The notes below the pieces were generated by a model. That model was not told where the DNA came from, did no database searches, and saw only the letters and a list, made by a program, of their open reading frames with translations. From positions 2,722,677-2,786,676 of the forward strand of contig BCIO01000003.1 of NCBI GenBank assembly GCA_001599975.1: a stretch of 64,000 bases of DNA, read 5' to 3'. The translations under genes and the position numbers were made by a program. Each line of letters opens with the position of its first letter. The first letter of the stretch is position 1. Of this stretch, positions 1 to 64,000 are shown one piece after another. This DNA comes from Cystobasidiopsis lactophilus (lineage: Eukaryota; Basidiomycota; Agaricostilbomycetes; Agaricostilbales; Chionosphaeraceae).

Positions 1-1061
1 GCAGGCGAAGAAGCGCAAGATGGGCGACTACGAGCCGAGGGACAATGGGCTCTTGATGGCTGCTGAGAAAGTCAAAGCGGTGGGTGCTGATGGCCTCTTC
101 AGATCTTCAGCCATGCTTAGGTCTTCTTGCTGTCGTTGGCCCTCACAGGAACCGGCGCAGTGGATCGAGTGCGACCTCCGCCACTTGAAGCCCGAGGCGC
201 TCGGCAAGTTCGACGTGATCATGGCTGACCCACCTTGGTGAGCCGGTAGCCTTGCCTTATCATCCTCTCAAAAGGCTGATATTTCATGGCCGGGCTGAAC
301 AGGGACATCCATCAAAGTCTTCCTTAGCAAGTCGCTCTTCTCCTCTCATATCAGATCCCCCTCTGATCTTCAAGTTGTGAGTTGCTTGCAGTGGCACGCT
401 CTCAGATGACGAGATGAAGTCCCTCGTCATCCCACACCTGCAAGACGCCGGCGGCCTGCTCTTCCTCTGGGTGACCGGCCGAGCGATGGAAGTCGGGCGG
501 GACTGCCTCTCCGCCTGGGGCTACAAGCGCATCGATGAGATCGTCTGGGTCAAGACGAGCCAGCTTCAAAAGCTCATTCGGACTGGTGAGCCTGCCTTCT
601 CCCTTCAGCTCGCTGAGCTTAGTGCTCAAGGCGAATCACAGGTCGAACGGGTCATTGGTTAAACCATGCCAAAGAACACTGCTTGGTCGCCTACAAGCTG
701 CCGGACCAGAACACCCAAACCCAAGAGGAGAGCCTGGGCTGGGTCAACAAAGGCATCGACGCCGACGTGATCGTGGCCCAAGTCCGCGAGACGAGTCGGA
801 AACCGGACGAGGTGTACTCCATGATCGAGCGCTTGGCACCTTCTGCGCGGAGGCTGGAGATCTTTGGCCGGATGCACAATACCAGGCCCGGGTGGTGAGT
901 GGTGCTCCATTGAACACTTTGACAGGTACACTTGTCTCACTGTCTAGCCGCTGTCTCGCAGGTTGACGATTGGGAACCAACTCGAAGGAAGAAGCTCCGT
1001 CCACGACCCCGAGCTCAAAACCAGGTGGAACAAGTGCAATCCGGACCGCGCCATTTCGTAG
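1..1061 (+). CDS. IME4: METTL3/IME4-type mRNA N6-adenosine methyltransferase, 3' part
   Basis: Catalytic subunit of the m6A writer, which transfers methyl from SAM to adenosine N6 in mRNA; it belongs to the MT-A70 family. The 5' end lies outside the window. Exons read as <2-79, 149-237, 303-326, 392-585, 642-894 and 962-1061. Visible in order are the catalytic DPPW motif (end of exon 149-237), [80 protein letters not shown] and LTIGNQL, all in the order of human METTL3. The tiny 24-nt exon 303-326 is needed to keep the reading frame; it is followed by a GC donor (GCAAGT at 327). Stop at 1059-1061. Its family partner, METTL14, lies at 44951-46587. Identification is firm; the exact exon borders are my reading of the splice sites. 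Confidence 0.93.
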
Positions 1062-1344
1062 CAATGGCCCTGGGTCCCTGTGGCTCAAGCGTGAGTGCCG
1101 ACCACCTTGATACACGCAAACGTGTGTCTGACATCTTGGGTCTCACAGTTTTGGTCCTGTCGGGTGAGAATATTGTGCTTTCGGCTTTTTGCGACTCGAT
1201 CTCATCTTCAAAAGTAGTCCCCGACTGTTGGGCGCGACCTATGAGGTCAAAAATTGGCCCCGTGTCCGTCAGCAAAGCGTGAGTGGGTGGATATTTTCAT
1301 CTGACCTTCGAAATTCGCTCAAGGTACCATTAAGGTCTTTGCCT
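1062..1344. other. Spacer between METTL3 and its decayed copy
   Basis: No gene seen. It could hold the METTL3 3' UTR and unrecognisable 5' parts of the decayed copy that follows. Confidence 0.4.
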
Positions 1345-1820
1345 TTTGGCCCACAGGACCGATGCACTCCACTTCCGCCAAGCTCGACGTAATCATGGCC
1401 GATTAGACTTGGTGAGGAGCATCGTTTCTTTCATATGCTCACAGGGCTGATGCACTTCGTTCATTCTCGAAGAAATTCATCAACGTCTTCTTTAGCAAGT
1501 CCCCATCTCCTCCGATATCAGACCCTCCCTCTGATTTGCTCTTTGGTGCTTTCTTGCAGTGGCACGCTCTCAGACGACAGATTGAAGTCCCTCGCTACCG
1601 CGCACTTCCAAGACGCCAGTGGCCTTCTTTTCCCTTGGTCAACGCGCGGGCAAGTCAAGGCTTGTTCAAGGTGAGCTTGGCATCCACCTTTCAGCCCTTA
1701 GAGCTGGGTTCAGGGTGTCGCCTCACAGGTCGGAAAAGGCCCGATGGCCTACATTACAACTTGAAGGGATGGAACGAGGGCCGGTGTACAATGTCGTTGA
1801 ACGGTTAAGACCTAGTACGC
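1345..1820 (+). pseudogene. Decayed tandem copy of the METTL3/IME4 gene
   Basis: DNA from about 1345 to 1820 repeats, in the same order and orientation, blocks of the METTL3 gene just upstream. Matching parts are the exon with AKLDVIMAD followed by a stop where the parent has PPW; the following intron; a TTCTTTAGCAAGTC block matching the GC-donor exon end; the intron through TTGCAGTGGCACGCTCTCAGA; and the exon matching [19 protein letters not shown] (here LKSLATAHFQDASGLLF). Near 1780-1816, RPVYNVVERLRPS matches [13 protein letters not shown]. The catalytic motif is destroyed and large parts are missing, so no methyltransferase can be made. Divergence is substantial but introns remain recognisable, so it arose by DNA duplication, not retroposition. 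It is a host gene relic. Confidence 0.85.
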
Positions 1821-2407
1821 AATTGCAAGGACGGCCTGAATAACTTGCTGGTATCTATTGGAAGGAAAGGGTGGCAAAGACAGCATTGAGAACAAGCCAA
1901 GTTGGCCTGGAGCGCAACTCTTGATTTCAACAAGGGGGAATGAACAGCCCGTGTATCAGAAAGATCAAGCAACAACAAGGGACTTTGAGCTAGAGAGAAG
2001 GTATGAGAATGAGGGGGTGGGAAAATACTTCTATGGAGATATAGGACAACTTGAAAAGAGCAAAAAAGGTATGACGGAAGACGGCTGGGGAGATCAAGGC
2101 TAGAGAGATTATATGCGAGCGAGGGGAGACCGGGAAGGAGCGTGCTGGCTATTATCGAATATCCAGGGTTTATTTTGTGGGGTGTGCGGTGAGAGCGAGG
2201 ATTATTTTGAGAGCGCAAGGGCGAAGGCGCTGTGGCCGGATGAGATCAAAGAAGAGTTGAAGGCGTGTGAGAGATATACGCGGCGGAAAAATGGTGTCTT
2301 TGGGGCTTCTTTAGATGGGGGGCGCAATGATTCATGAAGTTGAGGCGCAGAGGAGCGGAGCGCGAATACAAAGGGTGATTGATGGTGATTGATAAGAGCT
2401 CTTGTGT
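1821..2407. other. Intergenic stretch, no gene seen
   Basis: Purine-rich DNA on the plus strand with short unsupported reading frames. It separates the METTL3 relic from the 3' end of the CCCH gene. No conserved protein or RNA structure recognised. Confidence 0.4.
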
Positions 2408-4677
2408 TTAGCGGTTGTGAGCGTGGCCGCCATAGACGCAGTCGAAGCCGTCGGGGCAGGTGTTGGAGCCGCGCTTGAGGAAGTGGCAAGGGGTCTGGAG
2501 CGCGCCGCGGCGGAGGTCGTCGACCTGCTCGGGGTGGAGGCGGTAGCGGTGCTCGTAGCGGCAGTTCACGTTGGTGCAGCCTTTGCGGGAGAGGTAGAAG
2601 GCGTTGCAGGGCGGGGTGGCTTGCTTGCTCAGAGGGAATTTGGGGTCAATGCGAGGCGCCGTTCTGGACACTGTGTGCAGAGGACCGAGACATGTCAAAC
2701 TTGAACATCGGCATACTCTGGAGGAGACTGCCCACTTTTAGCTCGCTTTTCGGGGTTCTCGGAAGCCAGCAAGGCAGCGTAGGTGGCGCCGATGGGGTCT
2801 TGGCGCGAGCTAGGCCGAGAGGGCTCCATTTGAGAGTGGCGGCCTGTGATACACGTTAGACCACAATCACAAAGGGGAGATTGGAGAGGAGCACTCACGC
2901 TTGTCACCGAGCCTTTTAGGAGGGGAGGTGGGAGGGGCGGGGTGGATGGTGTGAGAGCCCAATTGGCCAGGGGCGGTCGAGGTGCGAGCTCGACGAGGAC
3001 CTGAGGGAGGCAACGAAGAGGGCGGAGGGGGCAAGGCCGAAGCGGAGGACGAGGCAGCGGCTTCAGCGACGATCTTGGCCATCGACTTTTTGGGCGCCAA
3101 GGCGGCCGGCGCCGAGGCGGTCCCAGCGGGTGGCAAGGCGGCCTTTTTGGTGTTGTCGGCCAGCGAGGAAGATGAGGAAACGCGCTTGAGGAAGTGGTCG
3201 GCGGCCAAGGGCTTCAACAGGTAGGCCTCGTCCAGGCTGACGCCCGAGTCGGACGCGGTGGCGCAAGAGTCGAACGAGGTGTCGGGCGAGGTGAGCTCGG
3301 GCGAGGTGCAGCGGAGCAGCTTGGAGACGGGGCGCGTGGTGAGGGGCTCCACCTTAGGGGCGGGGCTGGGGAGGGTGAAGAGCTCGGGGATCTCGACGCG
3401 GGAGAAGCAGGTCGCGTCTTGCTGGGAGAAGGTCGGGTCGCCGCAGCAGGGGCCGTTCTCGGCGTTGGGGGCGAGCAAGAGGGTGATCTTGTTGGCGAAG
3501 CGCGAGCTGTATTCGACCGCCTTTGGGTGGGAAGGGCGCAGGTGCTCAGGAGCTGTGAGGCCAGAGGAGTTGATCAGGCTCGGCGAGTTTGAACACGGCT
3601 CCTGGCTGACTCACGAGGGCAACCACCGAGGAAAACGCGGCGGACGCTGGGCAAGGGCAGGAAGATGTCCAAGATCTCTGCAGATAGCCAGTACTTCAAG
3701 TATCTCTACGAGAAACGGGAGGACTGAAACCCACCTTGAATTTTTCGCTTTCGCAAGTGAACATCGCCGTCGACGATGATCGAGTCGTGAGCAGAGAGGA
3801 AGCCTTCGGCAAAGTCTTCGTATTTGGGTTTCTGTTCGGCTCTCCAAAACCTGTAAGAACAGGCATTTTCATTAAGTTGAGGCGAGAACGAACAGCGCTG
3901 GATCCACAGGACGCGACTTGGCTGCACCGGTCGACCAAGCAGAACAGGAGGATGGGCACGGTGGGCGCGGGGCCACCGGAGGCGAGGGCGGACGCGTCGG
4001 AGCCGGCGAGGTAGGCCATGGACTCTTGGATGCCCTGGGACAAGGCCTGGGCGGCGAGGCGCCCACCGGCAAAGTTCTTGCCCATCAGGGACTCGCTGAA
4101 GGAGAGGTGCTCGCCGTCGACGATGGCCACGCAAAGCGGCGCGCCCGTCTGTGTGTCCAAGACTGGTGTGTTAAGCCTGACAGCAGACGCGGCTAAAAAA
4201 GGTTTCAAAACGCACCTTCAAGCTGGCATACTCTTGGTGCAGTCTGTGAGGTGCGACAATTCAGCTTTAGCCAAAGGGGAAGAGCTAAGAGTGGGAAGGC
4301 GACCTCACCTTTCGAGCTGCGCTTCCGTGGCGTAGCATCGTCGCTGCTCTTTTTCTGAATTCTGTGGATCCGCAATGCATATACTCAGCTTTGCTGCCTA
4401 TAGAGGAGTTGCGATCACTCACAAGCCGAAACACTGCGCGCGTCGAAAGGACCGCCTGAGCTCAAGCCTGGTTGACAGCCAAAAAGGCAGGCCGGGCTCA
4501 CTGTTCAGTTGTCGCTCGAGTCCGAGTACTTCGTTCTGCAGGCGCTGATTCTCGCTCTGTGAATCGTCGTCGCAGGACAAGTGAGAGCTCAGCAGTGAGC
4601 TAGAGAGGGGGGCGCGAGCGGAAAGAGGGTTTGCTCACAACAAGGTCAGGCTGTTCAAATAAGGGCATGCAAGACAT
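2408..4677 (-). CDS. CCCH zinc-finger protein with N-terminal DUF7923-like domain
   Basis: Multi-exon gene on the minus strand; ATG at 4677 (MSCMPLFEQPDLV), stop at 2408-2410. A short coiled-coil stretch (SENQRLQNEVLGLERQL) comes first. Next is a Rossmann-like domain with IVDGEHLSFSESLMGKNFAGG, then PTVPILLFCLVDR, then FWRAEQKPKYEDFAEGF and IIVDGDVH. This matches the fungal domain that I know as DUF7923, found upstream of CCCH fingers. A long Ser/Pro/Ala-rich linker follows (about 2900-3480). Two CCCH fingers close the protein: PPCNAFYLSRKGC..NCRYEH and TPCHFLKRGSNTC..DCVYGGH. CCCH fingers usually bind RNA; the role of this family is not established. Introns are short. The finger pair is certain; the domain name is from memory. 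Confidence 0.82.
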
Positions 4678-5849
4678 GAGGAGGTAGTAGGGTTGGATGT
4701 TGTGTAGTGTAGTGTAGTGATAGTGTGATTAAAGGCGAGGGAGACAGAGAAAGGGTGGGTGAGAGAGTTGGCTGAAGGGAGCCAAGAAAGTTTTGCCTCG
4801 CTTCCGCTTTGTGGGTGCCTGACAACCCTGTTTCTGGTCACGCCATGCCAGCCCGGAAACGCTAGAAGGGTGACGGTTTCGAAGTTGAGGATTGAAGGAA
4901 GAAGGGGGGCCCTTGTCACCGCGCCTTCTTCAATGGGCGCGCGCCGTCACACAAAGTGATGGGTGCTAGGGAACGCGTCCAGCACATCGAACTAGGTCTT
5001 TGGGACGTGTAAACAGCGCAGATAACGCCGAGAAGCAAGCCAAGGGCAACAGCAAGCACATTGTTGAGCGGGAGTGCTCCCAAGACGCGACAAACCATTT
5101 CGGACAGCTCTCCTTCGATTCGCCGCGCACTCGCTCATTCTTATGCTGGAACGGATTACAAGCAAGGGTTGAAGATGGCAGAGCTGGAGCAAAGGCCGCT
5201 GGGAACGCCACAAAGCTTGCAAAAACTTGAAAACCCGAGAGCGGGCCACAAACTTTGGGGCGGAGATATGTGTTCGCCACCTCCTGCTTCCCAACGCCTT
5301 TCAGCTCTCCCTCTTGACCAAACCCTTGAATGTAGATGGATGAACAGAGAGGCGCGAAACTGATGGGTTTTGAGTGTGATGCTTGAGTTTCGACCGATTT
5401 TGTTTTTGGTGTTTCTGTGGCGAGACCGACCATCTGAGTACCTATGTTGGCGTGCAACAGTGCATGGACGCCACTCACAAGTAGACTTAGGTAGACCGGC
5501 GGGACAAAGACGTGGTAAAATTTTCCAGCGACGGCGCGCTGGATTTTGATGGTTTCTGCAACGGCCCCACGAAACTGAGCAAGACACTTGTTGAAATGGA
5601 AAGGGCCACTCACAATGCTTTTATGGTGGACCGGCGGGACAAATGCAGATGGGGGGAATAAGTGCACAGGGTGGAAGATGGGCGCCTGAAAGGATGCGGT
5701 GGCAAAAGGATGCAAAGCGTGCAAATGTCGTGGCGATCGTACGTGCGTCGTAAATGTTGGCTCGTTATGACCAATAAGACTGTGAGTGGAGGACGCAATA
5801 CTCAGCTCTCTTCAAAGAGCTTTGGTGCATTTCGTCTCACCTGGCTGCC
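4678..5849. other. 1.2-kb region between two minus-strand genes; two short direct repeats
   Basis: No supported gene. A 15-nt block, GACCGGCGGGACAAA, occurs twice (near 5496 and near 5626) at the end of similar stretches that begin with CACTCACAA. Read on the minus strand, each copy encodes FVPPV and is soon followed by a perfect-looking donor, GTGAGTGG. The long minus-strand frame across 4966-5724 has no recognisable domain. It may be the 5' untranslated exons of the CCCH gene or a decayed duplicated exon. Confidence 0.35.
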
Positions 5850-7064
5850 TTAGAAGGCTTCGATCCCCATGCGCAAAAGAGGAGACTTGCGAGCGGCAGC
5901 ACGGTTCGGGGCGTGCTCGACGGTGATGCCGCCTTTGTGAAACCGAAAGCGGGTGTCCTTTTGGCCGGGCAGGCGGAGCAGGAACTTGAGCGCCTGAGCT
6001 TGCGCGGCCCGGATCATCCTTTGCTCATTGAGGGCCTCAACCTCGATGGCGTTGAGCTCGACCAGGTCGTGCACGCCGTAGTAGATCCGCAGAGACCAAA
6101 AAGTGGCGTTGGCCGGCTTGCGAGTCAGCATGCGCTCGTAGTACTCGGTCCGGTAGGCCGGGTCGGCGGCGACGGGGATACCGGTGACCTTGGCTTCCCG
6201 TCCCTTTTCGAACGCCCACTGGTTGAACGCGCTGTTGAAGGCTCTGCGCTCCTCATCCCAACTCTTCTGAAAGGCGAGGAGCTCCAAGGGGTAGAACTCG
6301 GGCGCAGACTTGACCGACTTGCCGCGGATGGAGCGAGGAGTGGGTGATCCGTAAGCCGCACCGGTGGAGGAGAACGAAAGGCGACGGGTGGAGTCACCGC
6401 TTTCGAGCTGGACATCAAAGTCGATGTCTTGGGCAGACAGGAGCCGATCGAAGCTGGCTTTCCTGGGGCCGGGGGACGTAGCTGAAGCGTTTGAGCGTCA
6501 GTTCTGGGTGGGTTTCAAGACTGTGAAGCGAAAGGAGCCTACCAGGGCTGTTGGCCGGACAAGGTGTGGATTCGTACTCTTCTGGCTGCAGTTCGCGAGT
6601 CCTCCGACGTCCGCGAAGCGGAGATGAGGTTGTCAAGGGAGGGGAAGTCGGTGACTGGCTTCTGCTGCGTCGGGCGGAGCTGATGCTGGCAGCAGAGGGG
6701 ATTGGGGTGACAGCTGGGGCAGACCGTTGGAAAAAGGACTCGGCCCTCTTAAAGACCTACACTCACAGTGAGGGACAGCTGTAGAAGGAAAGAAGAATCG
6801 CAGTAGGCGTAGGGCGAGTCGAAATAGGCCGTAGAGGACCTCGACGGCCACGCCGATGCAGAGGAGCTCTTCGTCGCCGGCGCACAGGAAAACGAACAAG
6901 ATGTTCGCCGCCAGGAAGCACAATGTCTTTCTGGTGACCCTGAGGGCTTCAGATGGAGCAGCGACGCCAGCGGCCATTGGAGGAAGTGACAGCTGCCAAG
7001 GGCGAGATCGCGGTGCGAGTTCAGAAAGTTGACTGGCGGCAGCTTCCAACGGACGTCTGGTCAT
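5850..7064 (-). CDS. Two-pass membrane protein of unknown function
   Basis: Minus-strand gene, ATG at 7064, stop at 5850-5852, three exons. The first intron runs from a GTGAGTGTAG donor to the acceptor CCCCAG near 6720; a second lies between CPANSPG and KASFDRLLS. The N-terminal part has two hydrophobic segments (TLCFLAANILFVFLCAG, then IGVAVEVLYGLFRLALRLL) within about residues 43-85. A Ser/Arg-rich linker (SARRSRSQSPTSPP) follows. The C-terminal half is a charged helical domain with FQKSWDEERRAFNSAFNQW, YYERMLTRKPANATFWSLR and NEQRMIRAAQAQALKFLLRL. I do not recognise the family. Two N-terminal membrane spans with a soluble tail resemble the layout of the nucleoporin Pom34, but I see no residue-level proof. 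It faces Dss1/Msu1 across a 353-bp divergent promoter region. Confidence 0.6.
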
Positions 7065-7417
7065 ACTTGTGGGCTCGCATCCGACTGGAATTCGAATCCG
7101 ACGTGAAGCTGCTCAATGCGGCTAAGCCAGCGCCAGAGCGCTGGACGAAAAGTCAAGGCCGCTGGCGGATGAACGAGCAGCAAGGTGACGGCAGGCCTTG
7201 CGCCCTTTCGGGACTTCTAAGCCTTTTGAACGCGCCAACGCCATTCTAGGGGTAGGTCAAGCCTCTTCGCTGTCGTGGGAGAACTTGCAGAAATCCCATA
7301 GAAGATACGTGTTCAAGGGAACACAAACATAAACAAAAACAATGCATCGCAACGCAAAATTCGCTCGAGCACTCTCTTTCGCCAGCCGCCACCTTGAGGC
7401 TCGCCCATTCCAGCATC
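7065..7417. promoter_or_regulatory. Divergent promoter region, membrane protein / Dss1
   Basis: 353 bp between the start codons of two divergently transcribed genes, so it must hold both promoters. No specific operator recognised. Reading frames crossing it are unsupported. Confidence 0.4.
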
Positions 7418-10406
7418 ATGACCCCGGCCATGGGTCTGAGGCACTTAAGCTCCAAGCCATTGAGCGCCAAGCTGAAAGCGAAACCTCCGCTCAGCAACGG
7501 CGAATGGGTCACTTTGTTCAAAACCCTTCGCAAGGCGCTGTACGGGCATACGATCGCCGCCAAGCCTATTGCCTCTCGCTCAACGAAGGACCATTTACAT
7601 CGAGATCTGCGCCAGAACCCGATGCCGTCGACTTCCCGCTTAAAGCCGCTGCCCGACGCAAGAGAACTCGCTCGCAAGTTTCTTGGTCGCCGCTCGTTCT
7701 CTTCCTGCGCGAACTGCATGGCAGTTCCTGCCAGTAACAGCATGGGAGCTATGCGTGGTGGCTTCCCAGAGCCCAAGGTTGGGGATTGGGTGGATAGCCG
7801 AAGGTGATTTTGCCTTGCTTTTTTGCCCTCCGTGTCAACATGCTGAAGAGGTTACCAGTGCCGACAAGGAAGCAACAGGAATCGTCATACGACAGCAAGG
7901 TTCTGTGTTCCTGCTGTTCGACTCCGAGAAGGGCATCGCCACGGCGGTGGAACGGCGCCACATTTTGTTCATCTATCCGGACTTTGTCGACGCCACACTT
8001 GCTGGGAGCGCCGTTTCAAACGAAGAGTGGGAGCTCTTGGAGGCGCTTAGAGCCAACCCTTTGGCCGTGATGGCGGGAAGGGATCTCGCCAGCATTCCGC
8101 TCGAGCCCTCGATTTTCGCGGCACGCCGCGAGCTCACCAAGCTCGACCGTGCCTTCCGTTTGAGCGTGGACAAGACAGTCAAGCTGGAAACAAAGCTGGC
8201 TCGGGCGGAGCTCTACGACCACTACCGCAACTTGGACCCGTCTTCACCTGCTTCGCTTTCCACCTACCAGGCCGCCAAATGGCTGGTTTCGCGTGAAGAT
8301 CCCGGGCTCTTCAAGAAGAACAACCTTTTTGCACTGGAGTACCTGGCGTTTGTGCGCATGGTCGAGGATCCTCTCCGCTTCATCGCTTCCGCAGACCTAG
8401 GGCGCTGGGGCCTTTTCACCCTCCGGCCGTTTTCGCACGTTCAAGAGTACGACACTGTTCACCGATGGGTAGCACAGGAGTCACCGGAGTACCTCTCTTT
8501 CATCGCCACTGTGGAGAGCGCCCTTAGCCACGATGCGGTGCCACAGTTTTCCGAGCCCCACCACCAGCTCATCCTCCGCGTGCTGAAGCTAGGCTTAGCC
8601 CAACGCCGACTCTCTCAATTCGCGCCCTACGAAGGCGTCCTCCTCAGCATCATGAGCAAGCTCAGTTTCGAATATGATCGCTCACACATTGGCGGCAGCG
8701 CCCACCTTTACGACTCCGTTATCGCCCTACTCAAGAGGCTCGGAGTGTTCAAGCCGTGGGAGAATCTTGTGGCGCTGAACTGGGAGCTGGAAGAGAGGCT
8801 GAAGGCCAAGCACGTTTCGCTGCTTGTGGCGCCGAAAGGATTGGAGTGGATGGATCGCAAGCAGCTGGCCCGCACCAAGTTCTACGGTGGTGATGTTTCC
8901 GTCAACATTCGCAAAGACTTCGGAAAGCTACCGGTCTACATCATTGACGAGGCGACCGCACTGGAGCGGGACGACGGCATTTCAGTGGAGCCAGCTCCTC
9001 CAGCGCCAGACGGCTCGCACGCTTGGTGGATCAGAGTCCATGTCGCTGATCCCACCCGACTTCTTCACCCCTTGCACGAGCACAGCCTGAACGCCCTCCG
9101 ACGCTCCACTACTCTTTATTTGCCGGAAGTCACACATCACCTCCTGCCGCCCGACTTTGTCGCGCATCGCAAGCTCTCCTTGGGCTGCCTCGCCACAGGA
9201 CAGCCGCAAGAGGTACTCACGTTCTCGGCTCGGGTCACGGAGGCTGGCGACATATTGGAACACGACGTCACTGCAGGCTACATCCGCAATCCCAGAGTCA
9301 TCACGTACGACCAAGTCAACGAGGCGCTTCAAGCCCCCAATCCGCAAGGGTTCTCCCCACTCATCATTTCGACAAATCCGCTTGACACGACCGAGGCTCG
9401 GGTTACAGAAGAATTGCCAGCACCTGTGACCTCCTTGAACGGCCTCGACCACAAAAACCTTCGTCGCCTCTCAGTCCTAGCTCTGGCCGCCTGCAAGGCC
9501 CGAGTCAAAAGCACATTCATGCGCTGGCAATCTCCCAGACCGAGCGTTCTTTCTGTGGACTTCAATCACCCGGCCCCGCTCGTCAAGATCGCTCTGCCCG
9601 GACCGCAAGCCGGCCTTGATGACAGAACGTCTGCAACTCTCGCATCCATGATAGTGGCCGAAGCAGCCATTTTGGCCAACCGCGTCGCAGCTCGGTTCGG
9701 CATCGAGAACGACCTCATTCTTCCCTACTCTCACCAGGCTGCGCCCCTTGGCGACCCAGCAGCCCTCTCGGAGCTTATGGCTCGACGAGACGAGATTGGA
9801 TTTGTCTCCGTCCGTGACTCTCTTGATTTCGTGACACGGCTCGAGTATCAGCCTTCAACTGCCAGCCTCGCGCCCGGTCCACACTTTTCTCTTGGCATCA
9901 ACGATTCATACGGCTATGTTCGAGCCACCAGTCCCTTGAGGCGGTATTCCGATCTCTTCACGCATTGGGAGATCAAGGAGGCCCTGCGGTCTAGGCGGTC
10001 ACACTACGGGGAGCGGCGGAAGAAAGCCGTGCGCGAATTTGTCCTGGATCGGACCAGGGAGGAGCACAAGGATGTTTGGACGGGGCGGTCTGAGCTTCAT
10101 TGGGTGCTGTATGGCATTCAAGAGGAGCTGGCCAAAGTCAAAGCTGGCCGAGCCAGCCCCGAATCGGCTGCGGTGTTTGGCAGGCCGCTCGTGGGAACGG
10201 TCCTTTACATGCGGCGAGCGCCTTTCTTTGGCACCCATGCGTGGAGTGGCAGGCTGCACCTGCATGCCTTGGGGGTGCAAGCGTCGTTTTTCGGGGAAGC
10301 GGAGGAGTTGCCCGCCAGCTGGCAGCGTGGGCAGGACGTCGAGGTGAACATCCTCAACGTCATGCACCGGGACCATCCTCGGCTCATCGTCAGTCCTCCG
10401 CTTTAG
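7418..10406 (+). CDS. DSS1: Mitochondrial 3'-5' exoribonuclease Dss1/Msu1 (RNB family)
   Basis: RNase II/RNB-family nuclease; in yeast Dss1 works with the Suv3 helicase as the mitochondrial degradosome. Two exons: 7418-7803 and 7859-10406. The splice joins VGDWVDSR to SADKEATGIVIRQQG, in phase. The N-terminus (MTPAMGLRHLSSKPLSAKLK) is basic with no acidic residues, as expected for a mitochondrial presequence. The middle contains helical segments typical of Dss1. The RNB domain shows LERDDGISVE, WWIRVHVADPTRLLHP, SATLASMIVAEAAILANR and SPLRRYSDLFTHW near residues 480-840. The C-terminus carries an S1-like segment ending in HPRLIVSPPL. An earlier in-frame TTG at 7394 exists, but ATG 7418 is the natural start. 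It converges on ERG27 with only 59 bp between stop codons. Confidence 0.92.
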
Positions 10407-10465
10407 AACGCTCAAGCAAGCGGATGGTCAGTGCTGCTTTCGTTCTCTAGATCGCGCGTCAAGCG

Positions 10466-12272
10466 CTAAGATTTGGCATGCAGTTTGAGAAACGTGTCCG
10501 CCAGCCGGTCGCACCGAGCCAGCGACTCTTTCGCCATGCCCTCGTGCCACCACCACTTCTCACCCCGAGCCTCCCCTTCGGCCGTGACGTCCACCACTTC
10601 CAACCCGACATACTCCCTCCCCGACCGTGTGACGCTCGACGCAAAGCGGGTAGGCGTCCAGTGCTCCTTGCTGGCTTTCGGGTCTAAAGCGTACTTCGCA
10701 GCTTGCTGGGCGAGTTCGATCTGGGAGGCGATGAGGGCAAACGGGGCCAGAGCGATAAAAGTGAAGGCCATGGCCGCCTTGTAAGGAGAGATGACGTGCG
10801 CGGTGGAGCCTAGCCACCGTGCAATGTAAAACGCTAGGCGCATTCCCCAGTCTAATACTCGGCCGACTGCGAGTGTCCACCACCTTTCAGAACGTTTGCG
10901 GATCTGACTGGCGAGAGTCACTCACTGATTTCGAGGAACATGTTGCCCGCCACGACACCGGGGTGCATGGCAAAGCTTCGGATCTTGGAGCCTTGCTGGA
11001 CGAAGTGGTCGTTGAGGGCCCAGGCGAGCAGGGCGATCTCGAACTTGGTCGATTGGTACGAGTGGCCCGAGTCGACGGCCATCGGGTCTTTGGGGTTGTA
11101 GTACTGCGGTAGGCCATCGAGCGAGCCAGTCCAGAGGATGCGAGGCTCTTTCGCTGGGCTGGCTGCTAGAGAGTCGAGGAGGAGCTTGGTTAAGAGAAAG
11201 TGGCCAAAGACGTTGCATTGCCAAGTCCATCTTTAGTCATTCTCAGCGTTGGCCTAGAAGGTCGTGATGCGGATCTCACCTGTGAAGACACCCAACGCAG
11301 AAAGTTGTTAGAGGGGGGCACAACTAGAGTCAACGGAGCGTCTCTCACCTGTGCATTGAAGTCCCCCTCAGATTCTCTTCAAACGGTCTGACGGAGGAAA
11401 GATACGCACCCCATGTTATCCGCGGTCATCATGCCTTTGCGCTCGACCATGCCTTTCGGGTAGGTGACGGCGCCGACAAAGTTGACGACGAGGTCTTTCA
11501 AGACCTCCAGGATCTCAAGGCCGATGAATGGCCCACCGCCAGCGTTGAGGATTAAGTGTGTAATGTAGGGGTATCTGTGTGGGAGTCAATCGAGCTTTGA
11601 GTCCTTGGAAATGACAAAAAGTGCAGGAAATCAACACACCGCTCCTTCAGGCCTTTGGAGCAAGTGATGACGCTCTCCACGCTCCCCAAATCGAGCGGCA
11701 CGAACTCGACCCTCAAGTTTTGCAGCCACCTGAAGTTGTACTCGGCCTTGGACATGGGCTGGTCCTTCAAAGGGACGAGGGAGGAGGAGGGCGCATCAAA
11801 GGTGGAAATGCTCATGACCCTGAGCCGCCTGGTCTGTCGCCAGGCCCTGGTGGACTCGAGCGGCGGCTTCTTGCCTGCTGCTCGCAACAACGCAGAGCAG
11901 ACCTTGTGGCCCTTGACGGCGTTGCGGGCGGCGATGATGAGGGTCAAGCCGTTTGGCGTCGAGAACTCGGAGTGCAGGTTGGACGGCCCAGGCGGCGTCA
12001 GATGTGCGCGGTAGAGATCTGGCGCGGTCGGTTGGCTGAGCTGCTCGAGCAGGCGCAGCGCGATGCCGTAGCCCACAGCGCCAGTTGCGCCTGTCAACAA
12101 GATCGCCGGCGCCGCTGGCCACGTCTCCGGGTCCCTGCGATCCCCTTTGGCTACCTATACAGTGATATGAGGCTGCCAAAGCGCCCACCTTGAGAAGAGC
12201 GACATTTGCTCGCGACGGTCTGCGGGCAAGAGTCCTCCACTCGTAAAAACAAGTTTGGATCTGTGCGTCCAT
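10466..12272 (-). CDS. ERG27: 3-keto-steroid reductase Erg27 (ergosterol synthesis)
   Basis: NADPH-dependent short-chain dehydrogenase that reduces the C3 ketone during C4 demethylation of sterols, in a membrane complex with Erg25 and Erg26. ATG at 12272 (MDAQIQTCFYEWRTLARR), stop at 10466-10468. The first intron joins NVALLK to VAKGDRRD and restores the frame. Visible are the Rossmann motif LLTGATGAVGYGIALRLL, LIIAARN, the NAG-type strand LILNAGG, and the catalytic pair in HSYQSTKFEIALL (Tyr and Lys). Downstream of it comes FAMHPGVVAGNMF, the usual order in Erg27. A C-terminal hydrophobic region (TFIALAPFALIASQI) fits membrane association. Several short introns interrupt the middle. I chose this start because the inner Met near 12100 would lose the N-terminal strand. 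Confidence 0.88.
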
Positions 12273-12653
12273 GCTTCAGTTCTGGTTTGCGGCCTTGGAG
12301 CGTCTGCTGCCTGTCTGTGATGTGTGTGTTGGTGCCTTGAATTGCATTGCGGTCCAATAAGGTTCAAGCGCCTCCTGCTTGCGCCTCAGTCCGACTGGTT
12401 GGGCCTGCGTTCGATTTTGGGCGGAGCGATGGCTTGAATCCCAGCTGCTCCTGATTGCAAGTAGTCGACTGTACAATGGAAGACCAGGAACACGCTGGCT
12501 ATGTGTCTCGCCTGCCAATGCACCCAGCCTTTGCAACGTCTTCGGGCAAGACTTCCCTTCCTGCAACCCTCTTTTGGCCATGTCGCCCTTGCCCATGTCG
12601 TCCATACAAGAAGGGCCGTCCACGTTTCCAGATCTCCTACAGCCACCGCAAGC
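12273..12653. other. Upstream region of ERG27 and of the array
   Basis: Lies between the divergent start of ERG27 and the BRCT-like frame that precedes the array. No gene or conserved element seen; it should contain the ERG27 promoter. Confidence 0.4.
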
Positions 12654-13193
12654 ATGAAGACAGAGAGTCCGAAGAAGCGCCTAAGGATCAGTCCAAGCTT
12701 GGCCGTTTCATCGAAGACCGACTCTCAGAAACCCAGACCGGTTACCTCGACCGCGGGACTCCTCTTTTGGGTCAGCCCGAACTCATTTCGCCCAGAAGAG
12801 ATGGAGGTCGACGGGCGGCGAGGAAGTCTTATAAGCGTGGGACTTCGAGGAGGGCAATGAGGGACATGCAAAGGGCCCAATCTCATTTCAGAACACGAGC
12901 TCGACCGAATTGTCGTTGAGAAAGTTCGAGAACCAATGAGAGACTGTCGACGTCGCAACCACTTCTGTTCCGACGCAGGCCCGTTGGGCAGAACTGAGCT
13001 CGTTCTGGCCCTCTCTTCCCCCGACGGCCGTTGTTCGACCTTCGCAACTCTCCCAGCGCACCCTCGTGCAGCACTCGCAGTATTCTTATTCTGATCCTTA
13101 TCCGCCAAGCAACTCTTCAAGCTCCTTCATCAGGCTTGAATCTTCTCCCTCCCGTTCCGCATTCCACCCCCTCTGGCATTGTCGACCGCTGCA
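12654..13193 (+). other. BRCT-like reading frame, interrupted, in front of the array
   Basis: ATG 12654 opens a frame MKTESPKKRLRISPSLAV..., with TSTAGLLFWVSPNSF and SLISVGLRGGQ, stopped by TGA at 12858-12860. The same frame continues after the stop with GPNLISEHELDRIVVEKV. The order hydrophobic strand, helix, LI...GG, then IVV strand is what a Rap1-type BRCT domain shows (compare the N-terminus of human RAP1), but the match is loose. It could be a decayed BRCT exon once joined to RL1, a short unrelated gene or 5' UTR. No splice acceptor lies between 13135 and the ATG of RL1, so RL1 is best started at 13194. Confidence 0.3.
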
Positions 13194-14838
13194 ATGCCAC
13201 GAAATCCAATCTCGGCAGACCACTACCCCAAGGAGGACGTCCGCAAGATCAAGTACACCGTTGAGGCCATTGAAGACGCCAAGGGCCGCAAGGACGTCGC
13301 CAGCGAGCTGGAGCGCAGGTTCAGGACGGAAGTGAGTCGAGTTTACTTGGGTGCTGGCTCAGCCTTGGCCAAACGCTGATCGAGAGCTCTATTGCAGAAT
13401 CGGAGTGCGGCCTACTATCGAGCTTGGCTGGACAGCGCTCCGTCTTGGTTGAAGACCGTTGGCGCCGATTCCTCCGTCTGGAAGCACTGCGCCCGCCTTG
13501 CCAGCCAGGATTACATCTTGACGGGCACTACCTTGTGAGCTCCTCGGTGTATTCTTTCTTCTGCGCTTGTCCTCAATTGCATTGCTTGACTTTCAGGCAG
13601 AAGGGATCGAGCGCGTCAGGTACGAACTCGAACACTCGTTCTGTCAGCCTCGAGCGTCTTCTAATCTTCATTTGGTCATGGCAGCTGCTTTGAATCAGTC
13701 TCCAACTACAAAGTCCCAGATCGATTCGTCGTCCTCTGAAGAAGACAGCGGTACCACAGAGGAAGAGGATGACGAGGACGACGAGACCGACGAGGAGGAA
13801 GCCGCGCCCTCCCCTGAGCCCCGGTCCACCCCAGCAGGAGCTTCTCCTTTCTCGGAGGAGCTGGAGATCCACCGCTGCCGAGTCATCGTCAAAGAGCTGA
13901 GGAAGGGCAAATCAGTCCCCGATGTGATTGCAACTCTCAAAGCCAGCTTCGACAGCCAAGAGCCCCACACACTCAGCTCTTACCGGCATTGGCTTTATAA
14001 GAAGCGCGAACTAGGCAAGAGTGTTTTGGACATTTGCCGGGAGGTTGCCTTCCACTCTCCCAAGGAGCCGGCACCTGCCAGCTCCTCCCCTTCAAAGCGC
14101 CCGGGTCCGACCGCCGATAGTGGCCCATCATCGAAGAAGACCCGATTGGATAATGGGGCGGTAGTGACCCCTCCGGTTGCCTCAACCTCGGCTGCTGTCT
14201 CCACCTCGAAGTCAACCACTTCGAAGAGCGGCACCAGCTCCAAGGCTGCTGCCACCCCTTCCAAAGCTACAGTCCAGCCAACTCGCGTCTTCTCACGCAA
14301 AAGTTTGCCCGCGCCGTCTCAGAAACCAGCCTCGTCCAGTCAGACCACCGCCAAGCTCCCCGCGCCAACGCCCGCAGCTTCTGCCTCGACTTCGAGCGCC
14401 CGGCCCGACCGACCGAGAGCTGAGGCTCCAAAACCAAAGCTCCTTGGAAAGCCTGCAGCAGCCAAGGAGCCCGTCCCTGTTGCTCCAGAGACTCCCTTGA
14501 CGCCCCATCCTATTCACCGTGCTATCAAGGTCCTCCGCGCCATGGACGCGGTCGATAACTTCCTGAAAGAAAGCAAGAGCATGCTGGACGAAAGAGAACC
14601 CTTCTCTCGAGCCCAAGCCTTGGATCTCTACTACCGGCTGTCGGGCAACCTTGACCTGATGGTGGTTCACGCCATGACGGATGGCGCGTCGTCGCGAGCC
14701 ATCAAAGGCTTTTGGACGACCTCGCAAGATCAGTCCATCATTTCTGGCGATGAGCAATCCTTGTTACAAGAGAAAGGGGCGGCCGAGATTGCCAAAAGGC
14801 GGGCGTTCATGCAGGAGCAGGGTTGGCTGTCCGCTTGA
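13194..14838 (+). CDS. RL1: Rap1-like protein, modules A and C plus RCT domain
   Basis: First gene of the thirteen-gene array. Exons 13194-13331, 13398-13534, 13597-13619 and 13685-14838; all junctions are in phase. Start MPRNPISADHYPKEDV. An A-type helical module runs from KIKYTVEAIEDAKGRKDV through ELERRFRTENRSAAYYRAWL to SSVWKHCARLAS. An acidic stretch follows (SSSSEEDSGTTEEEDDEDD). A C-type module has CRVIVKELRKGKSVPDVI, EPHTLSSYRHWL and KSVLDICREVAF. Then comes a Ser/Thr/Pro/Ala/Lys-rich linker. The last 100 or so residues form the RCT-like domain: LDLYYRLSGNLDLMVVHAM, GFWTTSQDQSII, KRRAFMQEQGWLSA. In known Rap1, the Myb domain binds DNA or partners and the RCT domain recruits partners (human TRF2, fission-yeast Taz1, budding-yeast Sir/Rif proteins). 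That function is inferred here. Confidence 0.8.
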
Positions 14839-14999
14839 GACGTAAGTTCTTAGTTATTGAGAACTCTTTCGATCAAGTCCTGACAGTCAATTCACCAGAT
14901 TTACATGTGGCTTGCCTTCAGTACTCGAAGACGTACAGGGAACGAATGAAAATTTGGCTGTCACTCTTAATCTCCGCCAACCAACTAGTTTGGCTTGAA

Positions 15000-16774
15000 A
15001 TGGCCAACATTCCTGATCCATCGAGCTTGCCTCTAGAGAATCCACTCACCAGCGAGCCGGAAGAAAGCGAAGAAGCGAGCACCAAATCGGAAAGTCAGCA
15101 GAGCCCGAGAACATATGGCCGTGGCAGCAAAAAACGGCGATGTGGGTCGCTTTCCATGTTTCCCTTGCTTTTATTTAGAGATCTGTCTGACACTAAGAGC
15201 AGTCGGCCAGCCGTGGACTGATAGGGCCGAGAAGGTCGCTTTCGCCGTCCAGCTGATCATGAATTCGGGTGTGTCTACGTGTCTCATGGCATAATTTCCT
15301 CTCTGTTCGATCTAATTCATGGTCTCTAGATGTGTCGTTGGTCGCCACCGCTAGTGCCCTCAGAGAACACTACAACGTAGGTCCGCTTTCTCCTGTCTGT
15401 CTGGGACTTTACACATCTAACTAAAGGGGCGCGCAGGACGAAACGCGGACCACAGCATCTTGGAAAGCTCTCCTGTCTATGAACACCCGATGGGTCAGTG
15501 AACTTTTCGATGGGCACTATCTCTCCATTCGGGAGTACACGCAAACGATGAAGGCCAATCGTGAGTCGAGCTTTTGTCTGACTTACACCCGACTCAAGTC
15601 TACCGTACAGCACCCAACTCTGCCACAGCGGTCTGTGAAGAGAACCAAGGCCCGCTCGAGGAGATTGGAGCAAGCCTGGAGGCATCGCCGCCCTTCAAGC
15701 GCCGTCGAGTACTCAACAGCAGCGACCCTCTCTCGTCCTATGTCCCAAGCGAGCCTCTCGATTCCGGCACCAGAGGAACTGTTCTCAGAGACCTCACACC
15801 CTCTGGGAGTGACGACCCCGTCTCTACCTCTACTGCGCACACCTCCTTCGGCCTCTCTTCTGACTCAAGTGCCACCAAGAGTTCCAGTCCGACTCTCAGC
15901 GTCAAGAACAGATCAACTGTTTTTCATGCGACTCCTTCCAGTATGAGAGACGCACCTTATCAGAAGGAAGCCAAGGAGAACTTCGACTGCACCATGCGGG
16001 ACGAGGACGAAGAGGAGGTGGATCCAGAGGCGGTGCGTACTGAGCTTATATTCCTGAAGTTGAAAGGTCTGACTGTCGTCGTACTAGGCCGTCGCAAATG
16101 ACGAATACAACATCGACGCTTTGTTGCGCATCTATGACTTCCTCAAGATGAACGCCCAAGACAATGATCTTGGTCTCGATCCCGTCACTGCTGTGGACAA
16201 GTTCTTCGGTCTCTCCGGCAACATTCACCACGTCAGAATGCACATGAAGCTCGTCGAGGCGGAAGGCACCGACTGGATCCTCCACGACGACCAGATGTGG
16301 ACCTCTGGCCACGACGCCCTCCTGTGCACGGCCGAAGGCAGAAAAGAGGTCGTCGGTCTCACGTCGGAAGAGCTGGTTTGCCAGAGGGAGAGCTTTCACC
16401 GCAGCATGGTCGGCCCTGCGTTCACCTTTGATCGCATCAGCCGCACGAAACGCAACCTCACCCAGTTTGCGACCTGCATCGCCGCCCTTCGCCAACAACC
16501 AGCCGCAAGCGAAGCTCTCCTTCGCTGGGATCCCATTGGCGTCATCCAGCTCTACATTGCCTACTCCGGCGATGCCAACCTCGTCGCCGGCCACCTGGTT
16601 CTTCTTTCGAGTGGCCTTTTGAAAGGGATGGGCGGCAACGTGGGAACCGGTTTCTGGACTATCGAGCAAGACAAGGAGCTTTTATCCACCGGGCGGGCCA
16701 CCATCCTCAGCGGCAAGAGCCCAGAAGACATCGAAAAGAGGCTGGCTTTTCTGCAGCAGCATGATTGGGCCTAG
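15000..16774 (+). CDS. RL2: Rap1-like protein with one A module and two RCT-like domains
   Basis: ATG 15000 (MANIPDPSSLPLENPL). About seven exons. The A module is split over small exons: VGQPWTDRAEKVAFAVQ, DVSLVATASALREHYN, and TASWKALLSMNTRWVSELFD with REYTQTMKAN. A Ser-rich linker follows, with an acidic run DEDEEEVDPEA at an intron. The last exon has two RCT-like domains in series. The first reads AVDKFFGLSGNIHHVRMHM, MWTSGHDALLCT and CQRESFHRSM. The second reads VIQLYIAYSGDANLVAGHL, GFWTIEQDKELLSTGRA and EKRLAFLQQHDWA. No C module is present. It starts about 160 bp after the stop of RL1, so its promoter must be short or overlap the RL1 3' end. It is the only member with a doubled RCT. Confidence 0.77.
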
Positions 16775-17593
16775 AGTTGGTGTCAACGGCGGAAGAGTTG
16801 GGGAGGCCGGAGTACACACCGGTGTGGGCTGCTGGAGGGATTAATAGCGGAAGGTGGCGAATAGTCTCCGTTGTTCCTCGAGGTAAATCTTTTAAAGGAA
16901 AGGTTAAAAGCAATGAGATGCACACGCGCGTCAAGTATACACACTGCTGAGAGCCAAAGCAAACGGCAGCAGCGACATCAACCACAAGAGCGAGCGTTGC
17001 CACTGCTTTGCCCATTTCGCGATCTCTGCCAGACTGCCAGTTACTCCACCTCCGTCGTCATTCTTCAGTAAATTATGGCTTGAAGTGTCGAAAATGGCTT
17101 CTTAGGCGTGTTGCTGCGCAGCTTGACGGATTGAGCCGACCGCAGGACACACCGAGTGCGTTCATGCAGTGGCAACGCGCTCTTCGTACTTGAGCTCTTT
17201 GGAGATTGCTGTGACGGCTCGTTGGCGACGGCTCTGCTCCGCTGGCTCCTTGATGTCCACGCCAGCCAGCGCATCTGCGCCAGGTGCCTGTCATTTGTCA
17301 GCCCATTGAACCTGTCCTCCTCCTTCCTCTCGAGAATGCCACCCTTCTCTGCTGGCTCTCAGTCCCCGCTTTGGAACGTTGGACCTGGCCTGCCAAGTTT
17401 GGGCTAGAGTAGAACAGGCCACAGAGGCTGATGTCCATCTTCAACCAACTGGGCGGCCAGTATCGAGCTGGAGGCGAGCAGCGAGGACTCTTTCGGCAGT
17501 GCACGACTCACGAGTGTTGATGAGACAGGCGGCCCACCACCTTACATCCTCACCCACCCTTCACGCACTATAACCGTCCCTGTGCAGTCTCAA
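16775..17593. other. Intergenic, RL2-RL3
   Basis: 819 bp with no supported gene. Reading frames on both strands are short and lack the family motifs. It contains the RL3 promoter. Confidence 0.4.
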
Positions 17594-18749
17594 ATGCGTC
17601 CTCGCTCGACGGAGGGCCGAGGAAGTCAAGGCACGCCTTTCGACAAAGCCCTTCTGTCGGAGCGAATCGAGATCGTGGTCGGCCTGTTGGTTGATAACAA
17701 AAACTTGTCCCAGGGCGACATCGCTAAGCACCTTGCCGAAAAATACAACCAGCAAGAGTACCATCCCGCCCAATCCTGGAGAAGTGAGCCACCTTTTTCC
17801 CCGGCTTCGGCGCCTTCTTACGTTGGTGACTGCAGGCTTTTTGTCGCGACCTACGAAGCATGAAGATGGTTATGAGGGAAAGTCGGTGATGAATCTGGCC
17901 GCCGCCAAAGCTGCCCGAATTCGCCGAGAGCGGCGCTCGCAGTCGGAAGAGCCACCACTGCCTCCGCAGAAGTCGCAGGAGCGCCCCGCCAAGACTCCGC
18001 CGCAGGTTCAGCAGCAGTCAGAAGACCATCTTGAAGCACCAGAAATCTTCACCATTGACGACGATGAGAGCGAAGAGTCGGAAGCCGAGAAGGAGCAGCC
18101 GCCGCCCAAGAAAAAAGTTCGCCGCATTGCGCCCTCTCTGTCGCCCACCTCATCAACTCCAACGGCAAGCCAGCCCGTCCCGACCCAAGCTTTGGATCTG
18201 CCAGATGGCATGGCCCAGCTGGTCGCCGACCGCCAAGAGAGCCTCAATCGGCAACGCTCCGAGAGTCCGGACAAGCCATTGGCCATGCTCGTCGCGCTCA
18301 ACCACTACCCTGCCCTCAAAGAGACTCTTCACCTCGGCTCCTCTCCGCCGACATCTAGCCAAAGCCGTTCGCCAAATCCATCTCCCGTGAATCGTTCTGC
18401 GCCTCTACCTGAAGCCTCACCTTTCAGCTTGAATCCCAGAATCTCATTGTTCAAGCTGCTCGCGGAAGTCCAAAGCTTCATCAACCGCAACGAAGACCTC
18501 GTCGAACACCACCGTTTGTCATTCCAACAAGTGGCCAGCATTTAGTTCGCGTTCTCCGGCAACGAGGTCTTCGTCCAGGCCGAAGTGGAGGCGGCAGCTG
18601 ATGGCGGCTCGCTCGACATACCAGCTCGATGGGGGGAGCATCAAGATGGACTCCTCTTTGCAGGTCGCCGCCAAGATGCCCTCCTCATCAAGAGTGAGAA
18701 GCTGGTCTCCACGCGCGAGGCCTTCTTGCGAAACCTCGGCTTGCTGTGA
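17594..18749 (+). pseudogene. RL3: Rap1-like gene with an in-frame stop inside the RCT domain
   Basis: ATG 17594 (MRPRSTEGRGSQGTPFDKAL). Exon 17594-17783 joins 17836 onward in phase. A C-type module reads KALLSERIEIVVGLLVDN, IAKHLAEKYNQQEYHPAQSW, then GKSVMNLAAAKAAR. The linker is acidic and Pro-rich with IDDDESEESEAEKEQ. The RCT begins with RISLFKLLAEVQSFINR and SFQQVASI, then meets TAG at 18543-18545. The same frame continues after it with FAFSGNEVFVQAEVE, ARWGEHQDGLLFAGR and STREAFLRNLGLL, ending TGA at 18747-18749. Relatives have Tyr at the stop position (LYYxLSG), so one base change explains it, and everything around is well kept. It is thus a very young pseudogene, a gene making a truncated protein without a working RCT, or an error. 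No plausible intron removes the stop. Confidence 0.75.
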
Positions 18750-19474
18750 ATGCTTGGGTGTTGGTGAGTATGCAGGCAGTCTGTGGCACCTTCGCTCGCT
18801 TATGATCACTGATGAGGCACTAGGTTCGCAAGCAAAAGGGAGAGGGAGTGTGGATGGCTTTGTTTTAGCAAATCAAAAGGGCTGAAATTTTGCTGAGATC
18901 TTAGTCAAATTTGACTCTTGCCTCAACGCGCCAGTGAGACGCAAAACGTGAAGATGCAATCCTGCGTGGAGTCGACGAGCGTGACTGGGTGGCAAATCGC
19001 TTTGGGTTGAACTTTGAACCTTGTTCGAAGACACCCACCTTGCGACCTGGTGCTCTGTGGCCTCTCTATTATCTGAGCTTTGTCTTGTGCTTGCTCTTGC
19101 TCCTGCTCGTAATCGATAAGATGCTGCTGATGGGGTGGCGTCGTGCTTAATGGCCTCAATGCGGCTCGACCCTGCTGACCTGGCCGTCGCGCCCGCTCTC
19201 TCGATCCCCGCGTGCAATTTGGTCTGGATACTTTGTTTCAATCTGTTGGTTTCTCGTAGGCCGCTGTCGGGCCGCACCACATTTGCCATGAGAGCACTGC
19301 TCAGAGACATTTTTCTGGCGCTCGGTCCCTGGCCTCTCTTCTCTCGCATTGGCGAGGTGGGACGCTCTCTCCTCTCCGTGTAAGTGCTTCTGTAACATCT
19401 GAAAAAGCTGCGACAGGGCTGAAAAGAGGGGCATCCAAGGCAGCTGCGGATCCGGCTTGTTCCAGCGGCTTTAA
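18750..19474. other. Intergenic, RL3-RL4
   Basis: 725 bp, nothing recognisable on either strand. It should hold the RL3 terminator and RL4 promoter. Confidence 0.4.
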
Positions 19475-20652
19475 ATGAAAATGGACGCGCCCATCTCCTC
19501 GCCAGCGTCTCCAGGGCCCAGTGATGGCAGACACGCTGTCCGACGTGTCAAATTCAACAAGTCATTGCTGGCGGAACGCATGAAGCTGGTCAAAAGCCTC
19601 CTGCTGGAGGGTAAAGGCTCGAGGCAGATTTGCCAACACCTTCGGCGGGCCTACCTCGAGGTCGAGCCTCACTCCGTCGAGTCTTGGTACAGTTCGTGCT
19701 TGTTCCTGTCTGAATTTCAGCAAGGCGCTTTAACTAGAGCTTGCCAGGCTACATCTGGAGGCCGTTCAACTCGCACAGTCCTGTGCCCGGCATGGCGATC
19801 CTGGACGTCTGCAGGAAGCAAATCGGTCAACCAACTTCCAGTGCAGCAAATCCCTCTCACACAGACTCGGACATGTCTACGTCGTCCAGCGATGGCAGCG
19901 ATTATGAAGATGGCGCCTCGGACGCGACCAGCTCCAGCTCAGACGAAGAAGACTCCGACGCAGAGCAGCGTAGCAGGAAGAGGCGGCGGCTGTCAAGTGT
20001 CACATCCGTGGCTACCAAGCGCTCTGATGCTCCCACTAGCTTTCTTGCAAGCCCCGAATTGGTTCGTAAGGACAGCTGCGCCTCGACCTCGACTTGTTCG
20101 ACCAGTTCGCCCAGTGAACGCTCTCTGGCCACACTGTCAAAGGAGCGGCCGCCAATAATCGACTCGGAAAGCGAAAGCGACAGCGAGGACGAGCCTTTGG
20201 CCAAGAGTCGGCCACCCGTGCAACGACCTCCAAAGTCGCAGAAGTCCGCCCGAAAGTCTTGCGTTTTCCCACCACCACAGTCTTCATCGCTCGCCTCTAC
20301 GAGGTCGCAGACGCCACCTCCAGTCGCCCCTGCTAAGCCCGCCAAACCTCACCCGAAAGCAAACTTCTTGCAAAACTACCTACATCTCCAAGCCTTCTTC
20401 CAGACGCACTCGAACGACATCCAAGCTATGAAGCTCTCGTTCGAACAAGCGGCGGACGTCTATTTCGCCATGTCTGGAGACCCAAAGCTGCTGGAGACCT
20501 ACTTCGCCAAGGGCGGAACATGTCGATCATCTTGGACGGAGGAGCAAGACTTCTTCTTACTGGATGGCTGCAGACCGGTGGCGCTCACGGTCAAAGGCGA
20601 GACTGCAACAGTCGCTCGCGAGGCCTTCCTCAAGCGCTATGGCTGGCTATGA
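19475..20652 (+). CDS. RL4: Rap1-like protein, module C plus RCT domain
   Basis: Two exons: 19475-19691 and 19748-20652, in phase. Start MKMDAPISSPASPGPSDG. C module: RRVKFNKSLLAERMKLVKSL, GSRQICQHLRRAYLEVEPHS and VESW, interrupted by the intron, then YIWRPFNSHSPVPGMAILD and VCRKQIG. The linker is strongly acidic and Ser-rich (SSDGSDYEDG, SSSDEEDSD, DSESESDSEDE) with RKRRRLSS as a possible nuclear signal. RCT: HLQAFFQTHSNDIQAM, ADVYFAMSGDPKLLETYF, SSWTEEQDFFLLDG, VAREAFLKRYGWL. It is the simplest complete member of the family (one module, one RCT) and has no visible defect. Confidence 0.83.
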
Positions 20653-20827
20653 AGAAATGAGCCCTTGCTGGCTCCGACACCGTGTTCTATGCGTCCCTTT
20701 GGGTGTGAAAGAAGATGTTTATACTTTTAATCACCACAACCGGGCGATGGACAAAGGGGGCGGCGACTTTTTTTCCAGGCCTTCCTTTCGAGAGAAGCAA
20801 CTTTCTTTCGCTGTCGACCACCATAAT
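20653..20827 (+). promoter_or_regulatory. RL5 upstream region, similar to that of RL6
   Basis: The stretch ending at the RL5 start shares a block with the DNA before RL6 (22978-23048). In both, GGCGACTTTTT is followed by a CCTTCCTTT block, an AACTTTC block and a run ending in CACCA just before AATATG or AAAATG. This points to a shared promoter or leader copied with the gene. Confidence 0.5.
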
Positions 20828-22073
20828 ATGTCTCAGGGTCCGCTTTCGTCCTCGTCTCTCGTGCACACAGCCTGACACATAATCTACAGCCGGCAAAGTA
20901 CACGACAGACAGCAGGAGAAGATCGCTTTAGTGTTGAAAATGGCTCGCAAAGGTCAGGATGGCCTTTCAAGTCCATCGCACACCTCAATATTCAATATGA
21001 GACACAGGCCGCACCAAAGCCCAAGCTCTTGCTCGGCTGTCCAAGGTCTACGAGGTGCGCACATCCATGTGCAGACTTGGCTTTGGGCTCACCACACAAA
21101 GTTGCCAGGACGAGGAGCGCTCAATAGGATCTTGGGACTGCTTCCTCTCCACGACGCCCAAATGGGTTCGACAGACGACGGGCGGGCCCTCGGTGTGGGA
21201 CTATGCCGTCAAGAAAGCCAATGAGCGCCGGTTGGCTCTGCAGAAGAGGAGCGAACAAGGTGCGCACACCACTTTCTCTTTGCGCTTTTGCTTGAGATTG
21301 CTCATTTGCACGATGGTATCAATACAGAAAACCACCCTGCTAACGCCAGTGACAGAGGTGGTGCGAGCTCGACGAAAAGCACGGCCACGGGTCCTGATGG
21401 TCCATCCAAAAAGAAGAAGCCCAGCTCCAGCCGCCCCAAGTCGGCTGCGCCCGTCCCCAATCTTGCTTCTCGTGCATCTCAACCTTCCAGCGCACACTCG
21501 ACCGACGCTCGAAGCAGAGCCGCGTCTCCTGTTAGGGTTGCGGTGGACTCCACCTCCGCTGTTCCGCAGACCATGCAGGGGTTTGTGAAGGGACACGAGG
21601 CGCCAGTCGATATCTGGATCGTAAAAGATAGCGACGACGAAGAAGAAGACGAGGACTTCAAAGGCAGGAAACACATCAAGCAACCCTCCTCTCGCGCTTC
21701 CCGCCGCACAGTGGGCCTGACCCCTTTCTCAGGCAGCTTCGGCGCCACCCCTTCTTCCACCACCGGGCCCCTCGGCACCGTCTCATTCTTGGAATATCCT
21801 CAGTTTGTCGATGCGTGGCAACCCCGCATCCAAGAGCTTGGCTTGACCAACAAGGAAGTGGCGTCCGTGTACCGCGCATTCTCTGGTCACCGCCTGTACA
21901 TCGAACAGTTCCTCTTGGATGGCGGCCAATTGGCGGAAGACTACGTCGACATGCCCGCCTTCTGGACGGCGGAACAAGACAAGGCGCTGGTTGACGACCG
22001 AGCCAAGATGGTGGCGCTCAAAGGCGAAATTGAGGTCAAAGGACGAGAGCGCTTCTTGGCTTCGCGCTGGTGA
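20828..22073 (+). CDS. RL5: Rap1-like protein, module A plus RCT domain
   Basis: Five exons: 20828-20837, 20890-20952, 21008-21054, 21109-21259 and 21328-22073; each junction is in phase. The first coding exon is only 10 nt (ATGTCTCAGG). The A module is spread over exons 2-4: QQEKIALVLKMARKG, RTKAQALARLSKVYE, then SIGSWDCFLSTTPKWVRQ and GPSVWDYAVKKANERR. A Ser/Ala/Lys-rich linker (SKKKKPSSSRPKS) and a short acidic segment with WIVKDSDDEEEDEDF follow. RCT: VASVYRAFSGHRLYIEQFL, PAFWTAEQDKALVDDRA, VKGRERFLASRW. Its closest relative is RL6, which shares exon layout, the phrase WxVxDSDDEEE and the upstream region. Confidence 0.82.
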
Positions 22074-22977
22074 AAGGAGTTTAGGGTGCAGGTGGCAAAG
22101 AGTCTGGTTGAACTCAGGGTTGCTTGTTCTTGGGTTCTGTCCATAGCCTTTCCTTTTCAAACATCATAATCGCGCTTTCGCTCTTCCCACCTTGTCAGCC
22201 CAGAAGTATAAGGTCCAAGTTCACTGCAGCGTTCGATGGCAACCGGTTCTCTCACAATGTCCGCCACGATGCCCTTCAGCTGGTCCAAGCTTCGGTCCTC
22301 GAAATCAGCCTTTTAGCGCTCATTCTTTGCTCACTGAGGTCTTGATGCCTCTCTAATGCCCCAAGTTGCGATGCTAGTCGACCCGCTGCCTGCTTTTGAG
22401 TGACAAAAGCCAAAGACGCGTCGAGGTCCCGATTTGAACCTTTTGACCAAGCCATCGATAGCAAACACGGCTCTGTGATACATTGGATTGGTCTCAACGT
22501 CAGAAGAGTCGGCGCAGACTGCTCACTTTGAGCCAGTCCCGCTCCGAGCGCGCCTCTGTTCTCAGACCGGGCTCCACTTGCTCGGCACTCTCGCTTTGAC
22601 TCGACGCCTTCGTGCGTGTCGTTCACTTGTTTCTGGACTCCAAATAATGGTGCCGGAGTTTCAAAGCGCAAAGTGGTCTTCTAGAGGCCATGTCATCCAT
22701 CGAGGCCGAAGTTCGCGCTAAGACCTGCTTCGTGCCGCTCCTTGATAGAGTCTTCCTGGGTGAACATAACACTTCGGCTTGACTACGTCTCTGGTGACAT
22801 ACCGCTGGCGGTCATGGTCCCGTCTAGCCATCGGCTCGCAAAGGCTTTGTCAAGCGCCGCGCTTGTTCCACGCTCAAACGCCACTTCCTGTTGGCACTAC
22901 AGCTATTCTGAGTTATAATGATAAAATGTGCGCTGCAAGCTATGGATACCACAACCTGGCGTCCAAGCTGTCAAAAT
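22074..22977. other. Intergenic, RL5-RL6
   Basis: About 900 bp without a supported gene; only short frames. The last part grades into the conserved leader of RL6. Confidence 0.4.
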
Positions 22978-23048
22978 CTGAACCGGCGACTTTTTGCGCC
23001 ACCCTTCCTTTTGAGGGAACTTTCACTTTCTGTCTGTCAACCACCAAA
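22978..23048 (+). promoter_or_regulatory. RL6 upstream block, copy of the RL5 leader
   Basis: Shares spaced blocks with 20757-20827 (GGCGACTTTTT, CCTTCCTTTTGAG, AACTTTC, CACCA before the start codon). It was either kept by selection or copied recently with the gene. Confidence 0.5.
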
Positions 23049-24354
23049 ATGTCGCTAAGTCGGTGCTCCTAGCTCTAAGATATGGACGAGTTCTCATCAT
23101 GCGATCAATACAGGTGGAGAGCCTCATAAACACAAGCGGGAGACCATCAATCTCGTCGCTCGCCTGTTCCAAGAAGGTGAGTTTCTTCGGCTAGAACTTT
23201 TACAGCTCGCTGATATTGGAAGCGTCAGGCTTGACCAAAGACGAGATCGTCTCAGAGCTCATGAAGACTTACAAGGTTTGGTCAGACGCTCTCTCGCCCA
23301 GCCGCGATCTGAGATCATCCACTGTCTTCAGGCCGAGGGACGAAGTCAGCACGCTTGGGACAGACTTCTGACTGCCAATGTTGGCTGGGTTGTACGCAAG
23401 ACCGGAGGATATAAGACGATTTGGGACTACGCATTCGCGATGAAGCGAAAGCAAGACGTCCAACGCCAGCAGGGTACGTTTCTTCGTTCTTCTGCTTTGT
23501 ACCACCGAGTTTGAATGACGCCGCTCGCAGAATCGGACAAACGATTGCGCTCCAATCCTGCCGCCGTCCGACGCGCGACCACGGAAGCTCCTCGATCCCG
23601 ACGAGAGTATCAGCCAACCGACGGCGACCCTTCCTCCGATTACTCGCCTCCTAGCCACCAGCGTGCTAGGTCTGTCATGTCCCGCCACGAAAAGCCCAGC
23701 GGCGGTCGCCACAAGTCCGCCGCACCAGCCTTCAGGGCTATCGGCCCTCCGACCCGCCTCAGCACCCAAATCCAAGCTATGCAGAGCAGGCTCGCCTCGC
23801 CTAACGCGAAACTCTCGCCTGTCTTGCCGGATGGGTTGGCCGACTTTGTCAACGCTTATCAACCTCCACCCAAGCCGCAGCAGGAGATCTACTGGGTCAG
23901 AGACTCGGACGACGAAGAAGAAGTCGAAGCTCCCTTCATCAAACAACAGACCCCTTTCTACGCCTCGCCCACTCCCCGCACCGTGGCGTCAACGCCAGCG
24001 TCTAGCATAGCTCAATCGACCCCGGCCGCCGCCAACCTTTCGGATCACGTCCCTTTCTCTCGCTTCGCCACATTTTTGGACACCTATGGCAGCAGGATCA
24101 CCGAGCTGGGCATGACTTACTCGCGGACCTTGGAGCTGTTCAAAGCGCTTTCCGGCAACCAGACTCTTCTCGAGCTCATCTTGCTCGACGGTGGCCACCT
24201 GTCCCCAAAATACGCGTCTTTGCCTGCTTTCTGGACCGCAGAAGACGACGAGTTGCTGTACAGCGATAGGGCCAAGGCCGTATCCCGCAAAGGAGTAGTG
24301 GAAGTGGAAGCGCGCGAGCGGTTCCTCCAATGGAGGTGGACGGGAGGCTTCTAG
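23049..24354 (+). CDS. RL6: Rap1-like protein, module A plus RCT domain
   Basis: ATG 23049 in a 10-nt first exon (23049-23058), like RL5. Reading over short introns gives MSLSGEPHKHKRETINLVAR, LFQEGLTKDEIVSELMKTYK, then AEGRSQHAWDRLLTANVGW and GGYKTIWDYAFAMKRK: a full A module with introns at the same places as in RL5, RL7 and RL8. The linker contains a stretch of Arg/Ser/Pro and YWVRDSDDEEEVEAPF. RCT: FSRFATFLDTYGSRI, LELFKALSGNQTLLELIL, PAFWTAEDDELLYSDRA, EARERFLQWRW. The stop is at 24352-24354. It is a near sister of RL5 and has no visible defect. Confidence 0.82.
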
Positions 24355-24875
24355 GGCGGCCGCTCCGTTTCCCTTCCTCGTAACAGCGAGTCACCTTTGT
24401 TTTTGTAGCCCAAAAGAAAGCGGACGTTCAGTGTGACCTCCTGCAAGCCAAAAATGTTGTCTCTCACTCGTACATAGGCTCGAATTTGCCACTTCTTGGA
24501 CTCGGCCGCAGTTCCACTCGAAAAAGATGTCTTGTCCTTGCTGTCCTCGGTAGCACAGAAACTCTACATCTTGGTCGTTCGTTTCCTTTGGCACCCTCTG
24601 GTCCGCCAGCCCCTTCCGCGTTGGAGAGAGCTCCTCATTAATGATCTTCCTAACTTCGCTGGATCTCGCTGTTGTGTCTTCAAGAAGGGTCTGAATCGTC
24701 GAGTCCCAGCCTTCGCATGGCGACGCATCTTCGCGATGCCCTCTCCTGACCTCATCGCTCGGAAGGTCTTCGACTGACAGGGCTCGACGAATGAAGGGGG
24801 CCCGGCAAAAATCACGCGCTGTGCGTGATTAGCTCCCTCCCAAAAGGCCCCGCAGCGCCTTGGAAGCAAGCAACG
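24355..24875. other. Intergenic, RL6-RL7, with an inverted repeat near its end
   Basis: No gene seen. It includes a perfect short inverted repeat at 24810-24830, listed separately. Confidence 0.4.
24810..24830. repeat. Perfect 8-bp inverted repeat 46 bp before RL7 start
   Basis: AATCACGC at 24810-24817 and GCGTGATT at 24823-24830 are exact reverse complements with a 5-nt centre. Lying just before the ATG at 24876, it could be a dimer binding site or a hairpin in the 5' leader; chance is also possible. Confidence 0.55.
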
Positions 24876-26978
24876 ATGTCCGATTGTAGGCTGTTTCAAG
24901 TGTGCAAGCTCAGGGCTAAATCCCGAAGCAGCCCAACAAGGAAAACCTCACGAGAACAAGGAGGCCAAGTTCCGGCTTGTCGTGCAGCTCGCCCAGCAAG
25001 GCGAGGCCCTTTCCCGCGACTGTAGTGTGAATAGGAGCTAACTATGCCTATCGTAGGCCTCAGCAGGAGCGAAGTCATTGCTGCCCTGCAGAAGACCTAC
25101 GAGGTGAGTTTGGGGACTCGCCATGACAGCAGCACTTTTCAAGACTTCTGCAGCACGAGGGCCGAAATATGCGCTCGTTCGACAATTTGATCACCGGAAA
25201 GCTTCGCTGGGTGGAAGACCTCTACGGCTACGAGACAATCTGGGAGGCGGCCCAAGCTGAAGCTCGCGCTGCCAAAGCCAAGACCGAAGGCAAAATCCGA
25301 CAGCACGAGAGTAAGACTCTCTCCGTCATTTTCCCAGGCCAAGTCTCATCATTACAGCAGCGGCCCTCTCTCCCGCCGCCGTTTCTGACAAAAAGTCCGC
25401 CTTCTGTGGTTCGCCTCGTCCCAAAGATGCTGGCTCTCCGTCTGCTTCCGATCGCCGTATCGTCGCCAATGAAAGGGGCAAGATCCTTGAGGTTGCCCAG
25501 CTCGCCGCTTGCGGTCAATCGGTGTCTGACGTTGCCCACATGCTCCACGTTCGCCACAATCAGGTCCGCTTTCCAGTTCAAGTTAAAAGTATCATAGCCA
25601 TTTCTGAGAGTTCAAAGATGCAGTCCGGCTTTCAAACCTCCTCCCAATGGCGCAACTGGCTTACGACGCCCCAGCAGCACCTGAACAACAACCGCACACC
25701 CTGGGAGGAAGCCCTGTCTCTCAATCGCGTCCAGTCCTCCAGGCTCACCGTCCCTGTCGTTGCTGTTCCCACCGTTGATGTCAGCAAGATCAGCACCATC
25801 GTACGCCCAGAGCTCACCTACCGACAACGCCTTAAGGCCCAGAAGGGCGGGGAGCTCAAAATTGTCGAAGAAAAGCTTGCGTCTAATGACGCCAAGGCTG
25901 AAAGTGACTACGAAGCTGTTCCAGATCAGCAGTCCAAACGCGGCCGAAGCGGGCCGATTGTCCGCTTCAACAAGAAGGACTTGCCTGCGCGCGTCGATTT
26001 CATCGTTGCCCGAATGAAAGGCGGTCACTCGGTCCTGAGCGTGGCCAAAGAGCTGGCCAAAAAGTACGAAAAATCCGAACCGCATCCCGTCGACTCTTGG
26101 TGCCGTGGGTGCTTTTAAATCAGCGCTGACCGAACAGTTGTCACACTCTCACACCTTTGCCAGAGTGGCTCTCTCGGCACTTGAACTACACGGGCCGTCG
26201 CGGAGAGTCAGTGTGGGATAAATGCCACAAGATCGCCTTTGGTGCAAGCCGCCCTCGGTCGACCAAGCCGAAGCGCATGCGCGCTCGCGGAGACGAGAAC
26301 GACAGCGACGATTACCGCACGCCGTCCGACGAGAGCGATTTCGAGGACGAAGGCGATCTCGACTACTCGGATGAGGAGGTGGAAGAGGCAGAGCCCCAAG
26401 TCAAAAAAGAGGAAGAAGAAGCCGACCTCGAGCAGCCGGCGCCCAAACGAATCAAGATGGAGCTGTCGCAAACTCCCCTGACGCCACCCTCCTTTCCCGT
26501 GCAGGCTTCAATGTCGATTTCCCCGTTGGCGCCTTCTCCCTTCCCCGAAGGCATGGAGGAGTTTGTTTTGCGCACCCACCCTAGCGACATGCTGGGCTCC
26601 CCCTTCCAAGCCAGCAAGAACGACATCGTGGTGGATACTCCAGCTTCTCACGCCCATCCAAAAGAGATCATTCTGAAGGCCGTCACCGACGTACAGACCT
26701 TCATGGCTACCTACCCATCGCTGGTCCAGTCCACGCAAATGCCCTTTCAAGAAGTCCTAGACATTTACTACTCGCTCAGTGGCGACCTCTGCTTGCTCAG
26801 GATGCATTTGGCTTGTGGCAGGACCGTGGACTCGACCCAGCTCAAGTCTTACTGGTCGAGCGCCCAGGACGAGTTGTTGTTGTCTCGCGCTGGCCGTGCT
26901 CAAGCCGTGGAGCTCAAAGGCGAAGGGCACGTCTCGGTTCGAGAGGCTTTTTTGAAGGAGCAGGGCTGGATGGTGTGA
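24876..26978 (+). CDS. RL7: Rap1-like protein, modules A, B and C plus RCT domain
   Basis: ATG 24876 (MSD, short first exon). A module: ENKEAKFRLVVQLAQQG, SRSEVIAALQKTYE, HEGRNMRSFDNLITGKLRW and YETIWEAAQAEARAAK. Its first internal intron appears to be GC-AG (25001-25056, donor GCGAGG). The GC donor is needed to join QLAQQG to LSRSEV as in RL6, because the only GT nearby would leave an intron of about 32 nt. B module: ANERGKILEVAQLAAC, VSDVAHMLHVRHNQ, SSQWRNWLTTPQQHLN and TPWEEALSLN. C module: VRFNKKDLPARVDFIVARM, AKELAKKYEKSEPHPVDSW, then WLSRHLNYTGRRGESVWD and KCHKIAFG. An acidic linker (DYSDEEVEEAEPQVKKEEEE) leads to the RCT: DIYYSLSGDLCLLRMHL, SYWSSAQDELLLSRAGRA, REAFLKEQGWMV. Confidence 0.8.
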
Positions 26979-27550
26979 TATGTCGGAGGGCTTGTTTGGC
27001 GCATGGCAGGGATATCGGTCGAAGCGGTCAGCAGCGGTCGAAGCTCAGTGGCTTTATGTTGGCTGTATACCCGGCTTGTGATTGTTTTAATTCAAAAGAT
27101 GGATGCCATCCCGAATCTGTCCTACGAGATGAAACCTTCACTTGTGCTGCGCTTCTGGCCACCAAGGAAAGGATTTCTGCCACGCTTGTTCTTCCCATAC
27201 CTTGCATGAATTCCAGACATGCAGACTTGTTTCTTCAATTCCATTGTGTTTTGCTGCCTATGCTAGTAAAGCTGGATAGCGGCGGTGGCAAAAGCCTTCA
27301 GCAGTCATGATCTGCGACACCAAGCGGAGACTTTTCCTTGCTCACCATGCCTCTTCGGCGAATCGAATTACATTTGAACAATGATTGGCATTGAAAGCGG
27401 TATTGGAATTGCCTGTCAGATCTGGGCGCTCGAGAATGAAGAGCGTGCCACGGCGCCCTTTTCCAAGGCTCGCGGGAGTCAAAATCTGTCAAACACTTGG
27501 GCTCCCTTTCCTGCCTACGGCCACGATTGAGCTTCGGAAGCCAGAGTGCC
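26979..27550. other. Intergenic, RL7-RL8
   Basis: 572 bp, no gene recognised; it should hold the RL8 promoter. Confidence 0.4.
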
Positions 27551-30108
27551 ATGTCGACCTCCGGAAGCAGCCGCAGTACGCCTTCTGCTTCTAGGGAGGA
27601 CGGTGTCACTGATTGCTGTTGGTTTTCGTAAAGCGCCCGTCTTTCAGCACGAATCTCGCTCTTCGTCTAGGCAACCTTTTGAAAACAAGGAAGACAAGGT
27701 GAAAATGGCCCTCAAATTCGCTCAACAAGGTCTTGCTTCCCCCCGGTTAGCCTTCGCACTGAGTCTTACTTACGGCGTACTGTACCAGGTCTCGATATGC
27801 CCGACGTTGCCGATGCTCTGGCGGAGTACTACAGGGTACGTGCCACAGACCGATCCTGGAGTCTTTGGTCTCACTGCCATGGCTTTCAGGGGGAAGGCCG
27901 ATCTCCAAAGGTGTGGAGGGACTTCCTCAGAGGCGAGCGACGCTGGGCACAAGAACTGCTCGGATTCAAGTCGGTAGAAGCCTACATCCAAGCGGCGCTG
28001 GAGACAAAGGATATCCCTAGCACCACTTCCACTGCGGTCGAACCGGAGCGCTTGACGGAATCCAACAACACTCGACTCCTTTTCGCCGAGAGACCAACTA
28101 TGGCGCCTCGCAGCAAGCCCTCCCGCCGACCGAGGACAAACTTTCCGAACTGTCAGAGCTCGTTCGGCACAAGATCTCCGTGGAAGAGGCTGCGGGCATA
28201 TTGCACCAGCGGTACCTCCATTCCTCGGGCTTCGACAATTCGACGGCGTGGCTCTTGTATCTCAAAACGCCACTCGATTGCTTGAACAACCAATTCCCCT
28301 TGGCAGATGGCTCGAGAGCTTGCTGGCAGTCCTCTCGCTGGCCGCTCGCCCCCCTCTACGCCCTCGCTGATCAGTATTGATCCCCGCCTCACCTTTTCTG
28401 TCCCCGAGCCCGCGTCCCCTGCATCTTCCACCTTCGACAATGACCGACAGTCCCACTCCAGCGGCAATCCTCAAAGCGCCGAGAAAACCTCCCCTGAAGG
28501 CGACACCTCTCCCACTCGCAAGGCTAATGTCGCTTTCAACAAGGACCTTTTGCCGGAAAGGATGCAAACGATCGTCAGGTTAATAAAGAAAGGCTGGGCT
28601 TTGAAAGTGATATGCCAGATTTTGTGCGAAAAGTACGCCGACTCCGAGCCGCATTCGCCTTCATCTTGGAACGGTGGGTGATATCGTCAAGACACACACG
28701 TTGAGCGCACTAATGCTCTGCTTATTCAGCCTACTTGACTCGTCCCCAGCCCCAGCCTTACCCCGGAGCTCCCGAACGCTCGATCCTCGAACGCTGCCAG
28801 GATTTGGCTCTGCGGGGCGAGGGCGAGGTGTTCATCGAAGGAAAGCGCCAGCCAATCCAAACGAAACGTGCGTCACCTGAGACTAGCAACGAGGAGCCGG
28901 CCTGGGATGCCACCTCTATCGGTCGCGAAACTGGCGGTGATCTGCCACCCCCGTTCAAGCAGCGCAAATTGTCTCCTCGTGAAGCTCCGCCGCGCCTTTC
29001 TCCCATTTCCCCGACACTGGCCCTCTCTAGCCCAGCCCCTAGCCCAAACACCCCGCCCAAGATCTCTCCAATCAACCAATTCTTCGACATGTGCGACTCG
29101 GCTCAAATATCCTCTACGCAAGGCCTCTTTGTGCAGCCAAATGGAGGCTTCATGACGCCCATAGCATCTGTATTGTCCCAGCCGGGCAGGACCGCCGGTT
29201 TCGCGGACAGTCGACGCCTTTTGCCTTCTCTCGCCTTCCCAAATGATTCCAGCATTGACGGCGACAGCCACATCTATCCGAATACCCTCATTGCCGGCAC
29301 TATGGACGAGGTCAGCCCACCACTTCAGCCTGAGCCTTTTCACTGGACCAATGAACAGGCTTCCGAATCGCCCGCCCAAATCCAAGAATTGCCTATTCAG
29401 ACTTTCGACGTTGGCGTCCAGACCTCTTCTCTTCAAGATCAAGAGCTGTATAACTCGACTGACAGAACCCGTCCAGCCCTTCCTCAGGAGCCTGAGGCGC
29501 TCGTTCAACCCGAGGTCCAACCTGAAGCGCTCTGCCCTCAGGAGCAAAAGCTGCCCGCCCACTATGGTTCGCCTCGCCCTCAGGAGCAAGAGCTGCCAAT
29601 TCACTCTGGTGCCCAACTTCCTCAAGAAGACCAGCCTGCCCAACCTGAAATGTTGTCGAGCGCTGCATTGGACTTTGATGCAGACCTGCCTACTGCTTTC
29701 AAAGAACAAGAGGGGTCTGTTTCAGACTCCGAAAGCGTGGAGCTGCCTCTCGCCTTCCTGGAACCCCCTCCCAACGCGCCGAACCACATCGGCAGGAGCG
29801 TTCAAATCCTCAAAGTCCACAACGCTGTCCGCCAGTTTGTCGAAGAGCGCACCGACATTGTCAAGCAAGCCGACGTCGACGTCGACCAGCTTATCGACCT
29901 CTATTACAGCTTTTCGGGCCACTTTGATCTCATGGCGCTCTACTTGGCGAGCGACGGCGCGTACACTAATCGCCTGCCTGCGTACTGGACGCCCAAACAG
30001 GACTCTGATTTGCTGAGGGGCCGAGAAATCCAAGGCAAGAATGCAGCCACGATCGAAGCGCGCCGCCAGTTCTTCAGGCAGCAAGGATGGCTGACCGATA
30101 AGCCCTGA
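27551..30108 (+). CDS. RL8: Rap1-like protein, modules A, B, C plus RCT; one apparent frameshift
   Basis: Likely ATG 27551 (MSTSGSSRSTPSASRED). A module: NKEDKVKMALKFAQQG, LDMPDVADALAEYYR, then GEGRSPKVWRDFLRGERRW and FKSVEAYIQAALETKD. B module: TEDKLSELSELVRHKISVEE, AAGILHQRYLHSSGF, STAWLLYLKTPLDCLN. At 28291-28302 the frame must change by one base to reach MARELAG, the expected end of the module (RL9 has PWEVARELAG); the CCCCTT run there is the likely site. C module: NVAFNKDLLPERMQTIVRLI, ILCEKYADSEPHSPSSW, and PERSILERCQDLAL. The linker has repeats of the type PQEQ(K/E)LP near 29545-29610. RCT: IDLYYSFSGHFDLMALYL, AYWTPKQDSDLLRGR, ARRQFFRQQGWLTDKP. If the frameshift is real the RCT is lost from the product. 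Confidence 0.72.
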
Positions 30109-30590
30109 AAGGCAAGGGCGCCCGCCAAATTTTTGAGACTTAAGGAAAGCTGACCAACAGGCATTTCAGGCCAGGGATCGGCCACGCTACATGATGAGCA
30201 TTGAAATCAAGAGCTGGGCCATGATGCGTATGTGACTTCGGGGTTTTCGAGGACAAGGCAGGAATTTGCCACTGCTTTGGAGTGTTTTGATCGTTTGTTT
30301 TGATAACTGTTTGCACCCTTCCTGGGCATTTGGTGGTCGATGTGGGTCTTGCGATTGCCAATCATTGCACATACTTGCGGCCCACAACAGAACATGGGCG
30401 CCTCGCTTGACCCCACGAGATATTTTGACAGCTTGCCTGGAAACGACCCGGAGGAGCCCTCTTCTTTAGGTCCCGCTTTGCCCTCGAGGCTCTCGAGCTG
30501 CTGATCCATCCATTCAGTTCTACTGTGACCTTGTTCGCGGGGCACAGAACGCCCTGGATCTAAGTCAGAGCCCCCGTTTTGTTCCCAGCC
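30109..30590. other. Intergenic, RL8-RL9
   Basis: 482 bp; no gene or repeat recognised. Confidence 0.4.
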
Positions 30591-32814
30591 ATGTCCGAGC
30601 TCGAGGCCGAGACGTCGTCGCTGTCGCCCGAGGAAAGAGCAGCCAAAGTCGCTCAGATCGTACACTTAGCCAAGCAAGGCCTCGACAAGCCACAAATCGT
30701 CAACGCTTTGGGGCGCATCTTCTTGGACGAGGAGCGCTCGCCCAGCTTTTGGCTGCAGCTCATCGAAGGCCCCAACAAAGCAATCGAAGCATCGTTCGGG
30801 TTTGCCTCGCCTTGGGAATGTAAGCTGTCAACTGCTGCTGTCTATGACAACGTGCTGAAGTGACGCCCATCAGACGCCCTCGCCATGATACGTCTCGGCC
30901 GCCCCGACCCTTCTCCGCAATCAGGTGAGCTTGCCCGCTTGGTCTGCCTCCGTTTCATCTTGGCAGTGCTCAAAGCGTGCTCAGATGAGCCTGGTGTCGA
31001 GGCGGGTGCTCCAGAATCCGGCAATGTCGATCCCATAAAAGCAGACAGCCCACCACCTGCCCTTCCAGCCGCCTCCTCTCCTCGCCGCAGCAGTCGCCGC
31101 AGTGGAGCTGATGACGAATCTGTCGCCCCGACTTCTCGCCGCAGCAGTCGCCGCAGTGGCGCTGATGATGAACCTTTTGCTCTGTCGCCGCCCTCCAGGC
31201 GTTCTCAAGGTATCACGGAGGAGGCCGACAAGCTCTTCGAACTCTCCGGCCTGATCAGTGACGGGATGACCATGGAAGAAGCAGCTCGTGTGATGAACGC
31301 CCGATACCTTCAGATGGGCTTTGCCAGCGCGACCAAGTGGCTTCAATACCTGAAGACGCCTCTGCAGCGTTTGAATCACCGTGCGCCCTGGGAAGTCGCC
31401 CGAGAGCTCGCTGGCCATACTGTGACCACTCCACAGCCTTCACCTCGCCCAATCGATTCCAAATTGCCGGCTCTGGCGTCGCCCCCGCTCTCCCCGTTGG
31501 CGCCGCTCACGCCCTCGCCCGTGCGAGCTCCCGCCAATATAGCTGCGCACGTCGCGACGGTGTCTCAACTTGGACCGGCCAAATCTCATGTGCGTTTTGA
31601 TTTGCCCGAAGACGATGTCGGCGATTTGGCCGCTGCGCCCGCCTCCGATGCCGTCAGCGACAAGCCCGCCAAACAGACCTCGCCCAACGTCAACTTCAAG
31701 TTCAACGGCACTCACCTCAACGTGATCTCGCACCCCAGTCAAAATAGGACTCTGCTGCCATCTCCCGTGCGCAGCAAGAAGGCCGACGAGTTCAAAATCG
31801 GCATCAAGCGCGTGCGAGCCCCCGGTACCCACGTTCGGTACAATAAAGCGCTGCTGCCCGAGCGCGTGGAGCTGATCGTCGGCCTCATGAAGCAAGGCCA
31901 AGGCACTGCCAGCATCATCAAAGCTTTGATGGCCAAATATGAGCAGACCGAGCCGCACTCCCAGGGCAGTTGGTCAGGTGCGATCTCGCCATTCGTGTTG
32001 GTCTTGTCCGCCTATTGAACTTAAAGCACTCATACACGAAGGCTATCTCGCAAAAAACACGCACGGCAGCGGCCGCTCGATTCTGGATATCTGCCGTCAG
32101 CGAGCGTTTGGTCGGGTCAGCAGCTCTGGTGAGAAGGTCGACGACGACGAAGACGTCGTGTTCTCAGACGACGACGAGGTCGAATGGCGCGAGGAAGCCA
32201 TTGAAGACGCCGAGCCAGATGATGTTGCCACGCTCGCCGCTCCTGGGCGAAAGAAGCGCCGCGCCTGCTCGCCATCGCCTCCGACCCCCGACCGCGCGAC
32301 GCCACCGCCCATGCCCACACCTTTGCTTCCGGATGGCCTCGAAGCCTTTGTCCTGTCCCACCAGCTCGCTGCGCCCGAACCGCAATCGGTTGCTGCCGTC
32401 ACCCAGACCTCGCCCTTGGCGGGCCCCGTCGAACCCGAGTCGCCCCGCATCGAAGAGACGCCCGCAGTTGCTCTTACCCACTCTGTCGCCCATCCCATGC
32501 GAAGCAGCATCTTGATGCTCAAGGCCTACGCTGCGGTCCGCCAGTTCATGGTTGATGAGGCCTCGCTCGTCGCTGAACACGCCGTGACTATGGAGCACGC
32601 TTCGGAGCTATACTTCTCGTTCAGTGGCAACTTTGAGATGATCTCTCTGCACCTCGCCAGCAAGGGCGCCATCACCCAGAGCCTCAAGTCATATTGGACG
32701 GTCGAACAAGACGCCGACTTGTTCGAAAATCGCCGCGCTCAGGCAGTGGAAAGCAAAGGCGAAGCTTGTGTGGTCGTTCGAGAGGCTTTCTTCAAGAGCT
32801 TGGGCTGGATGTGA
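30591..32814 (+). CDS. RL9: Rap1-like protein, modules A, B and C plus RCT domain
   Basis: ATG 30591 (MSELEAETSSLSPEERA). A module: KVAQIVHLAKQGLDKPQIV, NALGRIFLDEERSPSFWLQL, then FASPWEYALAMIRLGRPD after a short intron. A twice-repeated Ser/Arg segment (RRSSRRSGADDE) follows. B module: ITEEADKLFELSGLISDGM, EEAARVMNARYLQMGF, ATKWLQYLKTPLQRLN and PWEVARELAG. C module: HVRYNKALLPERVELIVGLM, IIKALMAKYEQTEPHSQGSW; after an intron ALIHEGYLAKNTHGSGRSIL and DICRQRAFG. An acidic linker comes next. RCT: SELYFSFSGNFEMISLHL, SYWTVEQDADLFENRRA, VVREAFFKSLGWM, stop 32812-32814. It is the best intact example of the long form and a good reference for the family. Confidence 0.84.
31081..31171 (+). repeat. 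Two imperfect tandem copies coding RRSSRRSGADDE in RL9
   Basis: CTCGCCGCAGCAGTCGCCGC and the following bases occur at about 31081-31118 and again at 31135-31171. Both are in frame inside the linker between modules A and B. Confidence 0.7.
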
Positions 32815-33047
32815 GGCTTGGCCAAACGCGGCGGACTTGGATTGTCTTTTCTTCGCTTTCACAGCGCCGGTACTGGCCGCACAGAGCATCCTTTTGGTTT
32901 TGCAATGATTTGACTGCTTTCCGATCGAGACCATCTGCGTACCTGAGGAGGCACCCACTAATGCTGCATCCAGGCTCATTGGTTGAAGTGCGCCTTTCCC
33001 TCCTCTTCCGAAGCAACGATGGACTGGCCCCTTCTTTGAGGCCGTGG

Positions 33048-34742
33048 ATGACATCGAGGCCTCCAATGTCTGGTAAACGCAGCCTACATTGCCGCAGAAA
33101 GGACCGGGCTTACACCTTCCCGCATCGAAAAGGCCCCTCATCGCCGACCCAAAAACTTGACCCGGCTGAAGCGCCCAGATGGCGCCGCGACAAGCTGGAC
33201 ATGATCACCTCGATCATTTCTGAGTACCCTGATGTCGAGTTGGACGCCGTGGCTGCGGAGCTCTTCGCGAGATACCAGGCGGGTTGTTTTCTTGCCGGAC
33301 GCGAAATGACGGCTTCTGAGATCGGCTTTTCGACCTCACCAGAGCGAGGGCCGCCTTTTGGATGGCTGGGTCGCTTTCTTGAAGTCGACGCCCACTTGGC
33401 TGGGCCAAATGTTGCCAGGCCCGGGCAATGTTTTCGCAGCCTGCAAGAGGGATGCAGAATCTAGGGACGTCGAAGATGTGAAGATGGAGACCGCTTCCAG
33501 TGACTTCGAAAACCCGACTTCTCTAATCACTGCTCCTCCTCGGCCTCCTGCAAACCCACCCAGTGAGTTTGTTCGCAAATCGGCGAGGGACCAGCCCAGT
33601 AACAACTCACTTCAGCGGCCGGCGGTTTCCGTCTCTTGCCCTACGAGCCCAAGCCCAAACCCCCTCCAGAGCCCAAGAGGCCTGGAGTTGCGCGAGTCAA
33701 GCGCCTCCGGGAGGAGGAACGCAAGTCGCCTTCGCCGGCCCAAACTATGCGGGCTTCGGGATCCATGCCGGACGAGGAGGACAAGCTGGTCCAGATCCAA
33801 GACCTCATCCGAAGCGGACACTCCCTGGAGGAGACGGCGAGACACATGCACGAGACCCACAAGGCTTCGGGCCTCTCCAAGTTCTCCCATTGGAAACTCT
33901 ACCTGCAAGAGCCGCTGGCACGCTTCGGAAATCGGTCGCCTTGGGCCGTCGCGCACGAGATGAACGGCACCATCCCTCCGCCGATCGCTGCGCCAGAGTC
34001 CACGAACGACAGCATGTCATCTTCCTCCACCACCTCACGCGAATCGCGGTCGTCTTCCTCGTCCACGACTGACGGCGAGCCCGCTACCAAAATGCGAAAG
34101 CTTCATACGGACGACGCGTTGGACTTTGAGGTGGACGTGGACAGCGGCTTGGACGAACCAGAAGCTGTCCACGCGCGCATTGGCAACAGTAGACACTCAC
34201 GCCCGACCGCCTACGTCGACCCTGTGGCGGCGCTTCCGGCTGGCCTGGTCGATTTTGTGAATGCGCACCAGCCTCCCAGCCAAGTATTCCCTTCACCGAC
34301 TCCTCGCCTGCCTCCAGCGGCCAAAGCCTCCCCGGCCAAGTCCCGTGCCACCTCAACACGCGCTCCTCCTGCTGCCGTCGTTCATTCGGTGCATCCTAAG
34401 CAGCAAGCTTTTCACCCCAGTTACGCCAAAGTTTTGGACGAAGTGAAGGCATTCGTACGCGAGCAATCGCGGGCCATGCCAGATGTATTTCAAGGCCCGG
34501 ATGCGCCTACCCTCGACCTCTTGTTTGAACTCTTTTATCGACTCTCTGGGCAACTCGACCTCGTCATATGCCACCTTTTGACTTCAGGGCAGAGCTCCAG
34601 CAAGATCCAGGGCTTCTGGGATGAAGATCAGGACCAACTGTTGTTCGCCGGACGAGTACAGGAGCTCATGCACATCAAAGGCGAGGTCGAAATCCAGCGG
34701 CGCATTGATTTCGCTAAAGCTCAAGGATGGATGCCGGCCTGA
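33048..34742 (+). CDS. RL10: Rap1-like protein, modules A and B plus RCT domain
   Basis: Likely ATG 33048 (MTSRPPMSGKRSLHCRRKDR). A module: RRDKLDMITSIISEYPD, DAVAAELFARYQ, then SEGRLLDGWVAFLKSTPTW and GNVFAACKRDAES. The join needs a GC-AG intron at 33279-33342 (CAG then GCGGGT); it falls exactly where RL8 has a GT-AG intron. B module: DEEDKLVQIQDLIRSGHSL, EETARHMHETHKASGL, KFSHWKLYLQEPLARFGN and PWAVAHEMNG. There is no C module; a Ser/Thr-rich linker and a segment with DFEVDVDSGLDEPE follow. RCT: FELFYRLSGQLDLVICHLL, GFWDEDQDQLLFAGRVQEL, QRRIDFAKAQGWMPA. Upstream 32815-33047 is the short spacer from RL9. Confidence 0.77.
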
Positions 34743-34914
34743 TTTCTTCTCCGGCTTCCTTTCGACCGGGCTTGCTCGCGCCCACATTGTAAAACAGATC
34801 AGTCGCTTTCCCCCTCAGTTAGCATCATTTGTGCCCATAAGTGGAGAACGCATTCGAGTGATCGGCGCGCCCAAGGGAACTTTCCCTTACTAGTAAGCTT
34901 GGACGCAGAGAGCC

Positions 34915-36851
34915 ATGTCCGACATTTTACACTCTTTCTCGCCTCCTACTGAAGTTGGTCCAGCCGCAACGCTGCCTATTAGCCCGGACTCTACACTGGA
35001 CGAAGTGTTCGGGCCGCCCGTTGTCATTGCGCCCGATAATGCTTCGGCGGACTTTGTTGACACGGGAGTCGTGACGGAGCTCAACGACGCCAATCTCAGC
35101 CTCAATGAGGTCTCGCCCGGATGCTTGAGCCCCGCCGACGTGTTTCCTGCTTCTTGTGAGCTCTTTTACCATGGGACGGGTCCAGTGCTCGCGAGTCGCA
35201 GCCCGTGTTTCGGATTTCATTGTTTTGCTACAGCATTTCTCAACATCCTGCCGCCCAAAGACGACTTGGCGACGTCTCAGTTCTTCAAGACTCGCATGCT
35301 GCCTATGCCCGATGGCCAAATCGTCCATGCCGCAGTCGATGCCCCGACTTCGCCGCGCCGCAAGCCGGCCTCGCCCACTCCCGCGTAAGCTCCCGCTTGG
35401 GTTACGACTGTCTCTTACCACATATGAGCCCAACAGAAGATCTTCGCCGCACTACGAGCCGCTCGCAAGGGCGGTCAACTTCTCAGAGAGCCTCTTGGAC
35501 GAGCGCATGGCCTTCATCGTCAGTCTCATGAAGGAAGGAAAACCAAAGCACCTCATCTGCGACGCCTTGTCTCACAAGTATAAAGTGATAGAGCCTCACG
35601 CCTCGTCCGTGTGGTCCCGTTATCTGAACCAATCTGGAGTCGATGCCGAAGATTCCATTTTGGGATAGATGCAAAGCCCAGATGGCGGCAGACTTTGCGG
35701 CAGAAGAGTCGGTGGATGCTGGTCAGCGCAAGCGAAAGTCTCGTGCTAGCGACGGAGAGCTTCGCGTTGCCGGCAGCAAGCGGAGTCGCAACAAGAGGCA
35801 AAAGATGCGCTTCTCAGAAGACCTGTTGCCAGAGCGGCTGGACTTCGTGACCGCCAAACTTCGAAGAGAACAATCCCTGCAGCAGATATGCGAAGCTCTA
35901 GAGAGGACTTATGCTGTCACTGAGCCTCACTCCGTCAGCACTTGGCACTGGTGGCTGCACAAGGTCCGCAAGGATGGGCGCACCTATATCGAGATCTGCC
36001 GCCGTCGCCTTATCTCTACCGATGATGGAGCGCCTCAAGCACCAAGCAACTCGGAAGGGATTCGTGAGGGCATTGCTTCAATCCCCTGATTTTCTTACAG
36101 TAGTGTTGCATACAGAGCCTCCACGCAAACGAGGACGACCAAGAAAGCTCCCTGACCACCTAGCTTCCTATGTTGTCCAGCAGTCGCCCCGTCGGCTTTC
36201 CATCGACCACACGGGGTCCAACGCGCCCGAAGATTCGGAGCGCAGCGAGCGCGACGTCTCTGCAGAATCAGTCGCGCCGAGCTCCATAGCTCAGACTTCT
36301 GGGGTCGCTTCTTGTACAAGTTCAGCTCCAGCCAACCCTCTCGTACCGGAGAGTCCTCAAGCCCGTGGTCAACAAACTCCAGGTTCTGGTGACCTTGTTC
36401 GGCTTTCAGCGGTCGTTGCACAGCCAGTCAACACTTCGCATGCCTCTTTCAACGGCACACCTGCGGCGCCTTCGGCTCCCTTCGTCCACCCGGAGCAGGC
36501 GACTCTCGGCCTCCTGCGCCGTTTGAGCAATTTTTTGGCCAGCAAGTCCGCCATTAACCAAGGCAAGCTGGATTTGGTCGGTGCTCTCGAACTTTATTAT
36601 CGACTGAGTGGACAACTAGTGAGCGGCACTTGCATACGCTTGTCCTGACGATGCTTATACGCTGCAAGGATCATCTGACATCGTTTATGCTCACTGGACC
36701 AGCGCTGCTGGACCATCTCGATGGATACTGGCGCGAAGAGGACGATGAGATTCTGTTCAAAGAGGGGCCGGATGCCATGGTGGCGGAAAAGGGGGAGGAG
36801 GAGGTCGCATTACGCGTGGCGTTCTGCAGGCGGATGGGGTGGATGCCTTAG
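34915..36851 (+). CDS. RL11: Rap1-like protein, two C modules, AT-hook-like motif, RCT; one apparent frameshift
   Basis: ATG 34915 (MSDILHSFSPPTEVGPAA), leader rich in Asp/Pro/Val. First C module: AVNFSESLLDERMAFIVSLM, LICDALSHKYKVIEPHASSV, then GVDAEDSIL, after which one extra base (TTTTGGGA, 35657-35664) shifts the frame; the other frame goes on with WDRCKAQMAADFAAEE. Second C module: KMRFSEDLLPERLDFVTAKL, QQICEALERTYAVTEPHSV, STWHWWLHKVRKDGRTYIEI and CRRRLI. After an intron comes PPRKRGRPRKLPDH, an AT-hook-type motif that in other proteins grips the minor groove of AT-rich DNA. RCT split by an intron: ALELYYRLSGQL, then DHLTSFMLTGPALLDHLDGY, WREEDDEILF, VALRVAFCRRMGWMP. The frameshift, if real, leaves only a leader plus one half module. 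Confidence 0.72.
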
Positions 36852-37279
36852 CGCGGGCTCGCGAATGAACCGCTTTCTCAAGCGATAGGCATGGTGCCGG
36901 CTTCGCCAGCCACCAGAAGTCCCCGATGTCCAAGACCCACAAAGCCCGGACCCTCTGAGCTCCAGTTTCAACTTGAATCTTTGCCCTCGATTCCTTTAGG
37001 CCATTTCACGGCTTCCTTCTGCGCAGAATTCAACCAGTGCAGCCAATACTCGCGCAAAGGGACAGGAGACGCCGAAATCCCATCAGCGTCGATCTGCCAC
37101 CAGACTGCCACCAAATAAGTGCTCCGCGTTGACCAGCGAACAGTGTAAGCTTCAGCCTGACATTTTGGTCTTACAATGTTGGAACTATATTGATCGCACA
37201 CAGTAGTCTAGTGCATCAACAGTCCAGAGAAGCTAGCGACGACCGCAAGGCTCCCCCGCTAGCGAGTCATCATCTCTTG
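36852..37279. other. Intergenic, RL11-RL12
   Basis: 428 bp; no gene or clear element seen. Confidence 0.4.
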
Positions 37280-38785
37280 ATGTCTGCCGCCTCCTTTTGG
37301 CTGTACCCACCACTTTCGGATGGCGAGAAGGATTCAGCTCTACTGAAGCTCCTTCAGTACCATACAAAGGCTCGACTTCGGTCCGAGCTCGATGGGAAGC
37401 GCAAAACGTCGTGGTCGCCCGAGATTTCGCCACGCCTTATTTCTGAGGTCTACGCCGTACTTCGCACCAACAAGACAGCAAAGGCAGTCTCCCAAGCTTT
37501 GGCGCAGCGAACAACTCAGAAAGATTCGTCCATGTGGGAGCGTTGGTTTGCTAGACCAGCGTTACATCAAGGAATACCAGGTTCTATCTGGTCGATTTGG
37601 AGGGACCGTTTCAGTCCTGTCGCTTGGAAAACGCCGTCAGGGAGGAATCTGTTCTCCTTCGGGTGGCTGCCAGAGCAAGTTGGGCATATTGTCAGCTGCT
37701 TAAAGAAACAGGCCACGGTCGCTGCCATTTGCGAGGACTTGTCAGACCTGCATCGGGAGGCAGAGGCTCACACGCACGAAGAGTGGAAAAAGTGGCTCTG
37801 TCGTCCAGGGTCGGGTGGCTGTTCCCTCCTTCAATATTGCCGAAAGCTGGCTTCTGGCTTCGGTTCCAGGCAGTCGCCCTCGTCCCGGAACACCAGCGGC
37901 ACGTCAGCCTACAGAACGAAGAAGATAGCTCCCCTTTATGGAGCTTCTTCGAAATGCAGCAAACCTTCGGCCAACAGAAGACTACCTCGCTTGCCCAGTG
38001 CTGCCCACCAGCGCCAGCATCAAGTGGCAAAAAAGCACCACGCGCCCATCGTTGACGCTGAGCAGGAACAAGCAAGCGTGGAAGCGACTGCTGGTCCGAG
38101 CGAGGGCACTGGACGCAGACTTCCCGATGCACTTTCCGGTCCGATGCCACAACGTTTCGAAGCTGTTCGATTTGGTCGCCAAAACGTCGAATCGTCTCCA
38201 CCTCTCAGCAACGACAACATACAATCACAAGTTTTGGATACTTTCGCAAAGAACAGCTTGCCTCAAACACCCCAGGTCAGCAATACGCGATTGCTCTCTA
38301 CAGTCGACTCTGCCGTGACACCTGCCTGCGCGACCGGCACACCCGAAGCTTTAAGGCTCCCACCTACTCATCTTCATCGCTTTGGCTGCCCTCCAAGCAG
38401 CCCGCACCCAGAGCAAGCCTTCCTTCAGCTCTCCCGCAAGCTGTGCAACTTTTTAGCCTCAAAAGCGCACCTCAACGCTGGGCCCGACGCGATGGACTTT
38501 GCACAGGCCCTGGAGCTCTATTACCGTCTGAGGTAAGCGCCTTTTGGGCCCTAAACCCATATTGCTGGCCGGCGCTCATACGGCAATAGTGGCAACTTGA
38601 GCCTGCTGGCGTGCTGCATCAAAACGGGCCCGGACTTCGCCGTTCAAGAGCTAGATGCTTATTGGACGGAAGAACAAGACGAATTGTTGTTTGCTGGTCG
38701 GACAACGGAGCTGGAACAGTTGAAAGGGGACGATGAAGTGCAGCTTCGGTTGGCGTTCTGTCGGAAGCAAGGTTGGATCGCTTGA
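37280..38785 (+). CDS. RL12: Rap1-like protein, divergent A and C modules plus RCT domain
   Basis: ATG 37280 (MSAASFWLYPPLSDGEKDSA). Only one intron, inside the RCT (after LELYYRLR). A-type module: ISPRLISEVYAVLRTNKTAK, AVSQALAQRTTQKDSSMWE, RWFARPALHQG. C-type module: FGWLPEQVGHIVSCLKKQA, AAICEDLSDLHREAEAHTH, EEWKKWLCRPGSGGCSLLQY and CRKLASGFGS. A linker with basic and Gln-rich stretches follows. RCT: PHPEQAFLQLSRKLCNFL, ALELYYRLR, then SGNLSLLACCIKTGPDF, DAYWTEEQDELLFAGR, VQLRLAFCRKQGWIA. It pairs with RL13: same plan, same intron, same LACC(I/L)KTG segment. The two form the right-hand subgroup of the array. Confidence 0.82.
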
Positions 38786-39269
38786 GAATTTGTGAGTGCG
38801 CATTCTCAGCGCCGAAGCAACGCATTTGTAACTGTGCCCCTGCTCAGCTGCCTCTCCCCAGGATGAGGGTCTACTCCAGCTCCGGAGACTCGGTGGCGTG
38901 GTGGCTTTGGTCCTCGGGAATCCCGCCTCCTTTTTCGCTACGTCGACAAGACTCCATGATAAGCCTTCACCATATGAGCGAGTGTGAATGTAAAGAGAAA
39001 CAGAGTTGGAACAGAGTTGGCATTACCGCCACCCGAGCACCGAGCGGGAGGCCACAGCATCGAATCCCTGTTGACCTCTTTTTGTCCGAAAGGGCTCTTC
39101 TTGGCGAGCCATATCTCGGCCTTTTCCCAGCTCGCCAGCTAGAGCTTTCTGCTGCACTCCCGAGAGCAAAACGACTTTGGCTTGGTTGGCACCTTTCCGT
39201 TCTTCGACAAAGGTCTTTCGACGAACCTACAGTAAGGTATATCTAGGATGCCGTAGTCGCACCTTCCTG
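38786..39269. other. Intergenic, RL12-RL13
   Basis: 484 bp; no gene recognised. An in-frame extension upstream of the RL13 ATG exists but lacks an ATG start with support. Confidence 0.4.
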
Positions 39270-40946
39270 ATGCGTTCTGCCCAGCGAGCATCCCGCAAGG
39301 ACGCCAGCATGCCCAAACCCAAGGGCGTCTCGACTTTGAAGGATTCCAAAGCCGGCTTTGCCACTTTTGACGATCTGGCGCAGCAAGCTCAAGCTTCCAG
39401 CACATTCTGGTGCTGCACACCCTTGCCACGGGCTAGTCTGAAGGACGATCCGTTGCTCCTCAACCTCCTCCTGTACCTTGAACATGTTCGACGCCCTCTG
39501 CCGCCACCCCAAGGCTGGTCCAAAGGATTGACCTATTGGTCACCCGAACTCTCACCTCGTTTCGTCTCAGAAGTATACTCCGCCCTCACTGTGACCGGCT
39601 CGCTGTCCGATCTTTGTCAATCGCTGGCTAAGAAAACAACCCAGAAGAACATAGCAAATTGGCAGGCCTGGTTCAATCAGCCCATCTTAGCCCAAACGTC
39701 TCTGTCAGGGTCTGTGTACTGCCTATGGAAAGCACGGCACTCCCCGGCGCACTGGAAGGACCGTTCTGGACGAAATTCCTTCTCTCCAGCGCGCTTGCCT
39801 GAGCAGGTCGCTTACGTTGTCAGCCGGTTGCAAGAGGGAGCTGATATCGGACGGATCTGCGTGGAGCTGCAAGCCGCTTATGCTCACATCGAGTTTCACA
39901 TCGTGGACGACTGGAGGAACTGGCTGTGTGAAGAGCGCCGGAAAGGCACATCCATCCTCCGCTATTGTGGCGACCGAATCGAGTCCGGCTTCAGCCTTCC
40001 AAGGATCGCTCTGGGCCGAGTCGACTTCGCCCCCAGATTCTTGGGCTCTGCCCTCGGCATCGGGTCCCCAACATCAACTTCCACTTCTGGCAAGCGCAAG
40101 GCGACCTCCGGCTTCACCCTGCGGCCTGAGAAGCGCCAAAAAACTTCCAAACAACAGCATCAACGCGATCCCGGCCTGTCTCTCCGCCAAACCGGCACAC
40201 CCGAAGCTGCGGGAGCTGATCGGCGTGAGGCTGAACAGGAGGCTAGACGCGCCCAAGAGCCTAGGCTAACATCGCCTCCATCTCCGTCAACACTGGTGCT
40301 GAGGTTCAACTCGTCCACACCTGCGCAAGCGGCCGCGAATGCGCCAAACGCCGGAAGGCTGGTCCAGTCCTCGCCACCGCTGACCAATGACGACACCGCT
40401 GGGCCACCCACCAGCACCCATGGCCAGGTTGATTGCGATTTGGTGCTTCCAGCAACACAGCTGCCAGCTGCCTCCTTTAGCAGCCCGCCTAGCATCCCTG
40501 TCCTTTCGACTCCTCCCTCGCCACAGCCGCCCCCATTTGCCTCAACGTCGTTCACCTCAAGCAAGCCGCACCCTGAGCAGCCCATCCTTCAGGCGACTCG
40601 GACGCTTTGCAACTTTCTCAAGGCCAAGGCGCACCTCAACACCGGGCCTGACGCGCTCGACTTTGCTCAAATTCTCGAGTTGTACTATCGCTTAAGGTGA
40701 GCTCAAGACTCCTTCGACCACCTTAGCACCCTAGTAAAGCATTCCCGCAGTGGCAATATGGATTTGTTGGCCTGCTGCCTCAAAACTGGTCTTGACTTTG
40801 CAGCCCAAGAGTTGGACAGTTATTGGACAGAAGAGCAGGACGAGCAGCTGTTCTCAGGCCAGACAGAAGAGCTAAATCGGCTCAAAGGAGAAGACCAGGT
40901 TCAGCTTCGAGGCGCATTCTGCCGCAAACAGGGCTGGACCGCTTGA
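39270..40946 (+). CDS. RL13: Rap1-like protein, divergent A and C modules plus RCT domain
   Basis: Likely ATG 39270 (MRSAQRASRKDASMPKPK); an in-frame ATG at 39309 is also possible. A-type module: LSPRFVSEVYSALTVTGSL, SDLCQSLAKKTTQKNIANW, QAWFNQPIL. C-type module: SPARLPEQVAYVVSRLQEG, RICVELQAAYAHIEFHIV, DDWRNWLCEERRKGTSILRY and CGDRIESGF. Linker with RKATSGFTLRPEKRQKTS, a likely nuclear signal, and Pro/Ser-rich tracts. RCT with one intron after LELYYRLR: SGNMDLLACCLKTGLDF, DSYWTEEQDEQLFSGQ, VQLRGAFCRKQGWTA. It is the last array member; the next gene is an unrelated glycosyltransferase. It has no visible defect. Confidence 0.82.
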
Positions 40947-41709
40947 CTGTTGTAAGTTCTTGTCGCTTGCACCTTCAATGTCCTCATGGATGAATGACTC
41001 TAGCGCCACCATGTCCTCAGAATAGTCCGACGAAGGCTCCCGCTTGTGGTCCGGTTACGAGGGAGGGGGCTCACTTCATTGCAGGTGCTGGCTTCGCCAC
41101 TATTCAGCAACTCTCCGCTTTTCGACAATGCACATCAACCTTGCTGGGGCGGGCAGGCTAGAAGGCCTGACCACTGCGCGCGTTTCTGGATTTCACGCAG
41201 TTCCAGCACACAGTATGTATGTTTTATATATTCAATCTCGGAGCTCCGAGCGAGTCCTGAACCGAAAGATAATTGATAAGCTTTTGGCTTCCAGATCTCG
41301 TCTTGTTGCGCAAACAAGGTTGTGGGACGGTGGCAAATCATCAGCCACGCGTTTGTTGATGAGCCCCATTTGAGGAAGGATTTCTTGGAACGAGGCTTTG
41401 TGCGCTGGGGATTTCGACTCGCGCTGGGCATTGAGGAGGGCGGCTAAGATGTAAACAGAGAGGACGTCACAGTACATAGTAGGCGTCTGCAAAATTTTCT
41501 GGAGGCGCTTGAGATCACCAAATCAAAACAAGCTTGCATGCGCGTTGGCCAAAGGCCCGGTGCTTTTTTTAACACTTTGCTCTGCCTCCACCCATCAACA
41601 CACACTTGCTTTACGCGCCATTGTAGGCTGAGAAGAGCCGCACATTGCTCAGACGCCTGAGCGGATCGATATCAAACAAGGGTGTGCACGGTTGCCTTGC
41701 GCCGGCCAG
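40947..41709. other. Intergenic, end of array to glycosyltransferase
   Basis: 763 bp; no gene recognised. It marks the right border of the array and should hold the glycosyltransferase promoter. Confidence 0.4.
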
Positions 41710-44681
41710 ATGCCTAGCGGGTCTTTGGCTTCCAAGCGGGCCAACAGCAAGCACCCGTCGCTGATTGGCTTGGGCCTGGCGCCGTCCATGTCCTCCCAAC
41801 AATCCCAGTCCTCCTCGACGCTCCAGGCCGACACGAGCTGGGACGAGCTCAGCTTTGATGCGTCCACCTCGCAGCTCTCACCACACGCCTCGCCGTTACT
41901 CGGCTCCGCCTCTGCGCGGCCTGCGTCGCCCCGTCTAAGTCATCTGGAAGCAGCGACGACGACCATCAGCAGGCGGGCGTCCGGCTCACACTTCGAGGCG
42001 CCGTTGATGAGCGCTCAGTCCTCCTCCTCGTCTTCCTCCCTCCAGCAGCCCCCCTCGCCCACCCTCCGGTCCAACGTCGCCTCCAGCGCGGTCGCACAGG
42101 CCCAACAGCAGGCCAACGCCGCGCACAACCGCCAGGTCTCGCTCACGTCGGCCTGCCTGCCCGCGACAGCGTCTTACACGCCGGACCGCAAGCACTCGGC
42201 GGACGAGCTGCTCTCGACCTCGTCGCGCCTCTCGCCCAACTCGAGGTCGCTCGCAGAGTTCCCCAACACGGCCAGCAAAGACAGGCGCTCTTGGAAGCCC
42301 ATGAGCTGGTTCGGCACGTCGAAAAGCGAGCACGGGGCCGACTCGCCCCTGTTGGGCAACTCGAGCAGCTCGGCTGACTCGCCCCGGCTGGCCAGGTGGG
42401 CTGTTCTGCTTGCTGTTGTGCCGTTCCCGTGCTGATGGGTTGCATAACAGGGCGAAACCGATATATTCTAATGCAGCACCGCGAGGCTTTCTTTGCCTAC
42501 CATATGGCATTGTCGCGCCTTTATTGGGCCCGTTTGCCTCCATCCTCCTCTCTAATGCTTCATCAGCCGACTCGAGGGCATCCAAATCGCCCACAGCACT
42601 CCCCGGCAGCAGCACGCCGGTGGGAGGAAGCACCAAGAAGCCGTCCCTAGCCTACCGCCTGTTCCAGATGGGATATGTCCTCTTCTCGCTCGTCTACCTC
42701 ACCAGCCACCTCTTAGGCATCTCCGCCATCACGGGCAGCCACGTCGACGCGGCCAGGCGGCTGATCCCCCGTCAGTCCGACTCGGCTTCAGACGCAGCAG
42801 ATCAACAACAACAGGTCATTGGCGGGTGGGCCCAAGGGTGGGCTGGGAGGCTTAGAGAGAAGATGCCGTCTTATGCAGCGGCGACAACGACGGCCATGTC
42901 CGTGGAGGAGGTGGAGGAAACGCCAGAGGAAAATTTGGAGGAACCTCTGGTGCCTGCAGAGGAGGAGCTGGGGTCAGTCCAGCAAAAGTGGAGTGCGTTT
43001 TCTGTTCTTTGGTGCCCTTCAAAGCCCACCATTGACCAAACACTCTGACCGCAACAGACTCGATTTCATCGGCGTCTGAGAACCCGCTCACACCATTTGC
43101 ACACCCTTACCGCTTCTCCAAGATGCATTCCAAGGTGTCTGGTGGCTTGTTAGACGAAATTGAGCCGTGCGTCATGTCCTTCGCTCGTCTTTCAGTTAGG
43201 GCGCTGATTGACAAGTCCTCACAACAGGTTCGCGTTCCGAGCATCCAAGGCGCCTCCCAAGAGCGAAACCACTGCCTGTCTTTACACCAACGAGGCCTGG
43301 CTCGAGCTGCTGCCGGAGTTTATCAGCCGGTGGAACGGTACGTCGACTTCCATGCGCATGACTTGGAGTTTCTTCTTAGGAGCGCGATCTACGCAGGCCC
43401 TGTTTCGCTAATCTTTGAGAGCCTGCACGCCCGCAGCAGCTCTGAACGGGTCGACATCCTCAAGCGCATCGCTGCCATGCGAAAAGCCAACACCCTCATC
43501 CAGGAGAACGTCGACGTCCACTTCGTATCCAACCCGCCCGCCAGCGAGCTTGCCGCCAACCGCTCCCGCGAGCGCCTCATCCTCTCGCCCATCGCTTCCA
43601 ACTTCCACCTCAACCTCGCCCGCTTCTTCGCAAGGACCGACATGGTTTGGCTCATTGGCGACGCGCGCATCCTGCCTTCACCCGGCCTCCGGCGCAAACT
43701 CACCGTGCCCTCAGTCAGCAAGCTGGTCATGTCCATGGGTGACGCCCTCGTCATCCCGACCTTTGCTGCCCTGCGGAAACCCCTCGATGCTGAAGAGTTT
43801 GAAGGGCCGACCTTAGCCTCGGTGCGCTCCGAGCTCGGGCTGCTGCAGGCGCCGACCAGCGAAAGCGGCGTGTCAACAGAAGAGTTCAAGGACTTGGCAG
43901 CCGGCTACCTGGCATCTCTGCAGAGCTCGGCATACCTGACGGTCGACAAGTGGCCAAAGAAGAAGGCAACGCTGGTGGGCATGGCATCCAGCCGGCCACC
44001 GGCGTCCGTCATGACCAACGGCGAGATGCCACCGCAAGGCCCTATCTTTGCACTCTACGACACCGCTTGGGACGTCAACCGCGGCCCTTCAAACTGGGCG
44101 CTGTGGCGGAAGGGCAGCGTCGACCCGCGGCTGTCGGAAGGGCCAGAGGTGGGCGGTGGAGCTGGCTTGGGTATCAACGGTGGCGTCGGCGGCGGCCACG
44201 TTGTTTATCGCGTGGCTGACTATGAGCTGCACTACTCGCCCTCGGTCATCATCTCCAAGGACGCCCACCCCTGGTGTACCGAGCGCTTCGAGTTCAACAA
44301 GGCCGCTTGCGTCTACCAGATGTACCTCTCGGGAGCCGAGATGTGGGTGCTGCCGGACGAGTGGGCGTTCACGCTGGAAGTGGTGGACGGCGACGCAAAG
44401 TCAAAACTCACCGATGCCCAAACGCTCAAGGTCAGTCCTTCTGTCTGCCTCTTGAACCCTCTTGGCCTAGAGAATTGACTCTTCCCGTCGAACAGAACTC
44501 GATCGCCTCCCGCTTATACACCAAGTTCCACGCCGAGGCGTGCATGCATTACGGCCGCGAGTTCTTGTCGCTCTCGCTTTGGGAGCACGAAAAGGCCAAC
44601 CACATCAAGGGCATCTGCCAGCACGTCTACTCGGCCTGGTCTTTGTCGATGTCTCAAGCAACCAATGATGGCAACAAGTGA
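41710..44681 (+). CDS. GT49/LARGE-like glycosyltransferase, type II membrane protein
   Basis: ATG 41710 (MPSGSLASKRANSKHPSL). A long Ser-rich cytosolic N-terminus comes first, then a single membrane span (YRLFQMGYVLFSLVYLTSHLL). An acidic stem follows (EEVEETPEENLEEPLVPAEEE), then the catalytic domain. That domain shows TACLYTNEAWLELLPEFISR, GPVSLIFESLHARSSS, VDVHFVSNPP, NLARFFARTDMVWLIGD and ARILPSP, and near the end HPWCTERFEFNKAACVYQMY, LSGAEMWVLPDEWAF. The last block is characteristic of the Glyco_transf_49 domain of LARGE and B4GAT1. A Golgi enzyme building a cell-wall or protein glycan is inferred. The usual DxD site reads GDARI here, so the second Asp is replaced. Several short introns; the last joins QTLK to NSIASRLYTKF. 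Stop 44679-44681. Confidence 0.85.
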
Positions 44682-44950
44682 TGGACGCTTTCCACCGCAC
44701 TTTGGAAGGGACGTGACCCTACTGTCGCTCCCTTACTTTAATCACACCGCATTACACACCTTCAGGCAAGGGCGCAAACGAGGTGTATAACTACTTAGTC
44801 TAATTGTACACACAAAGTTAGGGTCCTTCTTGGAAAAATCCGTGCCGTTTTAGACGTTCGTTTGCATTTCCCTTGCGAAAGGGTTTCTCTCCCCCCATTA
44901 AAATTGGCCTGTGTTTCTCACTTCTTGCGCTCTGCGGTTGGTAGTCGTCC
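44682..44950. other. Convergent 3' region
   Basis: Space between the stop codons of the glycosyltransferase (plus) and METTL14-like (minus). No other element recognised. Confidence 0.4.
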
Positions 44951-46587
44951 TCATTTCTTCTCTTGAGCAGCAAAGAAGGCGGCCCAGTCCATGGGCGCTT
45001 GGGGCGCCATCATCATCGGATTAAAAAACATAGGGTTGAAAGGAAACGGGGGAGGCATCATGACAGGGGGAGGCTGTGCCATTTGAGGGAACGGGCGCGG
45101 TGGCAGCGGCGCAGGGTGGTGCTGCATCGTGGGGCCGGAAGCAGGTCGACCTCTGCCGATGCCGCCGCCGGAAGTCGAAGAGCCTGGCTGATTATTGTGA
45201 CGGCCAGGTGGAGACTTTGGGCGTAAATTGTCGACCTCTGCCAAGCTCCGAGTCAGCTGGAGCGCTGATAAGAGCGTTCACAAGAGCTGCCGCACCTGGC
45301 GTGTTGGGAACGCTTTGGGCAGCCTTTTGGCTGTACCGGGCGTCAAAGCTGTCTTTGTGATATTCATCGGCGTTCGAAGATGCTGGTAAGCCTTCCGCAA
45401 GGCCCGGACCAATCGTGAGCCAGCCACGGCGGACGCTCTTGCTGGAGCCAAACAAGTGCAACCGCCGATTTCCCAGGCAAAAGTTTTCGATGATATTGAA
45501 GAGTTCCGGAGGCTTGGCACGTGGATCTGTCGCAGCCGACCTTTAGAACGGCCACTCGCTGGAGTGAGCGAAGTTTACCTGTCGGATCGCCCTCCCACAC
45601 GATAACGTCGGTGTCCACGTTGCAGTGGACGAAGTCGGCACTGATCAAAGCACCGCGTTAGTATTCTGACGAGCTCCCCTACAGGAGGGGTGCTTACTCG
45701 GCGCTCCGGCGGACAGTGCCCTTGATGCCCATCAGGCAGTGTTCTTTAGTCTGCACGAAGACGTCGCCGGACGCGTCTTCTCCCTGAGAAGGAAGCACCG
45801 TTTAACATCTTTCACAACAACGAGCAGAAAATCAAGCGAGAGTTACAGAGGTCTGACTTGGTTTGAGCCAGACAATGTCCTCTGACCGGCGAAAACCCCA
45901 CTTCGACAAGAGAGCGCGACCCTTTTCGAGACCTCCAGAGCTGCCTGGGCCGCACCAGATCCAGATAAAAGAAGGGCTGGATGCGACGCTTGCAATGGGC
46001 AGCTCGCCAATCTCCTCCCAGCTCCAGTCGGCAGGTGGGTCGACGAGAATGGCATCGAAGCGGGTAGGGGCCAGGGTCGAAAGGTCAAAGCTGCGCACAT
46101 CGGTGTCTAGGAATGTGGGAGCGATGGAGTGTTGGTCAACGAGAGCCGAATGCAGCTCGATCAACCGCTTCAGTCGAGGGTATCTGCAGTGCAGAACGAA
46201 TCCAACTTTTGAGAAGGGCGGCGCCCGATGAATAGACACGGCCACATACTCGCTGAATCTTGACTCTAGTGCGCAGTTGAGCAGGCCGTCTTGTGGCCGC
46301 TTGGAGGGATCGTTCACGAAAGCATGCGCCAGGTCGGTACGCAAAGTGTCTTCCTCCGGGCAGTACGCAGGTCCATATGCGAGAGCCTTGCGATGTTGGG
46401 CTGGTGACATCTTGAAGAAGCTTCGAGTGTCAAGAGGAGGGCCAACTTGGCTGCCATCCGACTCGACCGCTTCTCCGAGCGGAATTGACGGCGAATCGTC
46501 GAGGGCGAGAGCGACGCGGCGCCTTTTCGCTCTATGCAGCACCTGGGCGAGGTAGTCCCGCTCCTCCTCCAAATCCAAAGAAAGCAT
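44951..46587 (-). CDS. METTL14: METTL14-type subunit of the m6A writer (MT-A70 family)
   Basis: RNA-binding, catalytically silent partner of METTL3 in known complexes; the yeast relative is Kar4. ATG 46587 (MLSLDLEEERDYLAQVLH), stop 44951-44953. Visible in METTL14 order are DVRSFDLSTLAPTRFDAILV, DPPADWSWEEI, SFIWIWCGPGSS, GRALLSKWGFRRSEDIVWLK, VQTKEHCLMGIKGTVRRS, DFVHCNVDTDVIVWEGDP, FCLGNRRLHLFGSS, VRRGWLTIGPGL and EVDNLRPKSPPG. The catalytic motif is DPPA rather than the DPPW of METTL3, in keeping with a non-catalytic subunit. The tail is Gly/Arg- and Pro/Met-rich (GGGIGRGRP). A 63-nt intron near the end joins NTP to EVDNL. It is divergent from the oxidoreductase gene by 82 bp. Confidence 0.92.
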
Positions 46588-46669
46588 GAGACAAAGAGAC
46601 CACAAACAATGGGCCAATCGGCGGACCCGCTGAACGAATGAGCGCGACTTCACCTGTTCCCGCGCAACG
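46588..46669. promoter_or_regulatory. 82-bp bidirectional promoter, METTL14-like / oxidoreductase
   Basis: Only 82 bp separate the two start codons of divergently transcribed genes, so both promoters and 5' UTRs overlap. No binding motif recognised. Confidence 0.6.
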
Positions 46670-49389
46670 ATGAGCCTCGAAGTCGTGCGCTCGCTTGCGG
46701 TCCACACCCTAGACCAGGGAGAAGGCTACGAGGAGGCCAAAGACAGGATTGAGGCCTACATCAAGACGCTCAGCGACATTGCCGCCGTCGAAGAGGCGCT
46801 TGACTCCTTCGACGAGACTTTCAGCTTGGAGCCGGCCAAGAAACGCAAGAAGGCCAATGCCAAAGGCGCCAAAGGCCGCCAATCGAATGGCGGCGAGAAG
46901 AAGCCCTCCGAGCCAGAGCCCGTGGTTCAAGAAATCCTTTTCGAATGGAGCTCACCGTGGAAAGAGGCCCTTCAACGGCAGCTCGAAGCGCTTATGCCCA
47001 AGTACGAGCGTATCGTGAGCCCAGCCTTCCTTTGACACTTTGTGTAAGTCATGGACTGAGCTCAATTGCTTCCGTAGCCCGATGAGGACCGCAACCATAG
47101 TGAGTTCTCGCGCGGTTGAAGACGTGGCGCACCGTTGGGCTGAGCCCGCCCTCGCACACAGTCGTCATCTGTGGCGGCGGCATTATGGGTTTTTGCACTG
47201 CCTACTACCTCTCCAAGGACAATCAGCTGCCCGACAACACGAAGATTTGGATCGTGGACCCGCGCTTGAACAAAGACGGTGGGTTTCTTATATTCCTCGC
47301 AAGTCGGCTTCACGCTCTGACAATCCTATCTACAGCCTCATACCAAGCCGGTGGTATGATCGGGAGCGGCAAGAACTGCCTGCTTTTTGCGTCCGAGGAC
47401 GTGTCTTCTCTGGCGACCAAAGGTTTTAGCCTGCACGAGAGGCTCAGCGACGACCTCGACGGCACCCGGACCTACGACTACACACCTTCACGATTCAGAG
47501 ATCTATATGCCCGCCAACGCAAGTCTACTTACACGCCAAAGGCCAAGGCGAACAAAAAGCCCACACCCGCGCAGCGCACTGTCGCCGAAGCCCAGGCCGA
47601 CCTGGCACCTCTCATTGCGCTCGACAAGCTGGTTGTCGAAGGATATGCTTCCAAAGACGATCTGGCCCAGATCCACCCAGCCAAGTTTTGCGACCGACTG
47701 AAGGAGGTGTGTGCCTTGATCTTTCCTTAAGCGCAAATGCGCCCTCATACCGAACTGCGCTTTCACAGGCAATCGAAGAGGTGGCGAAAGAGGGCCGCGT
47801 CACTTTTGAGATCGTCAAGGGCACTGTTGACGGCTTCTCGTACGACAATCGCCGTGCCGGGCGGGCGCGGAAGGACAAACCAGACGCTGTCCATGTGACG
47901 CGGTGTGATGAAGAGGGCAAGCCCACTAACGATCTCAACATGGCCATCCCGATGGACACCTTTGTGTTGACCGCTGGGTCCTGGGCCGATGTCTTCCGCG
48001 AGAAGTACCTTCCAACGACGGTGAAGCGCTTTGGTGTCCGAGGTCAAAAAGAGCTACATGTGGGTTGGAGCGAGCGGATTGACTGGCTCGAGGTCCTGAT
48101 TTGACGTGGCAGTTTCTGTTCCGCTTCAAAGAGCCGCACGATATTCAACCAACGCTACTCTTTTCCTACATCCGCCCAGCACAAGCCAAAGTCGCGAAGG
48201 TTTCTCCAAGTAAGCCAGGCCAAGGGAGCAAGGCGAAGAAGCGCAAGAACCAGAACGGCGAGACCGACTCGGCTCCAGCCTCGGCCCCCACCTCTGACGA
48301 CCACTGGATCCCTTCCAACGCAGTTCTGCTGCCACCAGCAGGTTTTGATGCCGATCCAACCCTCCAGATCGGCAGCCCACCTCTAGCCGCCGACGAGACG
48401 ATCTTGGAATCCGAGTGTGGTGACGCTCGCCAGCTGGAGGATGGCAAGGAGACGGAGCAAGTTGAGTCAGCTGACAATGAGGCTGCCACCATCCCGGACT
48501 CGGTCGGCGACAAAGACGAGCTGCAAGAGGGGCCAGCTCGGAAGCCGGCGTCGGAAGCCGGCGCGGATGATGTGGCGGCCCAGGATGCTGAAACCGCCTT
48601 CGTCCCCGATTCTGCCAGCGAGCACTCTCAAGATGCCATGGCCATTGATCCGGAGCCGATGGTGAATCTCGTGCCGGTCCCAGTCGAGGAGAAGGAGACG
48701 GACGAGGTCAAAGTCAAGGAGCCCGAGCTCGAACCCGAAACTTACCACGACTCGACGTGGGAAGCGCACCCAGAAATCTACGTCCGAAAGAATCGTGAGT
48801 TTTCTGCTCAGTCGCGTGCTTGGCATGATGCTGATCAGCCCGCTCCTCCGCTTCAGGCGACATTTATGCCTTGCTGGACGAGTAAGGCCCAGACCGTCTG
48901 CCATGCCTGCGTTGCTCATTTGGTGGTCATATTAGGGCTCAACACGAGTTTGAAGATATGGGCGAACCGACGACGCCGAACACGCACATTCAAAGCAGCG
49001 AGGCGCTGTTGAAGAGGAGCCTCGAGATGCTCGCCCCCATTCTCTTCACTTCCGACGTCGATCTTGTGGAAAGCGCCTCTTGCTACTATCCAGTGCGAAG
49101 AAACAACAAAAACGAGATCTTGCCGCCATTGGTGGACCGCCCGTTAGACTGGTTGGCGATCAACGTCGGGTGCGCTACCTTTTGTTGCCCTAAACACTTC
49201 CATGCTCATGCCGATGTCAGACACGCTCAATGGGGCATTACCCTCGGCCCTATTTGTGGCAAAATCACGGCCAACCTCATATTGAGGGACGAGCCCGGCG
49301 AGACTGGCGCGGTTGACAGTGACTTTTTGGCGAAGAAGTTCACCTCGGCGGGCTCTGCCAATACCACCGTCTACAGCGGTGCGACATAA
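46670..49389 (+). CDS. FAD-dependent oxidoreductase (DAO/Tda3-like) with N-terminal extension
   Basis: ATG 46670 (MSLEVVRSLAVHTLDQGEG). The first 115 or so residues are a helical, Lys-rich extension (KKRKKANAKGAKGR) ending PWKEALQRQLEALMPKYERI. Introns at about 47012-47078 and about 47099-47160 join this in phase to PDEDRNH and then IVICGGGIMGFCTAYYLSK, the FAD-binding Rossmann motif. Without the second splice the oxidoreductase would have no ATG before its GGG motif, which argues for one gene. Further blocks: YQAGGMIGSGKNCLLFAS, DTFVLTAGSWADVFREKYLP, and after a long acidic low-complexity insert (about 48200-48790), DWLAINVG then HAQWGITLGPICGKI, the usual DAO C-terminal ending. Yeast Tda3 belongs to this family; substrate unknown. 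Stop 49387-49389. Confidence 0.75.
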
Positions 49390-49852
49390 GGCCTGACTGT
49401 GGGACGCACGCCTGCCCAAAAGGAGGGCTTCTTTCACTGGCGTTTTGGCAAGCGTTGCAGGGGCAGCTTTCTTCACGAACTCGCTGGTGCTTCGACCTTT
49501 GGACTTTCTTACGCTGCGTGGCCATGCTAGCTTTATGACTTTCGTATGAAACGATATCTCCATCCCACTAGTCTCTTGGTCTGCAAGCGAGAGAATCGAT
49601 GTCATCCTCGAACTCGGTCTTACTGGCTCCGCGAGCTGTATCTGCTTTGTCTTCTGCTCTTTTGGTCCTCGGTCTATTGTGACTAGTAATTGCTTACGAG
49701 AAGTAGGCCCTCGTCCCGCGGCATTGTCACGCCCGCCACGTACTACTCAGTTCTGCCACGAGCAGCGACTTGGCTGAGTCCCGGCAACCTTGCGACGCTC
49801 TTGCTCCACCCTGTACCTCTCTGGTTCTTGAAACTCTGATCTGCCTCAACAA
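49390..49852. other. Intergenic, oxidoreductase to MBL-fold gene
   Basis: 463 bp with no supported gene; contains the promoter of the next gene. Confidence 0.4.
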
Positions 49853-51121
49853 ATGGCGCCCGAGCTCCTGCCAGTTGACCGAGTGGAGATCAAGCAAGCT
49901 TTTGCCTCTTTGTCCGGTTGCCCACCGGCTCAGCTTACCGAGACGCATTCGTAGCATCACGGTGGACAACATCGTGGAGTGGTTCGCTCCGGTTCCCAAG
50001 GGCTTCATGCATGAAGTTCCTCAGCACATCTTGAACCCGGCGACTCCTGTCGAGCCCAGGACTGGCGTCAAGCTCCTCGAGTTCGAGAATTAGTGCGTGC
50101 TGACGACCTCGTGGTGCTACAGTCGCTTGAAGTTGCTTTGAAGCTGTTGCGGTGCACACGGCCTCGGTTTGATGATCAAGACCTTCCGGGGCGCCGAGGC
50201 CCACACGATCTTGTTTGATTGCGGCCCCGAAAGCCTCAGCATCTATCGCAACGCCAAAGCACTGCATCTGCCCTTGGAGAATGTGGAGCGCGTCCTACTC
50301 AGCCACTGGCACTCTGACCACTCGGGCGGCATCCTGCAAGCTCTCAAGCTGATCAAAGAAGCTAAAGGCGCCAATGCCACACCTACCGTGGTCGACCTCC
50401 AACCTGATCGACCTCTCGTTCGGGGCATACAACCCCCCAGCGCCCCTGCGCCAATCGGTGTTCTGGCCTTAGACCCAACTTTCGAGCAGATTGAGGGCGA
50501 AGGGGGGATCGTCGAAAAGCACCCCGAGGCACACGTTGTCTCTAGTGGTGCTGTGTACGTTTCTGGGGAGATTCCAAGGCAGACCAGCTTTGAGACTGGG
50601 CTTGTGGGTGGGGTGCAATGGGTGGAAGATGAGGCCGGCCAGGGCAAATGGGATTCTCGCCTCGGGCGCGTGGGTTGTTCCCTTAGATTGTGACCCTAAT
50701 GATTACTTTCTGACTGCTTCCACAGCTCGTGCTGGACGAACGTTACATCGCCATCGACGTGAAAGGCAAAGGGTTGTTGGTCTTCTCTTCGTGCTCGCGT
50801 GCGCATTCCTTCCCCTTCCGCATGACAATGGCTAACGTCTTCGCAGACGCGGGAATCGTGAACGTATGCAAGGACGCCACCGAAAAGTTGAAGCGTCCGA
50901 TTCACATGGTTCTCGGTGGCCTGCACCTCTCTGGCCCGGACATGGAACCGCGCATCCCGGAGACGGTGGCCTACTTTGCGTCCGAGATTGCAGAGCGGCC
51001 GACCTACCTGGTCCCTCTCCATTGCACCGGCTTCAAAGCCAAGGCGGCCCTCGCCACCGCCCTCGGCGACAACGTGGTGCACATGGGCACCGGCGGCAAG
51101 ATTGTCATCGAGGCGTCTTAG
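49853..51121 (+). CDS. Metallo-beta-lactamase-fold protein (MJ0301/dihydropteroate-like group)
   Basis: ATG 49853 (MAPELLPVDRVEI). An intron with uncertain borders precedes ITVDNIVEWFAPVPKGF. Next exon: CCGAHGLGLMIKTFRG and HTILFDCGPESL, then the metal-binding signature LLSHWHSDHSGGILQAL (HxHxDH). Downstream are VSGEIPRQTSFETG, LVFSSCSHAGIVNVCKDAT (His restored by splicing at about 50815-50863), VLGGLHLSGPD and YLVPLHCTGFKAKAAL. This order fits the MBL-fold group that includes archaeal MJ0301 and related fungal proteins. The substrate is not known; the bacterial/archaeal name for the group (methyl-aminobenzene phosphate synthase) should not be taken as function here. Stop 51119-51121. Confidence 0.82.
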
Positions 51122-51859
51122 AAGCGGCTTCCTTTTGAGCCCTTTTAATTCGGTTGACTTGCAAGTTGAACTACTTCAAAAACGGGACATAGAAACGCCT
51201 TCACCTGGATATTTCCAGGTTCTTGAGGATCTTTCTTGCGCCTTTCTTTGCTGCCAGAAGATACCAAGCAAATCTCGTGGTTTTGCTCCGACTGCTACTG
51301 CAGCTTCAAGTCGGTGGTCCACCGGGATGGCGCACTCTTGCAAGTTCGCCATCCTGTGCCAGAATGCGCCGGCCCTGGCCGAATTCTGATTGGCCTCAAG
51401 GTATGCGTCTCTCCGCTTTCTCGAAGAGAACGAAAACCTGAACATGTCCGCCAGGCGTGGGTTCTGGATGGGGCCGACTTTCCCTCGTCTCGCGCTCAGC
51501 TGAAGCGCACTTCAAGCGTCTCATCTTAGAAAACCAAGCATCCCTGGCCTCCCTCTTCCTCTCCCAATTCCCAACCAAGGTCTGGAAGAGGACCCGCGAC
51601 TTGTGCCGGGAGTTCCTCGACTTCGTCAGTCAACCCCAATTAGACATCATCCCCAACTTTCCTACTGGTCTGTTCGACTTCAGAACATCCTTGGGCCAGC
51701 GATCTTTCCCTGGGGCCTGATTTCGGCCACCACCAGGGTCCTCAAAGGTCGAATGCGCCGGCGTTTTGGGCCAATTAAATAAGGACGCAGGAAGACCGAC
51801 ACCAAAGTCCTGTCTGGGGGGAAAAAGGGGGAGTCCCGGCGTTTCGGCAAAAAAAAAAA
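51122..51859 (+). other. Unassigned stretch with a possible gene fragment
   Basis: Frames on the plus strand include ISWFCSDCYCSFKSVVHRDG and, after a possible GTATGC...CAG intron (51400-51453), WVLDGADFPSSRAQLKR or, in the third frame, LENQASLASLFLSQFPTKVW. The FCSDCYC and HPVPEC residues hint at a small zinc-binding protein, but no start, frame or family could be settled. Confidence 0.25.
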
Positions 51860-51946
51860 CGACCGAAGCAGGACTCGAACCTGCAACCCTCAGATAAGAT
51901 CAAACAATCGAAGTCTGATACTCTACCATTCTGAGGCAGGGGGGTC
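51860..51946 (-). tRNA. tRNA-Arg (anticodon UCG), with intron; acceptor stem imperfect
   Basis: Read on the minus strand. D arm CCTCAGAATGGTAGAG; anticodon stem TCAGA/TCTGA enclosing CTTCGA, so the anticodon is TCG. A roughly 12-nt intron follows the anticodon. T arm GCAGG TTCGAGT CCTGC is perfect. The 3' acceptor strand TTCGGTC plus G matches fungal tRNA-Arg(UCG). The 5' strand GACCCCC pairs only at its first four bases, so the stem is poor. A run of 11 T follows at once, a typical Pol III terminator. It could be a real gene with a drifting stem or a recent pseudogene. Confidence 0.7.
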
Positions 51947-52624
51947 AGCTAGCTGTCAAACACTCTAAGCAAAATAAAACTCACGAGCCATCCGGCCTTT
52001 CACGCTAGCACGTTGCTAGGCCGGCCCGCTCCCAAGGTCCTGGTCTGGTTGCCAATTTGAATATTTTGAGCAGAAAAATGAGCGCAAATTGCACTTTGGA
52101 ACATCGTAATGAGCTGCACAAAAAAATGCGGACCGTTTGGTTCAAAAATGAGCTGATTTGGTCAAGAATTGACCGAGATACAATCTGCGGTGATCTCATC
52201 GCTTGACCGATGGCCACTCCGCTCGTCTTGGCCGCTCTACAGCACTGTAGCATGTCTTTGAGCCAAGATCCGTGACATTTGTCTTCCAGGATGACGGCGA
52301 GAGCGTTGTTGTTTTTGTTCCGCACTCGTTCCGCACTTCTTCCGCACTATTTCACGCCGCCAAACGGATTCAAAACAAAACATATGAAATCCAGTTCCAC
52401 AGTCCCACTTGATAGAAGGTGTATAAGCAGGAAAGGTCGTTTTGCCGCCCTGAGGCAGGTCCGCATTGTTACGAAGCGCCTTCCTCCGGCTCGAGCCTGA
52501 TCAAGGGGAAAGTTGGCGTGATGTCGCACTGTGGTCGCACACTACTGTGTCCGTTTGAATTGCATGCCTGACCACAGCGCACAATCAGGCACTTCGATTG
52601 AAGAGAGCAACGTCCGTCGCAGCG
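51947..52624. other. Intergenic, with a short TTCCGCACT repeat
   Basis: No gene recognised. TTCCGCACT (or TTCCGCACTN) occurs three times in close succession at about 52319-52350, too short and too few for an array of known type. Confidence 0.35.
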
Positions 52625-54046
52625 TCACTCGCTGTCCGAAGAGGACCAGCCCTCTTCGTCCTTATGCGAGTTGCCGTCCACGATGCCGTCGACATCAGCT
52701 TGTGAAATTTGATCCACGCTCGCCTTGCTATCAGCAATATCGATGTTGGTGATCTGGGAGTCTACAATCCTGAGCAGTCAGGCCTAGGTTCTTGGACCTT
52801 CAAAAACATGGGACAAACCCATCGAGGACGGCAAAATGCAGAGCCAGAGCGTCTTCTCGGCTCGTCGAAACTGGCGAAAGTCTTCATTCTCCACCTGTCG
52901 CTCCATCCTACTCGTCCTTCCGTGCCCAGCGCGTCGGAGGGCGCGCCGAGCGTACACCTTCTCGCGATGCGACATTCCATTCATGTCGATGGACTGCGGA
53001 TCCTGCAAGGCCCGCCGCTGGATGTCCGCCTTCGCCTGCTTTCGCTGTTTTTTGGCGTTGTCCCTCTTCGCTTGGTACGCTGCCATTCGGTCCAGCAGAG
53101 ACTTGGACACAGTGGGTGGTGGCACAGCTCTGTTCAAAGGGAGGGCAGCGAAACCTGCCAGCTCTTGTAGGCGCTGATCGACCTGGTCGCCAGAGCTAGG
53201 ACTGGCGGCCCCGCTGGAGCCGACAGGCGGTTTGGCCGAGACGGTTTTAACGATGCGCTTGACCTGTCTCTCGAAGTCTCAGGTACAAATGGTATCGAAA
53301 GGACTCTCGATTGGCTTACGAAGGGAAGGGGCAGCGCCATGGCAACGTCTCCAAGTCCGCGGCCAAAGGCGTTCAGTTTCTCCTTGCCTGCGGACGCATT
53401 CGGCTGAGCCGAAGGCATCTTGAGAAGAACTCGAAGAGCGCGGGTGGAGCAGATCCTCGCGGACACGCCTTTGGGGTGGAAGAGACGCTCGTTAGCAGCC
53501 CGCAGGTATCGGTCAGCTGAAGTGGAGTCAGAAGTAGCCCCTCTGCCAGCAAGAAGGACCAGCCTACACATGCTCTTGCTCATCACTACCATCGCCGTCC
53601 GAGCGGACGCTTGCATGGCTATGCTCGCTATCATGGTCGAAGGGAGTGGCACGAAGCCAATGACTTTGCCGACCTGGTCGATGGTCCTGAGGGGAGGGCT
53701 GGCTCTCATGGCCAGGTTCAATCCATCCACAAAAGTGAGCCAATCCTGGTCTGGGATGCCTGCCGCGACGCCTTGGGCGAACGTGCCTCGGGCAAAAGGC
53801 TGGTCGAAGCCAAAGTGGACTGCTGACCTGTCAAGAACCCATCTCTGACCAGGGGGGCCAGACTATACCTTGTGGAGTGCACATTGGAAGCTCGAGAGAG
53901 GTTGCAGAGAGACGTCGAGGAAGGGTTTCGTTGGTCGCCGAGGGCGGCATTGACAGTGGCAAGCAGCCGGCGATGAGCTCGCTGATAGCCTGTTCCTCTT
54001 CGGCATCCTCCGCCGAGTGCTGTCCGGCAGTGTATTCAGTCGACAT
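52625..54046 (-). CDS. Conserved fungal protein of unknown function
   Basis: ATG 54046 (MSTEYTAGQHSAEDAEEEQ), stop 52625-52627. At least four exons: the first ends PMCTPQ, the next begins AVHFGFDQPFARGTFAQG. The core GIPDQDWLTFVDGLNLAMRA, then IDQVGKVIGFVPLPSTM and SADRYLRAANERLFHPKGVS, matches a widespread fungal family of unnamed proteins that I recall from both ascomycetes and basidiomycetes. A basic helical region follows (AAYQAKRDNAKKQRKQAKAD, REKVYARRALRRAG). The final exon is acidic: DSQITNIDIADSKASVD and DEEGWSSSDSE. The middle (SIAMQASARTAMVVMSKS) is mildly hydrophobic, so membrane contact is possible. No function known to me. Confidence 0.68.
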
Positions 54047-54220
54047 TTCCGTATGATGGCAGTGCAGGTGCAAGCTTATACAGGGGCGCTCATGAATTGC
54101 GCCGACGATCACTCCTGCTCGGCGCTTTGAGTGACGTTTTTTTGGCAGTGTTACAGGGTGATCCTCTACAAATGCGATCATAATGGTACAAGCATAAGCA
54201 TAGGGAATGCGCAGGAAAGC

Positions 54221-57200
54221 TCATATTTCGGCCGAGATGCCCACTCTTAAAATCTTGGACTCGTCGATGATGAACGCCGAATCCTCCGGGAACAGCTGGG
54301 CGGCTGAGCGTTGGCGCAGCGTCAGTTTCGGCGCGAGCCCGTCTCATGAGTGACAGCAAGACCCACCTCCGGTGAACAAGAACTCCAATAAGAAAGTGCG
54401 CACGCTGTTGACGATCGCACGGAGGAACTTGTTGCGAATGCTGGTGATGCGCTTGCTGCGAAAGGGAGCATAGGACGGTATGATGTGTGTGCAGTGCTCT
54501 GCTGCCTCTTGGATGGTTTGGATGCGGGCATGGTAGAACTCGCCGTGGTTGAGAGTGGTTTCGCCTCGCTCGATGTTAATGATGCGCTCGACGGCGGGTT
54601 GCTCAAGGTTTCGAAGCTGCGACGCTTCATGTGAGCAGGTCATCAATATAAGTCTGCAAAGGGAAGCGAACATCAACAGTGTCCCTGTAGCCCAATCTGA
54701 GGGTCAGGATGTAGAAGCCTGCATGCGGGCGGTCTCATAAGCCAAGATCTTTTGAGGGTCAACGATGTGCTTGCCGTACCGTCAAGGCCCTTTAGTTTCG
54801 TCATCACGATCCGCTCATCTTCGTCCACGTGCGGGACGGGCTGTGTTCTTAAGGCCAGAAAAACTACGATTCGCGGCAAGACCAGCAGCCGCTTGCAGAG
54901 GGCGGAAAAGCTGTGGGGCGCACCGACGCCAGCCCCGAAGTGATAGAAGAACGAGAGCATCGGGACCTGCATTTGCTTGCCATTAGATCAACGCGCAAGA
55001 ATGTTCGAAAGCTAAACTCACCCGAGGCAGCTTGAGTGGCTTTCCCTCGCCATCTTCTAGTGCTGTCCCTCTGGCCGGGTTTTCGCTCACCACAAGCTTC
55101 ACTCTTCGACCATCATGCAGCTGAGAGGGCTGCCGGCTGAGGATGCTTTCGAGATGGGGCGATGGCACGCGAAGGATGCTGTTGCTTTCCGTCGACTGAT
55201 CGTCTTCTCTGGTCGTTACCGCATGTAGATGAACAGAGTGCGGCTTTTCCTGGAGAGGCGGGGGTGAAGGCGAGGTCCCGGGAACGCTCAATTCGAGCGA
55301 CCCCTTCTGTGGCGTCTCTGGCCCGCTGAGTTCAAGTGAGCCCTTTTGCGGGGTGTCCGGCGGGATCTCGTTGACGGTGAGCATTTCCTTTTCTGACAGG
55401 TCGGAGAAGGTTGCCGACGCATGGCCCTTCTCGATGTACCGCGTGAAAATTTGATTCAAGAACAACCGGTGGCTCGAGTCGAATCTGCAAAAGAGCCATC
55501 TGCATCAGCGAGTGCACGGTCATGGGCTTCAATAAGAACACCCGTACTTGTCCTCCAAGCCTTTGGCCCAGGTCCAAAAGCACAAAATGGCAGCGATGGC
55601 CACGCTTAAGCACAGGGTGAACCAGGCGCCGTGCCTGGGGTCAGACGACTGGTTAGCTCCCGTTTCGTCTGATCAATCTCAGAGAGAGAGACTTGCGGGA
55701 CTTTTTGGATGGAACCAGAAAAAAATAGACCATCGATGAAGCCCGACAGGATGCAAAAGCCGATGGCAAGCAAGTAATGCCAGCCCTTGACGTAGAACAT
55801 GACCAGGCTGAGCAGCAGGGTCGTACACAGAAGAGTTCCGGACAGGCAAAAACCGTAGGCGTTGGTTAAAGAAGCGTCCGTACCGTACGCTCGGAGGTCG
55901 GAACCAAAGGCGCCGGTGACGCAGAGCGTGCTGACCATGAGGAAAAAGTTGACGACGGGCACATAGATGTGCTGTCAAGCGTGTAAGGCTTTTGAACTTC
56001 GGAATCAAGAGCGAGACAACGCACCACGCGTTTGTAGGAGCTGGTGTGGATGATTCTGACCGGAGCTGTCCCGCACAAAATCAGCGTCCGGTCTGAAGCC
56101 TCAGAGACGCCCCAGCCTACGAAAGGATTTCAATCCCACCAGGTGTTGGACAAGCGAAAAGGTGGACGTGATTCTGGCGATCAAAAGCATCAATGCCTGG
56201 TCCGACCGGCAGACTTGCAGAAGTAGGACGCACATGCCCTGGCTTGCGACGACGGTCGAGCCCACTGAGACGAGCCAGACGACCCAGAACAGTGCGTTGC
56301 CGCGCGTGTCTGGGATGGAGCGAAAGAAGATGTTTCGGACGGTGTCCGGGTCTGAGATGAGGACGGCGCCTTGGCCGAGGTAGGAAAGGGCGAGCGCCGG
56401 GAAAACGAAGACCGCGAATCCGACGCGGATTGCAATCGGGTCGAACTGGGACATGCTGGCATACAGGCTCTCCACGCCCGTAATGCAGAGCAAAACGCCG
56501 GTCATCGGCCCAATCGACTGCAAGCGCACGAACCACAGGACGCAGCGAGAAGGGTCGAAGGCGCGAAAGATCTGAGGATGTAAGGTGACGTTGTACACGC
56601 CTAAGCTGAACAAGAAGAACAGCCAGACCACCACGACGGGCGTGAAGTAGATGCTTAGCCGGGCGACGCCAAAATGCTGAACGGCGAACAAAACGGCGAG
56701 GATGGCGACAGAGATGCCTTTGATGTCCGGTGTGGTGAGGTGTGGAGCCTTGGTAGTCAAGCCTCCGATGGCAGAGACCACCGACACAGAGGGAGCCAGC
56801 ACGCCATCGGCGATGGTCAAAGCGGCGGCGAATAGCGTGAGGGCAATGATGATCGATTTGATCCACTTGTTGGTGATGTGCTTTTCATTCTGAGGAAACA
56901 GAGTCGTGTAGAGCGCTACCGGGCCGCCCCTTGACGCAGGTTGCCGTCAGCGAACGCAACGATAATTCATCCTCCTCGATTGGACCTACTCGCCAGCGGG
57001 ACTCCGAAAGTGCAATGCAATGATGGCCGTTTTGATTATGCCGACCAGAAAAAGGGACCAGAGGATGGCCGACACGGCGCCAACTGCGGAGTCGAAGGTC
57101 AGATTTGATAGGCCCTCGCGTGAAACGTTCGTCAGATTCCACTTGCTGATGTCCTCCTCATTGGGTGGCCCTGCAGACGCTGGGAAGATGGCATTCAAGA

Positions 57201-57367
57201 CATAAAGAGGACTGGTGCCAATGTCTGCAAGAGCGGGTCTGAGTTGTTGGTCGCAAACTTTGCAAGATGGCGCGATGGCCCCAAGGCAGCTCACCGCCAA
57301 AGATGAGGAAGGCAGAGCACGCTCGCAAAACGACATGGGCTCTCTTTGGAGGGCCTGCCGTGCCCAT
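54221..57367 (-). CDS. HAK/KUP potassium transporter
   Basis: Plasma-membrane K+ uptake permease of the K_trans family, probably high affinity. Stop 54221-54223; ATG at 57367 (MGTAGPPKRAHVVLRACSAF) is the best I can support but gives an unusually short N-terminus, so an extra 5' exon is likely. The signature FGDIGTSPLYVLNAIF appears in TM1 after splicing. Then come LWSLFLVGIIKTAIIAL, GGPVALYTTLFPQNEKH, IADGVLAPSVSVVSAIGGL, LFAVQHFGVARLSIYFTPVV and VWLFFLFSLGVYNV, and many more membrane spans. The cytosolic tail has VPMLSFFYHFGAGVGAPHSF, VPHVDEDERIVMTKLKGLD and ends FIIDESKILRVGISAEI. About eight exons. The order and motifs match fungal Hak1. It lies 174 bp upstream of the unknown-function gene in the same orientation. 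Confidence 0.88.
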
Positions 57368-58352
57368 TCACGGTGTCGATGGCGGAGCAAGAGCAGACGA
57401 CAAAAAAGGAGGTCAACAGGTGCAAAAAGGCTTGGCGACAGGCAAGGAGGCGGTTATCGCTGGCCTGGGCGCCGTCAGAGTTGGTGATTGGGCCGCCGAT
57501 TGCCTCTCTGGCTTCGCTGGGTGAGAACGAAAGGTGGTTCCCGGACCCACGATGCACACGACGACGGGATGCAAATTTAGCGTTATCGGTGCGTCGCAAA
57601 GATGTGGAGAAGCTGACCGCCTCTTGATCTCGTCCGTCCAACAGTAGTCTATTTCAGGATGAGCTTGCGATTTGATCTTGTTCTGACCAAATAATGTGAA
57701 CCGCGGACGAACCTGGTCAATCTGTCCGAGCCCATGATCTGGCCTCATCTGCCTGCTTGCCTCGCTCTCCCGGCTGCCACTTCTTGCCCTGGCACTTGCA
57801 AGCCTCTGGTGATGCGTTCCAACAAATGAAGAGTTGTTGCAGTGGAGACCGCCTTTGCTAGAAACGTCTGTGGCGATCTCTGGGGCCTGAATCGTGTTCT
57901 TCGAACTTTGGCATGTGAAATGGCCTTGGGACAATATCTCTTCGGCGTTGCTTCTGGCCTCTGTGACTCCTTTGAATGCCTTCTTGCAGTCAAGTAAAGT
58001 CAAGCAAGACGAGTTCCTGCATCTCGCAGAGAGACCTTTGTTTCCAAACTTTACTACTATGCGCTTGAAACTTGCTTCAGACTGGCCAGCAATTTAATTC
58101 AGCAGCGTCAGCACCGCACCACACAAAGCCGATGGTCGGCCCACAACCTGCATTCGACGCACAGTTTTGAGAAGGAGGCCGGTCGTCAAGGTCGTTTGCG
58201 TCCCTTCGTCGCCTCTTGCTCCTCATCCACATTTCCGCGAAAGTTGGCTGGTCCAACTCCCTACCGCACTGGTTGCGCTTTTATTCCTGCTTCTTTGAAT
58301 CACACGACACTTTCTTTCAACAAGACCACTTTACACGAGACCTTGCTTCGAA
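57368..58352. other. Divergent region, HAK / secreted-protein gene
   Basis: 985 bp. Minus-strand frames near 57400-57640 include a hydrophobic stretch LLTSFFVVCSCSAID that could belong to a missing HAK 5' exon, but no splice pair was convincing. The rest should hold two promoters. Confidence 0.35.
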
Positions 58353-60125
58353 ATGAAGGCCATCCTTGCTGCTTCGCTTCTGCTCTCTGCCTCTGTCCAA
58401 GCCCTGCCGACTCCCCTCTTCAGGAGGGCAGCCCACATCAGACGTGAAGTCCCTCAGGTGAGAGATTGAGGGTTTTCTTAGCAGACACTCGTCTCACAGT
58501 TGGCTGCCCAAAACAGGAGCATTCCCACCAAGCAATAGTTGACTCGACCAACAAGAATCTCAAGCTGAATAATCCAGATGAGATTGTTGACGCGAGTGAG
58601 TGGAGATCTTCTCTTTCGTCTCCGGAGACCACTCTCACATCGCCGCCGACCAGTTTTCGGCCTGCTGGGTTCGCTGGTTTCGCTTTCGCTATGACTTCTG
58701 ACCCAGCCCTAAAAACGGTTTTGTAACAGGCAACGGAGCCGCAGCAGCCGGCTTGGGCAAACTCACTGTCGGCACTGAATGCCTCCAACAAGCCACGGCC
58801 GACCAGGCATTCAGTAACGCCAAAGCGGCCGGCGATGTCCAAGGCCAAGTCGACGCTTTGATCTTCCGAGCCTTGGAGCGTAACACCGGAGCGGTTGGCC
58901 TGAAGAGTAATGCTTGCGATGTCGAGGCGGCCAACGCTGAGATCGCGGCAATTCAACAACACCAGGAGTAACTCTTCGCCTCTCACCAATGAATGAATTC
59001 TGACAGTGTGTGTTTACGCAGTCCTGCGAGCGACGGTGCTGCGGCCGCCAACAAGGCCATCGTGCTCGCTTTGGCCCAGGAGATCGCTAAGGTGGGAGGC
59101 GATCCACAAGACGCCCTCAAGTCTGGTTTGTTACTGTTAGAATCCTTTAGTTCCTGTTTACTAAAGCCCACACGTTCTAGGAACTTTCGCTCCTGGCCAG
59201 ATTGGCGACCCGACGGCCGCTGTGAGTTTTCACTCTTGCGATTTGAATTTGTCTCATTGCATGACACCAGGGAAACACCTGCGATGACCCGAACGATCCC
59301 AATGGCTGCATCAACACCCTCGGCCTCCTAGTCGACGACGCCACCCCGGAAGAAATTGATGCGGCGGTCTCTGGCATCGCTGCCGGCGGAGCCGCTCAAC
59401 AAATCGACGCTGGCTCAGCTACTGATGTGGTCACTGTAACTGACTCTTGCACAGCGCCTACTGCCACTGCCACTGCTGCAGCCCAGGCCACCGTCGTCGT
59501 CACAGCGACGGTCACCAGTTGCGCGGCTCAGGCTACGGTTTGTTGGCCCTTTGACGCAACCCTGCATTCGAAAGTCTCATCTATTTTGTCATTGTGCAAC
59601 AGTCCACATCATCTCTAGCAGCCAACCCGCCAGCCTCTAGCGATGCCCTCCCACCCCACGATGGGGCAGCCCCAAACGGCGCTCTCGACTTTGGCTCTTG
59701 CCCCGACCCCACGATCAAGTTCGCCCTGGGCCTTGACGGTCGTAAGGAAACCGCATTTGCACCGAATGACCCCGTGAACTGTGAGCCTGAACCACTCCCT
59801 CCGCCTTTGACACGGTCTGAGGTGAATCAAAGTCAACCACGGCTCGGCTGACAACATCAAGGTCATCACTGGTAATGCCACCTCTCCCTCCGTCCCTTTT
59901 GACCAAGATCTAACAAGCAAGCGGGCAGGTTTCATCTGCCAACGCCTCGGCGACTCGTGCGGCGCGTCCGACGAAGCCGTGACCACCTGCACGACGGCCG
60001 CCGCTCAAGTGGACACCCTGCCTGCATTGGGATCCACCGCGGACGCGTTCAACTTGGCCTTGGGCTTCGACACCAACTTCGCCTCCGTGCAAGCCATCGA
60101 CAACCAAGGCAACCCGGTCAACTAG
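58353..60125 (+). CDS. Secreted cysteine-containing protein of a fungal unknown family
   Basis: ATG 58353. Signal peptide MKAILAASLLLSASVQALP followed by a basic propeptide-like TPLFRRAAHIRREVPQ. About nine exons. Mature part: LNNPDEIVDA, GAAAAGLGKLTVGTECLQQA, ALIFRALERNTGAVGL, PASDGAAAANKAIVLALAQE, then GNTCDDPNDPNGCINTLGLL. A Thr/Ala/Val tract (TATATAAAQATVVVTATVTS) follows. The C-terminal block is LDFGSCPDPTIKFALGLDGR and KETAFAPNDPVNFNHGSADN, then ICQRLGDSCGASDEAVTTC and NLALGFDTNFASVQ. The last block is common in secreted fungal proteins of unknown role. An extracellular or cell-wall place is inferred; no enzyme motif seen. Stop 60123-60125. Confidence 0.75.
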
Positions 60126-60419
60126 GCGCCCTCTCTCTCTCTCTCTTTCTCTCAAGATTGCACCGACTCAGAGTTGGGAGAGCGGGGGCTGGATCCTTTC
60201 TTTCTTTGGGAGCCTTGGTTGCAATGATTTACATTTTTTCGCGCTAGCGGCCCGTTCTTGGTGCTGGCGAGAGAGGCAAGAAAAGGAGCTACAGTTGGAT
60301 CCGCCTTTTGAGACCTTTCTTAATCGACCATTCCGCGAGTCTGTGGCAAAAGCAGGGTTTCGTGAGCAAACGCGGCTCGAACAACGCTGTGAGGGCGGGA
60401 CCGTTTCGCACCTTTTCGC
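60126..60419. other. 3' region after the secreted-protein gene
   Basis: Begins with a CTCTCTCTCTCTCTTTCTCTC microsatellite-like run just after the stop; nothing else recognised. Confidence 0.4.
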
Positions 60420-60620
60420 AAGCAGGTCTGTTCGCCATATTGCACCCTGCTCAGCTCTTGCATGTAGTAGCTATGGTAAAGGACGAACGAACGAACGTTG
60501 AAGTAGGACAGGATCTTGGTGTGTGTGAGCTGTACACAGACGCCTAGGACATCAGCTTCCCATTCTGGCTGATCAAGTAGACGCTCGCAACGCACCTTCC
60601 AACATGAAACAAGAACTGGA
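60420..60620 (-). pseudogene. Decayed copy of the RFC5 3' end
   Basis: Blocks match the end of the RFC5 gene in the same order and orientation. AGCTCTTGCATGTAGTAGCTATGGTAAAGGAC resembles AGCTCCTGCGTAGCTCTGGTAAAAGGAC. GTTGAAGTAGGACAGGATCTTGG resembles CTTGTAGAGGGACATGATTTTGG. GCAACGCACCTTCCAA (near 60588) resembles GCGACGCACCTTCCAA (near 60994). It is much diverged and codes for nothing useful: a host-gene relic. Confidence 0.6.
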
Positions 60621-60801
60621 GGATGAAAGTCGAAAAGAAGGGCAAAAAGCGAAGAGAAGAGGTGGTGGGCTTGGACGTAGTGCTGTTTCGCGCGTCTTTG
60701 ACCTCAGCTCCTGTCTATGGTAGCTCGAGCGAACGCGCGGTCAAACCTTATCGAACATGACGCAAACCAAACAAGAGAGAAAGAAAGAAGAGGGCGTCTT
60801 T

Positions 60802-62421
60802 TCAAAAGTCGTCGTCTTGGAAGCCGAGCAGGCAGTAGTGCTGTTCGGCCAGGTGTCGCCACATGAGCTCCTGCGTAGCTCTGGTAAAAGGACAGCTACG
60901 AACCTTGTAGAGGGACATGATTTTGGCGACGAAAGCTGTGGTCCGATCACCCGTTCTACATCAGGTCTCCTCCCCTGATAAAGTGGCGGCCCTGCGACGC
61001 ACCTTCCAAGTGGAAAATCGGCTTGTTGCCGACCTTCAACCTGTGCTCGTACACCGCGGCGTAGTGCACCACCTGCGGCTTGAGCTCCTCGTCGATGCGC
61101 TGCACCAGCCGCTTGGTCACCGTGCCCACGATCAACGTCGGCGGGATGCAGTGGACCAGCAGCTCATACAGCATCCCCCGCACTTCCAGCAGCTTCTCCG
61201 GCGTTTGCTCGGCCAGGATCTTCTCGGCCACTTTGGAGCAGTACTTCTCCCAATCCGGGCGCGGCACCAAGTCCAGGTTTTCGACCTTGTTCGAGGTGGT
61301 GGAGGAAGAAGGGATGGTGGAGAAGGTGGGGTCTTGAGTGTGTAAAGCTTCCAAGGAGAGGAGGGCGCGGCGGAGGTTGCCTTGCGATACTCGAGCCAGC
61401 ATTTCTTGAACGTGGTCCGGCACGGAGAGGGATTCTTTGCGCGCTACGAACTTGATCACCTTGCAGATCTGTTCTCCAACCGAATTGCCCGTGAGCCAAC
61501 CTGTGGATGGCTTATGGGGAAAGGGAAGGTAGCGAACCTCTTCTTCGGTGGGAGCCCCGACGCGGAGGAGCAAGCACCTAGACCGGATGGGGCCGATGAT
61601 CCTCGAGGTGGAGTTGGCGCAAAGGATGACTCTCAAATTGGCCGTGTACTCTGCGAACCACACTTTCCAGTTAAACACCGCGGGAGGCGTGCTTGAGGGA
61701 GGGGGCAAGCTCACTCTCCATAGTCCGCCTCAAAGCGGACTGCGCGTCCCTCGAGAGCAAGTCGGCTTCGTTGATGACGACCACCTTGAACTTCTTGGCC
61801 GCGTTGAGGTCGACCTGCTGGGTCTGGGCGATCTCTTTGAGGACGTCTTGGACGACGTGGCGGTCCCAGTTGCCCACGTCCCTGTTTGTGTGAATCCGAC
61901 CTTAGCCTTGACGAGATGGCTGTAGGAGGGGAAAGACACGAACGAAGGGGTGAGTTCGATGTGGTAGTTGGACTGGACGACGTTGACGTCCAGCTTCTTC
62001 CTCGAGGGCGTTAAGAACACGCGCTGATCTATCCTCAACTGCCCTCCCGATCCAGATCAACACCTTTGTGATGTATGGGAGAGGGACGAGGGACGGACTT
62101 TCTCGACTCCCTTGCCGTACAGCTCGCGCAGGGTGGCCATGATCCTCGTCTTCTTGCCCGCGCCCGATGGACCGTACACGAGCAAATGCGGGAAGTCCTG
62201 GCCTTTTCCAGCCTGTTGTCGCCTCATCTTTATTAGCCTGCGTTGTGGAGGGCTTTGAAAGAGGGAAGGGCAACGAACGAGAGCCTTGATGCGAGCTGAC
62301 AGGTCATGGTGGTAGTGCAGGTCGTCGAGGGCTTGGGGGCGGTATTTGTCGACGAGCAACTATTCAAACGGTGTGAGCGGTGCGTGTGGCCGCCTGGAAT
62401 GGACGCGATTGAGCCTACCAT
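60802..62421 (-). CDS. RFC5: Replication factor C subunit Rfc5 (human RFC3 type)
   Basis: Small subunit of the clamp loader that opens PCNA (and the 9-1-1 clamp) at primer ends. Stop 60802-60804 (ends LLGFQDDDF). The ATG at 62421-62419 seems to form a coding exon of only three bases, spliced by a GTAGGC...TAG intron to LLVDKYRPQALDDLHYHHDL. Other blocks: LLVYGPSGAGKKTRIMATL (Walker A with GKK, as in Rfc5), KLDVNVVQSNYHIELTP, DVGNWDRHVVQDVLKEIA, FKVVVINEADLLSRDAQSAL and RRTME (Walker B as NEAD, typical of this subunit), RCLLLRVGAPTEEEV, QGNLRRALLSLEAL, YELLVHCIPPTLIV and KPIFHLEAFVAKIMSLYK. Several short introns. It is divergent from CTU1 by about 98 bp. Confidence 0.93.
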
Positions 62422-62519
62422 GTTTGACAGCGCGGATTTTGGCTGAGCGAGTCGAGGAGAGTTGGGCTTCGACCTGCCCCGTCGTCGTCGAGTGCTCTCA
62501 AAGTGTCGGTTCAGCACCA
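62422..62519. promoter_or_regulatory. 98-bp bidirectional promoter, RFC5 / CTU1
   Basis: Compact intergenic space between two divergent start codons. No motif identified with confidence. Confidence 0.55.
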
Positions 62520-63845
62520 ATGGCTCCTTGTGCTTTGTGCCACGAAGCGCGCGCCATCCTCAAGCGGCCCAAGACAGGCCAAGCAGTTTGCAAATTGTCA
62601 GCCTCTCCTCCTTGCCTCTGCTGCCTTTTAATTTAAGAGTGTTTTGATGACAGATGCTTCTTCCGAGTGTTCGAGACCGAGATCCACCACACCATCCTCG
62701 CCTCGGCCCTCTTCACGCGCGGCGAGCGAGTGGGCATCGCTGCTTCGGGCGGCAAGGACTCGACCGTGTTGGCGCACATCATGACTTTGCTCAATCGGCG
62801 CTACGACTATGGCTTGGACCTGGTCTTGCTCAGCATAGACGAGGGGATTACTGGGTATCGGGATGCGTCATTAGATGTGAGTTGCATCGCCTTTGACGGA
62901 GATGGAGGGCTGATTTTACGGGGAGGATGGCAACAGACGGTCAAGAGGAACGCGGAGCAGTACGACTTGCCGCTCACCATTCTGTCCTACCAAGAGCTGT
63001 ATGAAGGCTGGACGATGGATAAAGTGGTGGATAAGACGGGCAGGAAGGGCAATTGTTCGTCGCCGTCTCTCTACTTCATCAGTCGACCAACAATACTGAT
63101 GCGTTAGACTGGGCCATTGAACAGGCACTTATTGTGGCGTGTTCAGGCGACGAGCGCTAGACAAGGGCGGGGATCTGCTCAAGGTCGACCACCTGGTTAC
63201 GGGCCACAACGCAGACGATGTGGCGGAAACGGTGCTGATGAACAGTTCGTTGCGCTCTCCCTCGTTGCCCTTGTCTCTCAATGGCTTAGATGATTGATTC
63301 CCGAACAGTCCTACGAGGCGACATCGCCAGAGTCGAGCGTTGTACGGCCATCACCACCGGTGGCAAATCCGGCGACTCCACCGTCAAGCGCTCCAAACCG
63401 TTCAAGTACGCTTACGAGAAGGAGATTGTGATGTATGCCTATTTCAAAGTTCGTCCTTTCCCCCTCTGCAATAGCACACCGAGCTGTGCTTACAAGGTCA
63501 GTTGGGCGGAGCAGAAGTTGGACTACCACTCGACCGAATGCATCGTTCGTTCCCTGCCTCTCGCATCATCCCTTCCAGGCTGATTCATTTCTTTCTTCGG
63601 ACGAACAGTACTCGCCCACAGCGTACAGAGGGCACGCCCGCACGCTCGTCAAAGACCTCGAATCCCTCCGGCCCTCCTCCATCATCGACATCGTCTACTC
63701 CGGCGAGGCAATAGCGACCCAAGTCCAAACGCAAGTCAAGAGGCCGACCCAGCGGACGTGCGGGAAGTGCGGGAGCCTGTCCAGTCAGGAGTTGTGTCAG
63801 GCTTGCGCGCTGCTGGAAGGCTTGGGAGGGGTGGAACTTTCATAG
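62520..63845 (+). CDS. CTU1: Cytosolic tRNA 2-thiolation subunit Ctu1/Ncs6
   Basis: Adenylates U34 of tRNA-Lys, -Glu and -Gln and adds sulfur supplied by Urm1, working with Ctu2/Ncs2. ATG 62520 ([20 protein letters not shown]). The first intron joins AVCKL to [14 protein letters not shown], giving the N-terminal zinc site CALC...CKLC. PP-loop ATP site: [16 protein letters not shown]. Then [85 protein letters not shown]-type segment as [19 protein letters not shown], and [20 protein letters not shown]. The C-terminal zinc site is [20 protein letters not shown]. About seven exons, all short introns. Stop 63843-63845; the gene is complete in the window. Confidence 0.94.
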
Positions 63846-64000
63846 AGGTTCGTCGGGCGCCTACTGTAGCCTTCTTGTAAGAGGCTCACCGTCCAGCTTG
63901 AGAACAGGTCTGAGGAGAAGAGAGGGATCGGACTTCCTCATCGCGCGCACAGGGGCGGAGAGGAGGAAGGTTCGTCCGAGTCTCACACTTAGCTTCTTCA

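Follow-up and report, generated by a model that had tools for sequence, protein, structure and literature searches.

A tandem array of thirteen Rap1-type RCT genes in Cystobasidiopsis lactophilus, a basidiomycete with TTAG repeats at some of its contig ends

The analysed window is a stretch of 64,000 nucleotides (C3:2722677-2786676) in the genome of Cystobasidiopsis lactophilus, which comprises 22.1 Mb in 8 contigs (designated here C1 to C8; C3 is BCIO01000003.1 of assembly GCA_001599975.1). It contains 13 consecutive intron-containing genes, all on the plus strand, at window positions 13194-40946, which bears out an earlier note that had placed thirteen plus-strand genes over the same span. 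The gene models were built by hand from splice signals, and their start codons and some of their introns are tentative assignments. The predicted products carry HTH modules followed by a C-terminal RCT domain. The genes are listed below in window coordinates; "open" denotes a model uninterrupted from ATG to stop.

Gene 1, 13194..14838, plus strand: 483 aa; two HTH modules (the second at 13843-14055) and an RCT (14518-14835); open.
Gene 2, 15000..16774, plus strand: 495 aa; one HTH module and two RCT copies; open.
Gene 3, 17594..18749, plus strand: one HTH module and an RCT holding an in-frame TAG at 18543-18545.
Gene 4, 19475..20652, plus strand: 373 aa; one HTH module (EPHSxxSW type) and an RCT; open.
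Gene 5, 20828..22073, plus strand: 338 aa; one HTH module and an RCT; open; Rap1_C over cut-off in the genome search.
Gene 6, 23049..24354, plus strand: 361 aa; one HTH module and an RCT; sister of gene 5 in the tree; open; Rap1_C over cut-off.
Gene 7, 24876..26978, plus strand: 614 aa; three HTH modules and an RCT; one GC-AG intron; open.
Gene 8, 27551..30108, plus strand: three HTH modules and an RCT; frame change in module 2 unless this module is spliced out; tentative 5′ exons.
Gene 9, 30591..32814, plus strand: 686 aa; three HTH modules and an RCT; open.
Gene 10, 33048..34742, plus strand: 505 aa; two HTH modules and an RCT; one GC-AG intron; open; Rap1_C over cut-off in the genome search.
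Gene 11, 34915..36851, plus strand: two HTH modules and an RCT; frame change in module 1 (about 35640-35665).
Gene 12, 37280..38785, plus strand: 482 aa; two HTH modules and an intron-interrupted RCT; open.
Gene 13, 39309..40946, plus strand: 527 aa; two HTH modules and an intron-interrupted RCT; open.

The ten open models (genes 1, 2, 4, 5, 6, 7, 9, 10, 12 and 13) encode proteins of 338 to 686 aa and contain 30 introns of 43-68 nt, of which 28 are of the GT-AG and 2 of the GC-AG type. Three of the 13 copies look damaged: genes 8 and 11, by a frame change, and gene 3, whose in-frame stop codon lies within the RCT and which is therefore a probable pseudogene. The mixture of intact and damaged copies described earlier is thus real, with most copies (10/13) open. 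The double RCT of gene 2 (window 16088-16771) is an internal domain duplication, composed of a degenerate copy (16088-16423) and a second copy (16424-16771). The linker of gene 1 is acidic and rich in Ser and Pro. The array stops 1.04 Mb short of the closer terminus of C3 (3.81 Mb) and is therefore not subtelomeric. Its neighbours in the window are ordinary: an ORF for an RNB-domain protein (7644-10403, plus strand) and one for a Glyco_transf_49 protein (43036-44475, plus strand).

The C-terminal domain of the array proteins is a Rap1-type RCT, a feature of the Rap1 family, and is present in each of the 13 genes (in gene 3 it is broken by the stop codon). In the genome, four matches passed the cut-off of the Pfam model Rap1_C, and every one of them belongs to the array (genes 1, 5, 6 and 10). 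In a profile search against PDB sequences the best 5 of 10 matches were all Rap1, and the top 6 of 16 structural matches of the predicted fold were all Rap1 RCT; the predicted model of the gene 1 RCT had a pLDDT of 90.1. A profile built from the RCTs of the array and of a fourteenth gene (described below), which array sequences match by construction, recognised one RCT per array gene and two in gene 2 (E<=0.05). At the same threshold, the rest of the window (both strands) and 10 kb of flanking sequence on each side contained no further RCT. The earlier note had named this domain an RCT, subject to profile and structure comparison; each of the comparisons, by profile, by sequence against the PDB and by fold, points specifically to the Rap1 RCT, and this reading survives.

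The single-sequence Pfam scores lie near the cut-off (20.2-24.3 bits in the ORF scan, 25.0-26.8 bits in the genome search). At E<=1, Rap1_C failed to match five of the 10 ORFs examined (those of genes 4, 7, 8 and 9, and a 5′ ORF of gene 9, a stretch that does not include the domain), and six of nine spliced proteins matched at E<=0.1 (among them those of gene 1, E 1e-4, and gene 10, E 2.2e-4). Such values could also be produced by an unrelated helical bundle resembling the RCT by chance, in which case the proteins would not be relatives of Rap1. However, Rap1 alone tops three comparisons, i.e. the PDB profile search and two fold comparisons (the structural second look covers Foldseek-ranked chains, and families off that list are not excluded by it), and we regard a chance resemblance as extremely improbable.

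The HTH modules precede the RCT in one to three copies per gene, and 22 of them were modelled. More than one unit is found in eight of the 13 genes, if the modules with a frame change in genes 8 and 11 are included. The modules form one family: with a leave-one-out profile, all 22 scored 20.8-63.5 bits, compared with 7.8-10.0 bits for the best of 2000 shuffled decoys. Their predicted fold is that of an HTH, and in the structural second look the DNA-binding domain of yeast Rap1 ranked first, as a weak match tied with unrelated folds. Pfam Myb models gave no match at E<=10 among 14 unspliced module sequences, the Myb and Myb_Rap1 profiles gave none in nine spliced array proteins or in the ORF of the fourteenth gene, and Myb_Rap1 gave none in the genome at E<=10, its control being silent as well. 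Alignment of the module with the yeast Rap1 DNA-binding domain by hhalign (the latter as a hand-entered sequence) yielded a probability of 0.15 on the percent scale over 12 columns, which correspond to the HS..W / HT..W segment pointed out in the earlier note. The Myb relationship proposed there is therefore supported only as far as the HTH fold, and not by any Myb profile match or by the hhalign probability. Several other matches were rejected: (i) a "CAP repeat" protein in the PDB (2.2e-7), the sum of weak repeated matches whose best piece has an i-Evalue of 25, and (ii) TnsA_C (0.017, in two of 14 modules), HTH_23 (0.027, in gene 7), DOCK_N (0.0014) and MFAP1 (0.024), the last two in one of six spliced proteins each, all of which were weak and taken as chance. 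The HTH modules most likely contact DNA.

The array arose by tandem duplication from a gene of the Rap1 type. RCT identity between neighbours is 38%, compared with 31% in permuted gene orders (p 0.0005; 12 genes, with gene 3 omitted for its broken RCT and gene 2 represented by its second copy). In the RCT tree of the same set, genes 5+6 and 11+12+13 form supported groups, and eight of the 10 inner branches are left open. Identity between copies is mostly 20-40%; it reaches 75% between the sisters 12 and 13. For this pair pS is 0.83 and pN 0.41, and for the pair 5/6 the values are 0.70 and 0.44, respectively, with both frames open in each pair. As synonymous sites are thus saturated or nearly so while the frames are open, we infer from these two pairs that the array is old and has mostly been maintained by selection.

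The fourteenth gene combining a module with an RCT is located 338 kb from the array, on the minus strand (locus C3:2392500-2399500; ORF C3:2395931-2398036, 702 aa). Its module was found at 1.1e-5 by a profile built without that module. Rap1_C matched the whole ORF at 0.003 and a hand-joined C-terminal piece at 3.6e-4, both below the curated cut-off. This gene is possibly the oldest member of the family. Two further matches were dropped, one at C1:3914057 (E 0.011), which by eye falls in an acidic part of a gene for a DEAD-box helicase, and one at C5:808131 (E 0.43). With an alignment of six spliced proteins as the query, 8000 candidates were scored in a protein database, and none qualified as a homologue at E<=0.001. 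This result says little, since the database seems poor in fungi: a conserved enzyme of the window, used as a query, retrieved 22 relatives whose named members are bacterial.

No BRCT domain was detected at E<=0.1 in nine of the 13 array proteins (genes 1, 2, 4, 5, 7, 9, 10, 12 and 13, scanned spliced). A check for a separate Rap1 with BRCT, suggested in the earlier note, was answered in part, by the fourteenth gene, whose 702-aa ORF contains an RCT and gave no BRCT match. The genome search, with BRCT_2 as its BRCT model (control matched in 7/14), gave one match, C5:1985205-1985534 on the minus strand, in a 212-aa ORF. With an RCT present and no BRCT found, the array genes are therefore classified as Rap1-type RCT proteins and not as canonical Rap1.

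The contig ends give the expansion of the array a concrete context. TTAG repeats in telomere orientation occupy six of the 16 ends, i.e. the starts of C1, C2, C3, C5 and C8 and the end of C2; of the other ten, seven show no repeat and three read N. The terminal tracts (28-174 bases) have a C-free G-strand, and the printed units comprise 99 TTAG, 26 TTA and 12 others; TTTAG occurs as a variant too. The tract at the start of C5 is weak (three TTAG and three TTA). Four consecutive GTTAG units had 44 exact matches in the genome, none of them farther than 130 bases from a terminus of C1, C2, C3 or C8 and all in telomere orientation; the backward-read control, taken as a count, gave 15 matches. Four consecutive TTAGGG units had no match in the genome. 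A TERT is encoded on C5 (Telomerase_RBD 1.7e-23): a scan of three ORFs gave one that passes Telomerase_RBD, another with an RVT_1 match (4.5e-4) below the cut-off and a third without match, and stretches resembling motifs A and C were recognised by eye. The repeat thus has the properties of a telomerase-type repeat, being short, confined to the ends and with its G-bearing strand running to the 3′ end at all six carrying ends, in a genome with a TERT. To our knowledge, basecalling errors of TTAGGG are not expected to yield TTAG. In this genome, the repeat at the telomeres seems to have been reduced to TTAG.

C3 and C8 end in the same 3 kb of sequence (identity over 3000 bases), either a shared subtelomere or an assembly overlap, for which Rfam gave no match. 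Among the 16 contig-end loci, the 13 that do not read N were searched for rRNA, and none was found.

Searches for other telomere proteins gave no genome match for TRFH (E<=10) or for the POT1 OB domain (E<=1), both families being silent in the controls too. The telobox Myb motif is of the VDLKDKWR type. By eye, none was seen in the array modules, and a regular expression found it in none of the 30 loci read out of 40 Myb match loci, in which introns may hide the motif. A DNA pattern for LKDKW, blind to CGN arginines, gave two matches, compared with six for its control. Neither is a telobox Myb: by eye, the first lies in a stop-containing frame beside a sterol-oxidase-like gene and the second resembles the C-terminus of the TFIIA large subunit.

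Rap1 of S. cerevisiae consists of a BRCT, two Myb units and an RCT and binds telomeric duplex. The array proteins share its C-terminal RCT, by profile and by fold, eight of the 13 genes likewise have multiple HTH units before it, and the module fold gives the weak, tied match mentioned above. They differ in that no BRCT was found, the modules are not recognisable as Myb by sequence, and 13 genes are arranged in tandem with one dispersed. The yeast site is of the GGTGT type according to PMC6510891, whereas TTAG is found at contig ends here. The same paper describes human RAP1/TERF2IP as having one Myb and being recruited to telomeres via TRF2; in the array the modules are repeated in eight of 13 genes, and the TRFH search of this genome, like its control, gave no match. 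It also reports that Hansenula polymorpha has two Rap1 genes, located on separate chromosomes and each with a BRCT and a duplicated Myb, so that the earlier statement that known fungi keep a single Rap1 was too strong. Of these two proteins, HpRap1B alone binds telomeric DNA specifically, and both paralogues are described at promoters of ribosomal protein genes (PMC6510891). This pair is a precedent for specialisation, as paralogous Rap1 proteins with divided DNA targets, although it consists of two dispersed genes with BRCT and not of 13 tandem genes without a detected one. Among the matches listed from the open-licence PMC literature, neither a tandem Rap1 array nor a TTAG telomere was found. 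The Rap1 family and its two-copy duplication are known; the tandem arrangement and the TTAG setting look new.

We propose that Rap1-type proteins took over the binding of duplex telomeric DNA and that their paralogues specialised, with a probability of slightly less than one half (about 0.48). The RCT of Rap1 docks partners in yeast and human. By analogy, an array protein would hold DNA with its one to three HTH modules, followed by a linker, which in many copies is acidic and rich in Ser and Pro, and by the RCT, which would dock partner proteins. In fungi, Tay1 and TRF are duplex telomere proteins with Myb domains specific for TTAGGG (PMC7952879; PMC7744550), and where repeats lose the GGGTTA core they bind poorly and Rap1 is the duplex binder (PMC7952879; PMC7744550; PMC6746865). 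The change to TTAG, which would go with a telomerase RNA of CTAACTAA-type template, would have removed the core read by TRF and Tay1, and Rap1 paralogues may then have assumed duplex binding, as Rap1 has in budding yeasts. Since the repeat lacks GGGTTA and the genome has local genes with HTH units and an RCT, the array is proposed as the coat of the TTAG duplex, in the role of Tay1/TRF, for whose telobox no match was found in the 30 Myb loci read. Some array proteins would coat the repeat and recruit partners through the RCT, and others may have taken different DNA or partners at the subtelomere or gene promoters, as did HpRap1A and HpRap1B (PMC6510891). That any copy sits at telomeres, and that the expansion is tied to the change of repeat, are inferences, and the coincidence comes from a single genome. 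The broader statement, that TTAG is the shortest and least G-rich telomerase-type repeat known to us and that its duplex coat is made by a tandem Rap1-derived family with repeated HTH modules replacing TRF/Tay1, is put forward tentatively.

Internal regulatory sites are a serious alternative to the telomere coat. The family may consist of Rap1-derived regulators of transcription or chromatin acting at promoters or silencers, with the telomeres held by another protein, such as that of the fourteenth gene or a TRF/Tay1 homologue that escaped detection. The division of targets in Hansenula, the distance of the array from the contig end and the variable number of modules, which fits diversified targets, all agree with this, and the TRF/Tay1 searches without match had silent controls. 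The ties in the module fold list and the lack of a POT1 match slightly lowered our estimate for the telomere coat and slightly raised that for regulators, which we nevertheless consider somewhat doubtful: the coincidence of the expansion with an unusual telomere repeat would be left unexplained, though in a single genome it could be due to chance. The low RCT identity, the three damaged-looking copies and the range of one to three modules would also fit an arms race, in which the paralogues keep pace with rapidly evolving selfish DNA, such as subtelomeric elements or transposons, and the repeat change is unrelated. Synonymous change per site exceeds non-synonymous change in both pairs measured (12/13 and 5/6), which makes an arms race unlikely. 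The same interrupted copies (an in-frame stop or frame change in 3/13) could mean that most of the array is what is left of old duplications and is decaying, with one or two genes still functional, a quite improbable state given that ten of 13 frames, of 338 to 686 codons, have stayed open despite saturated or nearly saturated synonymous sites in the two pairs.

A change of the telomere repeat is generally assumed to go along with a rebuilding of the telomere proteins. In the cases known to us there are one or two genes for Rap1, and the repeats still contain a G-run, whereas here a four-base repeat without GG coexists with 13 + 1 Rap1-type genes. If the repeat and the array are linked, this locus would allow one to ask how a cell protects chromosome ends without the G-runs of G-quadruplexes and without a TRF site, and whether new telomere specificity can be reached by gene amplification; if the proposal is true, the locus would be a natural experiment in which shelterin was rebuilt by gene amplification. 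The TTAG repeat alone informs the lower size limit of telomerase templates and of end-binding proteins.
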